DNA from: Eutreptiella sp. 'Long Island Sound 2002' | Taxonomy: Eukaryota; Euglenozoa; Euglenophyceae; Eutreptiales; Eutreptiaceae | Direction: 5' to 3' | Length of the DNA: 64,000 nt | Assembly: GCA_964036045.1 (NCBI GenBank) | Contig: OZ038381.1 | Coordinates: 117,139,790-117,203,789 of the forward strand | Shown: positions 1-64,000 of the stretch, piece by piece | How the letters are laid out: every line of letters begins with the position of its first letter | How positions within the stretch are numbered: the first letter of the stretch is position 1 | The notes under the pieces: generated by a model | The model's database searches: none | The model's input: only the letters and a program-made list of their open reading frames with translations | Told to the model about the DNA's origin: nothing | Translations under genes and position numbers: made by a program

Positions 1-290
1 TCCTACACCATTTGGGGTGGCCAAACGGGTGAAATGAGCCCATGTTGAGGCCATTTTGGGGCATTTTGGCCCCTCACAAGTCCACAAAAGCCTTGAAAGT
101 GGGCCTTGTGGTGAAGGGGATCACTTGCAAGCTGATTCCACTTTGTCAACGGCCATCAACGTGTGACTCATTGGTGTCCCTCACCATTCATATCTAATGT
201 TCCTTCCCCCACCAGCTCGGTCCCAATATTCAGTCTTGATTAGGGTTAGGGTCACCGAGCTGGTGGAACCGGTCCTGGTTTTATAACCCT
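1..290. repeat. Direct repeat, copy 1 (with 1166-1425)
   Basis: About 270 bp that recurs at 1166-1425 in the same orientation, roughly 1.16 kb apart. Both copies share blocks such as cattttggggcattttggcc, a segment around tcatatctaatgttcc, and an end with tcttgattagggttaggg. The spacing suggests a tandem duplication or a long-terminal-repeat pair. I see no retroelement coding between them. Confidence 0.8.
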
Positions 291-315
291 TTTTAGTGTC
301 TAGGTTGGACCTACC

Positions 316-375
316 AGGTTTAGCAGCAGCAGCAGCAGGCAGCAGCAAGCAGCAGCAAGCAGCAAGCAGCAGCAC
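316..375. repeat. AGC/CAG trinucleotide tract
   Basis: Imperfect run of AGC units interrupted by AGGC and AAGC variants. Open frames across it translate as poly-Ala, poly-Gln or poly-Cys and are shadows. Confidence 0.85.
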
Positions 376-1165
376 GCGCGAAATGGGTAAAAATCAGATT
401 TCCGTCGTGGTGCGTCAGATTCGGGTGAAAATTTGGTGGATGATACCTATGGGTGTGAAGTACAATCACACAAAGTTTGAGCAAGAAACTGAACGGTGGC
501 GGCCGGGAACGGGATTCGCAAGTGGCGGACCTCAGTTTCAAAAACTGCAGTTTAGGGCCAAAAACGCCATTTTTGGGCCAAAAATGCCCTGGAACACATT
601 CAAAACGGCCAAACGAAGGGAAACGATGGGTACACTTCACGTGCCGCTTGACTTCCCAGTGTCAACGAGCTCTTTGCAACCCTCTAACTCCATGATATGT
701 CCCGGAAACCGCCCAAAAAGGCCCCCAGAAGCTCCAACTGCCGACAGCCACAAACCAAGAATAGGCCATATCTTTGGCTACATGGCCCAAAATGCGATTC
801 CGAGGGCACCTACTCCACCCGCAACCCCCCACGTTTTGTGGTTTCCACCCCTCAGAATTGCCCAAACGGACGCCTAGACCCCAATAACTAGGCCCACTAG
901 GCTGTGGCAAGCTGCAAGCTCAAGCCCAAACAGGTGGGTGCCCAAATGGGTCAACAGGGTCCGAAAGGGGTAAAAATATGACTTTCCGCAAAAATGATCC
1001 TAGACCATGTGCGACGCTAAAACAAGTGTTTTTGGACTGTTTTGAGCTTGTGGTGGCCCATTTGGGTCCTCCAAAAATCCCAAAATGCTTTGAAAATGGG
1101 CTGTTTTGGGACCAAAAATGGGTCAAAAATGGGTCAAAAACACATTTTTCCAAAACTCATCGTAG
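376..1165. other. No gene seen; CCAAAA-rich unique sequence
   Basis: Contains short repeats of gggccaaaaa and aaaatgggtc type. Open frames on both strands are short and low in complexity, and I do not support any as coding. Confidence 0.6.
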
Positions 1166-1425
1166 ACCATTTGGGGTGCACAAAAGGGTGAAACGAGCCC
1201 ATTTTGAGCCCATTTTGGGGCATTTTGGCCCCTGAGAAGTCCAAAAAGCCTTGAAAGTGGGCCTCATGGTGATGGGGTTCAGGTGCATTTCACTTTGTCA
1301 AGAGCCATCAATGTGTGAATCATTCTTGATGTCCCTCACCATTCATATCTAATGTTCCCTCCCCCACCAGCTCGGTCCCAATATTCAGTCTTGATTAGGG
1401 TTAGGGCTAGGGTCGGGGTTAGGCT
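1166..1425. repeat. Direct repeat, copy 2 (with 1-290)
   Basis: Second copy of the block at the window start, diverged by scattered substitutions and small indels. It ends in a run related to tagggttagggctagggtcg. Confidence 0.8.
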
Positions 1426-1454
1426 GTCCAATGTTCCACAGAGCGAGAGTCATG

Positions 1455-4400
1455 TCATGATTTCCGAGCAAAAAGAGGGATGCCAGGTGAAAATGTAGGC
1501 TTCTCTGCCGGTGCGACCATGCCAAGGACATACCGCTTCACATGATCCGGCAATGGCTTCCAACCAGAGTGCTGGGCATGTCCACGGTGAACAGCATGTG
1601 GGGCACACACATCGCGCCCCCCCTCACACTCTCTCACCCCATGGAGCAAATACGCCACATACACCCCCAAGGGTGTGCAGAAGTCATCGCCCAGGAAGCC
1701 TACCGTGTCCACGTGCTTGTAGGCATCCTGCCACACAGGCAGAGACACAGTGCGGTAGCCAGATGACCAGGGGGGGGTTGGAATAGGTTTGCGCATCGAG
1801 GAAGGGCTTGGTCAGCAGAAGCTGCACCGCCCTTTGCTCGTGGTCCGCCAAATCCTGTGTGTGGCACACTCTCTCCAACCCGTCAATGTCATGCCACCCC
1901 GCCCAGTCTGTGTCCTCATCCCTGATGAGGATGTAGGGCAATGCCCACTCCATGAAATCGGGGAGGGTCACCCCAAGGTGCTTTGGTTGTACGTCCCCCG
2001 CTTCCAGGCGCACCCGCATCTCCAGTGTCCCAACCCTCTTGTTGGCCATGATCCGCTCCCAGTCCAACAATTGGTCACTCTGGGGGGGGGGAGAATCCCA
2101 AGGGGTCAAGGGCTTTTGCATGCTTCCTCCACGGTTTCCAAAGCCACTGCCGCACCACCCCCAACCCCCCCCCCCCTTGAACTTGTAGATGACGCCCACC
2201 TCTTTTTGGGCAAGGGTGGGCTGTTGGTACATAACCCCCGGGAGCCGCACCTTCTGTACATTGTCTGAGGAAGGGAAAAAATCCTTGCAGTTCGGCAGCC
2301 ATCACCCTCAGCCCACTCAACCAACCCGCAGTGAGGGGGGACTCCTTCGAACCCAGAAAGGCCCCGAAAAGATGCAGCTCGGATTGGGCCCTGCTGGTTA
2401 GTGTGTTTGCCCGCACCACGTCCCTCATGATCCCCGGCTCCAAGGAGACCAGGGAGGCAAGGACAACCGGAGCCTGCAGACCCTGGTACCGGTCCAGGGT
2501 GGCGATCATATGCACACACTCATATGCCTGGTCCCCATGCAGCCGGCGCCCTGCCTCCCACACACAGTGCTGCAGCCATAGCATCTGCGCATAGTGTGTG
2601 GTGACGATTGCCACTGACTTGGGGGGGTACACATTTGCACTGTGTGCATGCTCTAGAAAGTGCAGCACCAGCCAGGCCTCCTCCTTGCTCGTGTTCCCCT
2701 GATTGCGCATGGCCTCGTCCATGACAAGGCTCTCCCATGCTCTGCCAACCTCCCTTCTCAGTAACCCCAGCCGGGCGTCCGACATCCTGTACGGTGTAAG
2801 CTCCGATCTCCACTCAGGATTGTCTGTGCTGACTATGCGGATGCGTTGCCCTCCCAACACCGGGGGGGGTAGTGCTGGGGCCGAGGCGGGGTACCAGCCC
2901 AAAGACCCCCCCGTGAACAGCCCACGCACCACCGTTGCCAAAGGCACGTACATGCGGAATTGCTAGGTTAGGACACACGCAGTACACCTTGTACGGTACA
3001 GGACAAAGTGCAACACACTACTTGTGCTGAAGCGCTGCGAGTCACCATACTGCATCCCTGGTCCCTGGTCGAGGTGCACATTGAGGTTAGCAAAATGCTC
3101 GGACTGCGGCCATGCAATATGTTGAGCCGTCACCTTGCCCCCTTTCCCCTTTTTATCCCTTCCGCTTTCGCTGCAGCTGCAAGAAGAGTGATGGCACTGT
3201 ATGGGCGCAGTTGACCGGCATCCCCACAAAACATGCACTGTGCCCCAAAAGCTGCCAAGTCCAGACCCACTGGGATGCTATGCCTCGAGGGCTCATCCAC
3301 GAAGCTGAATGCGAACTGAGTTTGTGGGTCACCCTGTAGCAACAACTTCCGCCGTGTGGCGACCATACCAGCTGTTGCAAAGAGAACCCGGCAGCTGTTG
3401 AGGGCACACTGCAATGTGCCATTGCAGTCCGGATGATTGGCCAACGTCTCTTGGACTGTTGTTTGGTTGTACGGCTCCAAACCTGGGGGGGTCCGGCCCC
3501 TTGCAGCTCGGAACCCCATCCAGGGCACGGGGTGGTCCTTCAGGACCGCCTTTGAGAAGACAAGATCCTGTCCTGCCGATTGGATCACCCGCAGCATCAG
3601 GTTGTCGACCTGTGCGTTTGTTGGGGCGGTGACCAAGATGCATGCCCCAAGGAGGTTGTCGGCCGGTGCCCCCCCCCCCTTTCCTGGCAGTGTGTATCGA
3701 ATCCGGCGCCTTGGGATTCGGGATGCATGGGTCGAAGTACCCCTGCTGCCACATCACTGCCTTGATGCAGGCCACCAGGGTCTCCGACTTCCCCGTGCCG
3801 GCCCCCCCGGTCATGGAGGAGACAACAGCACCCTCATCCAGACATTGCCGGACAGCCAAGGCTTGGGAGGGGTTCAGGTTATGATGCTCCACAAGGTGAC
3901 GCAGAATCTGCTGGTCCTCGGCAGGGAGGCTGTTAGACAGCCGTGGTTCTTGCCGGGTGGCATTGAGCAACGCGTTCCAGGCCTCCCCCGTCCGTATCTC
4001 CTCACGCAACGACCGGAACGCTGCATCGTCAGGCAGGACACAGCTCCACCACCTGCGGATGTGCAAGATGGGCGGTTTGTTCGCACAAACAATGGTCACC
4101 ATGTCACCGGAGGTGCCATCACCTTGCACCTTGCCAATCCAGTCCGGGTTTGGGGCCACGTCAAGGGTGGCGACATCTGGCCGCTTCATGTCCCATCCAT
4201 GGATGAGACCCCCATCGGTCAGCTCGTAGTTGCCCCAAACTTCGAGCTCAGCAGACCATTCTATTACCTTGACCATGTTGCCATGCTTGTCCTCCTTCAG
4301 CGTCTCAACCCTCTCAAACCACAGCTCCCTCTGGGCACCTTGCTCCCATGCCCACCTCCGGGCAGCGGCGATCTCATGCACGGTACGGTGTGCACCAAGG

Positions 4401-4890
4401 ATGCCTTGTGGACATACGCATCGCGATCAGCCCAACGGGTAGTGAATCCATCGGTTGGGTTCGTGTCGATGTCATAGCCCACGTGGGTAAGGGTTTCCGC
4501 AAAGGTCCGGGCCTTGTCTTTGGCTTGCGGCGGGCCTTGGCCTGTGCCTTGTGGGGGGGCCTGACCTTTGCCTTGCGGCGGACCTTGGCCTATGCCTTGT
4601 GGGGGGCCTGACCTTTGCCTCGTGGGGGGCCATGGCCTTTGCCTTGTGGATGGGCTTGGCCTTTGCCTGTGCCTTGCTGGGGGCCTTTGCCTTGCGTAGG
4701 GCCATGCCCTTTGCCTTGTTGTGTGCCTGTGCCATGTGCACGGCCATGCCCTTTGCTTTGCTGAGGGCCATGGCCTTTGCCTTGCTGAGGGCCTTTGCCT
4801 TGGGCAAGGCCATACCCTTTGCCATGCTGTGGGCCTTTGCCTTGCTGTGGGCCTTTGCCTTTGCCGTGCTGAGGGCCTTTGCCTTGCCAA
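1455..4890 (-). CDS. SF1 helicase, UPF1/DNA2-like (frame-shifted)
   Basis: ATP-dependent helicase of superfamily 1. Motifs run in order down the minus strand: Walker A GGAGTGKSE near 3800; motif Ia VTAPTNAQVDNL near 3620; motif II FVDEPS with motif III GDAGQLRP near 3300-3200; the QFRM block near 2955; motif IV SVAIVTTHYAQ near 2620; motif V LDRYQGLQAP near 2490; motif VI TSRAQSELHLFG near 2380. This order is that of UPF1-type helicases. The frame changes at G or C runs: one base out of the 11-C run at 3669-3679 restores the Walker A to Ia join, and similar shifts occur near 3150, 2170 and 1770. A TAG at 2963-2965 lies inside the LTxQFRM block in an otherwise open frame. The last frame ends in TGA at 1455-1457. 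The N-terminus is uncertain: residues upstream of 4381 need another shift and lead into a Lys/Ala/Gln/Arg repeat. It may belong to a mobile element, but I see no bounding TIRs. Confidence 0.78.
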
Positions 4891-4905
4891 TGGCCATGGG
4901 GCTGT
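4500..4905. repeat. Degenerate short-unit repeat (ggcctttgccttgc type)
   Basis: Variants of ccttgctgagggcctttg repeat throughout. On the minus strand this reads as Lys-Ala or Arg-Gln runs, possibly a low-complexity N-terminal tail of the helicase gene. Confidence 0.75.
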
Positions 4906-4934
4906 GTTTGTCCTCCGTTGGGGATGTTGTCTGG

Positions 4935-5535
4935 GTCGGGGCGCTGTGGCCGGGGACCGAGAGCGAACTCCTGCGGCTCAGAGGCCTGCAGTAGGTGAGT
5001 TGGGGGTTGAAAGACGACCCTAGTCGGGGCGCTGTGGCCGGGGACCGAGGGCGAACTCCTGCGGCTCGGCGGCCCGCAGTGGGTGGGTACGAAGAGGAAC
5101 GACCACCCTGGTCGGGGCGCTGTGGCCGGGGACCGAGGGCAAACTCCTGCGGCTCAGCGGCCCGCAGTGGGTGGGTACGGAGGGGAACGACGACCCTGGT
5201 CGGGGCGCTGTGGCTGGGGACCGAGGGCGAACTCCTGCGGCTCAGAGGCCTGCAGTAGGTGAGTTTGGGGGTTGAAAGACGACCCTAGTCGGGGCGCTGT
5301 GGCCGGGGACCGAGGGCGCACTCCTGCGGCTCGGAGGCCCGCAGTGGGTGGGTACGGAGAGGAACGACGACCCTGGTGGGGGCGCTGTGGCCGGGGACCG
5401 AGGGCGAACTCCTGCGGCTCAGCGGCCCGCAGTGGGTGGGTACGGAGGGGAACGACGACTTGGTCGGGGCGCTGTGGCTGGGGACCGAGGGCGAACTCCT
5501 GCGGCTCAGCGGCCCGCAGTGGGTGACAGATGAAC
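4935..5535. repeat. 88-bp tandem satellite, seven copies
   Basis: The start gtcggggcgctgtgg (one copy gtgggggcgctgtgg) recurs at 4935, 5023, 5111, 5199, 5288, 5376 and 5463, giving a period of 87-89 bp. Each unit carries ggaccgagggcgaactcctg and cggcccgcagtgggtg or a close variant. Long plus-strand frames across it are repeat artefacts. Confidence 0.95.
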
Positions 5536-5559
5536 TCGTGGGTGTTGGAGCGAACACCC

Positions 5560-6022
5560 CAACTCAGATGTCCGGGTCAGAGACGCAACGGTCTAGACCC
5601 AAGACGCACTTCCTCGCCTCAAGGGGGAGGTTGGAAATAAAGGAGTGCCCGGACTGAGACGCACGGCGCTGGAGCAATGAACCGTACTGCGGGGTGGGGC
5701 ACGGCCGCTTCGGGGCGGGCAGGCCCAACTCAGATGTCTGGGTCAGAGACGCGACGGTCTAGACCCAAGACGCACTTCCTCGCCTCAAGGGGGAGGTTGG
5801 AAATAAAAGAGTGCCCTATGTGTAAGAGACGCCCGGTGCACACTTGCCGAAGAGCTGGAAATTGGAACATTTCGCCGAAGTCTGTGGACGTTGCGGGGGG
5901 GGCTGCGCAGGCAGCAATGACCCAAACTGCGGCCTCTCCGGCGGGGGGGCGGACTGAGACGCACGGCGCTGGAGCAATGAACCGTACTGCGGGGTGGGGC
6001 ACGGCCGCTTCGGGGCGGGAGC
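5560..6022. repeat. Interleaved duplicated blocks
   Basis: The block from aactcagatgtc to gaaataaa occurs at about 5560-5645 and 5730-5815. The block from gactgagacgcacggcg to cttcggggcggg occurs at about 5653-5721 and 5952-6020. A third, diverged copy of the first block lies at 6808-6905. Confidence 0.9.
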
Positions 6023-6598
6023 CAATGGGAGGAGTGAGGAGCGGCGGTGCCTGCTATACTGGGTCAGTGTCACCTGATCACTTGCTTGAGGAGGCAGTGG
6101 CCGACGAGGCACAGGTTGGGGGCCTGCTTGGGGATACGGGGGGGGTTTTGGGGTAGCACACAGGATTTCAAGCACCACTGCTGCATGCTCCGCGTCCCTC
6201 GAAAGGAAATGCGAACGGCTAATTCGCATGCCCTCCTGCCACACCCGCAAGGGGTTTTTCTTGGGCTGCTGAACCGCAAACCGGTACATCGCACGGCGGT
6301 TCAGCACCCCGTCCACGAAATACTGAACCCCACCCCCGTGATTCTCCCGGATGAGCTGCAATGTTCTGGCACTGTAGGGCCCGTGAACAATGGGTTTGGG
6401 GGGGGTGGGGGGGTCCTTGGGTACGTACTTGGGGGGTTGTGGGGGGGATGGCGGTGGAACGGCAGTGCACATCAGGGCCTCCTCCACGGCTTCCAGGGCT
6501 ACCAGGTATGGGGTTGAGGTAACGTGGGGTCTCGGTGGAGGACTTACTGGCGTTGGAGAGGTTGCTGGTGAAGGGGGAGAGCGGGGCGGTGTTGGCAA
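5816..6598 (-). CDS. Proline-rich hypothetical protein
   Basis: Open frame of 260 codons with no recognised domain. The N-terminal third is Pro/Ser/Thr-rich. A middle part (about residues 60-150) has ordinary composition, including QYFVDGVLNRRAMYRFAV and a segment around FLSRDAEHAAVVLEIL. The C-terminal third repeats a YGSLL/FGSLL motif between proline runs. The 3' end lies in the duplicated block at 5730-6020, so the C-terminus may be fortuitous. It lies on the helicase strand, 900 bp upstream of it, and could belong to the same mobile unit. No function is assigned. Confidence 0.4.
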   Translation of the reverse strand: MPTPPRSPPSPATSPTPVSPPPRPHVTSTPYLVALEAVEEALMCTAVPPPSPPQPPKYVPKDPPTPPKPIVHGPYSARTLQLIRENHGGGVQYFVDGVLNRRAMYRFAVQQPKKNPLRVWQEGMRISRSHFLSRDAEHAAVVLEILCATPKPPPYPQAGPQPVPRRPLPPQASDQVTLTQYSRHRRSSLLPLAPAPKRPCPTPQYGSLLQRRASQSAPPPERPQFGSLLPAQPPPQRPQTSAKCSNFQLFGKCAPGVSYT

Positions 6599-6599
6599 T

Positions 6600-8412
6600 G
6601 GAGGCTGGCGCGAGGCCAGTTCGCTGAGACACTTCTAAGCATCCGAATCCCACGGTGGCGAGGGGGGTTGGTCTCCAAACCGCAATAGCTCCGACAGATC
6701 CCCCCAACCACATTCCGGAAACGAAGGGCTGGAGGGGACGGAAGAGGCCACCCTAAGGGGGCTAGACGACGTGGCAAATTGCGGCGCGCAGCGGGTGGTG
6801 GGGCACGCCCAACTCCAATGTCTGGGTCAGAGACGCAGTGGTCTAGACCCAAGACAGACTTCCTCGCCTCAAGGGGGAGGTAGGTAACAAAAGAGTGCCC
6901 TATGTGTAGAAGAGGCTCGGTGCACACGTGTCTCCAATGCAATACACGCATTTCCCTTTGTCTCAGTAACAGGCACAACATGCAACAATTACATATACCA
7001 GGAGATCAGGACCAAGTGAAATCAAAACGAATTACCTCCAAGTTGTCAACCACCAATACACACATAGCACAGCCCCTTCTCAGGTTTTTTTTTTGATGAC
7101 AGTGGGGCTGAAAATGGTTGCAAACTGCACAACCCACATCTACTAACAACAAATCGGGACGGGCTCGCAATACATGGATGCAAATACCAGGAAATCAGAA
7201 TCCCTTCTCAGTTGTTGTCGGCGCATTCTTCATCGAAGGGGTCTGTGGTCGTAGGCGCCGGGGCCTAGAGCACACACAGCTAAAACACCTCAAGGATGTT
7301 CTGCATAATGAGCACATTCTGATCGAATGCAGCAACAAACATGTCAAAACCCCTTCTCAGCAGTTGGCAGCATCATCACTGAAGGGGTATATGGTCGTAG
7401 GCGCCAAGGCCTAGACCACACACAACCTGAACACCTCCGGGGTGTTCTACACAATCACATTGAAAGAACAGCAAAATGTCTGAGTGAGTGTGCTAGCGTG
7501 AGGTCCTGGAGCAGGCTGCAGAAATGGTGTCCTAATTATACCCACTTCTGCACCCTTGCTAAACCCGGCGGATGTCTTTACACGGTGCGATGGGGTACGC
7601 CCCACGTCTCTCCGCCCCTAGGTGCCCAATTTCTGTGCCGGCACCAGAAAACCTTGGGGAATACCCAGCGCTAACGCCAAGGTATTAGTTTTGTCTAACT
7701 ACCTACCTACTGCAGGGGAGGGATGGCCAAAAGCTATGAGGCATGAAAACGCCTGTTTGCTATGTGGCCAAAACCTAGGCTACCACTGCAACTGCCCACC
7801 GAAAACCCTGTTAAAATTCCAGGAAACTGGCAGGACGATGACACACACACTGTAGGTCCTACACACCCTACTGTGGACCTAGCCTTCGAAGGATGACGTC
7901 ATCCAGGCCTTCCACTCCTACACGCACACGCTACTTGGTGCTGCTGTCAACGAGGTCGTAGGCCCTACCGGCCTTCCTGTGAGAGAAGCAAGCAACACAC
8001 AGCGCTGCTAAGCTGCTGTGGCCTGACAGGGACGCCATTACGCGTACCCCTGCCAGGGCTTGGAGGGAAGGAGTGCACTGGGGCGCAGCGTGAGTACGTG
8101 TCGTTCATGGCGGAGTCGTTCAGCATCTTCTCTGGTGGTTCCCCATTTCTTTGGTGTGATCTGCGCCCTTTTTGCTGGGCAAAAAATTGTGCCGTCGAAG
8201 ACAGCAAAGTGCACCAATCACCCTGACCTACACCACCTGAGAGGTTCACATGCAGGCACTGTTTTGGGCTGAGGAACCTAACCACCCTCGCCGTATTATA
8301 CGGGTCCTCGAGTGGAAAATAATACGCTGTCCCAAAACAGGTCCTTCGAAGAAAGCAAGCTTAAGGAACTCCGCCCGTTCTCTTATAGAACGTAGGGCGG
8401 AGCCCCTAGGTA
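6600..8412. other. Intergenic: duplicated fragments, no gene supported
   Basis: Holds a partial copy of the duplicated block (6808-6905), two diverged direct repeats around 7200-7290 and 7360-7455 sharing ggtcgtaggcgcc, and a GC-rich hairpin at 8369-8404 (ctccgccc / gggcggag arms around gttct-agaac) just outside transposon C. Open frames are short and unsupported. Confidence 0.55.
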
Positions 8413-8785
8413 CCCTTGGTGCGCGTTTGAAACCCAATGTTGTTCCGGCCAAATTGTTCCAATGTTCTAGGCTATCTGGCCGGAACAAAAAAAGTTCAAA
8501 ATTTATTTACCCCACAACCAAGCCTACCCGTACATGGTGGCAAAATATGTTGTTTGCTAGCCTTGGGGGTCCCCGCTGGTATGCTCATATTTGTTGCCCG
8601 GCGCGTTGCCACGTGAAAAAAACTTGTTTTCAAAAACAGTTTTTGTTAGAACACCATTGGAACACCGCTAGAACAAGTTATTGGAACGTCGCCGGAACAA
8701 GCACTCTACAACAAGAGCAAAGCACAAGGAAGGGTAAAATGGTAACATACATTGTTGTGTAGGGTGCCCCCGGGGGCCCATCGGG

Positions 8786-11700
8786 TTAGTCTGTTGTTCT
8801 CACCTGAAAGTCCTGCGTGGTCGGGGGCCCGGCGGGCGGCCCCGAACTCTTGTCACCCGCCCCACTATCCCCCCCATCCCCCTCACCGACCACCACCCCT
8901 TCACCCACCACCCCTTCACCCTCCACCCCTTCACCCACCACCCCTTCACCCTCCACCCCTTCACCCTCCACCCCTTCTCCCACCACCCCTTCACCCTCCA
9001 CCCCTTCGACCTCCATCCTTTCCCCCTCCACCCCTTCGACCTCTTCCCCGACGCCCCCATCCCGGTTAGCCCCGGTAGCACCCAAACCTGCCCCCGGTCC
9101 CTCCCCTTCGTCTCCCCCGTCCCCGTCCCCGTTGTTGCGCTCGTCCCCCTCCTCGTCCGCGTCCGCGTCGTCCTCCTTGTCCTCCTCCTCGGCCGCCATC
9201 ATCTTGGCGAGGAACTTCTTCGCCTGCGTCTTGGTTTTCCAAACCGACGCTCTCGGGATTGCGAAGAGTTCGGGGTCTTTGGGGAAGGCGATCCACGTCT
9301 CCCCAACCCCGGGGGGGCCACCCGCGGCAAGGGCTTCTTTGCCCTGCTCGATCCCCCACTGCCCATTGTCCCGAAAAACTACATACACTTGCTCCCCCGC
9401 TTTGTATTTGCACCCCCCCCCCCTCTTGCCTTTGGCTTGGCCTTGGGTTGGGGTTGGGGGGGCTGGGCCTTGGGTTGGGGGGGCGCAGCTCTCTTGGGAG
9501 CCTTGCGAGGGGGTTTGGTGGGCTCCTTGGCCGGGGGGCGGGGCTGGGGCTCCTCGAACGCCGAGGAGTCGGTGGTGGACCCCGAGGAGGAGTCCGTTGA
9601 GGAGTCGCCGGACGACTCCTCGCTGGAGGACTCCCCTGGGAGCCTCTTCCTTTTTTGGGGGGCTGGTTTTGGGGGCGCTCTTGGGTTCCCGCTTGGGGGG
9701 GCGTTGGGGTTTGGGTTTGGGTTTGGGTGCTGTTTGGGGGGCTGGGTGGGGGTTCGGGGGCACGCGGGCGGGGCGGGGGCCTCTGCGGCCACTTGTTGGC
9801 AGTGCGGCGGCGCTGGGGACATGTCGCCAATGCTGCCCCACCCCTCAATGCGCGTCGCCAGAACGCTGCCGCGGCCTGCCACGTAGTCCATCATGGCCGT
9901 GAGGAACTCGAGCACGGCGACGGGCTGCAAGTGCAACTGCTGAAGCAACGTACCCAAATAGATGGGCCGAGGATCGCTTCCTGGCCAACGAAGGATCACC
10001 CTAACGGCGCGCGGGTCCGAAGGGTTGACCTGGATGTCCTCCACCTACATGGAGGATAGCCACGATGAGTGTTCCAACGACGTTCCAATAAGCTGTTCTG
10101 GCGACGTTCAAAAGACTTTTCAAACGTTTTTTGGTGACAGATTGGAACGTCGCCAGAACAAACTGTTTGGAACGTCGCCGGAACAATGCACCAGCACGCC
10201 AAGCATGTGCATTTTTGGGCCCTATTGGCCATGTGGACATGCTTGCGGGGGGGCATACCCGCACGCGCGTGTCCACGTTCTCCTTGATCGCCGCCAACGC
10301 TTGCCGCAATTGCGAGGTCCGCGTGCGCTCACGTTCCACTAGCACTGCCCCAACGGCAGATTGTTGGTGCCGCTGCGCGTCGTCCTCGCACTTGACACGT
10401 AGGGCGCCAGGCCGCGACAGCGTTTGGCCAACGACGAAGCCATGGTATTTGCCTTCGTTCTCAACCACATAGATGCCGTCGCGGAGGATTCGGGTCCAAT
10501 TGGCCCGAAAGAGGACGGTGTCCTTGCGGGGAGTGGCCCTCACCTCGCCAAGGCCGTGGTCGGCCCAACGCTCAAAAATGAGGTGCCAATGGCAACTCCC
10601 CGCACTGACAGAGCCCGCGGTTAGAAATTAGCCCCCCTGCGCCTTGCTGGGGAGCCAGTCGTTGGGGAGGGGTGCCGTGCGCCCTGTCCCCAACCCGGTC
10701 ACCCAGGACACCGGGACCCCCCCTGGCGCGGACCCCTCCTCCCGGCGCCAGCGGCAATCACGCTGCTCCTTGCAGTGCAGTTGCTTGTGCACGAAGCGCT
10801 GCAGCAGCCAACGGAGCGTGTAAATGGTGGGGTGGGGGGCTCGTGGGACACAGGCGTCCAAGGCGGGGGGGGTTGGGGCCTACCATCTCCCTTGTCCAGG
10901 GAAAATTGACAGCTTTTGCTGCCAGGGATGAGCCAAGTCGGTTGCGCATCCGATCGGTAATGCGCAAGACGCCGCCGGCGTCATCCCCCCCCCCCTCCCC
11001 ATCCCCATCCCCCTCCCCATCCCCATCCCCCTCCCCCCCCCCTCTTCTTCCTCTCTCTTAACCCCCGGGTTAGCCCTCCGCTCTTCATCCTTCTCATCCA
11101 GCACCACCTCACCCAGCTCCACAATGTCATCGTCGTTGACACCCCCTTCCTGTTTCACCTGCACCTCCCCACCCATGCCCTGCAACTCCCTTTCAAGCAC
11201 CTCCACCGCCTTTTGCGCCTCCCTTACCCGCCGGTTCCCCTCCAGAACCCTCTCGCCCGCGTGCCCCCCCCCGGTGATGTACCCACGCCGCCGGCACTCC
11301 GCCAATTTCGCAGACCATTTTTTCACCCGGCGGCGGAGGCTTTCAACATTGCCCCTCGCCTCTTGCAGCTCCCCCAGAACCACGGCGTGCTCCCGAACCC
11401 CCCGCCCCCGTTACTCATTGAGCTCCCAGTCGAGGGCTCGGGCAACTGGGGGCGATGCGCTTGGAGAGGCGCGACTGGCGCGGCCCCTTGTGGGGCAGGC
11501 CGTGGCGCCTCCGATGGCCGGTGAGCGGGGGTTGCCCACGGAGGATGTTTGGGAGCGCCCTGAGGTGGGGGAGGGGCTGGCGAAGCCAGCGCAGAGCTGC
11601 TGCGTGGCTCGGACCGCGTGGCCCCCTGTGCCCCCAGTGGGGCTGGCGGGGGTGGTGCAGCCAGTGCTGCCCCCAGGGCCTCGGTCTCGGTCATCCCGTC

Positions 11701-12894
11701 CTGCAGACAAGGATGCCGGAGAGAGGCCAACCCTACCCAAACACCTTGTTCCGGCGACGTTCCAACAACCTGTTCCGGCGACGTTCTGGCGATGTTCCAG
11801 TGGCCGCTGGAACGTCCCCAGAACGTTGACGGAACAGGTTGTTGGAACGTCGCCGGAACAGTGGAAAATAGGCACAGTTCCACGCGCGCACAGGGCGCAC
11901 TGCCTGCACTACGGCCCCGTGGGGGGGGGGGGGGCATCCACTACAAAGAATCCTAGCCCCTTTATGGGCATGGGGCACGAATTATCACTGGGGGTTCTTG
12001 GGTTTTCCCCTTCCCCTGGACAACAAAGAGTCCTAGCCCCTTTATGGGCATGGGGCACGAACAATCACTGGGGGTTCTTGGGTTTTCCCCTTCCCCTGGA
12101 CAACAAAGATTCCTAGCCCCTTTATGGGCATGGGGCACAAATAATCACTGGGGGTTCTTGGGTTTTCCCCTTCCCCTGGACAACAAAGATTCCTAGCCCC
12201 TTTATGGGCATGGGGCACAAATAATCACTGGGGGTTCTTGGGTTTTCCCCTTCCCCTGCACAACAAAGATTCCTAGCCCCTTTATGGGCATGGGGCACAA
12301 ATAATCACTTGGGGTTCTTGGGTTTTCCCCTTCCCATGGACAACAAAGATTCCTAGCCCCTTTATGGGCATGGGGCACAAATAATCACTGGGGGTTCTTG
12401 GGTTTTCCCCTTCCCCTGGACAACAAAGATTCCTAGCCCCTTTATGGGCATGGGGCACGAATAATCACTGGGGGTTCTTGGGTTTTCCCCTTCCCCTCAA
12501 CAACAAATCATCCAATTCCTAAAGAGCAAAGAGCAAAAGGGACCTAGGGGGGAGCGGGGGGAGCAGGGCAGGCAGGGACACACAAACCCAACGCACTGAT
12601 TTCCACTGCGCGCAAAGCGCGCCAAAGCATACACCCAAACCCAAACCCAAACCTAGGCCCAAACCAAAACCCGCACCCGAACCCACACCCAACCCCTAGC
12701 CCAAACCCAAGCCCAAACCCACACCCAAGCCCAAACCCACACCCAGGCCCAAGCCCAAACCCACACCCGGCCCCAAGCCCAAACCCAAGCCCAAACCCCC
12801 ACCCCAGCCCAAACCCGCAAACCTGCATATTCTTGGTGGCCTTCAGAAGCGCCAACATCATTTGCATCATATCTGCGCTGACGGGCGCGGCCAT
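8786..12894 (-). CDS. Transposon C ORF2, multi-domain protein, three exons
   Basis: Exon 1 (12823-12894) starts at ATG, encodes 24 residues ending KNMQ, and stops at a GT donor. A long intron follows, filled with CCCAAA repeats and an 80-bp satellite. Exon 2 (about 11710-10259) encodes a Pro/Ala-rich stretch, a coiled coil with basic heptads (VESLRRRVKKWSAKLAECR), an acidic Glu-rich part, then TLRWLLQR and CHWHLIFERW blocks that match transposons A and B. Exon 3 (10044 down) starts EDIQVNPSDPRAVRV, matching exon 3 of A/B, then a Ser/Glu run, a basic-proline run, a globular block (YVVFRDNGQWGIEQG to KTQAKKFLAKMM) and an acidic Gly/Glu tail ending PPTTQ, after which GTGAGA is a plausible donor. 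Frame changes occur at G runs. A TAA at 10628-10630 lies in frame between conserved blocks. Function is unknown; a DNA-binding or structural partner of ORF1 is only a guess. Confidence 0.65.
10045..10258 (-). other. Intron in transposon C ORF2
   Basis: About 214 bp from GTATGC to CATGTAG. Contains inverted ggaacgtcgcc / ggcgacgttcc repeats. Its 3' junction matches the A and B introns ending at 34241 and 44905. Confidence 0.75.
11942..12505. repeat. 80-bp tandem satellite, seven copies, inside an intron
   Basis: The word tcctagcccctttatgggca starts at 11951, 12031, 12111, 12191, 12271, 12351 and 12431, an exact 80-bp period with few substitutions, so recently expanded. It falls between ORF2 exons 1 and 2 of transposon C. 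Confidence 0.95.
12620..12822. repeat. CCCAAA/CCCACA hexamer-like repeat
   Basis: Runs of cccaaacccaagcccaaac type. On the minus strand the frame reads Gly/Phe or Trp/Val dipeptides. It directly follows the exon 1 donor of C ORF2, so it is probably intronic rather than a protein tail or true telomere. Confidence 0.85.
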
Positions 12895-14826
12895 GGATAG
12901 GAGCAGAAGAAAGAAGAGAGCTGAGGAACGGGGGTGGTGCAGAGGGGGTGGTCTCTAGTGCAGCCCTGGGAACACAAGGCACATGTCGAACAGCAGCATA
13001 TTGGTGGAGATGAATGTGACAGTACAAGAAAACCCATTGCAACACTTGCCGCAGGGCGTCGGCGTCCGAATCAATGGATGCCTGCGAGCGACCGCAGCTG
13101 GCGGTCCCAGTAGCCGTTTGCCGGCCACCGCCCCGGGCACTGTGTTCGTTGAAAGCCTGCTTCAGGAAGCGGTTAAGGCTTTCGACAATGTCATTGGAGA
13201 ACATTGCCAATCCGCACGGCCAAATGTTGTCCAATACGCGATCCGCATCCTCCTCCAGGCTCAGGAGGTAATGGGATGCGGACCTAGGAGCACAATGCTC
13301 CCGGAAGGCAGCTGCCGCTGCCCGGCATTGGGGACGCGTACCCACCTGATAGGTGTGGTACAGGTCCTTCAAAAGCTTCGCCATCCCCATCACAGCCCTA
13401 TAGAGGGGCTCCTCCGGCCCAACGGACAGCAACAATGCAACATCGGGCCAAGCCGCAAACAGGCGCGACGTCTCCTCACCATCCGGGGAACAATCCTTGC
13501 CTAGGCGGCACCCAGTGCGATGCTCATGCAATACCGCCTGAATCGCCGCACGCGACACCTCATCGCCCCCGGCTAGCGGGTCTGCCGCCAACCGCTCAAT
13601 GTTGGTCATTTGCAACCGGCCCGTCGCCATGCAACAGTGCAGAATGCACATGACAACGCGGCACCGGGCAATGACCACCACTGGTTCCACGGAACAACTT
13701 GCGGCCTTCAGCGATGGTGTTCCCAACAAGAAGGACGTCCGCTTTGCGTGGTCCGACTCGGTGGTCCGGACCACGTCTTTGCCCCCCACACAGCGGCGTC
13801 AGAGTCCCAAATCCCCTCGTTGTATAGTGACCCCACTTGTGGGGCCGGTGTGATCCCGATAATGCGGCGCACCCAGGGGGAATCACCACCGAGCCACGCA
13901 TCGGCCGCTTCCTCATGGGAATTGAAGACCACCCAGTGGGTGTCCACGACCTCCTGGATGGCCTAAGAAAAAAACATCAATTTTGTTGGAACCAGATTGT
14001 TCCGGTGGCGGTTCCAACGAAACACTTGAACGTCGCCGGAACGTCCCCGGAACAAGTTATCGGAACGTCGCCGGAACAACACGGTGTGTGCGCGGCACAC
14101 CTTAATATTGTCTTCCCAAAGGGTTGCTAGGGTCGCCATTGCTTTGTCCCCGCAGATTGCGAGGCCGCTGACCCACACACAGGCGGGAATTCGTCCCCAA
14201 AGGCCCATGTTGGCGATGGACACAAACAATTGGGACCACTCCCCGCTTGCGCAGGGGTAGCCATCCCCCCTGACAATGAAAGTCAGGGGGAACGACCAAT
14301 CGATCATGCGGCACAACGGGGGTTGGCTAGCAATGTAGCGGAGCCATGATGCCCACGGCCAACTGATGCCCGTGGCCTTGGGATCCGAAGTGCTCACCGC
14401 GGGGGCCAGCTCCAAGGGGGCCAGTAGATCTTGCTAGCGCTGCTGGAAAGCCCTCTCAGGGCAAATCGGACGGGCGAATGGAAGGCCCGTGGTCGCGGTG
14501 TACTTCAGCCCCCGGAGGGTGTACACTTCCGAGAGCGTGCGCCAAGCAGATTTGGGCGCACGCAGGTTGAGGATGAGCTCGCAACACCCATCGGGGGGGA
14601 GCACCTCGGAGGCGTACTTGGCGATTGCCCCGTGCTGTATCTCGCGTACACAGCTTGGTTGGGCCAAGCGCACGGCCACCGCAAATTGGCGGCGGGCATG
14701 TGGAGAGGAGATGGGCCATTCCGCTAGGAGCTCCCCAACAAGATCCCCGTCCCAGAGGCTAACAGCACTAGCCAAATGGACGAGATGGGTGGTTAATTGC
14801 GCAACGCGGGTTTGCGATCTAGGCAT
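12895..14826 (-). CDS. Transposon C ORF1, candidate transposase, two exons
   Basis: Starts at ATG 14824-14826. Exon 1 (14826-14101) aligns with B and D: LILNLRAPKS, ATGISWPWASW, then TFIVRGDGY and GLAICGDKAMATL. Intron 13963-14100 is GT-AG. Exon 2 (13962 down) carries VGSLYNEGIW, MCILHCCMATGRLQ (a CxxH), YLLSLEEDAD, and NDIVESLNRFLK followed by NEHSARGGG. The conserved acidic residues, CxxH and downstream E resemble the layout of RNase H-fold transposases of the hAT/MULE kind, so cut-and-paste transposition is inferred, not shown. The frame shifts once at a G6 run near 13787. TAG at 14434-14436 lies in frame within conserved exon 1. The exact end is unclear because the frame runs past the ORF2 start. 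Confidence 0.7.
13963..14100 (-). other. Intron in transposon C ORF1
   Basis: 138 bp between AAG|GTGTGCC and TTTCTTAG|GCC. It is made of GTTCCGGCGACGTTCC units and their complements, the motif of element C's ends. It sits at the same codon position as intron 42045-42172 of B. Confidence 0.85.
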
Positions 14827-15939
14827 GATGAAGCTACAACAATGAACTACGAAGCGAAATTTGGCAATGCATACCTCTAGGGGAAGATGCCCGTCGACCC
14901 ACCGAGCATTCAGGCAAGGAACAAATACCAAAATGGGACCCTAGGCATGGCCACAATGCACAAATCAAACGGGAGAATGGGGACGCCAACGTTGAAAAGT
15001 CATACAACGCTGCGTCTGAACTACAAGAAATAGCAGGCTTGCAAATGGATACGAAAAGTTCGAAATGTGTACACCTAGTGGAAGGTGGCACCAACGGCTC
15101 ACAAGATGTCAACACGGCCCCGATGGGAAAGACAAGCCTTGGACGCGTTATACATGCAAGAAAGAGACAAAAAACATCATTTACGAACTTGGAAACTCAT
15201 GGTGATGGATCTGGTTATCTGGCCTGCGACACTTGTTCCAGTGGTGTTCCCAACGAGATTGTTCCGGCGGGAATTGTTCCCATTGGGAATATTCCAGTCG
15301 GGAACAACATTGGGTTTCAAACGCGTACCAAGGGTAACCTAAACAAGGGTTTACCGAGCGCACCACGCGTGGCCTACCCTTGAATGCGTCATGTGAATGC
15401 ACAAGAGACACGGCCGCAATGACTCTACCAAGGGGTGGCCCCTCCTGGGCTTACTCACCTTACCTACCACAATGTCAATCTCAAACATGATGACTCTACC
15501 AGGGGGTGGCCCCTCCTGGGCTTACTCACCTTACCTACCGCTGCAAGCGAAAGGAGAGCAAACAACATGACATGCACACATGCAGGCATATTTTCCCCAA
15601 CCCACCATTTTCCTGAAGTGAAGTTCCCTTGTCTCTGTGGGGGTGGGGGGGGGGGGGAAACTGCCCTTTTATCCCCATTTTCCTGAAGAAGTTTCCTATG
15701 TGTCTGGTGGGGGAGGGGGTGCACTTTTATGATTCGAAACAGGGGGGGGGGGGGTACTCTGCTTTCCCCCATGTTGAACGTTTTCCGAGGTTCCATATTT
15801 TCCCATTTTCCACTTGTCCACTAGTCTGATATTGGGGGGGGGGGGGTCTATCATGGGGGGCTTGGGTGTTGGGGGTTGGGGGGGGTGGTCCATAAAAGTC
15901 TGAAGTCTGAAGTCTGATAGCCCATTGGGTTACTATACC

Positions 15940-16345
15940 CATAGCTGGTCTGCAAACTGGTGGCGCCATTGGGCCAAGAAACGATATGAAGCTCAAACGC
16001 GTGAGCGTAGTACTAAGCTCTAGAGGGGTGCCCCGAGAGAAAGGCATAACAAGACCTACATAAAGGAAAAGGGAGGTTGGGAGGATGGTAGATGGGGGGA
16101 TCAGAAATGGATGTCTGGGGGTACATAACCACCTCTACGACTATGCAACCCTTGTAGCATTCCGTCAAGCACCCTATGACCACCCGAACACTTCAAAGAG
16201 GCATGGTACGCGCACAAGCAAAGCAGTGCAAATGACCCAAAATTGGGTGAACGGGTTAATATTTGGCAGGTTATTTTTCGGCCCCTGTTATATATTAAAA
16301 ATTAAAATTAACCATGTTGGTTTTGACGTTGGTCTTTTGGGTAAA
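15940..16345 (-). pseudogene. Fragment of a transposon D-like 5' end
   Basis: The stretch gagaaaggcataacaag matches the ORF1 start region of D near 26285-26300, with residues resembling MPFxRxTxxxxxxTL. Outside it, cgggttaatatttg and aaaattaaaattaaccat match D's terminal region at 26505-26565. About 400 bp remain with no coding beyond the first 30 codons. A G/C-rich block with several poly-G runs (15640-15890) lies beside it. Confidence 0.6.
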
Positions 16346-17091
16346 ATGTGTAGAACCAAACACCTCTGCAATACTAAGGGGCGTGGCAGATTTTTTTGAC
16401 ACCGGTGATGGACAACTCATGTGACCTTATTCAAAATGGTGCAAATTGATTAGTTTGTATAAAACCAAACACAAAGAGGGGTGAATTTTAAAAAAGTGTT
16501 TGGTTGTAGACACTTTTTGCAATTCCACATGATAGGCACATAGGGGACCTAAGTATAGATAACACAAAAAAAACCGCATGTTCCGCAACCTAAAAAGCCA
16601 CGCAAACAGTTGGTTCGGTACGGACAGGCAATGCACCACGAAAAACATGTTCCCCAATGGTCAAAATGAGGTACACCTCACGAGAACTTAAAACAAGGCC
16701 TTGATATTTGACACAACCAAACATGGCCAGTTTGGGGTGTTTTATGCTGAATTACCCGGGTGGGCAACTTGCGCCATCTAACTGCATTGGATCCCTATCA
16801 AATGGTCTCATGGGCTCCACCATAACCACTTCCTTGGCCTTCCCAATAAGGGCACGTGTGGGCCCAAAAGGAAAAAGGATAAGCCGTTGCCCTAAAATGA
16901 TGTTGGGAAAGGCGACCCCATACCACTCCCGCTCCCGATCCCTTGTGGCGCAAAGGGAGTTGATTGGGAGCTTGGTTTCTGGGTCCGCGGTGCAGACCCG
17001 GCGGTTGTTGTGGGTTGTGGGTTGTTGCCAAAACCAACCATCCGTCTTCCCCTTCCCCTTACCGAGTTTGATTTTTACCTTCGCAAACTAA

Positions 17092-17532
17092 TCATGACAG
17101 GGTGTTGGGGCTTGTCCTTCCCCCCACCACCCCTCTTCTCCCCCTCGGACCCTTCCTCCTCCACCACCTCCGAAGCGCGAGGTCCCACGCGTACCAAGGT
17201 CCCAAGCGCGTACGCCGCCTAGGGCCTGCTCGTCCTGCCGCTGACCACCTCCGTTTGTCGCCTACGATGATACGGTTCTGTAGGTTTCCGCTAAATCGGC
17301 CGTTACGCTCCCAGTGCTCGATTGGGGTAGCCTTTCCGGGGATGGGTGTGCTAATGCAGCCTCCTAGAATACATCTAGCAAATTCCACAACATTCCCGGC
17401 AATGTTCGCCTGGGCCACGCTCCTGGTGAGCTGACAACCAACTAGGAGATCCGGAACGATGGTGACAGCTGTGATTTGATTGTGCCCAGCCCCCTCTAGT
17501 ACAACACCTCTTGCGGCGCAATTTTTGCACAC
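17092..17532 (-). CDS. Hypothetical ORF, 146 codons
   Basis: Stop-free frame with ordinary composition in its first 90 residues (for example GNVVEFARCILGGCIS and IEHWERNGRFSGNLQNR) and a basic, Arg/Gly-rich end. I recognise no domain. The opposite strand is also open (17102-17434), so strand is uncertain. Confidence 0.3.
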   Translation of the reverse strand: MCKNCAARGVVLEGAGHNQITAVTIVPDLLVGCQLTRSVAQANIAGNVVEFARCILGGCISTPIPGKATPIEHWERNGRFSGNLQNRIIVGDKRRWSAAGRAGPRRRTRLGPWYAWDLALRRWWRRKGPRGRRGVVGGRTSPNTLS

Positions 17533-17635
17533 CGGCAGAATTGGAGGACGCCCTTAAAGGGGCTTTGGGTATGGCAGAGGATCGCTGGGCTCACATCTTC
17601 AACCACAACCGCCCCTTGCCCCACCAAACTGCAAG

Positions 17636-18031
17636 GTGATGTGGGGGAAGGACAAGTGGTTGCATCCGGAGGGGGAGGATCACATGCGGCTATGGACGTT
17701 GCCATGCTTGCCCCTCATGGTGAGCCGCGTGAAGGCGGCAGGTGAACGAATCACCGGGAAGAGCCTTTCTGTGATGAAACAGGAATCCGTCGCGAGCATC
17801 ACTCCGATACGTCAGCTTCCTCCTCGTGACTTTCCTACAGCCTCACCCCCGGCCAATGGTGTCGCCCTCTCCATCTTTTGGGGCGTCTCGATGGACGACC
17901 AGGATGATGACGTATGCGCCCGGTTCGCTGCCATGTCCGCCCGCGCCTTCCTTCCGCCTTGGGTTGTCCATCACATGCCAATGAACAGGGGTTCTAGCTC
18001 TGTGGGTTACCTTCTCCACACCGATCCATGA
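17636..18031 (+). CDS. Hypothetical ORF, 131 codons
   Basis: Frame from MMWGKDKWLHPEGEDHM to a TGA stop at 18029-18031, with mixed composition unlike repeat shadows. Upstream, 17540-17635 has another open plus frame (LEDALKGALGMAEDRW) ending nearby, so the two could be joined by a small shift or intron. No family recognised. Confidence 0.35.
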   Translation: MMWGKDKWLHPEGEDHMRLWTLPCLPLMVSRVKAAGERITGKSLSVMKQESVASITPIRQLPPRDFPTASPPANGVALSIFWGVSMDDQDDDVCARFAAMSARAFLPPWVVHHMPMNRGSSSVGYLLHTDP

Positions 18032-19092
18032 AGGAGGAGGTCTGCCGGTGATTGATGCCGGGGTCGCGCCGTATCATTGGGTCTAGCGGGCTGCCCACGC
18101 ACAACGTGTCCTACTCTAGAACCCACCACATGATGCCTCCAAGCTGGGCGTTCAAGACCAAGGTGAGTTGTGGAGTCGTTGGATGCCGCCGGAAGCCCAC
18201 TGCCGCAGGGTGTTTCGGTTGTGGTGCACACCATGGTATGGAGTGCAGCAACGGCAATGATGAGGATGTAGCAAGAGATCGGGGCGATGTTGCAGCAGGC
18301 GATGGAAGTTCCGTGCCTCCAATACAACAAGTGGTGACTTGCTCGATTCCGGCACTTGGGACAACCCTGTACAAGACCCATTATGAAGCAACATCAACGC
18401 CACAATAGACATGACCCAGAGGCAAGGGGACTGCTCCAACTAGCGGGGCACATACATGCCAGTGAGTGATTGCCATAGCCAAGACCGGAGCAGCACTGTT
18501 TCCTGGTGACACCCACGGCGTCGTTGTTGGTAATTGTGAATGGGCGCTTTGCTGCATTTGGCATGGGTACAGAGGACAAGAGCGACGTTTTGATGTACAG
18601 CTTGAACATGGCCCGGGCAGAGCCCAGTCCTGTCAACCCGAGCTTGCTACTGGCAGCCAAAGCAATCGTGCATAACACCAAAGTGGCATAGCAGCAAGCT
18701 TTCTAGTGCGCATGCTAGTAGGTAGCCCACCCCTTGCCCTGGGTTCAGAGGTAGTGAACTGGAGGGGCCACCGGGATCTGTAGGACAGCCTGCGAGGAGG
18801 GCAGTGTCAAAAGCAGGCGTGGCAGCAGTAGAATGGTGCTCATGCCTTGTCCTGTTGTTGGAATGTGAGAAATATGCGGTGTAGGAGCTACGCTTTGTGT
18901 GCAAAACACCCCCCCCTTGGTGCTCAGTAAATATATCAGAAACCCTTTCGTAAACCCGTTTCTGTACAGTAACCTGCCCCCTTCCTGCACACAAACCCCG
19001 CCCCCCCTCCTTCCCACGATCCCTCTTCCTGTAGCACTTCCTGGACCACTTCCTAGTGAGTTCCTGCCTAAGCTTTGTGCAATCTTCCGCAG

Positions 19093-19393
19093 GCGGACAT
19101 CGATGGGCACCCGGGGTTGGTCCTCAAGGCGGTTCGCGATGAGGAGATGGCAAAGCCGCTGCCACTGGCACCTTCTCAAGCTTCACGGGTGATTGATGCA
19201 TGGCAGCTCGGGTTGGAGGACCCACCGACATGGCCTGCAACACTCACCATCAGCGACATGCACAGTCACATGGCCAAGCATGGGGGTACTTGCTCGAACC
19301 GTGGCTGCATTGTGAGCGTGCGACAAAGGAGGGCGGCCCTCCCTCTGCAGCTGCGTTTGCTGGTGGCTTGCAACGACAGTATGGTGCCTGCCC
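19093..19393 (+). CDS. Possible exon cut by transposon D insertion
   Basis: Follows an acceptor-like cttccgcag at 19084-19092. It reads ADIDGHPGLVLKAVRDEEM and on through SDMHSHMAKHGG, then continues best in the next frame (YLLEPWLHCERATKEGG) after a G5 run. Coding is interrupted at 19394 by the D target site. Open frames resume on the other side at 26588, so D may have inserted into this gene. Product unknown. Confidence 0.4.
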
Positions 19394-19903
19394 TAGTGGC
19401 CTAGATTAAACCCAATATGGTTAACATGTGGCCAAAACTTAACACGGTAATCCTAAGTTTGCATTTCTTTAAGGGGGGTTAGGGGGGTTGACGTGAAAAT
19501 TATGACCCCCATGGGTTGCCTTACGGGCTTGGGTGCCATTTCCCCCGGGGGTTGGTGGGGGGGGTCCTACCCATGTGGTTGTTTCAAAATGTTAAAATGG
19601 CTCTCGGCTTTAACTTTTGTTTTTAATTTTTGGATTAATATTGGAAAAGTTAAAAATTAATGAGTCGCCACTATTAATATTAATCTCATAAATATTACCA
19701 CTATTCCCCAAATATCAACCCCCCTAACAATGGCACAAAACAACATGTAATGCATTATGTGTGTGTTCATGCATGTTGTGCATGGCCATTGTGGCCCATT
19801 GGGTCCCTATGCGGGCCCTCACACCTCATGGGACCCCATGATGTGGTCCCACGTCTTCGTGAGTCGGGATGGGGGGTTAGCGGGGTTAGTGGGTTCGGTG
19901 GTA

Positions 19904-22022
19904 AACCCCTGCCCCAAAAATAAGAACTGGCCCCAAACTAAGAACCGCCCCAAAAAGAAGAACCGCCTGGGGCTTTCCACCGAGCGGGTCAAAAATAAGA
20001 ACCACCTTGGACACAAGCAAGACAAAAGCGGGGAACACTGAAGAGTTTTTTGTGCATCAGTTACTTGCGGAAATACGAAGTGATGGTAGCTTGGCGCTTT
20101 GCTGGTGGCACGTTGCAGATAGGATCAGGTTCAGGCACTGCCTGACCCCTTGCAGCTACCATTTGCTGAACATGCTGCTCCACCTCAGACATTGGAACAA
20201 AAGTGTAAGAGGGCAGAACCCGCACCTTGATGTCAGATGGGTTAGCAGGGAGATAGCCCATCTTTTTGAATACGTGATGTCGGTTGGCATTGCCAGCACT
20301 GATGGTTAAGTTGTGGGCCTTGGCGACAATGCGTGTCACCAACACCCGTCTGTCTCTGGCTGACAACCCTTGCCCTTTCAGCTTAGGCTCCACCTCTGTG
20401 GTAAAAATATTAGCATAATTATCTTTGAACAGGAAGTTGAAATATGTGTCCCGGTATTGCCCAACAGATGTTGTTGATTCCTTCAAACGGGCAAACAACG
20501 TCTTATCCGAGACATTGCATTGGGCTTTGGGGGTCCAATGTGGTTTGGCTGCATCCCCAACCAGCATGCGGGACACATCGCCGAGAAATCTGTCCCACTC
20601 GGCATAAATAAGAGACATCACATCTTCATCCACCACACCACTAGACTGGAAATACACAGACACATCAGGGTGGTATAGGGGTTTTTCGTGTTTGAACACA
20701 TTCCCTTCACCCTTGAAAATCACAATGGGCTTTGGCTGTTTTTCAATGGGAGTGCCGTCCACATTTACCACCACAAGGGGCACGTATGTGAACATTCTCT
20801 TGGACTTGGCTGCGGCATTGCTTTCGAATGCAATTGTTCCCTCCTCCATCTCTCCTTTTGCTACGACCAACAGCTGCAGAAAATCGCCATTGAAACTCAC
20901 GGGGGCCTCATCAAAATTACCAACCACTGACACCGGCTTCAAACGATGCATAGCTTGCACATATCTGTGAAATGCACGCATGCGGGCAACCAATTCGTCT
21001 TTTGAGATCTTCATTGATCGTTTTTGGCGCACAATGTGCAGATTGTGCCGCCGGCGGAACCCCCTTTTCCAACTACGACCCAGCTTGGCAGTGATGCCCA
21101 GGTTGCCCTTCACTTCTCGAACCTTTCGCCACAGCACGGAGGGGCGAACTTTGTTTCCATTTGCAATCTCCTGCCGCCTCCATTCAACAACGGTGCTCTC
21201 CAGGTCTGTGTGCAGGGCATGGCGTCCGCTCCCGCTCACAGATTTTCGGCTTCGCAACGCCTTTCGTGCCTGTCCAGGCTCCACCAGAAGTTCCATGATG
21301 GTGGCCTTTTTTTTGACATTTCCTGACACTTGCTTTACACCACCGTTGCTTGAGAGACGGAACTTCCGGGCAGTGGCATGGTAATTTTTGCACTGTTCGT
21401 AGTGCAAAACCATACAAGCTTGTTCTAGAACATCAGGTCGGCGCCTCTTTTGACGGGTTCCCTCCATCTTTTGAGCAAAGCGCTCAATCACCTTTTGAAC
21501 TTGCTCCTCTGGACTTGCACTGGCGGGAACAGCACCAGGGACATCATCACCACCATGTCCAGCAGCCCCAGGGACAGAAGGAGGTCCAGGCTCCACAGCA
21601 TCTGCACCTCCAGGCAAAAGAGCATCTGCACCTTCAGGGTCCACAACATCTGCACCTTCAGGTTCCACAGGGTCCCCAGCATCTGCACCTCCGGGATCTG
21701 CAACATCTGCAGGGACAGCGGCATCTGGAGTAGGCAGCTCACTCTCCGCAACGTCCACAATGAGTCTTGCCAGATCAGCCTCCGGAGGCTCAATCAACTG
21801 CTCAATCACCTCCATATCCGAGTCCTCAGATGAGTCTGATTTTTCCACGTCAATGGAGTCCGCACATTGTGGGTGCAAGCCATCAAAAATGTCCGTTTTT
21901 TGTGAAGGCAGGAGGAGGTGTCAAACGCAATAGGAACCGCGCCCAAAAATAAGAACCGCCCCTGCTACCGCCACCAACTGGGTCAAAAATAAGCACCGGT
22001 TCCTATTTTTGGGGCGGGGGTT
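19904..22022 (-). mobile_element. Pogo-like DNA transposon, complete
   Basis: Termini AACCCCTGCCCCAAAAATA (left) and, reverse-complemented, AACCCCCGCCCCAAAAATA (right), continuing about 27 bp with few mismatches. Both sides carry TA (19902-19903, 22023-22024), the target site of Tc1/mariner/pogo elements. Near both ends the word aaaataagaacc is repeated in several orientations, likely transposase binding sites. It contains one transposase gene and lies in the 3' tail of transposon D. Confidence 0.93.
20061..21815 (-). CDS. Pogo/Tigger-like DDE transposase with C-terminal PIP box
   Basis: Open frame from a TGA upstream of 21878 to a TAA at 20061-20063. The first ATG is at 21813-21815; the 21 residues before it contain none, so I start there. 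Counting from 21878 (605 codons): acidic and Gly/Asp/Pro repeats 1-120; N-terminal HTH about 145-190; CENP-B-type HTH about 220-285 (TDLESTVVEWRRQEIANG, SWKRGFRRRHNL); DDE core with D323 in NFDEAPVSFNG, D442 in MLVGDAAKPHW and D477 in TTSVGQYRDTYF, giving DD34D as in pogo-like DDE_1 enzymes. It ends in QATITSYFRK, a match to the PCNA-interacting consensus QxxIxxFF. Catalyses cut-and-paste at TA. The frame is intact, so the copy may be young. Confidence 0.93.
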   Translation of the reverse strand: MEVIEQLIEPPEADLARLIVDVAESELPTPDAAVPADVADPGGADAGDPVEPEGADVVDPEGADALLPGGADAVEPGPPSVPGAAGHGGDDVPGAVPASASPEEQVQKVIERFAQKMEGTRQKRRRPDVLEQACMVLHYEQCKNYHATARKFRLSSNGGVKQVSGNVKKKATIMELLVEPGQARKALRSRKSVSGSGRHALHTDLESTVVEWRRQEIANGNKVRPSVLWRKVREVKGNLGITAKLGRSWKRGFRRRHNLHIVRQKRSMKISKDELVARMRAFHRYVQAMHRLKPVSVVGNFDEAPVSFNGDFLQLLVVAKGEMEEGTIAFESNAAAKSKRMFTYVPLVVVNVDGTPIEKQPKPIVIFKGEGNVFKHEKPLYHPDVSVYFQSSGVVDEDVMSLIYAEWDRFLGDVSRMLVGDAAKPHWTPKAQCNVSDKTLFARLKESTTSVGQYRDTYFNFLFKDNYANIFTTEVEPKLKGQGLSARDRRVLVTRIVAKAHNLTISAGNANRHHVFKKMGYLPANPSDIKVRVLPSYTFVPMSEVEQHVQQMVAARGQAVPEPDPICNVPPAKRQATITSYFRK

Positions 22023-22042
22023 TAGGGTTCGGGTTCGGGAGG

Positions 22043-24394
22043 TTAGTCTCTTCGTTTGTGGGGGCGGGGGTTTGGGCTTTTGCCCGCTTGGGCCTTTTCC
22101 CGGTACCGCTCGGCCTCCTCGCGCGTGGGGAAGAGAACGTGCCGGGCCACCTCGTAGAGGGCGGTGCCGCCCGGGTTTTGCACCCATTCGGCACCACCTT
22201 TCCGCCCATGGACACTGCAGACGGTGCCCTTCTCTACCCTGGTGGAGTAGGGGACGTGGGCGACCGTCTCAACGATGAGATCGTCGGGGCGGTCATCCTT
22301 CTTCTCGGTTGTTGCACCCCCAACCTTGGGGGTGTCGGTCTTGGGGGTGGGGGGGGGGGGGGGGGTGGCGGTCTTGGGGGGGTTGGTGCCTTTTGGGGGC
22401 GGCGACGGCCTTCGTAGGCCGTGCGGGGGGGTGGGTGCGGGGGGTTTCTGTGAAGCACGTGCGCTCGCCGCGTCGTCGCTCTCCAACCCGGACTCAAAGG
22501 AGAACCTTCGTTTCTTTGAGGGGGGATGGGGGGGTTTAGGTTGCGGCTTGGCTTCGGGGGGGGTTTGGCGCGGTGCTGGTGGACGCCCCCCCCTCCCCCC
22601 CCTCCTCCCCGTCGCGCACCCCACCCCCTCCCGTGCTCTCCCACAACTCCTCATCCTCCCCCCCCACAAACCCCACCTCTTGCATCGGAGCCGACTCGCT
22701 GGGCGGGAAGTGACGCGACGTCACCCAAACGCCACTCACCACATGCGAGATCTCCCACTCATGGAGACCTCGCAAGAGAGCAAGAGGAAGTGGGTCTCGG
22801 GCCACGATGCGGTGGAGGGAGCCAAGGGGTACTTCTTGGGATGCGTCAGCCTCTCGCCAGGCCACCCGGATGGGGTTGGCATGTGTCGCATGACCACTAC
22901 ATCAGCTACCTACCAACATTAAAAAAAAAAAAAGAGAAGTGTAATTAATTTTTCCGGCGACTTTTTTAATTTTTCGACATTAAAATCAATCTTGAACTTT
23001 TAATATTTTCGAGCGGCAGTTCAAAAATTGAATAGTAATCTCTCCAGAAATTAACGCCAGCGACCTAAAAATTAAGCGAAGCAAATAGGCACCACACCTC
23101 AAACGTACCACTAGTGCCTGCTGCCTACAATGCCCCCATGGCATCTCGGAAGTGAGACGCTGCGGCCGGGGCCTCAATGGGGGCTCCCACGTTGGCCGTT
23201 GGGGCCGATTGGGCCGCCGGCTTGGCCACATTTGCGGCCACCGAGGCCGCCCTTGCGCGGGAGTTCGGGACGAGGCCCTGGTACGAGGGCTTACACTCCG
23301 GATCATGGATGGGTCGGGGCAGGGCGTAGACAGTGCCCCAGTCAGCCCGGAACACAACGGCCTTGCCTTGCCGCCACTGCTTGACCCAGCCCAAGTGGGT
23401 CCAGTGCTGTAGCAGCACCTGCTAGTGCACCGTTTGAAAAGCGATGGCGCGGGGGTCAAGCAACAAATTCAGTGGCGGCAAACTGCCTATAGTTGGTGGT
23501 TCACGCATGGGGGCGAGGGGGGCCACGAGGGAGGGCTTTCCATACCCCCCCCCCCCCCGGAGGCATGATTATGCCAGGTGCCTCTATGTTCCTCCTTCTT
23601 CCAACGAATCAAACACCGGATTGACCTCCGCAAAATACACATGGCTATCATGTGGCTATGCGCGGGGTAGGAAAAAACGGGTTGGTCCCCCGCACATCCT
23701 TGCTCCAGCACCTGGGCTAACCAGGGGATCGCCCCCGCCTTCGGGGCGGAAGCGGACTGGGGGCCCAGGGCTTGAGGAGCCACTGGGGAAAGGGGGGGTG
23801 CGCATGGGGGGGGGTCAACAACCTTAACTCCCTCCCCCTCCTCCCGGTCCACGTTCCCCTTGTCAACCACCACTTCCCCCTCCCCCTCTTTCTTAACCCC
23901 CTCCCTCTAGGCTGGCCTGTACCCCCCCCCCTAGCCCTTGGCTCCCCTCCCTCCTCCTCCTCTCCCTCTTCTCCCTCTTCTTTTTCTTCATCTCCTTGCT
24001 TGACTCCTAGGATGGGCGCGCAGGCAGCGGGCGGCTCTCCACGGCTGGTGGCAGGGCTGGCGAAGCAGCTGGAGCTTTTGCGGGGCTGCTACTGCCACTC
24101 GTGCCTCCACTTGGGCAATATGTGGAGAGACACACGCGAAACAAAAAAGTTAATTGTTTTTAATTTTTAAGCCCCCGAGTGAATTTCGTGAATTGAATGG
24201 CGGACCGAAAAAATTAACTAATATTTTAAATATTAATGGACGCAACTATTAATATTAAGCTCGAAATATTAACAAACTCGCCGCAAATATTAATCGCAAC
24301 ACACAACCAAGCGTGCACAAGCAAAACACACCAGCGCTCAACTGTTGGCTGCCAACATGTCGGGCAACATCTTTTTCATTGCCGACGCGTCCAT
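22043..24394 (-). CDS. Transposon D ORF2, multi-domain protein (fragmented)
   Basis: Exon 1 starts at ATG 24392-24394 (MDASAMKKMLPDMLAANS), then an AT-rich intron. The next coding seen, 23418-23125, contains VVFRADWGTVYALP and ends DAMGAL-TAG-AAGTSG, where A and B have an ALGAISPAL-like stretch before their donor. After another AT-rich intron, exon 3 reads PIRVAWREADASQEVPLGSL, comparable to the VRV...LG block of C. The 3' part (22669-22043) has SKKRRFSFESGLESDD, a proline run, and GTVCSVHGRKGGAEW to HVLFPTREEAERYREK, the counterpart of the block before the acidic tail in A-C. Several frame changes at C/G runs make a functional product uncertain. TAG at 23125-23127 is in frame. Confidence 0.5.
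24150..24345 (-). other. AT-rich intron in transposon D ORF2
   Basis: Approximate limits, between exon 1 and the next coding block. It holds aatattaatgg, attaatattaa and aatattaatcg words, again the D-terminal motif. Confidence 0.55.
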
Positions 24395-26293
24395 GGCAAG
24401 GCGAAAACAAAGCTGGCGGAGGGGAAGCAATGGCGGAGGGCGGGGGCTGCGGGTGGCCATGATTTTGGCCATAGTGAATGGAGCGGTATGGGGGGTCCCG
24501 TAGTTGCGCAACGGGAGGTCAAATTTTAAAAACCACCACTCCCACACTTGCGAAACTACCTCCGCCTCCCGTTCTAGTTCGGTTGCCCCCGGCATCCCCC
24601 GGCCCGAGTGGTCATTGTATGCGCGCTTAAGGATGGCTTTGAGGGTGTCAACAACATCCCCGCACACGGCACCCAACCCGACCCCCAAGCGGCGTGCCTT
24701 GGCCACGGCCTCGGTGACATCCTCTTGCAAATAGAGGAGGTAGTTTGATTGGCTCGCCTCCTTGCAACAATGTGCACGGTAGGCGCGTGCCACCTTGGCC
24801 GCACGTAGGTACCCGCAGGGCGGCTTGTCCGTGTACAACTCCCGGAGAAGGTCACACATGGCCACGACGGCTTGCCATTCACCATGCTCCGGGACGTAGT
24901 CCAACTACGGACCAAGTTCCCCCGACGTGAGGAACAACGCACGGACCTCCTCCCCGTCGGGTGCCGCCGGCGCATGCAACGCCACACCCGGGCGGGCCCG
25001 GTAGAGGACCCGTTGCACGGCGTTGGCGTTCTCCTTGGGGAGGTCCACGAGGCATGTCTCCATGAACGCCACTTGGAGCCGGCCTATGGCCATGCAACAA
25101 TGGAGGATGCATAGGATAACCACCCACCGGTCAACCACAATGTACGGATCCCCTATGCATCCCCAATTCTCCAAGCTACGGCCGGTCTCCTTGTTACGGA
25201 GGTGAGCCGCCTCCTCACGGTCCAACGTGCGCCGGGTCGCCACGTTGACCCGTGCCGCCGGAACCTTGTCCCACACCCCCATATTGTTAATTGAGCCCAC
25301 CATGCCGGAGGTGGACACACCGATGAGGCGCCGCACGAAAGGTTGGTCTCCCCCGATGACCAACCCGCTTGGCACCGAGCACGACACCCACCAGAACTTC
25401 TTGCAGTCTTGTATGGACTGCATTACCTATAAAAAAGACATGGATTAACATTTGCATCTCGAGATTAATATCGAGTTAATCTTTCAGTCGGCGTTCATAT
25501 TAACCGAAATCTAGATATTAATCTCGAGAAATTACCGCAAAAATTAACAAACAACGAATGGGCCACAAAGATTCAAGTTGTCGGGCCATATCGTTGCAAG
25601 TGCCGCCATGTCCTTGTCCCCGCACACGGCCATCCCTATCAACCACAATTACGCGGGTGTGCGGCCCTGTGCGCCGTGGTTGACGAGCCCGATGGAGAGT
25701 TGGGTCCAACTACCACCGGCGGACCGGTACACATCCCCACGCATAATGAAGGTGAGGGGCCTTGTCCAATCGATGGTGTCCACTAGCGATGGACGCGATT
25801 GGACATACCAGGCCCATGCCAGTAGCGGCCAAGAGCGCCCACTCACGGGGGTATCCGGGATGGACACGGTCGGCCGTAGGTCAAGGGAGGTGACCAACTC
25901 CTTCCACGTGTTCGTGAACGTACCCCGAGTGGGGATGCGCTTGGGGAAAGAGAGGCCCGTTGTGGCCGTGTAGGCCGGCCTCCGGCGGCTCATATACTCC
26001 ATAATGTGCCGGAAGCCAAGCTTGGGGACGTTCAAGTCCATGAGTAGACCGATGAGGTCCATGGCCGAGAAGAGGAGGGGGGAATATTGCTTCACCGCCG
26101 CCTTTTGCTTGTCCTGAACGAGGGAGGGGTAGCCAACCTCCGTGGCGTCGGCCCAACGGGCCTTGCCCAAAGGGGAGGAAGCCACCCACTCACCAAAGAG
26201 TAGGGAGACCGAAGGGTCCCGCAAACTATTGGCCCCACTCAAATGCACCAGCGTCATGCTACGCTTGGTAAGGGTGTCCCGACAAAAAGGCAT
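24395..26293 (-). CDS. Transposon D ORF1, candidate transposase, two exons
   Basis: ATG at 26291-26293 (MPFCRDTLTKRSMTLVHLSG). Exon 1 contains PTRGTFTNTWKELVTSLDL, TFIMRGDVYRSAGGSWTQL and GMAVCGDKDMAALATIW. An AT-rich intron follows. Exon 2 begins MQSIQDCKKFWWV and contains GSINNMGVWDK, ILCILHCCMAIGRLQ, YLLYLQEDVTEA and GDVVDTLKAILKRAYNDHSGRG. The position that is Glu in A-C (ESLNRFLK) is Asp here. In-frame TAA (25649-25651) and TAG (24905-24907) interrupt otherwise open, conserved frames. Either the copy is dead or these codons are read as sense. Confidence 0.65.
25424..25570 (-). other. AT-rich intron in transposon D ORF1
   Basis: Approximate limits. The 3' side ends tttttatag before GTAATGCAGTCC. 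Rich in gattaatat and atattaatc palindromes, the motif of D's ends. Position corresponds to introns 13963-14100 (C) and 42045-42172 (B). The donor is not clearly canonical. Confidence 0.6.
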
Positions 26294-26997
26294 AACAAGA
26301 GCTATACAAAGGAAAATGGTGGTGTGGAGTGGGGGCAATGCGGGCAAGCGGAGGGGGGGGTGTCCAAGACACCCACCAACACATCATTGCAACATCTGTA
26401 TTATACCGGTGTGCAACAATATGCCGCGTAACACCCCTTATGGGTCGTCATATGTGCATGGAAAAATGAGTACAATTGAACCAATCAAAAAAATTGAACG
26501 TTAACGGGTTAATGTTTGCGAGTTGTGTTAACCAGTTCATATATTGAAAATTAAAATTAACCATATTGACTTTAATCTAGGTCACTAAGGTCTTCTAAAG
26601 GGGCATGTGGGACACGGGAAGCAGCATGTGGTCACATACTACTTGTGCCTTATTGCCCAAGCTAAGGCAAGCAACACGTGGTCCTTCTTGGTGTATAGCG
26701 AGAGCACCGACTTTCACACCCGCAACAGTCTGGCAAGGATGAAAGGAATGCATGGTGGCGTCCCCTTGGAGGTCCACAATGCTTGTCCAAAATGGCCACG
26801 GGCACCTTGACGAGAGCAAAATGTGTTCATTTTTCATAAATCAAGGTTTTATGAACAAAACTCCCATGTCTGGGCACCAAAGATTGTGCCCGCTGCGTGT
26901 CCACCGCGGTGAGCCGTCGTTGACTGGCGCCGTGCAGCTGGCCTGTGCCCCCCGCCCCCCTTGAGCACATGATGATCCTTCTTCGCGGGACAGCGCC

Positions 26998-27440
26998 ATG
27001 CGTGGTTCTGGGGATGTGTTGGACGCAATTGCCTTGGTTTCGCAGCTAACACCGGAGCCGAAGCATGTATTGTGGGCAACAATGAGAGATATTGTACCGG
27101 ATGTCGTCGAGAAGGTTGCCTCCAGCAGCAAGACACGGGCAGAGCGGGCCCTCGACCAAGCGAAAAAGAGGGACCGCAAAGCGAGGCAAATTGTCCAATA
27201 GCAGGGGGCAACTATCATTGGGCTGCGAGCACAAATGGGTCCATTGCGCGAGTAGTTGAAGGCTGCGGGGGCAGAAGGCAAGCAAGCAATTGCGGATCAG
27301 CTGCTGGCAGAGGCTCTCGTGCAAGAGAAGGCTGTAGCGCGTGGCCGAGCGTTGAGGATCCTGAATGGCACCTATGGCTAGGCCAAGAGCCCAACCAAGT
27401 AAGGGCGATGAGTGGCACTGGAGATCTGGCGTGGTAAGAT
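26998..27440 (+). pseudogene. Coiled-coil ORF with four in-frame TAR codons
   Basis: Frame MRGSGDVLDAIALVSQL continues through an Ala/Glu/Lys/Arg-rich coiled coil (AERALDQAKKRDRKARQ). It then stays coherent across TAG at 27199 and 27253 (GPLRE-TAG-LKAAGAEGKQ), TAG at 27379, TAA at 27400, and a TGA at 27409, ending VALEIWRGKIERNLEGG. The first four sites would all read well as Gln (CAG/CAA) and the TGA as Arg (CGA), so C-to-T decay and TAR-as-Gln both fit the first four, while the TGA favours decay. A competing open frame (27072-27437) has less protein-like composition. Possibly the N-terminal part of the gene split by D. Confidence 0.45.
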
Positions 27441-28328
27441 CGAGAGAAATTTGGAAGGGGGGTTACATCCCGTAGGCTGCAGTGCAAGTGTGCTGTGACC
27501 AGACCCCTTTCTAGAGTTGCGCGCATGCAGATACCCGTATTTTGTGCAATGGCGCTAAATGTTGTGGGTCTCGGTTCACAACGAGCCAATTTCTTTAGGT
27601 TTTCCCCTAGTGCTTCCGCGTGCGCGAGACCTCGCGTAGGACATTAGTATCCGTTTGCACAAGGTGCCTAAGGTGGCGTCAGGAGTGAAAAGCTCGATAT
27701 AGCCTACCTTTTGCGGACCCCACCGAGATTTGCGCATTATTGAGGTTGCATGCATGGATGATGGGCCTCACTCTATCGAAGGAACCAAAATTGTGTTGTT
27801 GCTGTTGAACACTACAATTATGTTTCTTATTAGATTCAACCGGAGGGGAGGGGTGGTAGCAGTGAACTTCGGTGCCCCACTGCTACATGCCGAAGCGATT
27901 GACATATGTATGTTCGTTCAGTTGACCAATGTGCTTTGATGTGCCGTGCTGTGCTCCTTTTTGTGCGAATTCTCTCAGTGCATCCCGAGACCAGAAGGGG
28001 TCTAGGAAGGGGTTCCGGAGATAGTTCTTCGGCGGGAACACGGTGAGGATTCGTGTAGAGAAAGGGGGCTACAAAGGGGTTCTTGGGATGGTTTTTGGGC
28101 AAGAAGAAGGGGGGTTTCTGCTTAGAAAGGGGGGTTCCGAAATACTTCTTGTATACTTCCTTTATACCTGCTGTGCCGATTTTGCGTATGCATTTTTCGG
28201 CAGAGCGCCCTTTACACACACTGCAAAACGCAATTGCCACTTTTGTAGGTAGTGTCCTTCGTGTAACCCCCTACTGGTAGCTAGAGGCCCATGCACGGCA
28301 CCAAAGACGCAAACTTCTTCAACTAGTT
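27441..28328. other. No gene supported; shares short repeats with 38175-38320
   Basis: Contains ggggtctaggaaggggttcc-type repeats at 27990-28145, similar to the cluster at 38175-38320. The two clusters may bound a larger decayed unit that includes E and its insert A, but no clean terminal repeat is visible. Confidence 0.4.
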
Positions 28329-29285
28329 GTGCGCGCAATGCTGGGGGATGCGGACATTCTGGTGCGCAGCGACAACAACTCACTGATGATCGTGTTCAGT
28401 GAAATGCGCCAACTTGATGACGGCCACATGTCCGAGGAACCGGTACAAATTTTGGGTTATGGCGCGCGACATGAGCCTTTCTACGCGAAACATGCTGAGG
28501 TTGGAGCGACAATGTAACAGAAGACAGCTGCTCGTGGGGAGAGACAAATTTTTGCCATGGGTTGCAACCGCCTCGGAGGTGGTGTCCGGGGTTGTGTCGC
28601 AGCGATGCGCCGCCCCATGCCCACTTGCTGAAGTAGTACAAAGCCAATTGAGGCATATGGTACATTTAGTGTGACCACACAACACCGAGCGCTGATCATC
28701 ATTTGTGCGGATGCAACGCCCCTATGGCAAACCTTAGCCACGAAGTGCAATGTGCACATGACCATGTGGTCGGAGGGAGTAGCAGCCGCAGGCAACGTCC
28801 GACGTTGGGCAACGTGGGGCGCGCGTGATGGTCCGGATGAAACACACTGCTTCCGGGCCATTAACATTAAGGGGGTACTTAATCACCGAAATTGGGACGC
28901 GCATGCCGTTGTGCATGTTTGGCACCAAGGCCATCGCATGCCTAGTGTATGTGCCTTGACAAGCGATGGCAAAGCCATGCTTTTTGCCAAATACCACAAG
29001 GGTAGGTGTTGGGGAGGTTGCAGTTCCATCAACCGAGTGGAACGTGCTAGTTGTATGCCGCCCAAGTGTAGATGTGGGCCTTTTTTGCGGGCCATTGGTC
29101 CATGCAACCGCGTGGGCCACATGCAGTATGGCTCGTGTTGCATCGCTAGCGCTGTTGTGCAGCAAGTAGATGAAACCATAAAAGGATTTAGTGAGACCAG
29201 ACCAGTGCATCGGACCTTGCTCGGGCCGCACGGGAGGCAGGAAAATGTCTGGCTTTGGAGCTTTATAAAATTTTGGATGAGGTGA
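28329..29285 (+). pseudogene. Unidentified ORFs, possible RNase H-like segment
   Basis: Two frames follow one another: 28399-28674 (LVGRDKFLPWVATASEVVSG) and 28671-29285 (IIICADATPLWQTLATKCNV, WGARDGPDETHCF, SDGKAMLFAKYHKG). The hydrophobic-strand-plus-Asp start IIICADATP followed by a long alpha/beta-looking stretch is reminiscent of the first catalytic strand of RNase H-fold transposases. That is a guess from pattern only. The opposite strand is also open (28734-29450). Confidence 0.3.
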
Positions 29286-29829
29286 AAAACGTCCCTCATG
29301 CTGAGAGCTTGGCGCTACGGCCAAAAAGGCCCGCAAATTTGATATAACTAGGGGCAAAATGATTTTTGAGGATATTGCACTGGGGCCACAAAGACCGTCA
29401 AATTTGATATAACTAGGGGCTAAATGTTTTTTGAGGATATTGCATTGCATGCATGGGTTGTAGCCACCTTACGGGACAACTTGGCCGAAGCGGCCTTTGC
29501 GGGGGGTGAGGTTTTTTATTTTGGTACGGTATGTACTATTGTCCATGCGTCCGTTGCATGCCTTGTGGCGCAAGGAAGATTGGTTGACACACGAGAAACT
29601 CAAGGACATGGTGTATTGGTGTGAGCGTTTAGCAGAAGCGTGGGGTAAATTGCAATGGGGAGCTACCCCACGGGTACATTGGGTTGTTGTGTACAGTGCC
29701 AGTTTGACACGCTGATTTGGTAGCTAGCATATCTTCCGTGGTATGCCCTTGGTTTTGTATGAAAAATAGTATTGTTCATACTTGATTTTTCAAAAATGAA
29801 CGATTCGTATATGAACCATGAATTATGAA

Positions 29830-30414
29830 TAGCTTTTATACACGCTTTTTTGCCCACAGTTTTTGTTATATCTTACCCTTACTCCGTCTTCACGGAGCGC
29901 AACATGATGGTTGTTCGGCTCAGTGGTGCCACCGGTCTTTCAGGACAACACGTGTTCCGACCTTCTGGCCCAATGGATGTTATCGCCCCCCACTCATCCG
30001 TGCCCGTTTTTCGGAGGCAATGGACCACGCTCCCCTCCAGGTGGCCCACAAAAGCAAGGTGCAGGCGATCCACACGCAATATGGAGTCCCTGTTTCCCGC
30101 ACCCTGTGTCATAAGGCGCCTTTTGTAGTTGGGTGCACCCCGGTCCGGCATGCGTGTGTTGAACCGGTACATCACCCGCTGGGGCGACGGCAACACCGCT
30201 TGCACTGGGCTGCCCTTCCCCCGGCCCATCCCCACACGGGACCAATTTAACGCAACGCGGAAAATCGGGACCGCTCGGCTTGCTTTGTCCCCATCCGTGG
30301 AATGTGCCGATCCCCCGTCGTCGGGTCGCTATTGGCCCCTACGGTCGTGGGCACAATACGTGCAAACTCGGCCTACCCTGTGCCAGTCCATTGACTGGCC
30401 ACGTCCCGTGACCT
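29830..30414 (+). pseudogene. Relic E: 5' part of ORF1-type gene, split by transposon A
   Basis: Plus-strand remnants of the ORF1 family: SVFTERNMMVVRLSGATGL, then LNRYITRWGDGNTACTGLPF, PTRDQFNATRKIG, YWPLRSWAQYVQTRPTL and IDWPRPVTF, which align with D exon 1 in order, with frame changes between blocks. The reading frame is cut at the A insertion (30417) and resumes at 35789 as VVRGNGQLCARGSWSIGLVN. Confidence 0.7.
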
Positions 30415-30629
30415 TTCCCTTGGTACACGCTAGAAGACCCAATCTTGTTCTAGCCTAGAACACTCTAGCCTAGATGTTCTAGCCTAGACTAGATCAATAC
30501 TAGAACGATATAATGTCGACCCAGATGTGCCAATTTCTTCATTGTTCCGCCGTGTGTGCTTACTATTGTCCGTAGTGCATTGTTCCATGGTTCCTTCTCT
30601 CGTGCTTAGATATTAAACATATTTTTGCT

Positions 30630-32600
30630 ATGAAACGCCCCACCACTTGCCCCCTTCCTCCTTCCTCAACCGGGAAGGATAGTTCCCTCTTGTTTGAGGC
30701 ACTACGGGAGTTGAGTGGGGCTTCAAACCTCAAGGATGAGCGGGTGGGCCATTACTTGGCCACGTGGGCGCTATCATGCCCGCATGGCGGCAATTCAACA
30801 ACGCCGTCCAATATGTGAACACCGCCACTTCTACCCAAACCACGGGTGAGGCATGCAAGGCCGCCGGTGAGGCCTACGCCGCCTTCCTTCTCCCCCCACC
30901 CACCGCCATGTGTGAACTAGTGCTCAACATGAGGGCCCCCAAATCCTCGTGGAGGACCCTTTCGGAGGTCTACACGCTCCGTAAGTTGGAATACCACCGC
31001 ACCGTCCTTGGTGGCCCCTACTCCCGTCGAATTTGTACCTAGCGGGACTTCCAAGCCCATTGGAGAAGTTGGTCGCCCCCATGCAATTGGATGAGCCCGT
31101 TGCAACGGTGTTGCCCAAGGCCACCGGGATCTCATGGCCCTTCCCCTCATGGGTCACATACATGCTCTCCCGGCTGGGCTTGGTGCGGTCAATCAACTGC
31201 AACTTCCCATTGACGCCCATCGTCCTGGGTGATGCCTACCCCGTGGCCGGGGGCAATAGGACCCAACTCACCATCTCCTTTGTCAACTTCGACCGCTTGG
31301 CCCGCTCCCCTGCAGGCCTTTGGGTGTTGAGCATGGCCAATTGCCATGACATGGACACCCTTGGGACGTTGTGGAAGAGCAATTGGGAGGTAGGCCTCTC
31401 ACCTAGTGCCTTTCACTCGTTTTAGTTTTGATCCATTTAGCCTCGGAGACCGCTCGCTAGAAGCCAGACTACACTAGACTACAAGGAAACTAACCACCCC
31501 CCATGTCTTGTCTTTGGGTGATTCAAGACATCATTGACCCGGGGCTCGTCCAATGGGGGGCCTCCAAGGAGGAGGCAAAGGTGATCCTCGGGGGGGATCA
31601 ACCGTGGACACGAAGGGTGATCCGGGTGTCCACATGCCCCCAAGTGGGCTCCATGTTCAATGAGGGGATATGGAATGCCCAAAAGAAGACTTGGGAGGGT
31701 AGTGCTATCCCGCGGACCATGGAGGGTGATGAGGCTCACTACACGGCCTTCCTCCTTGGGACGCCTTCCTTGCAAGCCGCTGGCTGCAGTATGCAGCGGA
31801 TTTTGAAAATGCCACATGCCTGGCTCGTCTTCTGCATTTTCATGGGCCGCTTGTTGGGGGAGTTTGTCGACCGGGAGGCTAGGTTGGTCACCCCCGTGCT
31901 CCGTCAAGACGTGCAAGTTCTCGTGTCGGAGAGACGTGCAGGTTGGAGCGTTTATGGGTCAGCTTCCCCGGACGGGGAAGAGACGGGCAATTTTTTTAGG
32001 CATGGCCGGATATGGCTAGGTGGCTCGGCCTTAGGCCAAGCATGGCCAAGTACAAGGCCATCGCGAACATGTGGGACCTGCTGCAGACCCTCTATTGTAC
32101 ACACTAGGGCCCTAACCGATGGACTTGCGCCGCTTTGGCCCGTGATTTCCGGTGGCACTGTACTGTCGGTACAGCATCATGTTATCTACTAAGCCTCGAG
32201 CATGATGTAGATACCATGTTGCACAACATTAAGCCATTTGGGTTGGCTATGTTCTCACGTGACATTTCAGAAAGCATCAACCGCTTTCTGAAACATGGTC
32301 ATAACGAGCACAACAACTGGCGGGGGGGGGGGGGGGGGCTGTCGGGTGGAGGGGCTGGACGAGGTGCCGGGTTGTCTGTGGTCGGCCATCCATAGGGAGG
32401 GCAATGTGCAAGCACATTGCATGACACGGATGTTTGCATACTTTGACGTGTCATGGGTTGTGCACGGGGGGCCACGGTCGCAAATGCCGTGCTCGGGTAG
32501 GGATGCCATGAAGGTGAGGAGGGGCCCGGGCCACATGCAGGCTTCCGTCGAAAAGAATAGTTACCAACAGCAACATGGCTTCGAAGGATTTGATCGAGCA
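30630..32600 (+). pseudogene. Transposon A ORF1, damaged copy
   Basis: ATG at 30630 (MKRPTTCPLPPSS). Versus B it has a 4-base deletion near 30780, a TAG where B has GAG in the CTEGAF block (31037-31046), further small shifts, and an intron acceptor changed from AG to GG at 31516-31517. TAG at 32105-32107 replaces the CAG of B in the YQGPN block. Motifs still visible: GSMFNEGIW, a YLLSLEHDVD segment, DISESINRFLKHGHNEHN. Candidate transposase by homology to B, C and D, very probably inactive in this copy. Confidence 0.8.
31390..31517 (+). other. Intron 1 of transposon A ORF1, acceptor lost
   Basis: Starts GTAGGC after GGGAG. Aligned end is tctttgg instead of B's gtgtttag, so the AG acceptor is GG. 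Carries ctagaag / ctagactac palindromic words. Confidence 0.75.
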
Positions 32601-35229
32601 GCTGCTCCGCCAGGTATTTTGTTGTGCGTTCAAGCGCTGATCTAGGGAAGCGTTCTAGCGTTGATTTAGGTAGCACGATCGGTCGCTAAAAAGTTGCTGG
32701 AACGCCGCTAGAACGGTTGCCTAAAACGCCGCTAGAACGCTCTTGCGTTTTTTGTAGCAACAACAGACGACGGAGATGCTAGCGCAGGTGATGGCGGCGC
32801 ACGAACCGGCCGAGCAGGCGCTGCAGGCCGAGCAGGCCGAGGCCAAGCCCACGGCCGCGGCCGAGGCCAAGCCCAAGCCCCCCCCCCTCGCCAAGCCCAA
32901 GGGCAAGCCCCAACCCCAAGCCCCACATCCACAGTCGCCACCCCTTCACCTGTTGGCCGCCAAGAAGTCGGCGAAGGCGGCCCCGGGGCACACGGAGGTG
33001 GAGGAAATGCGGGGGGGGCTGCGAGGTCTCTCGGCTTCACTCGTAGCTCGGAAGGGGGCAAATGCCAAGCTGGAGAGCAAGGTCTCCCAATGGGAGACCA
33101 AGCTAATGAAGTTGCAGGTGATGGGGGATGAGGACCGGATCCGCATGGCGGAGCAATCGCTATGCAAGGCGAACGAGAAGGTGGAGGAGAAAGAGGAGGC
33201 GATTGAGACGCTGGATCGCAGTGTGCGCAGGATGGAGACAATTTTGCCGGCAGAGGTGGATAAGGTGAAGGCCGAGGAGGTGGAGGAGGTGGTGGAAGTG
33301 GAGGTGGAGGCGGAGGAGATGGTGGAGGAGACGGTGGAGGAGGAGGTGGAGGCGAAGGTGGTGGTGGAGACGGCGGTGGGGGGGGGGGGGGGGGGCAGTG
33401 GCTCAGGTATTTGTTGCGGTCCAGGGATGCGGGGGCCATCCAGGACCTACCATGGGACCCGGCCATACTGGCTGGCCCCCAACCCCCTAACGTGGACCAC
33501 CCCCTCCCTGTCGCCCCGGAGAGTCCGGTTCGGACGCTCCGGTTTTTGTTGCAGCGGGTGCAACACCGGCTGTTCGGGGGGGGGGGGGGGGTATGGGTGG
33601 ACGAGGGGGGGGGGTCCACTTGGACAAGCCCCTGCCCTTGGGGGAGGTCCGAGGGTGGTGGGGGCGGCAACGGGAGTTGCCGGGGAAGAAATGGGGGAGA
33701 CGTGCCCCCGCATGAAAACGGGGGTGAAGATGTTCGAGTTGGCGCAACTCAACCTCTTCACCCCCGAGAGGAAAAACGGGAGGCCACCCACTAGCAATTC
33801 ATCGCCAACTGTTGGCAGGGGCTGGGCTTGGGGGGGATGGAGTATGGGGCGAGGACCTGGACCTGGACGCTGACCTGGTCGGCGCCGATGGACATGGGGG
33901 GGTTCTACCCGGAGTTGGCGAACCGCGGGGCGTAAGCCGGGATGGTGCACGGCATCGCCTCCGAGCACAAGTCCAAGCCCAAGCCCGCCGCTATCCCCGC
34001 AATTTGGCCCCCCCCATAGCCGTAACCCCCCCCAACCCCCGGGACGCCTTTGCCAGGGCCCCGGGGGCCATCTCCCCTGCCCTGGACCGCCAAGGCACGG
34101 TATGCTGACCGCGTTCTAGCATTGATCTAGTGAACTGTTCTAGCGCTGATCTAGCCGACGCCATCGCCGCCGCTAGAACGCCGCTAGAACAGTTGCCTAG
34201 AACGCCGCTACAATGCAGCTGCATTATGTTTCTGTTTCTAGGTTGTCAGCGTGCAAACGTGTGGAGCCGACCCCCGCGGGGTGCGCGTGGAGGGGCACGA
34301 TGGCGGAGGCCGACCGCGCCTCGTGGGGGTCACCGAGTTGGGCCGGATGATGGGGACTGACCCCAATTTGGCCCTCTCAGCGTTGGACGGTTTGGGTAGG
34401 TGGGAGGCAGACAGGAGTGCGGGGGGCATTGACTTGCAGCGCAAGGGTTGGGTGAGGGTGCAGGATCGGGCGGGCGAGACTAGCAGCAAACGCAGCAGCA
34501 GCAGCAGCAGCAGCACCAACCGCCGGGAGATGACATCCCCCCCGGGGCACCCAAACCCAACCCCCCCCCCCCAAGGCTCCCAAGAAAAAACCTCGCTTCG
34601 AGAGTAGCGAGGAAGGCGCCCCCCCCCACCCCCCTGAAGTCCAGCAGACTCAGCCCAAGGCGAAGCCCAAGCCCAAGCGCAAGGGCAAGGGCAACATCAC
34701 CCCCCCCTCAAAACCCCAAGCACCCCCCTTGCAAGATAGGGGCCGGGACCCCTATGGGAATGTGCCGTGTGTGGAGGACACCCGGTATGTCCCTTGGGCG
34801 GCGGGGGGCAATGGAAGGGCCTTGGGCCAAGTGACGATGTTGGGGGATTGGGATCAGGAGTTGGACCCGGGGGAGTGGTGGGTGGTGTTGCAGGGGTCCA
34901 ATGGGGAGGGGGGGAAGAAGGGGAAGAAGAGGAAGCGGGAGAAAGAGGGGGGCACCTTCCGGGTGCCGGGGGGGCTCCTCTTCCGCACTAGGGAGGACGC
35001 GGAGGCCCACCTCCGGGAGGCCTTGGGTTAGGGGGACAACGGGGACAACGGGGATGATTGGGATGACGAGGGGGACGAGGGTGGCGACAAGGGGGAGGGG
35101 CATAACAAGGGGGGTGAGGTGGGGGGTGACAAGGGCGGTGAGAAGGAAGGGGACACTGGGGGGGGTGACAAGGGGGATGCCGGGAGCAAGGATGAGCCCC
35201 GGCAACCCCCCACCACGCAAGAGGGGTAA
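32575..35229 (+). CDS. Transposon A ORF2, multi-domain protein, three exons
   Basis: Exon 1 32575-32613 (MASKDLIEQLLRQ), intron 32614-32757, exon 2 32758-34099, intron 34100-34241, exon 3 from 34242. Exon 2: Ala/Gln/Pro/Lys-rich start, coiled coil about residues 80-190 of the exon (LESKVSQWETKLMKL, VEEKEEAIETLDRS), acidic Val/Glu run, then after a G-run shift LPWDPAILAGPQPPNVD and TLRFLLQRVQHRL. Exon 3: VRVEGHDGGGRPRLVGVTEL, a poly-Ser run from AGC repeats, KAPKKK-FESS-like linker, RDPYGNVPCVEDTRYVPW, LGDWDQELDPGEWWVVLQ and TFRVPGGLLFRTREDAEAHL, then an acidic Gly/Asp tail after a TAG, ending PPTTQEG-TAA. If TAR is sense the frame goes on to TGA at 35422. Role unknown. Confidence 0.6.
32614..32757 (+). 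other. Intron 1 of transposon A ORF2
   Basis: GTATTTTG to TTTTTTGTAG, 144 bp, the same length as its B counterpart (43279-43422). Repeats of gttctagcg-like and cgctagaacg units form a hairpin. Confidence 0.85.
34100..34241 (+). other. Intron 2 of transposon A ORF2
   Basis: GTATGCTG to TTTCTAG, 142 bp, between GGCACG and GTTGTCAGC. Filled with gttctagc...gatctag and gctagaacgccgctagaac units. Same position in B and C. Confidence 0.9.
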
Positions 35230-35788
35230 ACTCCGTGTTGTGACTCGCGAATGGGGGCCTCGGGGGGCAGGGGGGCTAATCGGGCTAATCGGGCTAATCG
35301 GGCTAACCCACCTCCAAGTGACCGGGCGCCGGCCCGCCAAGTGACCTTCCAAGTGACCTATGGCGTGCGTGGGGGGGCTAACTGGGCTAACCAAGGGGTG
35401 GGGGGGGAACCCGGCGCTATGTGAGTTCAGTCCAGCATCGGGACTCTCTGACTGGCCACGGCTGGCCATGGTAGCCGGGGCAGCTTCTCTTTGAGGAGGG
35501 GCGGAGCATTCATATATATTGTTGTAGCAGCGTTCTAGCGAACCGTTCTAGGGGTGCTCTAGCGGCGCTCTACAACGCCGCTAGAACCAAAAATTTTTGG
35601 ACTCCGAAATTAGGTGAAAACAATGAAACTGTGAAAAAAAGCTATGGGCCCCCTAGTACGGATAGGGAGGTTAGACACCTTACCTCCCCCCCCCCCGGGG
35701 GGGGTATCCCCCTCTTTATTTCGTTCTAACCACTCTAGCGGCGTCTAGGATAGAACAAGATCGGGTCTTTTTGCGTGTACCAAGGGTT

Positions 35789-36990
35789 GTGGTGCGGGGT
35801 AATGGGCAACTGTGCGCCCGTGGGAGTTGGTCGATTGGTCTAGTGAACCTTGGGGTAAAGGCGAGAACACCTGCCTCCATATGCGTCGTCAGCATGGGTG
35901 TCAAGGGGGACAAGGATATGGTTCCCCTGGGCCAAAATTGGGATCAACATCTACAAGTTTGTAGTCTGCATTTTCGTGTTCAAATGTTGTTCATAATTTG
36001 CCTCTTCATAAATCGAAAATACCGTTACCCCTCCCCAGCAAAGCCCCCCGTGCCGAGAAACCCAAAGCGCCCCCCCTAACCACCCACCCAAACCCACCAA
36101 ACCTAGAACGGGCCCCAGTGGCAGGGCCAAGTTGTTCGGGTCGGGCACCTTGTCGCCGTCGGAACACGCACTCCCCCACGGAAACGGGAAGGAGGTGAAG
36201 CAGAGGCAGCAGCAGCAGCATCAGCGCAAGCTGCGTGAGGAACCCCCGTCTTTGGAGGGGCATGAGCCACGTGACCCCTTGCTTGGTGCACAGATTTTTG
36301 TGCCCTACACCGATGGTGTCGAATTGGGGGTTGTGACCTCCGTTGTGGAGGGAGGGAGAGTTTAAGTTGAGCACCCAAGGGAAAAGCAGATGCTTCGGGT
36401 TGAGAGGCATCTGTGCTCTGCCTCTTATGCTGCAGCAGTGACCCATTGGGTGCAGCAGGAATCTAATCTAAAGGGCTGTAATGCTCGTAAACACATAGTG
36501 CCATTGTGGCTGCTCACGGTCAGCAACAAACTTGAGCACGCGCACAGATATTCTAGTGATATTGATGTCCTGCTTTGCAGACAAGGTCTTTTTAGGCATA
36601 CCAAGGGTCGCCCGTAGTGCACCCATGTAACACGTCGAACTCCGGGTTCCAACCATTTAACAACTTCTCAAAATGGGGGGCTTCCGCACCACGGCTTGGT
36701 GCAACACATCCCAACTGAGGTCTTTGCACGCCAGCACCCCTACCGTGTACGAGAGGGGGCTTACAGACAGAAGGGGCCTTGGGGGAGAAGCAGTCGAGCC
36801 ACCTGTCCCACAGCCGATAATCACGGACATGGTCGCTGACACATGGGTGCTGAAGAGTCACATGCTACATCCGGAGTGCAATTTTAAGCGGTGTGACTAT
36901 TTTCGCCTCACACCACTCCACAACATCACCACTTTTCTCGCACTTCACTGGGACATCGTCGACAATATCCGGCAGGGCCCTTGGTAAAGG
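35789..36990 (+). pseudogene. Relic E: continuation after transposon A
   Basis: 35789-35960 continues the ORF1-type frame: VVRGNGQLCARGSWSIGLVN, VVSMGVKGDKDMVPL. Then gtttgtag begins a probable intron ending ctccccag near 36038. Downstream, a frame reads LFGSGTLSPSEHALPHG, a Gln run, IFVPYTDGVELGVVTSVVEG, then across TAA (36363-36365) VEHPREKQMLRVERHLCS, and across TAG (36615-36617) CTHVTRRTPGSNH to a TGA near 36836. A second plus frame (36673-36987: VLKSHMLHPECNFKRCDYF) overlaps the end. Product unknown. Confidence 0.5.
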
Positions 36991-37124
36991 TCAACATCGC
37001 CAGCATGTCTTGTGACTGCCATGATGCCTTGCATGTCACGTTTCCTCAATATTGCCCGCTTTGCCGTTTTTGCATTTTGGCCTTTTTGTGCTTAAACTAG
37101 TTAGAACCGGGCAGGGCCCTGCTG

Positions 37125-37249
37125 GTAGCAAGGGTTATTGCGCGATAATTTAGTTATTGCGGGGGTTATCGCAGTAGCTATCGGACGAAAGCTAGTTATC
37201 GCGGAGGTTATCGCGGTTACTTTCATTTTGTTTCATGGTTCCCCTCTTT
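37125..37249 (+). repeat. gttatcgcgg repeat, probable intron with its own motif
   Basis: Five or more variants of gttatcgcgg/gttattgcg in about 90 bp, followed by a pyrimidine-rich tract and an acceptor (ctttgtcttag). Its architecture is like the motif-filled introns of A-D, but with a fourth motif. An open plus frame follows (37250-37450). Confidence 0.5.
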
Positions 37250-37614
37250 GTCTTAGGTCTCCAAAATGGTAACATGGCCCTTGCCGCTGCCCATGCTTCG
37301 CATGAGCACAATCAAAAGCTCCTTGGGATTCGTCGCCTTGGCGGACGTCATGGGGTTACGATCGGTGACACCCGGGTAAGGCGCCGTGTGGCGAGTCGCT
37401 TTGAGAAGGGTGTGGACTTTGGACACACCATCCATCGTTCCATTTCATGATCAAAGACACCGACCCCCTAGTTCTCAGCAACTACATCTTTGAGTTGTTG
37501 GAGGTAAATCCTAGGGTTGGTGGATTTTTGATCCAGCTGCAGCCCAGAAAGTGGAGGCAGCGGCGGAGTCTGTCACGGCCCACGCCGAGAAGCTTCGGGG
37601 ACGAAGAGGATCCT

Positions 37615-38022
37615 CTATGTGAGCAGGAGGAATGGGGAACGGAAAGGGAGAGAGTAGATGGGGAGGGTCTCCTTTGCAGATTGCCGGGTGTCAAACAGGA
37701 ACAACTTCCTCTTGGCCGTGTCCTTGTGCCAAGCCTCCTTGCTGAAGGTGGGGGGCGAAGCGGAGGCTGGCAGAGGGGTTGCCATCCAGCTGTTCGGCGG
37801 CCATGTAGTGGCTGTGGATGCGGGCGTGTTAGCTGGGCATGCGGGTGGGACCGGCTCACTAAGGAACCCATAGTCCCCGGGGGTGGGCTGCAGGTGGAAG
37901 GCGGTGATGATGGGATTGCGGCGCACCGTCTCCGAGAGGAGGTCCAATAGACGCATGGGTCTCTTTCGAGGAGGACGGACTTGGTGATGCGCACCCGGCA
38001 AATGGTGGTAACGGCTAGCCAA
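37615..38022 (-). CDS. Hypothetical ORF, 135 codons
   Basis: Composition is protein-like in part (MRLLDLLSETVRRNPIITAF, KEAWHKDTAKRKLFLFDTRQ). The overlapping minus frame 37482-38168 is Pro/Ser/Arg-rich and less convincing. No domain recognised, no clear neighbour relation. Confidence 0.3.
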   Translation of the reverse strand: MASRYHHLPGAHHQVRPPRKRPMRLLDLLSETVRRNPIITAFHLQPTPGDYGFLSEPVPPACPANTPASTATTWPPNSWMATPLPASASPPTFSKEAWHKDTAKRKLFLFDTRQSAKETLPIYSLPFRSPFLLLT

Positions 38023-38174
38023 GTCACGGCGGTAGCGGTGACAGCAGCAGTGTCATGCAAGGCCTGCGCATCGGGACGCGAGCAACCACGTGTGCCGGTG
38101 TGGTAAGCGACAACGTTGACGCAATAAGTCGCCAAAGGGACAGTCGGACATGGCGACACAAGCGACATAGGAAG

Positions 38175-38320
38175 GGTGGTTTGTGGTCACGAAGGGGGGG
38201 GATCCTGTGCAGGAAGGGGTCCAAGACGCGTCTAGGAAGGGGGATTCCTACAAAGAATGGGTCCGAGAAATGTCTAGGAAGGGTCTAGGAAGGGTTTCCT
38301 AGGGGGGTTCCTACCCAACC
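38175..38320. repeat. Short repeats of ctaggaaggg
   Basis: At least four copies of tctaggaaggg or aggaaggggtcc within 150 bp, resembling the cluster at 27990-28145. Confidence 0.6.
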
Positions 38321-41048
38321 AAAGTTGATCCGCTTGGCCCCGCCCGGGGCCCAGGATAGTTGCTTTACACGAATTTTGACACCATAAACGTTCTACCGTA
38401 CTTTAGCCATGCGATAACACCTCATTTTTTTTGGGGGGGGGTTCCTAGCCCACTTTCCTTGGCAGCACCGCAATTTATGTGGCCGAATCATCCTTGCATG
38501 TGATGACCACAACTAGGCTTGAAGTTTCAGCATTATCTAAAGGAACGTGTCGTGTTTAAACACATTTCTTCCTTTCGAAATGGCCCAAGGTATCATTTCA
38601 TGTGCACGAAAGAACCCTCCTATTGGAACACCCTTGTCACCCTGGGCCATTAGCATTGACCCAATATAGACCCACACATTGTGTCGTGTGTCCCACATAA
38701 CGTACCTCATCACTGCATCCTGCAGCATATTGTAAAAGAAGTGGGACGACATTTTACTCATTTTGTCACGTGATTCATCACCTCCCTTCGCCACGCCAAA
38801 TCACAACGAGTGGAACACGGACGACTGCCCACCCAAGCAAGGGAGAAAAACTATGCTCCCTTTGTGAGGGAACAAACACGTGGTAGGGCATGTGGTGAGT
38901 TTAGGAGCGAAGACAACAACCAACAAAGAGCGACGCGGGTGCTACAGCAGTGATCACACGATGCCAACGTTCCTCATTTTGTATCTGTGCACATGACTCG
39001 TGAACTCCAAAAAAAAAACGGTACTTGTTGTTCGAAAAAGGGGGTGCTCACTGCGTGCAACTACCTCGACCACTTGCGACCCATGAGAAGATTTATGTAC
39101 ACGTCTAGCGATGGCATAACGCATGCACTCCCTTGGGCCCGCCCTCCCTCTCTCCCTCCCTCCCTCCCTCCCTCTCTCCCTACAAATGTGCACTCCATTC
39201 ATGCACAAAATACTAGCATTGGCAATGGCTCTTTTGCTCCGTGTAAGCACAAGTGGTTGGTGGCAAGGAACTTTGGCCTTTCGCCGCTGAGCATGATCAA
39301 CAGGCACCTTGTTAGCTTCCATTGGATCTCGTGTATACTGCCCGTGAACACTCACCATATAACTACGAAGTAAAGGCCCAAAGGGGGGGTCTCGCGTCTG
39401 CATGGAAGATTGGCAGTTGAGTAAAAACGGCATTTTGCATGCGCAAAAACCCGCCCTTTGCATTTCCCAAAAACCGAGTAAAATCCCTTAAAAATAGAAC
39501 TTGGCCCAGGGACCCCAAGGAAAGAGTGAAGGTAGTGGTGGGGGCCTACAGTGCATGTCCTCAATCGGAAACCAATGCCAATTTCATATTGCTTTTGGAC
39601 GAAAATGGTGTTTTCCACCACTTCCTCAATTTTACCGAGTTTTTGCCTCCTTTTTTGTCCATGTCTTTCAAGGTAGTAGGGTTTGCAACCTCGGATTACT
39701 CACAAATGCTTTTGAGGCTAAATCAAAACAATGGGGGAATGTGTAGACTGGCTCACTGGAGAAACCACAGGTATTAACTTGAACAATTCCATGTGCCTGG
39801 CATGGCGGCGGCGGAACGGTCACGTACCTTGAGAGTAATCAACGTATCTTGACTCATGTTAAAGCTTTGACCTTGCGCTATGGAGTGCACATTGCTCACT
39901 GGTGGTGCCCCCTCTAATGCCACCAAACGGCGGTTCACAACTCAGAAACAATACGTCGTAGTTATGCTCACCATCAGATGCAACAACCTCGTCGTGATCA
40001 TTGTTGCTTTTGGGTGAACTTGAGCTAGAAGTTGAACTAGCGCTCAAGCTAGAAATAGAGCTTAGTTGTGATGCTCAACAAGTGGACGTATAATGACGAA
40101 GGCTGCGACGCTTGTCTTGGAGATGTAAACTTTGGCAAATCCTACAATGGGTACGGATTAGCGCCGTGTATACTATGGGGTTCACCACTTGTGTACAGAA
40201 AGGGTACAAATTTGTACTCCACTAGTGCTTTGGACCCTCGTTTCTTTGGGGGTGCCCATGGTCGCAAGCGGTCGCAAGCGGTGGCAGGCACTTGAGATCC
40301 CCTTCTTCTTGCCAAAACCGCCTTTTTTGAGGCCTCGGTTGAAGCGTACTATGTGTTGGGGGCCCTCTACGCACATATTTGCTGGTGCTCTTTGGCATGA
40401 AACTTGTTTTGACAAGAAACTAAGGGCACTTAAGCCCGCTGCTTCTACCTCCTAACCAAGGCTATTGTATGTATCTTGGCCTACTTGCGCGGGCCCCGAG
40501 CTGCTCTCCGAAAAAAGCCCCAAATTAATATCACGTGCTCCCTGCTCTAACCGGAATTCGGCATTATTCAATTTATTAGTACTTGCTGTTGAACATATCT
40601 TGATTTTGTCATGTGTGAAATTTGCACATTATATCTTTTTCTGCATCCGTGTTTTGTGCTTGGTTGCTGCCTTTCCGTCGCCAGCAAGACCGGAGATAGC
40701 TAAAAACATATGAATGCTACGAGGTTAGCCGAGGCACATCAATGATTGATTGGAGCGTCCGTCTAACTTTTGGTTATTGCCCACCACTTTTCTGTGGAGT
40801 TTTTCACCTTTTCTGGCCAACGAACAAATGAGGAGGCAGAGAGCATGTATTTGAATGTTGGTGTGGATGCAAAGTCAAGTGAGTTTTAGGGTTCGGGTTA
40901 GCTCCCTCCTAGGTGTGGCGATATCAATGCAACTCCTCTTCTGACTGAAAATGGCCCATCGTCATCAAAATTCGTGCAATGGTTAGCCAAACATTGCGGC
41001 GAAAACACCCGCATGGCCAACAGGTGTCGTTCAAATCACAAGTGGTGA
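38321..41048. other. No gene supported; dispersed-repeat fragment and CCCT microsatellite
   Basis: 38800-39010 is a copy of part of the dispersed unit at 57310-57500 and 58315-58510 (shares gtagggcatgtggtgag and caaccaacaaagagcgac). A tccctccctccctccc run lies at 39146-39181. Remaining frames are short. Just left of transposon B (40955-41050), an open frame without start (FKSQVVKRCLRDVARPRW across the insertion site) would be restored by removing B with one AA copy, so B may sit in an exon. Confidence 0.45.
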
Positions 41049-41276
41049 AACCCTTGGTACACGCTAGAAGACCCCATCTCGTTCTAGCCTAGAACGCTCT
41101 AGCTAGAACGTTCTAGCCTATATTAGATCAATACTAGAACGATATAATGTCTACCAACATATCCCAATTTCTTCATTGTTCCGTGCGTGCGTGCGTGCAT
41201 GCTTGCTGGCTATTGTCCGTAGTGCATTGTTCCATGCTTCCTTCTTTCCCGCTTAGATATTGCACATTTCTTTGCA

Positions 41277-43232
41277 ATAAAACGCCCCGCCACTACCCCC
41301 CTTGCTCCCTCCTCACCCGGGAAGGATACTTCCCTCTTGTCTAAAGCACTACGGGAGTTGAGTGGGGCCTCAAACCTCAAGGATGAGCGGGTGGGCCATT
41401 ACTTGGCCACGTGGGCGCTATCATGCCCCCTAGCACGGCGGCAATTCACCAACGCCGTCCAACATGTGAACTCCGCCACTTCTACCCAAACCACGGGTGA
41501 GGCATGCAAGGCCGCCATTGAGGCATACACCGCCTCCCTACTTCCCCCCACCGCCATGTGTGAACTAGTGCTCAACATGAGGGCCCCCAAGTCCTCGTCG
41601 AGGACCCTTTCGGAGTTCTACACGCTCCGTAAGTTGGAGTATCACCGCACCGTCCCTAGTGGCCCCTACTCCCGTCCATTTTGTACCGAGGGGGCTTTCC
41701 AAGCCCGGTGGAAGGAGTTGGTCACCCCGGTGCAATTGGATGACCCCGTTGCCACGGTGTTGCCCAACGCCACCGGGATCTCATGGCCCTTCGCCTCATG
41801 GGTCACATACATCCTCTCCCGGCCGGGCTTGGTGCGGTCAATCAACCGCACCTTCCCGTGGACGTTCATCGTCCGGGGAGATGCCTACCCCGTGGCCGGG
41901 GGCAATTGGACCCAACTCACCATCTCCTTGGCCAACTTCGAGCGCTTGGCCCGCTCCCCAGCGGGCCTTTGGGTGTTGAGCATGGCCAATTGCGATGACA
42001 AGGCCATGGAGACGCTTGGGACGTTGTGGAACAGCAATTGGGAGGTACTCCTCTCACCTAGTACCTTCCACTCGTTCTAGTTTTGATCTAGTCGGCCTCA
42101 AACACCGCTCGCTAGACGCTAGATTGGACTAGACTAGAACGAAATTAACCACCCCCCATGTCTCGTGTTTAGGTGATTCAAGATATCATCGACACGGGGC
42201 TGGTCCAATGGGGGGCCTCCAAGGAGGAGGCAAAGGTGATCCTCGGGGGGGGGTCAACCGTGGACGCGACGGGTGATCGGGGTGTCCACATGCCCCCGAG
42301 CGGGCTCCATGTTGAATGAGGGCATATGGAATGCCCCAACGAAGACTTGGGAGGGTAGTGCTAACCCCCGGACCATGGAGGGTGATGAGGCCAACTACAC
42401 GGCCTTCCTCCTTGGGACGCCGTCCTTGCAAGCCGACGGCTGCAGTACGCAGCCCATTTTGAAATTGCCGCGTGCCTGGGACGTCTTGTGCATTTTGCAC
42501 TTGACAACGGCCATGGGCCGCTTGTTGGGGGAGCTTGTCGATCGGGAGGCTGGGTTGGTCACCCCTGCGCTCCGTCGAGACCTGCAGGTTCTCTTGTCGG
42601 AGAGGCGTGCAGGTTGGGGCGTTTATGGGTCAGCATCCCCGGATGGGGAGGTGACGGCCAATTTTTTTGACGCATGGCCGGATATTGCTAAATGCCTCGG
42701 CATTAGGCCAAGCATGGCCAAGTACAAGGCCATCGCGAACATGTGGGACCTGCTGCAGGCCCTTTATTGTACATATCAGGGCCCTAACCCATTGAATTGT
42801 GATGCTGGTGCGCGCGATTTCCGGCGACACTGCACTGCTCGAACAGCATCATGGTATCTACTAAGCCTTGAGCAGGATGTAGATACCATGTTGCAGAACA
42901 TTAAGCCGTTTGGCCTGGCTATGTTCTCCGCTGACATTTCGGAAAGCATTAACCGCTTTCTGAAACATGGTCACAACGAGCACAGCAACCGGGGGGGGGG
43001 GGGGGGCTGTCGGGTGGAGGGGGTGGACGAGGTGTCGGGTCGTCAATTGTCGGCCATCCACAGGGAGGCCAATGTGCAAGCGCAGTGCATGACATGGTTG
43101 CTCGCGTACTTTGACGTGTCGTGGGTTGTGCATGGGGGGCCGCGGTCGCAAGTGCCATGCTTGGGCAGGGATGCCATGGAGGTAAGGAGGGGCCAGGGTC
43201 ACATGCAGGCTCCCCTGGACCAGAATATTTGA
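41277..43232 (+). CDS. Transposon B ORF1, candidate transposase, two exons
   Basis: The codon aligned with the ATG of A is ATA (41277-41279), so the start is lost. Exon 1 runs to 42044 without stops: LRELSGASNLKDERVGHYLA, LVLNMRAPKSSSRTLSEFY, TFIVRGDAYPVAGGNWTQL, MANCDDKAMETLG. Intron 42045-42172. Exon 2 from 42173 has one extra base in a G9 run (about 42245-42253), then GSMLNEGIWN, VLCILHLTTAMGRLL, ASPDGEVTANFFDAWPDIAK, YLLSLEQDVDTML, ISESINRFLKHGHNEHSN, ending TGA at 43230-43232. The RGD and GDK/DDK acidic residues, CxxH (CILH) and the E of SESIN are the candidate catalytic set, conserved in A, C and mostly D. Mobilises this family by inference. Confidence 0.8.
42045..42172 (+). other. Intron of transposon B ORF1
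   Basis: GGGAG|GTACTC to GTGTTTAG|GTG, 128 bp, containing cgttctagttttgatctag and ctagactagaacg. Canonical ends, conserved position in A, C and D. Confidence 0.9.
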
Positions 43233-43242
43233 ATCCAAGTGG

Positions 43243-45897
43243 GCTACGCGAGAGCAGTTGGACGAGGTGGTGAGGCAAGTATATTTCGTGCTGTGCGTTC
43301 TAGCGGTGATCTAGGGAATCGTTCTAGTCTTGATCTAGGCAGCAGGATCGGCCGCTAGACTGTCGCTAGAACGCCGCTAGAACAGCTGCCTGGAACGCCG
43401 CTAGAACGCTCCTGTGCTACAGAACGCAGCGACCCAGTCGCTCATTGCGCACATCTTGGAGGCGGACAGGCGTGCAGCTTCGGCTGAGGAGGCGGAGCCG
43501 AAGGCCGAGCAGGCCCCGCACCCCAAAGCCCCCCTCGCCAAGCCCAAGCCCCAACCCCAAGCCCCACATCCACAGTCGCCACCCCCTCCCCCGTTGGTAG
43601 CCCGGAAGGGGGCGGCAACGTTGGAGGAACCGGCGGAGGTGGAGGTGGCGCGGGGAGAGCTCAAAGGGTTCTTGGATTCCCGCGCCGCCTCCAGGGCGGC
43701 CAAGACAAGGGCTAAGACGAAGGTCTCGGCCTGGGAGGCAAAATTGCGCAGCCTCGTGGAGGAGGGAGCGGAGGAGGAGAGGATCCTGTAGGGGGAGGCC
43801 AACCTTCGCAATGGGAAGGCGAAGGTGGCCGAGAAGCAGGCGGCGATCGAAGGGTTCCATCGGGCGGGAAAGCGGAGCGAGAGGGAGTTGGCGGCGGTGG
43901 CGGCGAGGGTGAAAGACGAGGAGGTGGACCAGGTGGTGGAGGTGGACGTGCATGGCGAGATGGAGGAGGCGAGCGTGCAGGAGGAGGGGGAGGAGACCAA
44001 GGTGGTGGAGGCGGCACCGGCGGGGGGGGGGGGGGCGAGCGACTGGCTCAGGGGGTTGATGGGGTCGAGGGCTGCGGGGGGCCTCCCGGACCTGCCATGG
44101 GATGGCAGTCCTGGCTGGCCCCCACCCCCCGAACCTGGACACCCCCCTCCTCGTCTCCCCGGAGAGTCCGGTATGGACTCTCCGGTTTTTGTTGGTGCGG
44201 GTGCACCACCGGCTGTTGGGGGCGGGGCGGTGGGTATGGGTGGACCGGGGGGGGGGGGGGGGTTGTCCACCTGGACAAGCCCCTGCGCCTGGGGGTGGTC
44301 AAGGGGTCGTGGGGGTGGCAACGTGAGTTGCCGGGGCAGGGGAATGAGCGGTGGGGGGAGGTGGGGACCCCCCCCGAAAGGGGGGTGAAGATGTTTGAGT
44401 TGGCGCAAACCAACATCTTCGGCCCCGAGCGGAAAAAGGGGGGGGGGGGGGGCACCCACTGGCGATTCGTCGCCCACTGCTGGCAGGGGCTGGGCTTGGG
44501 GGGGGTTGAGTGGGTGGGGAAAGCCTGGGTGTGGACGACGACCTGGTTGGCGGTGCTGGACTTTGGGGGTTTCAACCCCGAGGCGGCGAACCGGGGGGTG
44601 TATGCCGGGGTGGTGCACGGCATCGCCACCCGGCCCAAGCCCGCCGCAGCCCCCGCTGGCGGCCCCCCGTAGCCGCGCCCCCCCAACCCCGCGGAGGCCT
44701 TCGCCAAAGCACTGGGGGCCATCTCCCCCGCCTTGGACCGCCAAGGCACGGTATGTCGATTGCGTTCTAGCGGTGATCTAGCGAACCGTTCTAGCGCTGA
44801 TCTGGCCACCGCCGTGCCGCCGCCGATAGAATGTCGCTAGAACGCCGCTGGAATAGCTGTCTAGAACGCCGCTAAAACGCTCCTTCATTTTGTTTGTCTC
44901 TTCAGGTTGTCAGCGTGCAGACGTGTGGAGGCGACCCCCGCGGGGTGCGCGTGGAGTGGCGCGATGGTGGAGGGCGGACGCGCCTCGTGGGGGTCACCGA
45001 GTTGAGCCGGATGTTGGGGACGAACCCCAACATGGCCCTCTCGGTGCCGGAGTATTTGGGTAGGTGGGAATCGGGCAGGAGTGCGGGGGGCATGGACCCG
45101 TAGCGCAAGGGTTGGGCTAGCTTGCAGGACCGGGGGGGGGGATGACAGCAGCAGCAGCAGCAGCAGCATCAGTAGCAGCAGCACCAACAGCAGCACCAGC
45201 AGTGGGGGGAAGACACCCCCCACCAAGGCCCCCCAACCCCCCCCCAAGGCCCCCAAGAAAAAACCCGGCCCCCGCCACTTCGAGAGTAGCAAAGAAGAAG
45301 AGCCGCCGCCCCCCAAGCCCAAGCCCAAGGCCAAGCCGCAGGCCAAGGGCAAGGGCAAAGCCACCCCCCCCCAAAAACCCCAGCCCCCCCGTATGCACGA
45401 AAGGGGCCGGGACCCCTATGGGAATGTGCCTGGTGTGGGGGACACCCGGTATGTCCCTTGGGCGGAGGGGGACAATAAGCCAAGTGACGGTGTTGGGGGA
45501 TTGGGATCAGGAGTTGGACCCGGGGGAGTGGAGGGTGGTGTCGCACTAGTCGAATGGGGAGGGGGAGGGGGGAAGCAGGGGAAGAAAGGGAAGAAGAGGA
45601 AGCGGGAGAAAGATGGGGGCACCTTCCGGGTGGCGGGGGACCTCCTCTTCCTCACCCGGACCAGGCGGAGGCCCACCTCCGGGAGGCCTTGGAGGCCGGG
45701 GACGACAGGGACGACGGGCATGACGGGGATGACGAGGGGGACGAGGGTGGTGACAAGGGGGAGGGGGGTGACAAAGGGGGTGAGGCGGGGTGTGACAAGG
45801 GCGGTGAGAAGGAAGGGGACACGGGGGGTGGGGGTGAGAAGGGGGGTGCCGGGAGCAAGGATGAGCCCCGGCGACCCCCCACCACGCAAGAGGGGTA
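43243..45897 (+). CDS. Transposon B ORF2, multi-domain protein, three exons
   Basis: Short exon 1 ends VVRQ at 43278; the ATG of A is altered here. Exon 2 43423-44750: Ala/Pro/Lys-rich start, coiled coil with TAG (43789-43791), acidic Val/Glu part, G-run shift near 44025, then LLVSPESPVWTLRFLLVRV, VKMFELAQTNIFGPERKK, THWRFVAHCWQGLGLGGVEW, and TAG at 44670-44672 in frame before PAEAFAKALGAISPAL. Exon 3 44906 on: VRVEWRDGGGRTRLVGVTEL, TAG (45101-45103) where A has CAG, poly-Ser, KAPKKKPGP, RDPYGNVPGVGDTRYVPW, a GGTFRVAGDLLF segment, acidic tail to PPTTQEG-TAA (45895-45897). Order matches A and C. Unknown function; the coiled coil and repeated small globular blocks suggest a self-associating or DNA-bridging protein. 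Confidence 0.6.
43279..43422 (+). other. Intron 1 of transposon B ORF2
   Basis: GTATATTT to GTGCTACAG, 144 bp. Direct gttctagcggtgatctagg units on the 5' side and inverted cgctagaacgccgctagaac on the 3' side make a hairpin. Confidence 0.9.
44751..44905 (+). other. Intron 2 of transposon B ORF2
   Basis: GGCACG|GTATGTCG to TCTCTTCAG|GTTGTC, 155 bp, with the same gttctagcg / cgctagaacg hairpin. Equivalent to 34100-34241 in A. Confidence 0.92.
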
Positions 45898-46665
45898 ACC
45901 TGCGTGTCGCAACGCGTGAATGGGGGCCTGGGGGGGCAGGGGGGCTAATCGGGCTAACCGGGGTGATCGGGCTAACCCACCACCAAGTGACCCGGCGCCG
46001 GCCCGCCAAGTGACCTTCCGAGTGACCTATGGCGTGCTGTGGAGGACTAACCGGGCTACACGGGGGTGGTTGGGGGGGACCTGGCGCTCCGTGAGTCGGG
46101 TCCAGCATCGGGACCCTGTGATTGGCGACGGCTGGGCATGTTAGCCGGGGCAGCTTCTCTTTGAGGAGTGGCGGAGCATTCATATATATCGTTCTAGCGG
46201 CGTTCTAGCGAACTGTTCTAGCGGCGTTCTAGCGACGTTGTAGAACGCTCGCTAGAACGTTGCTAGAACGCCGCTAGAACGAAAAAATTTTGGACTCCAA
46301 ACGCACGTTAAAACAGTGAAATTGTGAAAAAAAGTATGGGCCCCCGAGTATGGATAGGAGGGTCCAAGTTAGACACCTCATCCCCCCCCCCTTCAGGGGG
46401 GGTATCCCCCTCTTTTTTCGTTCTAGCCGCTCTAGCCGGTTCTAGGCTAGAACGAGATTGGGCATTCTAGCGTGTACCAAGGGAACGGTGCCTAAGAGAT
46501 GTGGCGAGACCGAGGTGGTAAGCTTTTGTATATTGTGTGGCGGCATGGCAGGGCTACGATGTTGCAGAGAACACCGAGGAACCTATTATGTCCGCTATCT
46601 GTCTCACAACTTCTCAATGAAAAAAGACTATCATTGACCCTAGTGGTAGATAGCGTTTCTTCTCA

Positions 46666-46705
46666 AAGAAATGCTACTTGATAGTATTTCAGTATAGCAT
46701 TTCTT
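46666..46705. repeat. Hairpin aagaaatgcta / tagcatttctt
   Basis: Perfect 11-bp inverted arms around an 18-bp loop. Related in sequence to the hairpins at 47711-47738 and 47743-47776 on the other side of the PHD-like ORF. Confidence 0.85.
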
Positions 46706-46855
46706 GATTAGTGACGACATTTCTTCACCAAGAAACGGCACCTCATCCACTTTTAGTATACTAACAAAATGTGGAAGAAAGAAACATGCAGGTGTTGTAC
46801 CCCAAATCCTTGCGGCGTATCATCAAAAGGGTAAAAGAGTGAAACACAAGCAGCC

Positions 46856-47500
46856 ATGCTGCTAAGTAGGTACACCGTGGAGAATCCTAAAGACAAGAGG
46901 GAAATCAAAGCCGAGCCTTGCCCCAAACCACCAGCGAAAGCACAACCTTGTCAACCACCGGCAAAGCAAGCTTCCCCAATGAAAGTTGAACCTAGATGAC
47001 CACCGAATTTGTACCTCGAGAAGCAAGTGTAGTTACCATCTTTGATGAACATTTACTCAGCTCACACTCGGCTGATGTGTTAAATATTTCACTTGATTCA
47101 CCTTTTCATGATGAGGAGGATGATTATGAAGAGTTTCCTCCCACCCAATTGTCTGAAAGGGGGGATGTGTTTACTTCACTTGCAGAAGGCTACAATGCAT
47201 ACCGCGAAGTGGCTTTTGTTAGCCCCACCTAGGGAGCGGGGGTGCGGCCAATTAATGATGGACATGCCCCACCCCTTCACAGGTCCCAAGAACCAAAGGT
47301 AGCCGCATGTCAGCCAAAGGGTGAACCTGGTGTATGCTATATGTGTGATGAGCCAATCCCCGGAAAACCTGACACTATTGCTCTGAAAACCGGTGTCATG
47401 TGATGCCTGCAGAGCAACCTACCAACTTCGGTGTGCTAAGTTGGCTCAAGTTCCTGGGCATGGTTCATGGATTTGTGAAAATTGCGCCATGGTGCTGTAA
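46856..47500 (+). pseudogene. PHD-finger protein remnant
   Basis: ATG at 46856 opens a Pro/Lys/Gln-rich stretch (PKPPAKAQPCQPPAKQAS). A one-base shift near 46995 leads to an acidic segment (SPFHDEEDDYEEFPP). In-frame TAG at 47230-47232, then CYMCDEPIPGKPD, a shift near 47400, and CDACRATYQLRCAKL followed by SWICENCAMVL and TAA. The CxxC...CxxC...C...WxCxxC spacing is that of a PHD zinc finger, which usually binds histone H3 tails; the expected His of C4HC3 is Gln here (YQLRC). Two shifts make a functional product unlikely. Confidence 0.6.
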
Positions 47501-47710
47501 ATGTTCCTTTTTTGATTTAGGGGAATCACAACGGTAGACATGCTGCCCGCATTTATGCGGGGTACCATAGTCAACAAAGTGACGTTTCATAACTCATTTG
47601 AATTGTTGACCCCTCTTGATGCCACCCTGTTATGAATGTGGGGTTTACCATCCACAGTAAGTGATAATGTTTCTGCATTGAGAAATTGTGAGACTCACAT
47701 AGCGCATAGA

Positions 47711-47738
47711 AAGAAACGCCATCATGATGGCGTTTCTT
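47711..47738. repeat. Perfect 28-bp palindrome
   Basis: Half-site AAGAAACGCCATCA followed directly by its complement, with no spacer. Confidence 0.97.
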
Positions 47739-47742
47739 GGGG

Positions 47743-47776
47743 AAGAAATGATGGGGCCCCTACCCCACCATTTCTT
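47743..47776. repeat. Hairpin aagaaatgatgggg / ccccaccatttctt
   Basis: Arms match with one mismatch around a short GC loop, five bases from the perfect palindrome. Confidence 0.85.
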
Positions 47777-48489
47777 CTCCAAGTAACGCTATCATGTACC
47801 GTTTTTGTATAGAAAAGCTAGACTCGCAACATCTGGTAGATAAATTTGAGGCAACCAATCCCAACATCCAATACGAACCTGCAGCAGTGGTAGGCAAGAG
47901 TGTGTTGAATGGGGTTGTACATTAAACGATTTGGTGGGATGGTTTTGGGCCGGGGTCCGACACGAAGTTGCCAAAGGACTCAATGGAAGGAGTCGAGCAT
48001 CTCGTTGTGGAATTCGAAGAGAAATGATTCCTTTGGACAGCTACAACGGCACTGTTCCGTTGTGGTGAATACATGTTGTGCATATCCTGCATTTCAGCAC
48101 TGCTTTTGAGAAATTCAGCCCCCCCCCCCCCAAATCTTTAAAATTCAGCCCCGTGGCCCGCCTGTTAACATGTTTCAGCCCCTAGGTTTCGCGGTATTTT
48201 GGGCTGTATACCCGAGCGCCACACCTATACCGCCATGGAATTGGCAAGTAAGCTGCAATGATGTACCCGCTACCCACTGCCCTCTTTTCATGGGGTAATT
48301 ATTTTAACCCGCTAATATGCCTGGGGGGGGCGGGGGGCTAGAATGATTTAATTATGTAGGTAGACCAAGGTACGTGCACTGCTTGGGGTGGGTAGATGTA
48401 GCTTGCCGCCAAACACATGCAAGAACGCATGCTCTTAGATTATATGCACTTAAAAAACAAAATATTGATGTGCAAAACATCAGATGGGA

Positions 48490-49440
48490 GGTCAATCATC
48501 GTGCGTACAAGCAGCTAGTGCCATCGCACATAGTGCACTAATGGACGCAGAACAACGGAACTGTCAACAAACAATGTTTGAACCGTTGGAGAGTGATGGT
48601 GACAAAACAATATCACCACTAACTTCTGCTGTTGGCCGACGTTCCATGGGACTTACATCTAGGTGGAAATCGATTCAATACGACTATAAGATGAATGGTG
48701 CTGTGGACTTGTTGCACCCTCAGTTTTCCCTCTCCATCATTGAGCCCCTTGTTGACGTTGAATATTTGTGTGAGGTACAAATCGCTGCACCAAGGGTGCA
48801 TTGAACGACAATCGTTGCGTGCACAATAAAGCACTAGCACTACAGCTGTAACGACAGAGCCTTGACGAAGGGATGCCTTAGAATGTATCAAGAAACGGTA
48901 GCAAAGCCCCATACACACAAACACACACACACACACGCAACCACACACACACACACACACACACACACAGTGTAGCACTGTAAGCAGAAAAAGCTGACTC
49001 TCAATAGAGCACGAATCTCAGAGAGTAAAAGGAAATTGTTGCTCTCATGAATGTCTCGAAAATGAATGACTTCACCATCAGTTCACAAGGTTAGACAGGT
49101 CACTGCAACTCTGACGAACAACCGATATGGTGACGCACACATGAAAAACTATGATTTAGCGACGTCGTAGTTCGTTCGTGAAGAAATATGTAACCGCTTC
49201 TCTGCACAATGGCGAACAACATTTTCATGTGTTCGGCTGCATCAATGGTGGTCAATCACCTTACCTACACCAAATATCATTCTTGTGAACCATGAAACCA
49301 GATAGTGCAAGGGAGGAACTATTCCTATGACCGTCAAGCACAATTTCTCATGACCTTTGCACATGAGCACTTCAATCTAGGATTGCAATCCATACACTTA
49401 ATCGATCAAGGCATCGGAAAATGTTTTTGACAGACACACT
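48490..49440. repeat. Dispersed repeat, copies also at 56.4-59.3 kb
   Basis: 48510-48805 resembles the unit at 58785-59080 (shared cctcagttttccctctccat-type blocks and cgctgcaccaagggt). 48985-49430 is nearly the same as 56455-56880 (both contain gacttcaccatcagttcaca). Between them lies a CA-repeat. Confidence 0.85.
48912..48968. repeat. (CA)n microsatellite
   Basis: cacacacaaacacacacaca run, interrupted by cgcaacca. Similar CA tracts occur at 49618-49636, 49707-49738 and 56894-56962. Confidence 0.95.
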
Positions 49441-50294
49441 CTTGTAGTATACACTGCAGTACAATACAAACAGTGGGTGCACACTTGGAGTATTTGCCAG
49501 AGCAATCTTTAGATCTTGTCGCGCAAACTGTGGCACAAACTAGGATCACACACTAACACACCCAACACACAGCAACACACGGACAAGCCACATTCAGCGA
49601 CTGGTGCTCGGGGCTTGACACACACACACACATTTAGTGAAGGGAACAAGAACCAACAGATAACCAATGTGGATACAAATGCACCGGGAGGCACTGTGGG
49701 TACAACAACACACACACACAGACACACACACACACACACCAAACCCCTTGCAGTACCGCTGATGACAACGTCGTTTGGGTAGGGGATGGTCGACCATATA
49801 CTCAAGTAATTGCAAGTTGGAGCTTGGCAATTGAGTGTGTGGTGGTGGACATGAAACAAATGTAGCATCTCCGAAACGGCAACGCTTGGCTGCACGTTGG
49901 TGTCCTTTGCCTCCTGTAGGTGGATTGGGCAGTTGTGGTACCTTGTGTTCAGTGATACACGGGGATATGGCATAATGAGCCACAAGTTATAGGCAAACCA
50001 GCCAGGTATACCCCTCGTCTGTCGTTATCTCCATTAAAGGCAAAAGTCTTCCATATCAATTGACCCAAGCCATTACTGACGTCACTACCCGGGCAATTTT
50101 CGGTAACGGCGCCCATCCCTGGAAATGCCATTCACGAATCGTCAGTCGTGCTGCCTCAGTTGCCTGCTGCATTTTCAAAGGTCTTTTTTCGGTCTCCAAA
50201 TCCTCACACAACAACAACTTGTCACATAGTTTCTCCACCCTGCACAACAATGCTTTTGAGCGTTGAGTATTGAGGTTGCAGGGTTGAACGGGAC

Positions 50295-51606
50295 GTGAAA
50301 CGAATGTTCCTCAGCTTGGATAGGTCCACGCTTAGATCACTCTATACCAATTTTTTCGACCTTTGCACAAAAATGTATTTGTACCGTTGTGCCAAGAAAG
50401 ATGTATATATTTCTCTGGCCCGTTCTAACTCTACCTCCCAGCTGTATTGCATTGGGAAAAAGTCACCTAAAAGCTACTCCGCGTTCTCCAGTTGGGAATT
50501 GGTTGATCGCATCACTCCAGATGTTTATTTGAATGTCGTATTTCAAATTGGTTTCGATGTCTTTGGACAATATACCCGTGTTGCCAGCTGTGCTCAGATG
50601 TCCTCACAGAATGCGAATGTGATCCTCACGCATGCTGAAAAGCACGATTAACTCGGATGCCTGCCTACCTGAACATACGAAACTTTGTCGCTATGTTGAT
50701 AATGTTGTGGGACCGCTTCAAACACAACCTCCTGCCCCCTATGCAGCGGGTCAAACGGCTTCTCACGGAGATTTACCATGTTCCTTTGACCATCGAACAA
50801 TTGGGGATCCGCTTTGACACATTGCAACTCCAGATCTCTTGTGTAGGTCTGGAAATTCACTAGGGTATGAAAAACAAGGTTCTCCTCTCTTGCCTTACCC
50901 CACGTACCCCTGTGTCACGGGACCCTGATGTGCATTGTCTTCATGCAGCACGCATTGTACATGGCATGGCGCTGAATTTGGTCAACTTAGCGTCCAATAT
51001 GCACGCAGACACCCTGTGTTGTTCATCTCCAATTGTGCCGATATTTCGTGGGACTTCCTGCACAAAACATATCCGCTTTCTTGGTGGATGGCTGTGGTAC
51101 GTCGAGCTTACTCCTCTTATTCAGCTCTGCCATTGACTTGGAATCAATTTCTCGATTAATTGCTGTGGGTTGTGCCCTGTCCTCCACAATACTGTTTACT
51201 GCAATTTGTAAGTTTGCTGACAGCTGCCTCTCTCAAAGCCATTCCCTTCTTCTCCCTGGCCACGAACATACTACCACCACTGCTATCCCTTAAACACATG
51301 GAAATGCTCATTGAAAAAGCAGTACCTGTCACATACCTCCCACGTATGTTATGGTATTCAAGAAGATTTCCTCATATGCCGTTCTCTCATGTGTATCAAC
51401 TCTGCAGTGTTGCAAAATGCATCTTCATACATTTCTGTTTTCACGTGCCTCTCTCGCTCGTCACCCAACGATGTTCTGTTTTCTTGCCTCTGCCATGTTG
51501 CCACCAAATTGTGTCTTGCAGTGCCCTGTGGACATTTGGCAACATTCTATATGTGTGTTCTTCGTACGTAGCCCAACAAAACTGTGTAAGGGACTCACTC
51601 TCCTGA
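50295..51606 (+). pseudogene. Unidentified plus-strand ORFs in several frames
   Basis: Successive protein-like frames: 50295-50651 (SLDRSTLRSLYTNFFDLC, WELVDRITPDVYLNVVFQ), 50657-50863 (LWDRFKHNLLPPMQRVKRLL), across TAG to 50867-51136, then 50935-51159 (FISNCADISWDFLHKTY) across TAA to 51160-51606, ending TGA. No domain recognised. Frame changes suggest a decayed gene. The last 150 bp overlap the end of the minus-strand ORF 51461-52853, so one of the two is a shadow there. Confidence 0.35.
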
Positions 51607-52853
51607 TGAAAGTCCATAAGGGTATACGGGGGGGGGGGGTGTACAACGTACTATCTGTAACGTGCATCTGTTGTTGGGCCTCTTGCAAAAGTGTATTTTT
51701 GACTGTACATAAAGTATGCGGTGTAATGGGATGGGAAGGGACAGGCAACAGGGGCGTTTTGATGGGAATACGTTCAAGTGTTGGCACGTGAATGGACAAT
51801 GTGTTGCGCAGGCGTATAGGAGACAGGTAGTTGAGAATTTGTGGATACACTTGGACACACAAATTATAATGAAAAAACAGCACATTGCGGGCCCGGGTCG
51901 GAGAGCGCCACGTGAACAAATGGCGGTAGTTGATTACCTGTGTGAACACATGTAAGATTAGCTGGTAGTAGGTAACAATTGTGGCCACAACATAAAGCAA
52001 GGGGTACTTGTCTACACGCACCGGCAGGAGTTCAGGAAATGTGTGCTGGAATGACTTTAGTGTTGCGGTGCGTATACAAGACTGAGCCACCGGAAAGGAT
52101 TCCGGTGTGATCGTCAGGAGTGTATAAACTGTAGCAGCAAACTCTGTAAAGGGAAGGGGGGCAACGGCTGATTTTAGAGATTCTAAGTGTTCTGCAAGTC
52201 GTCGATGTGCTGCGAGAGATGATGGAATAATAGCGTGGTTGAGGGGTGCATGTAACAGTCGAGCATGGGGTGTTGGGTGCTGGGACGTTGCAACCTCAAG
52301 CCCTGTTGCTAGGAAGTTATCATCATGAGAATGGGCATTAACATGTGTCTGATAATCAGCAATTGACAGTTGCAATCGATCCTGGGTGAAAGCTATAGAC
52401 AATTTGTGTGGATGACAGAGTGGTACAGCCAGGACTTTGTACACATATTGTTTGAGTATTCGGAGTACAGCGGTAGCATGAATGAAGTCGGCGAACCATT
52501 TTTAAATATCTACCACATCCAGGGCAGTAAGGCAGGGGATACGTAGGAGCAGGAAATAAGGCATGTCGACATGGAAGTGTCGATTGATCAGGGGAAAAAA
52601 CAGTGTTTGCATCACATGGTACTTCGACGCTGGAACCACACCTTATGCTTGCAGCAGAATTTTTAGGGCATCCGCACCAGAAATAGTAAGGCGTCGTAGA
52701 GAGAGTTGGTGGTCCTAGAACTGGACATTCTACAAAGTACAATGACTGATTGTTTTTAACATTTTGTGATGTACAAGCCACCGGATAAAACCTTTGGACC
52801 TTTGTTTTGTGCATTGAGTGTTGGTGGGTTGTTGGCAATGGTTTGTTGTTCAA
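51461..52853 (-). pseudogene. Unidentified minus-strand gene, Cys-rich then long ORF
   Basis: Upstream frame 52853-52356, stop-free for 165 codons, is cysteine-rich: FWCGCPKN, YCPGCGRYLKMVRRLHSCYR. The paired CPxC/CxxC look like zinc ribbons. It ends in TGA and overlaps a second frame, 52444-51461, of 327 codons (CHPHKLSIAFTQDRLQLS, HARLLHAPLNHAIIP, ESFPVAQSCIRTATLKSFQ) ending TGA. The change of frame between them is best read as one indel. A segment HAPLNH recurs in the ORF at 53565-54071, so the region may contain duplicated pieces. Product unknown. Confidence 0.45.
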
Positions 52854-53564
52854 TTCGATGTGCTCCTAAGTGTGGCAATGTTTTGATGGGGATGGGCCCC
52901 ATAGTGTGCAACGTGCGGAAGTAAAGGGGCCCTTTGTAGGGGTAGGTATGCTAGAGTTTGGCGCATGTCATGGCTTGCAGCAATTCTTCTCGCCAACGAG
53001 CAACCATTGTTCGGGCTTTGGAAATGACACCCGTCTGTCCAGAACAAATGGGAGTGAGGAGTGGTGGGAAGGATGCATACAGCCACTCACCTGGTTGTTC
53101 CATACCTTTTAGTGTTGTCTAGTCAATTAGACATAGCAGTTTACGAATGTGAGCCACGAGCGCATAGGGAAGCAAAGGATTACATCGACGAACTGATCTC
53201 TGAATGGCAGTCCAAGCATTGGGACGATGAACATTCTCAAATGCATCTTGACGGATCAGGCTCAATGTTCCATGCATGCCAAAAAAATTGTTTGCCATCA
53301 CATGGAGGCACATACGCTGGTACACCCGAGGCAATATGCATATATGGTACTGGGGGGTAGGCTGGCATTTACACTGCAGGTATTTGTGGTATACAGATAG
53401 GGGTGGGCAGAGTGAAAAATCTATGTTAAATTTGTTTAGTTGGTAGAGCTAAAATAGCTGTAAAGTACAAGCTAGAACATTTCCCTGTGATGCTACAATG
53501 TCTGTTGTATCCGTTGGCGCCTGGCATATTCCCAACTTGTGCCTCAAAAAATATGCAAAACAGC

Positions 53565-54071
53565 TTACATATTCAACATCAACATGTGAACCCTCGTGGT
53601 TTTTTCATAATTCCGCTTGCATCCATTCTGTGGCCAATCAACACCTCCACTATTATGTAGGTATGGGCGGTAACATATGCAACTGACATACCGTTTCGTT
53701 TGTAGGAAGAACCACGGAGAAACATACCAATCCATGCTGTTAGCATCGGCTGCATGCTCATGCATGTATGGTAGAACGGAATGATGATTCAAGGGGGCAT
53801 GCATCTCCATATGAACCCCTAGGGTGATGTGAAGACTACGAGTGAGCACGTGAAGTGTTGCCATGCAACGCCAATGTGCATAGCGTGCTGTCGGTTTTAG
53901 TACATGTGCAACATAGTACAATGGATTCCAGAGCGAATTGGTAAGTTTCATGTACCCTTCGTGAACGAGGGTTAAGTGGCCGTTTGAATGGCGCGTGAAT
54001 TTCACGTGAATTTGACCCATTTTTCGCGTTCTTTTTTTTTTTTTTGAGGAAGAACTACATTTTGGCTGCAA
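53565..54071 (-). pseudogene. ORF related to 51461-52444
   Basis: 168 codons with MEMHAPLNHHSVLPYM resembling LLHAPLNHAIIP of the neighbouring gene, and YARWRC-like and WNPLYYVAHVLK blocks. Its 5' end runs into the inverted-repeat element starting at 53951. Confidence 0.35.
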
Positions 54072-54656
54072 TATGACGTATTAGATGGGGTAAACCTCAA
54101 GCCCCATTTGTAGTCCCCATGATTCAGTGAAAGTCCCACCCCAAACGGATCCATGAGGCCCAAACGGCGCGCAAAAAAACCGGCTACATGTTACGGTACC
54201 GTTGGGGCTAAATTTGCGGAATTCGGGAGAATTCGAACCAATTCGGTACGAATCGGTGCCAATTCGGCAGATTGGTACGAATTTTGTGCGTATGTCGCGC
54301 GCGCTGCCAGCGAATTTCACCAGAATCTTCAGATTCATACGAAATTGGTACGAAATTCGTACGAATTTCCAAAAATCCCAAATTTGAGCAAAAAATCACC
54401 CGAAATCACGAGAATTTCACGCACGCGTGAATTTGGTAAATTCGTGTTGCGTTCATGGTGATTGAGCCGAACACTCGCAACCTACCAACAAGGTAAAACA
54501 TCATATTCGAAGACATTCCTAGCGACAATGTTTTGGCGAAGATGGCACGAGAAACGCAAACGATGGCGCCAAGTTACGAGCAAAACAAAGCAAAAATTTG
54601 TCAAATTCACGCTACCGCGAATCTCCCATTCAAACGGCCGCTTCACGAAGGGTACA
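53951..54656. mobile_element. Fold-back inverted-repeat element, about 0.7 kb
   Basis: Left arm tgtacccttcgtgaa...ggccgtttgaatgg...gtgaatttgac matches the right arm read on the minus strand in the same order, with small indels. The interior (54190-54470) is dense in gaattcg, acgaattt and ggtacgaat words. No coding. MITE-like or fold-back in form. No clear target duplication seen. Confidence 0.65.
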
Positions 54657-54659
54657 CAG

Positions 54660-56417
54660 GAGCCAGGCAGGAAACAACGAATAGTTGACGGCAGAATTTC
54701 AGACCAACGGGTGAGTCCCCTACATCGACAAAATTGTAGCCACATGGTACGTAAGTAGGGGTAATGATATGTGGAATGAGCGAATGCACGGACAAACTGG
54801 GATGATGGATACTTAGAGTCCATACAAAAGGGGGCAGGTGGTGCATCAGACGGAACAGAGGGAGGGCGGGACAGCTTTTGTGATTGTTTCATATCATTAA
54901 GCATGTCAATGTGATGTAAACCGTCCTGCATTTTATTAAGCCCAAAAAATTCTTCAAGGACATCCAGATGACCGAGTCCATGTCGTATGTCAGCAGATTG
55001 ATTGACGTCATTCTGTATAGCATCGGAATGCATAAACCAATACGGACATGTCAAGAAACACGATGGTATGATCCATTGCTAGGAGATAAAGAGGGATGGA
55101 AAACAAGGCGGTCCACTTGAGAAGACCGGTCTGTGTGTTGGAGGACATGCACACGTCCAATACAAGAAATAGGAAGACTGGTCACACAAGGGTGTAAGCG
55201 CCGGGGAAAGGGTAATATGGGACCGTGGTGGCACAGCGACACATTTTTTGCGATATCACCTGTAGCCGCAATATCGTTGTGTACCCCACGGACAATAACA
55301 CTGGGAACAGGGGTCCCATCATCATCGACAACAACTGCTTCAAATTTGTCGTTGTCAATAATGTGAGCAATACGACCAGGACAAGCAACCGACGGTTCGA
55401 CATTAGAACGAGTGAAAGTGAACCAAATAGCTTGCCCTTTGACCGGTCGCTCCGGGGATCGGCACGCACCAGAAAAAGCATACAGCGTAAGGGATTTCCA
55501 GCACGTGCTGCATCAATTTTGATGCCAAGTGAGTCAACTGTCTGATGGATTTCATGTTGATACCGTCTTCTAGGGCATCCATACGTCGATGAAGTGGGTC
55601 GAGATCTGGCAAGTCCAGCGCCATAGACTGGGGTCCTTCGTGTGATTGAGAAAGCAAACTGGGTTGTGTGTAGGGGAGAGAAGAGTTGGTACTTTGGGAT
55701 TGAGAAAGAGAGGGCTGTCCGCTTTGCAGCGATCTTGCCACCGTCAAATTCAGCTTGGGACGGCCCAACACAATTGGAGTAACGGAGTGAGCAGAGGGTA
55801 CGATGCCTTGGAAAAGTTCCATTTTCAAATCCATGTCGCCGTCTGGCCTTGAGGCGATGGATGGCGTCATCTCAGTGTTTGTTCGTGGTGAAACCAAGGA
55901 GAACGTTGGTGTTTTTGGTATAGATGCATCCCAAATTGGAAATTCCCGTGGCCAAAATTTCTTTCTTCGTGTCATCCGCTTGCTTGGTGGGACGAACGAC
56001 GATGCCCCATTTGATATTTTTCTTGAGAAAAACATTCGCATGCTGTGGTAGGGCATCTGCCAAAATTTCACGCACCGTATTGGCCATGGCATCCGGGTTG
56101 GAGGCACGGGGCGTACTTCCGGTGGTAGTGTCCAAAAGACAATCGGACTGCTTGTGTCCCACAAGTTTTGTATGGAATTCACACCAATATTGCGGTTTGC
56201 CGGTACCAGGCCACTTACCGACAGATTTGTTGCCACTTCTATAATTGTCAGGACGTTTTTGAAGTCCACTATTTTCGGGACAATTTTTGGAGTGACCCGT
56301 GTTGTGGCACTTGAAACATGTAAGGGTTGTCATGATGACGTTGTCAAGGACCGGTTGTGAGAGTACAAGCGGCAGCAAGAGATGAGCCGAGAGGTCAGAT
56401 ACCGCACGTACAAGCAC
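54660..56417 (-). pseudogene. Gag-like zinc-knuckle gene, decayed
   Basis: Minus-strand gene in several frames. First frame (56417-55872): CFKCHNTGHSKNC, a CCHC-like knuckle with one residue fewer before the last Cys, and YWCEFHTKLVGHKQSDC, a CxxHx5Hx4C knuckle of the type seen in Ty3/Gypsy Gag proteins. Frame change near 55885 to a Ser/Gln/Pro-rich linker and LDPLHRRMDALEDGINMKS (55403-55870). Change near 55500 to RIAHIIDNDKFEAVVVDDDG, ending TGA at 55051. Then 55054-54482 CPYWFMHSDAIQNDVNQ and on. No protease, reverse transcriptase or integrase motif found, and no LTRs. Confidence 0.5.
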
Positions 56418-56889
56418 CTATTCTCAGCGCACACAGTGCACCAATGTAAGCACAAAAAGCCGACTCTCAACACAGCATGACTCTTACACAGTAAGAGGAA
56501 ATTTGTTGCTCTCATGAATGTCCGGAGGATGAATGACTTCACCATCAGTTCACAAGGTTAGACAGGTCACTGCAACTCTAACGAGCAACCGATATGGTGA
56601 TGTACACATGAAACACTATGATTTAGCGACGTCATAGTTCGTTCGTGAAGAAATATGTAACCGCTTCTCTGCACAATCGGGAACAGCATTTTCATGTGGT
56701 AGGCTGCATAAATGGTAGTCAATCATCTTACTTACAGCAAACATCATTCTTGTGAACCATGAAAGTGCAAGGGAGGAACTATTCCTATGACCGTCAAGCA
56801 CGATTTCTCGCAACCTTTTCACATGAGCGCTTACCTCTAGAGTTGCAATCCATAAAACCAATCAGTCCAGGCATCGGAAAATGATTTTG

Positions 56890-56933
<44 letters not shown>

Positions 56934-56957
56934 ACACCCACACACACACACACACAC

Positions 56958-59260
56958 ATTGCAGCAATGTAAGCAGAAGAACGGAACTTTTAACGAAGTG
57001 TGCTCGAACCTTTGATAGTGATGCACTACCTAAAGGTTTGTCCGCTAATCCATAGCCCTTACATGTAGTATTGCGTAACACGACAATAAGACGAATGGTG
57101 CTCCGGACTTATTGCAACCTGGGTTCACCGAAGTTTTCCCTCTCCATCGGCGAGCACCTTGGTGTGACGTCTCACGGTCATCGCCGATTTCTATGAAGGA
57201 CAAGTCGCTGCACCACGGGTCCATTCGTCATACTTCCGTCCCGGGGTATGTATCAAGAAACAATAGCACAGCCCCTTACAAAAACATACCCCGGATGGCT
57301 ATGTAAGCAACGGAAACAGGAACGAGTGCCCACCGGAGCAAGGAGGAAGGACCATGCTCCATTTGCGAGGGAACGCAGAGATGGTAGGGCATGTGGTGAG
57401 CTTAAGAACAAAGACAGCAACCAACAAAGAGCGACACGGGTAATACGGCAGTGAGCAGACCATGCCAGCGTTCCTCATTTCGTATCCGTGCACACGAGTG
57501 GTAAACTTGAAAGGGTATATGGCATTGGTTGTACACAGAAGTACGAGTCTCTCTCAAAGGTTTCTTCGTGCACTATGCGTACACGTGTGGTGAACCTGAT
57601 AGTATACAGGGCGCTAATCCGTACCCAGCGCAGGATGTACCAAAGTATACTTCTCCAAAGCTAGAAAAAGAGAGAAGTGTCGCGACCTTCGACTTTATAC
57701 CTTAGCCTGATGAGCACCATAAGGCCACTCCGTGCAGGGTAGATATAGCTCATCGCCACACACATGCAAGAAAGTACATGCTCTTACACTCGCCATGAAT
57801 ATGGATGTAGCCTATTACCACCCCCATGTAAGGAAGTACATGCACGCAACCACTAGACACTAACCCTGTAGGACACAAACAAACGGGTGTGTTCTGCAAA
57901 AGAAGATCTGCAAAGAAGATTAAGTGAGAGGTCTAATGCCGCGCGTACAAGCAGCTAGTCCCACTAAGCACATTGCAGCAATGTACGCAGAAGAACGGAA
58001 CTTTTAACGAAGTGTGCTTGAACCTTTGATAGTGATGCACTACCTACCGGTTTGTCCGCTAATCCATAGCACTTACATGTAGTATTGCGTAATAATAAGA
58101 CGAATGGTGCTCCGGACTTATTGCAACCTGGGTTCACCGAAGTTTTCCCTCTCCATCGGCGAGCACCTTGGTGTGACGTCTCACGGTCATCGCCGATTTC
58201 TATGAAGGACAAGTCGCTACACCAAGGGTCCATTCGTCATACTTCCATCCCGGGGTATGTATCAAGAAATAATAGCACAACCCCTACACAGACATACCCT
58301 GGATGGCTATGTAAGCAACGGAAACAGGAACGAGTGCCCACCGGAGCAAGGAGGAAGGACCATGCTCCATTTGCGAGGGAACGAAGACATGGTAGGGCAT
58401 GTGGTGAGTTTAGGAACAAAGACAACAACCAACAAAGAGCGACACGGGTATTACGGCAGTGAGCAGACCATGTCAGTGTTCCTCATTTCGTATCCGTGCA
58501 CACGAGTGGTAAACTTGAAAGGGTATATGGCATTGGTGGTAAACACAAGTATGAGTCTCTCTCAAAGCTCTCTTCGTGCACTATGCATACACGTGTGGTT
58601 AAACTGATAGTATACAGGCCGCCAATCCGTACCCAGCGCAGGATGTACCAAAGTATACTTCTCCAAAGTTAGAAAAAGAGAGAAGTGTCGCGACCTTCGA
58701 CTTTATACCTTAGCCTGATGAGCACCACAAGGCCACTCCGTGCGGGGTAGATATAGCTCGTCGCCACACACACACGCACATTGCGGCAATGTGCGCACAA
58801 TACTAGAACTCTCAACGAACAGTGTTCGAACCCTTGGATATTGATCCACTACCTAATGGTTGTGCCCAATATTCTATGATACGTACATCTAGTATTGCAA
58901 TGTACGGGGGTGTATAGAAGGCCAATATTGCAATGTAATAAGACAATAAGACGAATGGAACTCCGGACTTGTTGCAACCTAGGTTCACCCAAGTTTTCCC
59001 TCTCCACCAGCGAGCACCTTGGTGTGATGTCTCATCGACATCGCCGATATCTATGAAGGAAAAGTCGCTGCACCAAGGGTCCATTCGTCATGCTTCCATC
59101 CTAGGGTAAGTATCAAGTAGTAACAGCGCAAGATTTACGAAAGTATACTTCTCCACAGTTAGAAAAAACAGAAGCGTCGCGACCTTTGACATCATACCTC
59201 AGCTTGTTAAGCACCATAAGGCCACTCTGTGCGGGGTAGATGTAGCTCGTCGCCACACAC
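56958..59260. repeat. Tandem units of about 1 kb, three copies
   Basis: Copies start at about 56958, 57965 and 58785 with a cattgc[a/g]gcaatgt block, each followed by gaatggtgctccggactt or a close variant and tttccctctccat. Copies 1 and 2 match through ttcgactttataccttagcc; copy 3 is shorter and more diverged. Confidence 0.88.
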
Positions 59261-59459
59261 ATGCAACAAAGTACATGCACGTACAATCGCCGTAAATATA
59301 GATGTAGTTGGTTACCACCCTCATGTAAGGAAGTCCATGCACTTAAACACAAGACTCAGGCCCCGTAGAAGTGGTCATTGGAGCTTACCCATGTCACGGC
59401 ACGTGCCGCGGCACACTTTCCGATGCCCCCCCGCCCCTCCATGTCATGGTGGCCGTCCG

Positions 59460-59535
59460 GCATAGGTGACACAAGTGACACAACACAACACAACATAGCA
59501 TAGCATAACACAAGACAACACAACACAGCGGCGGC
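59460..59535. repeat. Microsatellite-like acacaac/atagc tract
   Basis: Runs of gacacaacacaacacaac and catagcatagcataac. Flanked by a GC-rich block with gtgccgcggcac palindromes (59395-59415). A second tract of the kind lies at 61640-61810. Confidence 0.85.
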
Positions 59536-60109
59536 CCCGTGTGACACAACACACCCTATGTGGTGGCACCGTGGCACGGCACGGCCCGCCCCCCACACCC
59601 CGTGGCTGGGTAAGCTCCATTGGTTATAACTATAGAAAGAACACAACAAACTGGTGTGATATTGGTCTGCAAGAGATTAGATGAGAGGTCACATACACAC
59701 GCACACGGACGAACAAACATGTCACCATCTTTCTATGGCATGGCAGATCCATGCCGATCACTTTACACTTGCTCCACATCTCTTTGTTTGCTCACTGTGT
59801 CTCACGTGTGCTGGACTTGTTGGCCCAAAAAATTTTCTCATCTGGTGCAAGGGCGTGAGAACGCCGACAAATGCTTCACATGTTCTCTGGATGATGAATT
59901 TCTCATGGCCCCATTGTTTCCGCCAAGTGGTGACATGAACGGGTGGGGAATACCATGGGGTGCCACAACTTATCATTAGGCCGCTTGGTCTCACGCACCT
60001 TGTAGTGACAACGTGAACCCACTGGTCGACCCTTTGTATCACAAAGGCCTACTAAAGGGAAGGAGGGTAGTTGAGCGACCACTGGGATGTCTACCGGTTG
60101 CTCGTAAAG

Positions 60110-60484
60110 TCATGTGCAGGTTGGCGCCACATACCATTGGTCGTTGGGGGTGATCTGAATGCGCCTCACGATCTTTATCCGCGTGTTGTACACGTCAATT
60201 GATATAATTTGTCCGTTATGCGTCCTCAAGTAATCCCTACGATAAACAGTCAAGTGAACGACAAATGGGTGATGCAGAAACACGTGTACGGTTTGTGAGC
60301 CGAGCACGAAACACTGTGTAACACTAATGAAAGAATTCACCAACCCATCGCGGTCTTTGGTGCGATGGAAGGCTTTTTGGGAAGAAGATGACTCTTGGGA
60401 GCTACTTGCGCACTTGACGAGTTGTCCGGGGTTGGTTGATGCTTTTGAAGCATGTGAGCGCAATAAAATTAATCGGAGATCCAT
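60110..60484 (-). CDS. Hypothetical ORF, 124 codons
   Basis: ATG to TGA with ordinary composition: MDLRLILLRSHASKASTNPG, SVTQCFVLGSQTVHVFLHH, YNTRIKIVRRIQITPNDQ. A Ser-rich stretch lies at about residues 28-38. No recognised domain. It is the most gene-like frame in 59.3-61 kb, but evidence is only the open frame. Confidence 0.35.
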   Translation of the reverse strand: MDLRLILLRSHASKASTNPGQLVKCASSSQESSSSQKAFHRTKDRDGLVNSFISVTQCFVLGSQTVHVFLHHPFVVHLTVYRRDYLRTHNGQIISIDVYNTRIKIVRRIQITPNDQWYVAPTCT

Positions 60485-61058
60485 TAGTGGGAATCGTGTT
60501 TGACAATACCCTCGACATTCGATTTGGTAGCATTTGATTATTGTGGTAGTGTTATATTAGGGATTGGCATTTGTATTTGGTTCACATTTATCACGTCTTG
60601 TGGCGGGTCTCCTTAATGTTCCTTTTCCAAGTGGGTCTCTTATCGTTTTGGTCGGGGGCAGATCAGCGATAGGGGTGAGTCTCTTAGAAAGTCTGAGAAC
60701 GCCTCAGAACATACTGTGCACAACACCAAGAGCACACTATGCTACATTGCACAAATTGTGTTCGCTGGTGGATGACACATGTGTGTGCTTTGCGAGTACA
60801 CACGTGCACGTACATTTGCACATGCACCTGCACATGCACGTACGCACAAGCACACATTTGTGGACCTGCGACGCTCTAAGAATGCTACATTAGACACGGT
60901 TATGGATGTTTGAAATCCTGCTTTTGCTTTGTGGCTATTGTTGTGTACGCTTGAGAATGCTTTGTCTCATGCTAATGCACCTGCAGTAGTTATTGCGCCG
61001 CTGGGTCAATTGTCAGCCAGAGGGGACGGAGTAATCTTTGTCCATTCACCATGACCCC

Positions 61059-61592
61059 CTAAGAACCCAAAGCTCTCGTGTGGCACCACATGTGTTGCTG
61101 TTGCCATTGTCGCAATGGTAGAGCATAATAACCAACAGGAGAGCATGGTCTCCCCAACAGCCCAACAATGTGGGGCAAACACGGTGACTGACAGTACAAT
61201 TGTGAGGTATTGTCATGGCTTGACCGTTTTCGATGGCGTGTTTTTGAAAACGGGACCAAATTGCACCAAGAAGATGTCTCATGTTTCACAAGATTATTGG
61301 TGTGTTGCCTTACTCGTTTTTTCCAACCATTCAAATTTTGACCACACCCGGGGTGGGTCAAGTCACGGTCCGTCACTGTGGCGACCGCGAATGGGTAATT
61401 TGCCAAGCAAGTAGCCCGGCAAAGCATGCAAGCAGGAACGTAGGAACAAGGAAGAAGAAGAGCATGACTCATGTGATGTGTTTGACAACCCCCGTTGGTT
61501 GCATGAATAGTATGGCCCAAGGCCGCAAGACTAGTAGCAATGCTTCTATTTTGTTGCCGCAAATGCAATACGTCAAAATAAGCCCTCAACAC
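61059..61592 (-). CDS. Hypothetical ORF, 177 codons
   Basis: Stop-free for 177 codons, His/Cys/Gln-rich, no domain recognised. The plus strand is also open for 108 codons (61281-61607), so strand and reality are uncertain. Confidence 0.2.
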   Translation of the reverse strand: MLRAYFDVLHLRQQNRSIATSLAALGHTIHATNGGCQTHHMSHALLLPCSYVPACMLCRATCLANYPFAVATVTDRDLTHPGCGQNLNGWKKRVRQHTNNLVKHETSSWCNLVPFSKTRHRKRSSHDNTSQLYCQSPCLPHIVGLLGRPCSPVGYYALPLRQWQQQHMWCHTRALGS

Positions 61593-61639
61593 AAGAAACA
61601 GAGTTGATGGTATATATATAATGGTTGCTCCTGGTGCTC

Positions 61640-61810
61640 ATGGGTAACACAACATACTACAACACGACATAATACAACACACCACACCACACCACAAAAA
61701 TCAAAAAGAAGAACACTGCAGAAAATGACATAACAGAAAAAAACAAAACAAAACAAAACGAAGAATAACACAACACAACACAACACAACACAACAACACG
61801 TAACACAACA
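61640..61810. repeat. (CACAA)n and caaaa microsatellite
   Basis: Pentamer-like cacaacacaacacaacac and aaaacaaaacaaaac runs. Confidence 0.9.
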
Positions 61811-64000
61811 AACCACCTATTGGACGTGTTAACATGGCCCCAACATAGGCGGTGAAAGGTACCCCCCCACCCCCTCATGTGTTGTGTTGACACAGGCCCA
61901 ACATGGACGTGAAAAGTAACCCCCCCCCTCCTACTTGTTCTCGATCCTTGCAAGGATCCTTGCAGTGTTACATACCCCGTGGCGCGAAGCGAAACCACAG
62001 TCATTTCAAGCTGGTTGGTCACGGTCCATCACACTAGATTAAACCACCCCTTCTTGTGTGATTCCCATAAGTACTTTGGTAACCTAGTCGCGGTCCAAGC
62101 TCACAGGGAATGAGTTCATGCATCGTGAAAATTCATGTTTCATCATATTTGATCAGCTCATCAACAATCCTGTTTGCCTCAAACTCCTCCTCTTCCTCGC
62201 CACCCCTCCCACCATCATAATAGGGATTGGGGTGGTAACATAGAATAGAGCAAGCATGACGTATAGAGTGTAGGCGAAAACCGAAGCCTTGGTGTTGAAC
62301 CGTCCGCAACACATTTAGGTTTTTGTGTGGCAACCCCTTGGCGGTCTCTGCCTTGTTGCAGCTGTAGTGTCCGCGCTTGTTGTGCTTTTGTTGATTGGTT
62401 GTAAGTGATGGGATCCCAGACATCATTGCAGAACTATTACTTAATCATTCCCATGTGACATTTATCGGCCAGAAAACTCGGCCGGTTCGCTTCGCTCCTT
62501 AGGGCCGAATTTTCAACATGGAATAATGAAACTGTTCGCAAGAACAAAGCTCACTTTATATTGTTTTTTGAATGGGGTTTTTTGTCTGTTTTGTATTCCT
62601 CATTAGTCACGGATAGAATGCATGAAACGATAGCACGGACAGACCGAGGGTGGCTTGAGAGCCGGTGCAAAGTGCGAAGCACTTGTAGGCCAAACTGATC
62701 AAATAAGGAAGAGCCTACGGGCTCGTTGAATGCAGGTTGCTTTTGTGAGTTCAAAGACATGTCACAATACGTCCCTGATATGACCCATGGCTTTAGCTCC
62801 AGGTCAAAAAAATAAGAGACCTGGGCCTATTACAGGGGGAGGGGAGTATGTGAAACACAAGTGATTGTAGGGGTGTGTTGTTCTAGACTTGCTCCAGAGT
62901 AAAAGGTACCCAGGAATTGGCGTCATTCTACAAATTCAACATGTGAGGAGACCAAACACGTGTTTGCGCCATACATTCATTCCGTGAATCCCATGACACA
63001 AGGGTCATGTAGTCGGAAGCTGAGAATCACACATTTGGCAAGCAATCCATGGTTGCCAAATAGCCTGGATGCACGAACCCAAGTCACACATCCGTCCATG
63101 CTAATTGTAAATTTCATTACAGTCGCACGTGACATACAAGAATGTTGGATTCTAGTGAACCAGCATGAAACTCACCAAATACCGTCACAAGATATGCGTA
63201 CTCTTTGGTCCTCAAGGGACAAGGGATGCAGCTTACCGCTTTGGAACAACTGTTTTGTGGCCACACATTGTATTGTATTGTATTGTAACATGTGAAAGCC
63301 AAACCATCAACACAATTCTAAATTGCATGTGTCACGGGTCATACTTGAAGAACGGACCATCATCCTCAATGACCAAGCCATCTACGGCGATGATGAAATC
63401 AAAGAAAGGCAGCAAACCGGCGGAGTGTGCTGGGGAGTTTGAGATCACCCTCGAAACCTGATATCCCTGGAATTCAAAAGGAAGTGGAAATATTTCTCAG
63501 ACATGCAAGAGTTCCAGGAAAACAAACATACGCATTTGCTTTCTTCGCCTCCCATTTCCGTGCATACACTTGCGACACCACCAGCGGCTGTAATAATGCT
63601 TACGCGCGGCGCTTTTTGACCGGTTCGTTCAAATTTTGGGAATATGTGCAGCTGAAAACCACCAAATGTTGATTTTTTCTGACAAATCCGTAGCTTAAGA
63701 GCTTTTTTATAGCTGGGAGCATCGGAATTTCTGTAACAATGCACTGTACCAGAATTTCTGCCCTTGGGGGTTGTGGCATTTTGGCCCATATCTGGCAAAA
63801 TTCCACCATCGTTCAAATTTTGGACATTTTTTCATGCCAATGCCATGTTTTCCGATTCCGAGCTTTTCTGCTACATTGGCATTACAATCCGCATTAAATG
63901 GATGCCCGCCTAGGTCAATTGGAGCCGAAGTGCCCCTTTAAAGTCCAATATTTGAACAACTTTTTTTTTGCCTCTTCTGTCAAATTTCTGAGCATTATGA
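61811..64000. other. No gene supported
   Basis: Short frames only; the longest is 63445-63816 (-), 123 codons, with no recognised domain. A pair of ggcccaacat-containing blocks with poly-C runs sits at 61840-61930. The end (63820-64000) is AT-rich. Confidence 0.5.

Follow-up and report, generated by a model that had tools for sequence, protein, structure and literature searches.

The elements and their introns

The stretch of Eutreptiella DNA analysed here (the window, 64,000 nucleotides) carries four elements, A to D, together with a further family member, relic E, which is interrupted by element A; a Tc5-like insertion is nested within element D. We consider it probable that all five belong, as separate branches, to a single family of two-gene DNA transposons, a judgement made jointly with the explanation of their repeated words favoured below. 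The elements and their parts are as follows, in positions of the window:

30417..35786, plus strand: element A, degenerate, with CCCTTGGT TIRs, TT flanking both sides, ORF1 and ORF2
31390..31517, plus strand: A intron 1, with a mutated acceptor and no exact GTTCTAG
32614..32757, plus strand: A intron 2, with a GTTCTAG array
34100..34241, plus strand: A intron 3, with a GTTCTAG array
41051..46483, plus strand: element B, of A's lineage, with AA flanking both sides
42045..42172, plus strand: B intron 1, with a weak array (two exact words)
43279..43422, plus strand: B intron 2, with an array spaced 11/13 and 11/11/24
44751..44905, plus strand: B intron 3, with an array
46189..46282, plus strand: B 3' subterminal array, a near-perfect palindrome with 11/13/11 spacing (A counterpart at 35519-35590)
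8413..15334, minus strand: element C, coding on the minus strand, with TA flanking both sides
13963..14100, minus strand: C intron 1, with a GTTCCGG array
11701..12822, minus strand: C intron 2, long, with an array at 11744-11863 and 80-bp tandem repeats
10045..10258, minus strand: C intron 3, with an array
8645..8702, minus strand: C 3' subterminal array
19390..26590 (approximate limits), minus strand: element D, with ends CCCTAGTGGCC and CCTTAGTGACC and unmatched 2-bp flanks
25427..25570, minus strand: D intron 1, with GTTAAT words and a donor changed from GG to CT relative to relatives
24110..24342, minus strand: D intron 2, with TTAATATT words
22910..23108, minus strand: D intron 3, with TTAAT words
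29746..30416, plus strand: relic E, first part, with the TIR CCCTTGGTTTTGTATGAA..GTTCATAC and ORF1 exon 1, into which A is inserted
35787..35955, plus strand: relic E, remainder of ORF1 exon 1 (identity of 36% to the end of C exon 1 and of 47% to that of D exon 1)
35956..36044, plus strand: relic E intron-1 piece, containing GTTCATAATTTG and CTTCATAAATCG

Well-kept ends read CCCTTGG or CCCTAG, and decayed ends are variants of these. Matching 2-bp flanks occur in six of the seven elements with both ends read (A TT, B AA, C TA and, from the relatives described below, L045 AA, L059 CG and L065 TA), the exception being D.

A, B, C and D possess three introns apiece, in places that match as far as can be judged. 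The shared gene set and intron positions claimed in an earlier note on this DNA are thus upheld to differing degrees: intron 1 occupies one place across A-D by alignment, and its position is constant in all lineages compared; the correspondence of intron 3 is based on a short similarity seen by eye (the VRV exon); and that of intron 2 is by gene order only, since the ORF2 pieces give no cross-lineage tblastn match beyond A-B. GT..AG borders are found in 10 of the 12 introns, the exceptions being A intron 1, whose acceptor is mutated, and D intron 1, whose donor is mutated in D itself; seven D-like copies have GT there. The reading frame is preserved across intron 1, the intron for which this was judged, and we infer from these features that the intervals are spliced. 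A further motif, GTTATCGCGG at 37125-37249, had been put forward as an intron in or beside relic E; it was set aside as a family intron, there being no ORF1 or ORF2 match within 36600-37700 at E 0.01 and no demonstrated link to the family.

Intron words match the words of the element's own ends

Each lineage carries its own word in its termini and introns, namely GTTCTAG in A/B, GTTCCGG in C and GTTAAT in D. The exact own words lie outside exons in 15/15 cases in A, 26/26 in B, 12/12 in C and 7/8 in D. With at most one mismatch, GTTCTAGCG occurs 54 times in the window, and all 39 occurrences in A/B fall inside predefined intron or terminal regions; for GTTCCGGCG the window holds 28, of which 18 are in C and 16 of those inside C intron or terminal regions. 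Likewise, the introns share 17.3% (A), 20.9% (B), 23.1% (C) and 12.1% (D) of their 8-mers with the element's own 300-bp ends, as against 0.8-8.6% with the ends of other lineages and 2.1-4.1% for exons compared with their own ends. When the intron-end match was assessed with 7-mers against 300 dinucleotide shuffles, it reached z 12.9 in A, 14.5 in B and 9.0 in C, with no shuffle as high; the D match is the weakest of the lineages (z 3.2, reached by 1/300), and relic E gives z 2.1 (15/300). The central claim of the earlier note, that the intron word is the word beneath the element's own TIR, therefore holds at the places concerned and above chance.

There is also a signal across lineages: A/B introns score z 3.0-4.2 on C ends and C introns z 3.5-4.2 on A/B ends, while D introns score z 3.1 on B ends with 7-mers, about as on their own, and 4.2 on D ends versus 3.2 on B ends with 6-mers. 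Other-class words outside exons comprise two GTTCTAG in C, and two GTTCTAG plus two GTTCATA in D. Moreover, the intron sequences of different lineages, earlier described as having nothing in common, share in A/B and C a layout of 11/13 (24) bp and the frame GTTC..GCG, such that the 11/13/24-bp spacing is common to the A, B and C arrays despite the change of core from CTAG to CCGG. Intron-1 spacing in D and G is irregular. The word also lies inside the TIR at a fixed place, clearly so in A/B and E, where it forms an inverted pair, as it does in part in C and D.

Five word classes across the genome

Relatives were fetched from the same 2.28-Gb genome, the searches covering the best 139 of 5741, 150 of 4289, 122 of 6834, 150 of 3839, 40 of 49 and 122 of 7516 candidates. 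The class table comprises 20 elements in five word classes, named after inspection of the sequences and representing five lineages of one genome; 13 of the 20, picked for long open frames, entered the tree. Left out of the table were L044 and L047 (5' end not read), L064 (whose 5' part contains another element's end), L014 (C itself), L015-L043 (29 near-identical copies of C that served solely for the C-copy conservation comparisons), L006-L013, L048-L057, L066, L067 and L075-L077 (intron pieces only). Five pattern matches (L001-L005) had insignificant ORF matches only, and viral contigs yielded no relatives in two protein scans or with one form of the TIR pattern.

Across the 20 elements, own-class words outnumber other-class words by 58 to 2 at the 5' ends and by 59 to 5 in intron 1, and exon 1 has no own-class word in 14.9 kb. 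The match between intron and terminal word thus extends to five lineages, two of them, GTTCATA and GTTTAAA, additional to those of the earlier note. GTTCATA was read first from the degenerate relic E and then found in three relatives, L073, L074 and L068; one E copy is a mosaic with a C-like 3' part, an indication that exchange happens. The terminal evidence for the GTTTAAA class comes from one copy, L059, in which this word occupies both TIRs, the 5' and 3' subtermini and introns 1, 2 and 3, with GTTAATA absent and a single GTTAATT (one GTTAATT is also present in three of five A/B introns). Its ORF1 exon 1 is nevertheless 79% identical to that of L061, a GTTAAT element with four GTTAAT words in intron 1; in the 5' window of L061 neither the exact word nor the TIR was found. 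Of the intron pieces, L075 and L077 carry variants of the word (GTTTCA, for example) and lack exact GTTTAAA, and L076 has both.

L059 intron 1 has 21 near-identical copies among the matches listed, 10 of them at ORF1 exon 2 and the other 11 not placed. Conversely, where copies of exon 2 with at least 92% identity reach residue 1 or 2, the GTTTAAA intron abuts them in 8/8 cases (among the best 122 of 7516 candidates).

Conservation and relationships of the arrays

Between C and L044-L046, which differ at 299 of 657 third codon positions, the GTTCC cores of intron 1 differ at 6 of 75 sites and the other intron sites at 80 of 240; the word in intron 1 has hence been conserved across two C-clade branches. 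Array sites show no greater conservation than other intron sites among the 29 close C copies (4.21% versus 2.94%). Part of the 4.21% figure is due to one change in C itself.

The mean normalised score between arrays within one element is 0.29 in A, 0.38 in B, 0.47 in C and 0.21 in D. Arrays of A/B and C score 0.19 whether they are at the same position or at different ones, and across these lineages arrays group by lineage, not by position. The A and B arrays, on the other hand, reach their highest likeness when compared position by position (0.63); as this exceeds the likeness of arrays within one element, there has been no wholesale homogenisation since the A/B split.

A proposed recognition word shared by termini and introns

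We propose, as the probable explanation, that the word is a site recognised by a DNA-binding protein which the element encodes; the site recurs in the introns and would have diverged together with that protein. Each branch would thus have its own short word, a GTT frame with a variable core, in the TIR, the subterminal arrays and the intron arrays of ORF1 and ORF2, and the word would most likely be the DNA site read by the product of one of these two genes. Upon a shift in protein specificity, terminal and intronic sites would shift too, through selection, inter-array copying or both. While the terminal sites would serve transposition, the intronic ones would most likely allow that protein to occupy the gene encoding it and so impede transcription or splicing. 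Such negative feedback, perhaps a self-limiting brake on the element, would resemble the suppressor activity that has been proposed for the subterminal repeats of Spm/CACTA. More tentatively, we suggest that recognition arrays which the family keeps within both of its genes, in introns presumed to be spliced, may let the protein switch off its own production with no site in coding sequence, each change of word being followed by TIR, subtermini and introns. Of the three reasons offered earlier for the matching, such internal arrays of putative binding sites fit best in light of the fixed word in the TIR (clear in A/B and E), the 11/13-bp spacing of A/B and C, and the conservation of the intron-1 word in the C clade.

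The other two reasons, introner-like units and gene conversion, meet in a rival explanation by which the intron arrays would be copied from, or repeatedly gene-converted with, the element's own subterminal arrays (an introner- or MITE-like origin) and have no function in the introns. We regard this as unlikely, even if the likeness of arrays within one element, the equal A/B-C likeness at same and different positions, the mosaic E copy with C-type 3' sequence and the 11 of 21 listed L059 intron 1 copies not placed at ORF1 all speak for it. Introner-like units fit less well with the constant position of intron 1 and with the GTTTAAA intron standing at ORF1 exon 2 in all ten copies that could be located; the intron arrays also lack the CCCTTGGT/ACCCAAT end itself. 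Gene conversion may have occurred, but wholesale homogenisation since the A/B split is contradicted by the A-B likeness at the same position, so conversion is not fast. The likeness among arrays may be maintained either by copying or by selection.

It is improbable that palindromic intron bodies form RNA hairpins aiding splicing or silencing, with the likeness to the ends a by-product. Folding is strong in several arrays (z -12.4 in the B subterminal array, -12.0 in C intron 2, -7.9 in C intron 3, -4.7 in A intron 3, -3.8 in B intron 2, -3.2 in D intron 1 and -3.0 in B intron 3), but weak in C intron 1 (-1.8) and A intron 2 (-2.1) and without excess in D intron 2 (-1.2), D intron 3 (-0.2), the C subterminal array (+1.3) and A intron 1 (+1.6). 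Hairpins, as which the introns had earlier been pictured, are hence not general, and hairpin RNA was rejected as the common denominator; besides, the word has a fixed place in the TIR, where DNA recognition is expected. Less probable still is a general intron feature of the genome, or compositional noise, unrelated to transposons. In its favour, the comparison set consists of transposon introns, and the D words are AT-rich and simple, with D introns scoring similarly on B and on D ends (7-mers); against this, the words are lineage-specific, as the intron-1 tally attests, and the shuffles reaching the match are none in A, B and C, although one in D and 15 in relic E.

Comparison with known systems

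The nearest parallels are the CACTA elements (En/Spm, Tam1, Tgm), which, in the available text of the sources, likewise combine two gene functions and a short TSD with arrays of short motifs, in both orientations, below the TIR; the repeats differ from one subfamily to another, their coevolution with TNPA-like proteins has been suggested, and protein binding there is proposed to block the splicing of host introns (PMC2613891, PMC4219821). The family studied here has 2-bp flanks (six of seven elements), within the 2-3 bp TSD of CACTA elements, and subterminal short-motif arrays, but none of its ends that were read begins with CACTA, and its arrays also lie in introns, whereas the same text describes the CACTA motif in subterminal regions. 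Pfam, including tnp2 (Transposase_21), gave no accepted family in eight ORF1 pieces and one ORF2 piece, nor in eight ORF2 pieces and one ORF1 piece; as the pieces tested are exons of partly degenerate copies, there may still be a remote relation to the tnp2 transposase. The tested pieces of ORF1 and ORF2 showed no recognisable DNA-binding domain, the PDB sequences gave a single insignificant match (to B exon 2, at E 0.96), structure prediction for part of ORF1 exon 2 was not usable (mean pLDDT 38.3), and an Rfam search gave no match at the gathering score.

Introners, as far as the accessible part of their description goes, also have intron sequence related to transposon sequence (PMC9860276); unlike them, the present introns are inside the transposon's own genes, with intron 1 at one place in all lineages compared. 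No TIR of the family was seen at the intron borders, whose ends were read by eye. The piggyBat transposon, which we take to belong to a different protein family, offers a functional analogy. Its own ends are reported, in the portion of the source available, to limit its activity (PMC11707139), and sites within the element restricting its own activity are what we propose here, with the difference that they would be intronic. Euglenid nonconventional introns can form stable secondary structure, according to the available text (PMC6221363), in contrast to which 10 of the 12 introns of A-D have GT..AG borders and hairpins are not general. Searches of the open-access literature, with subscription papers mostly outside this scope, gave no title or abstract start describing the matching of intron and terminus words.

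Implications

Introns are commonly regarded as filler with drifting sequence. Here, the introns of a mobile element track its terminal word over five branches, with the spacing preserved in two. The system hence makes it possible to test directly how a transposon alters its DNA specificity while keeping its ends, and can test conversion versus selection in multi-site coevolution, as well as whether introns carry a transposon's own feedback control. The words could also help to match orphan ends and orphan introns with one another and with transposase branches across the 2.28-Gb genome. If the more tentative reading above is true, the introns would constitute a readable record of changes in recognition specificity.

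The transposon family and its introns

Within the window lie the closely related transposons A and B, the more distant C and D and, interrupted by A, the relic E, whose word was absent from the earlier note:

8413..15334, minus strand: transposon C
19390..26590 (approximate limits), minus strand: transposon D
29746..30416 and 35787..36044, plus strand: relic E, a degraded relative split by A
30417..35786, plus strand: transposon A
41051..46483, plus strand: transposon B

ORF1 is common to all five, with amino-acid identities over the exons of 41-49% between B and C and 28-37% between B and D. The ORF2 pieces gave a tblastn match between elements only for A and B, and gene order together with short similarity seen by eye suggests a wider ORF2 kinship across the lineages. 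Pfam returned no accepted family for the tested ORF1 and ORF2 pieces. Well-preserved ends start with CCCTTGG or CCCTAG, and the 2-bp flanks match in six of the seven elements having both ends read, the exception being D. The interruption of E by A falls in ORF1 exon 1 of the relic, with TT at each border (window 30417 and 35786). The survey covers five lineages in one genome of 2.28 Gb, which introns and transposons mark as eukaryotic; two protein scans and one form of TIR pattern revealed no relatives in viral contigs.

GT..AG borders (10 of 12 cases) and frame continuity point to three introns per element in A-D, of which the first lies in ORF1 and the others in ORF2; L059, a relative from the same genome, has all three as well. 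The earlier note gave at least two intron positions as shared by A, B and C: for intron 1 this is borne out by alignment in A-D, and also in D-like and E copies; intron 3 is equated through the short similarity of the following VRV exon, and intron 2 by order alone.

D harbors a second, nested transposon (window 19890-22010) with a single 619-aa ORF (20061-21920), a below-threshold match to a Tc5-type HTH and, by eye, ggtcaaaaataagaacc-like inverted ends. A lone D-like end (GGTTAATATTT .. AATTAACCATGTTGG, by eye) at 16250-16340 is probably a further relic. Intron 2 of C contains an 80-bp tandem repeat (11939-12500), of a kind also found in the mosaic copy L072. A 265-bp direct repeat (49033-49297 and 56500-56764; 92% identical, 7.5 kb apart) encloses a CCHC-like reading frame, recognized by eye, and is perhaps an LTR retrotransposon.

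Introns carry the word of their own element's ends

Each lineage has a short word of its own: GTTCTAG (A/B), GTTCCGG (C), GTTAAT (D), GTTCATA (E) or GTTTAAA (L059). Exact own words fall outside the exons as drawn in 15 of 15 cases in A, 26 of 26 in B, 12 of 12 in C and 7 of 8 in D; other-class words there are few (one in B, two in C, four in D). The frequency of an element's intron 8-mers in its own 300-bp ends is 2 to 23 times that in the ends of other lineages. Compared with dinucleotide shuffles, this own-end match is in clear excess in A, B and C, and less so in D and relic E, where 1 and 15 of 300 shuffles, respectively, attain the observed value. The central proposal, that introns are built from the motif of their own transposon's ends, is partly confirmed: the match is present in A-D, more weakly in D.

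Over 20 elements, own-class and other-class words number 58 and 2 in the 5' ends, 59 and 5 in intron 1, and 0 and 2 in exon 1 (14,882 bp). On a 13-row ORF1 tree the five classes need four changes, the minimum possible, to which near-copies contribute; the GTTAAT class alone is not one clade. Intron class and end class would pair perfectly across five lineages once in 120 by chance; the class names were assigned after inspection of the sequences, so the test is not blind.

The further claim that introns of different lineages have nothing in common goes too far: the array layout of 11, 13, 11 bp (24) is identical in A/B and C, despite their different cores. The residual cross-lineage signal links A/B with C, as expected if their arrays have one common ancestor, and D introns with B ends. 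Intron 1 spacing is 11, 13, 15 and 26 in E copies and irregular in D and L059.

The TIRs of A and B bear an inverted word pair, CGCTAGAA..GTTCTAGC, and that of E the pair GTATGAA..GTTCATAC, the distance to the tip being fixed in each case. In C the inner word survives and the outer one is degraded; D has ATTAA..GGTTAA. Words at these positions tie the motif to the transposition machinery and not to introns alone.

Two further word classes

GTTCATA was read from the TIR of relic E and an 89-bp intron piece. In L068, a chance neighbor of a B-like copy, and in two further copies, L073 and L074, the first 140 bp contain this word 5-7 times and intron 1 contains it 4-6 times, whereas exon 1 has none. 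L068, with L072, is a mosaic: its 5' half (TIR, ORF1 exon 1, intron 1) is E-type, and from ~1.75 kb it is C-type. The suggestion that 37125-37249 is a probable intron in or beside relic E finds no support, as no ORF1 or ORF2 match lies within 36600-37700 at E 0.01; the interval holds a GTTATCGCGG/GTTATTGCG cluster with AG at its end.

L059 carries 14 GTTTAAA words, in both TIRs, both subtermini and introns 1, 2 and 3, against no GTTAATA and one GTTAATT; it is the one copy providing terminal evidence for this class. In exon 1 it shares 79% identity with L061, which has four GTTAAT words in intron 1 and none in the 5' window (no TIR recognized there), and 65-70% with D, L058 and L060, which have GTTAAT in intron 1 and the 5' end. 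Intron 1 of L059 has at least 21 close genome copies (best 40 of 49 candidates scored). Among the best 122 of 7516 matches, all eight ORF1 exon-2 copies at least 92% identical and reaching residue 1 or 2 have a GTTTAAA intron directly upstream; among the best 150 of 4289, two further such introns lie ~500 bp before D-query matches, as expected. In all, 10 of the 21 are placed at ORF1. More word classes may exist. The intron-1 relatives L075, L076 and L077 (73-77% identity) have variant words such as GTTTCA, L075 and L077 lacking exact GTTTAAA and L076 having both kinds. Many D-like matches ~61-66% identical (best 150 of 4289) show '3 TAG, 1 TAA' within the alignment, as though a single version with these stops had spread.

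Selection, copying and a possible function

Between C and the L044-L046 branch, whose mutually related members do not give independent comparisons, 8.0% of sites differ in the GTTCC cores, 18.7% in the 57-bp array and 33.3% in the rest of intron 1, against 45.5% at third codon positions. The 29 close C copies show no array conservation (4.21% in the array, 2.94% in the rest of the intron). This pattern fits selection in active lineages with free decay of inserted copies, among other possible readings. The main rival is that copying between arrays keeps intron and end words alike; against it, A and B have undergone no wholesale homogenization since their split, which is the only point on which these data separate conversion from selection.

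The simplest account would be that the word is the recognition site of an element-encoded protein. Candidate sites at the tips would serve transposition, and those in introns another purpose. CACTA elements offer a precedent for both halves of this proposal: passages in PMC2613891 and PMC4219821 describe subterminal motifs that differ from one subfamily to another, perhaps in coevolution with the binding protein, and propose that protein binding suppresses splicing of the gene bearing them. By analogy, an element's protein bound to its own introns may suppress their splicing and so act as a feedback brake.
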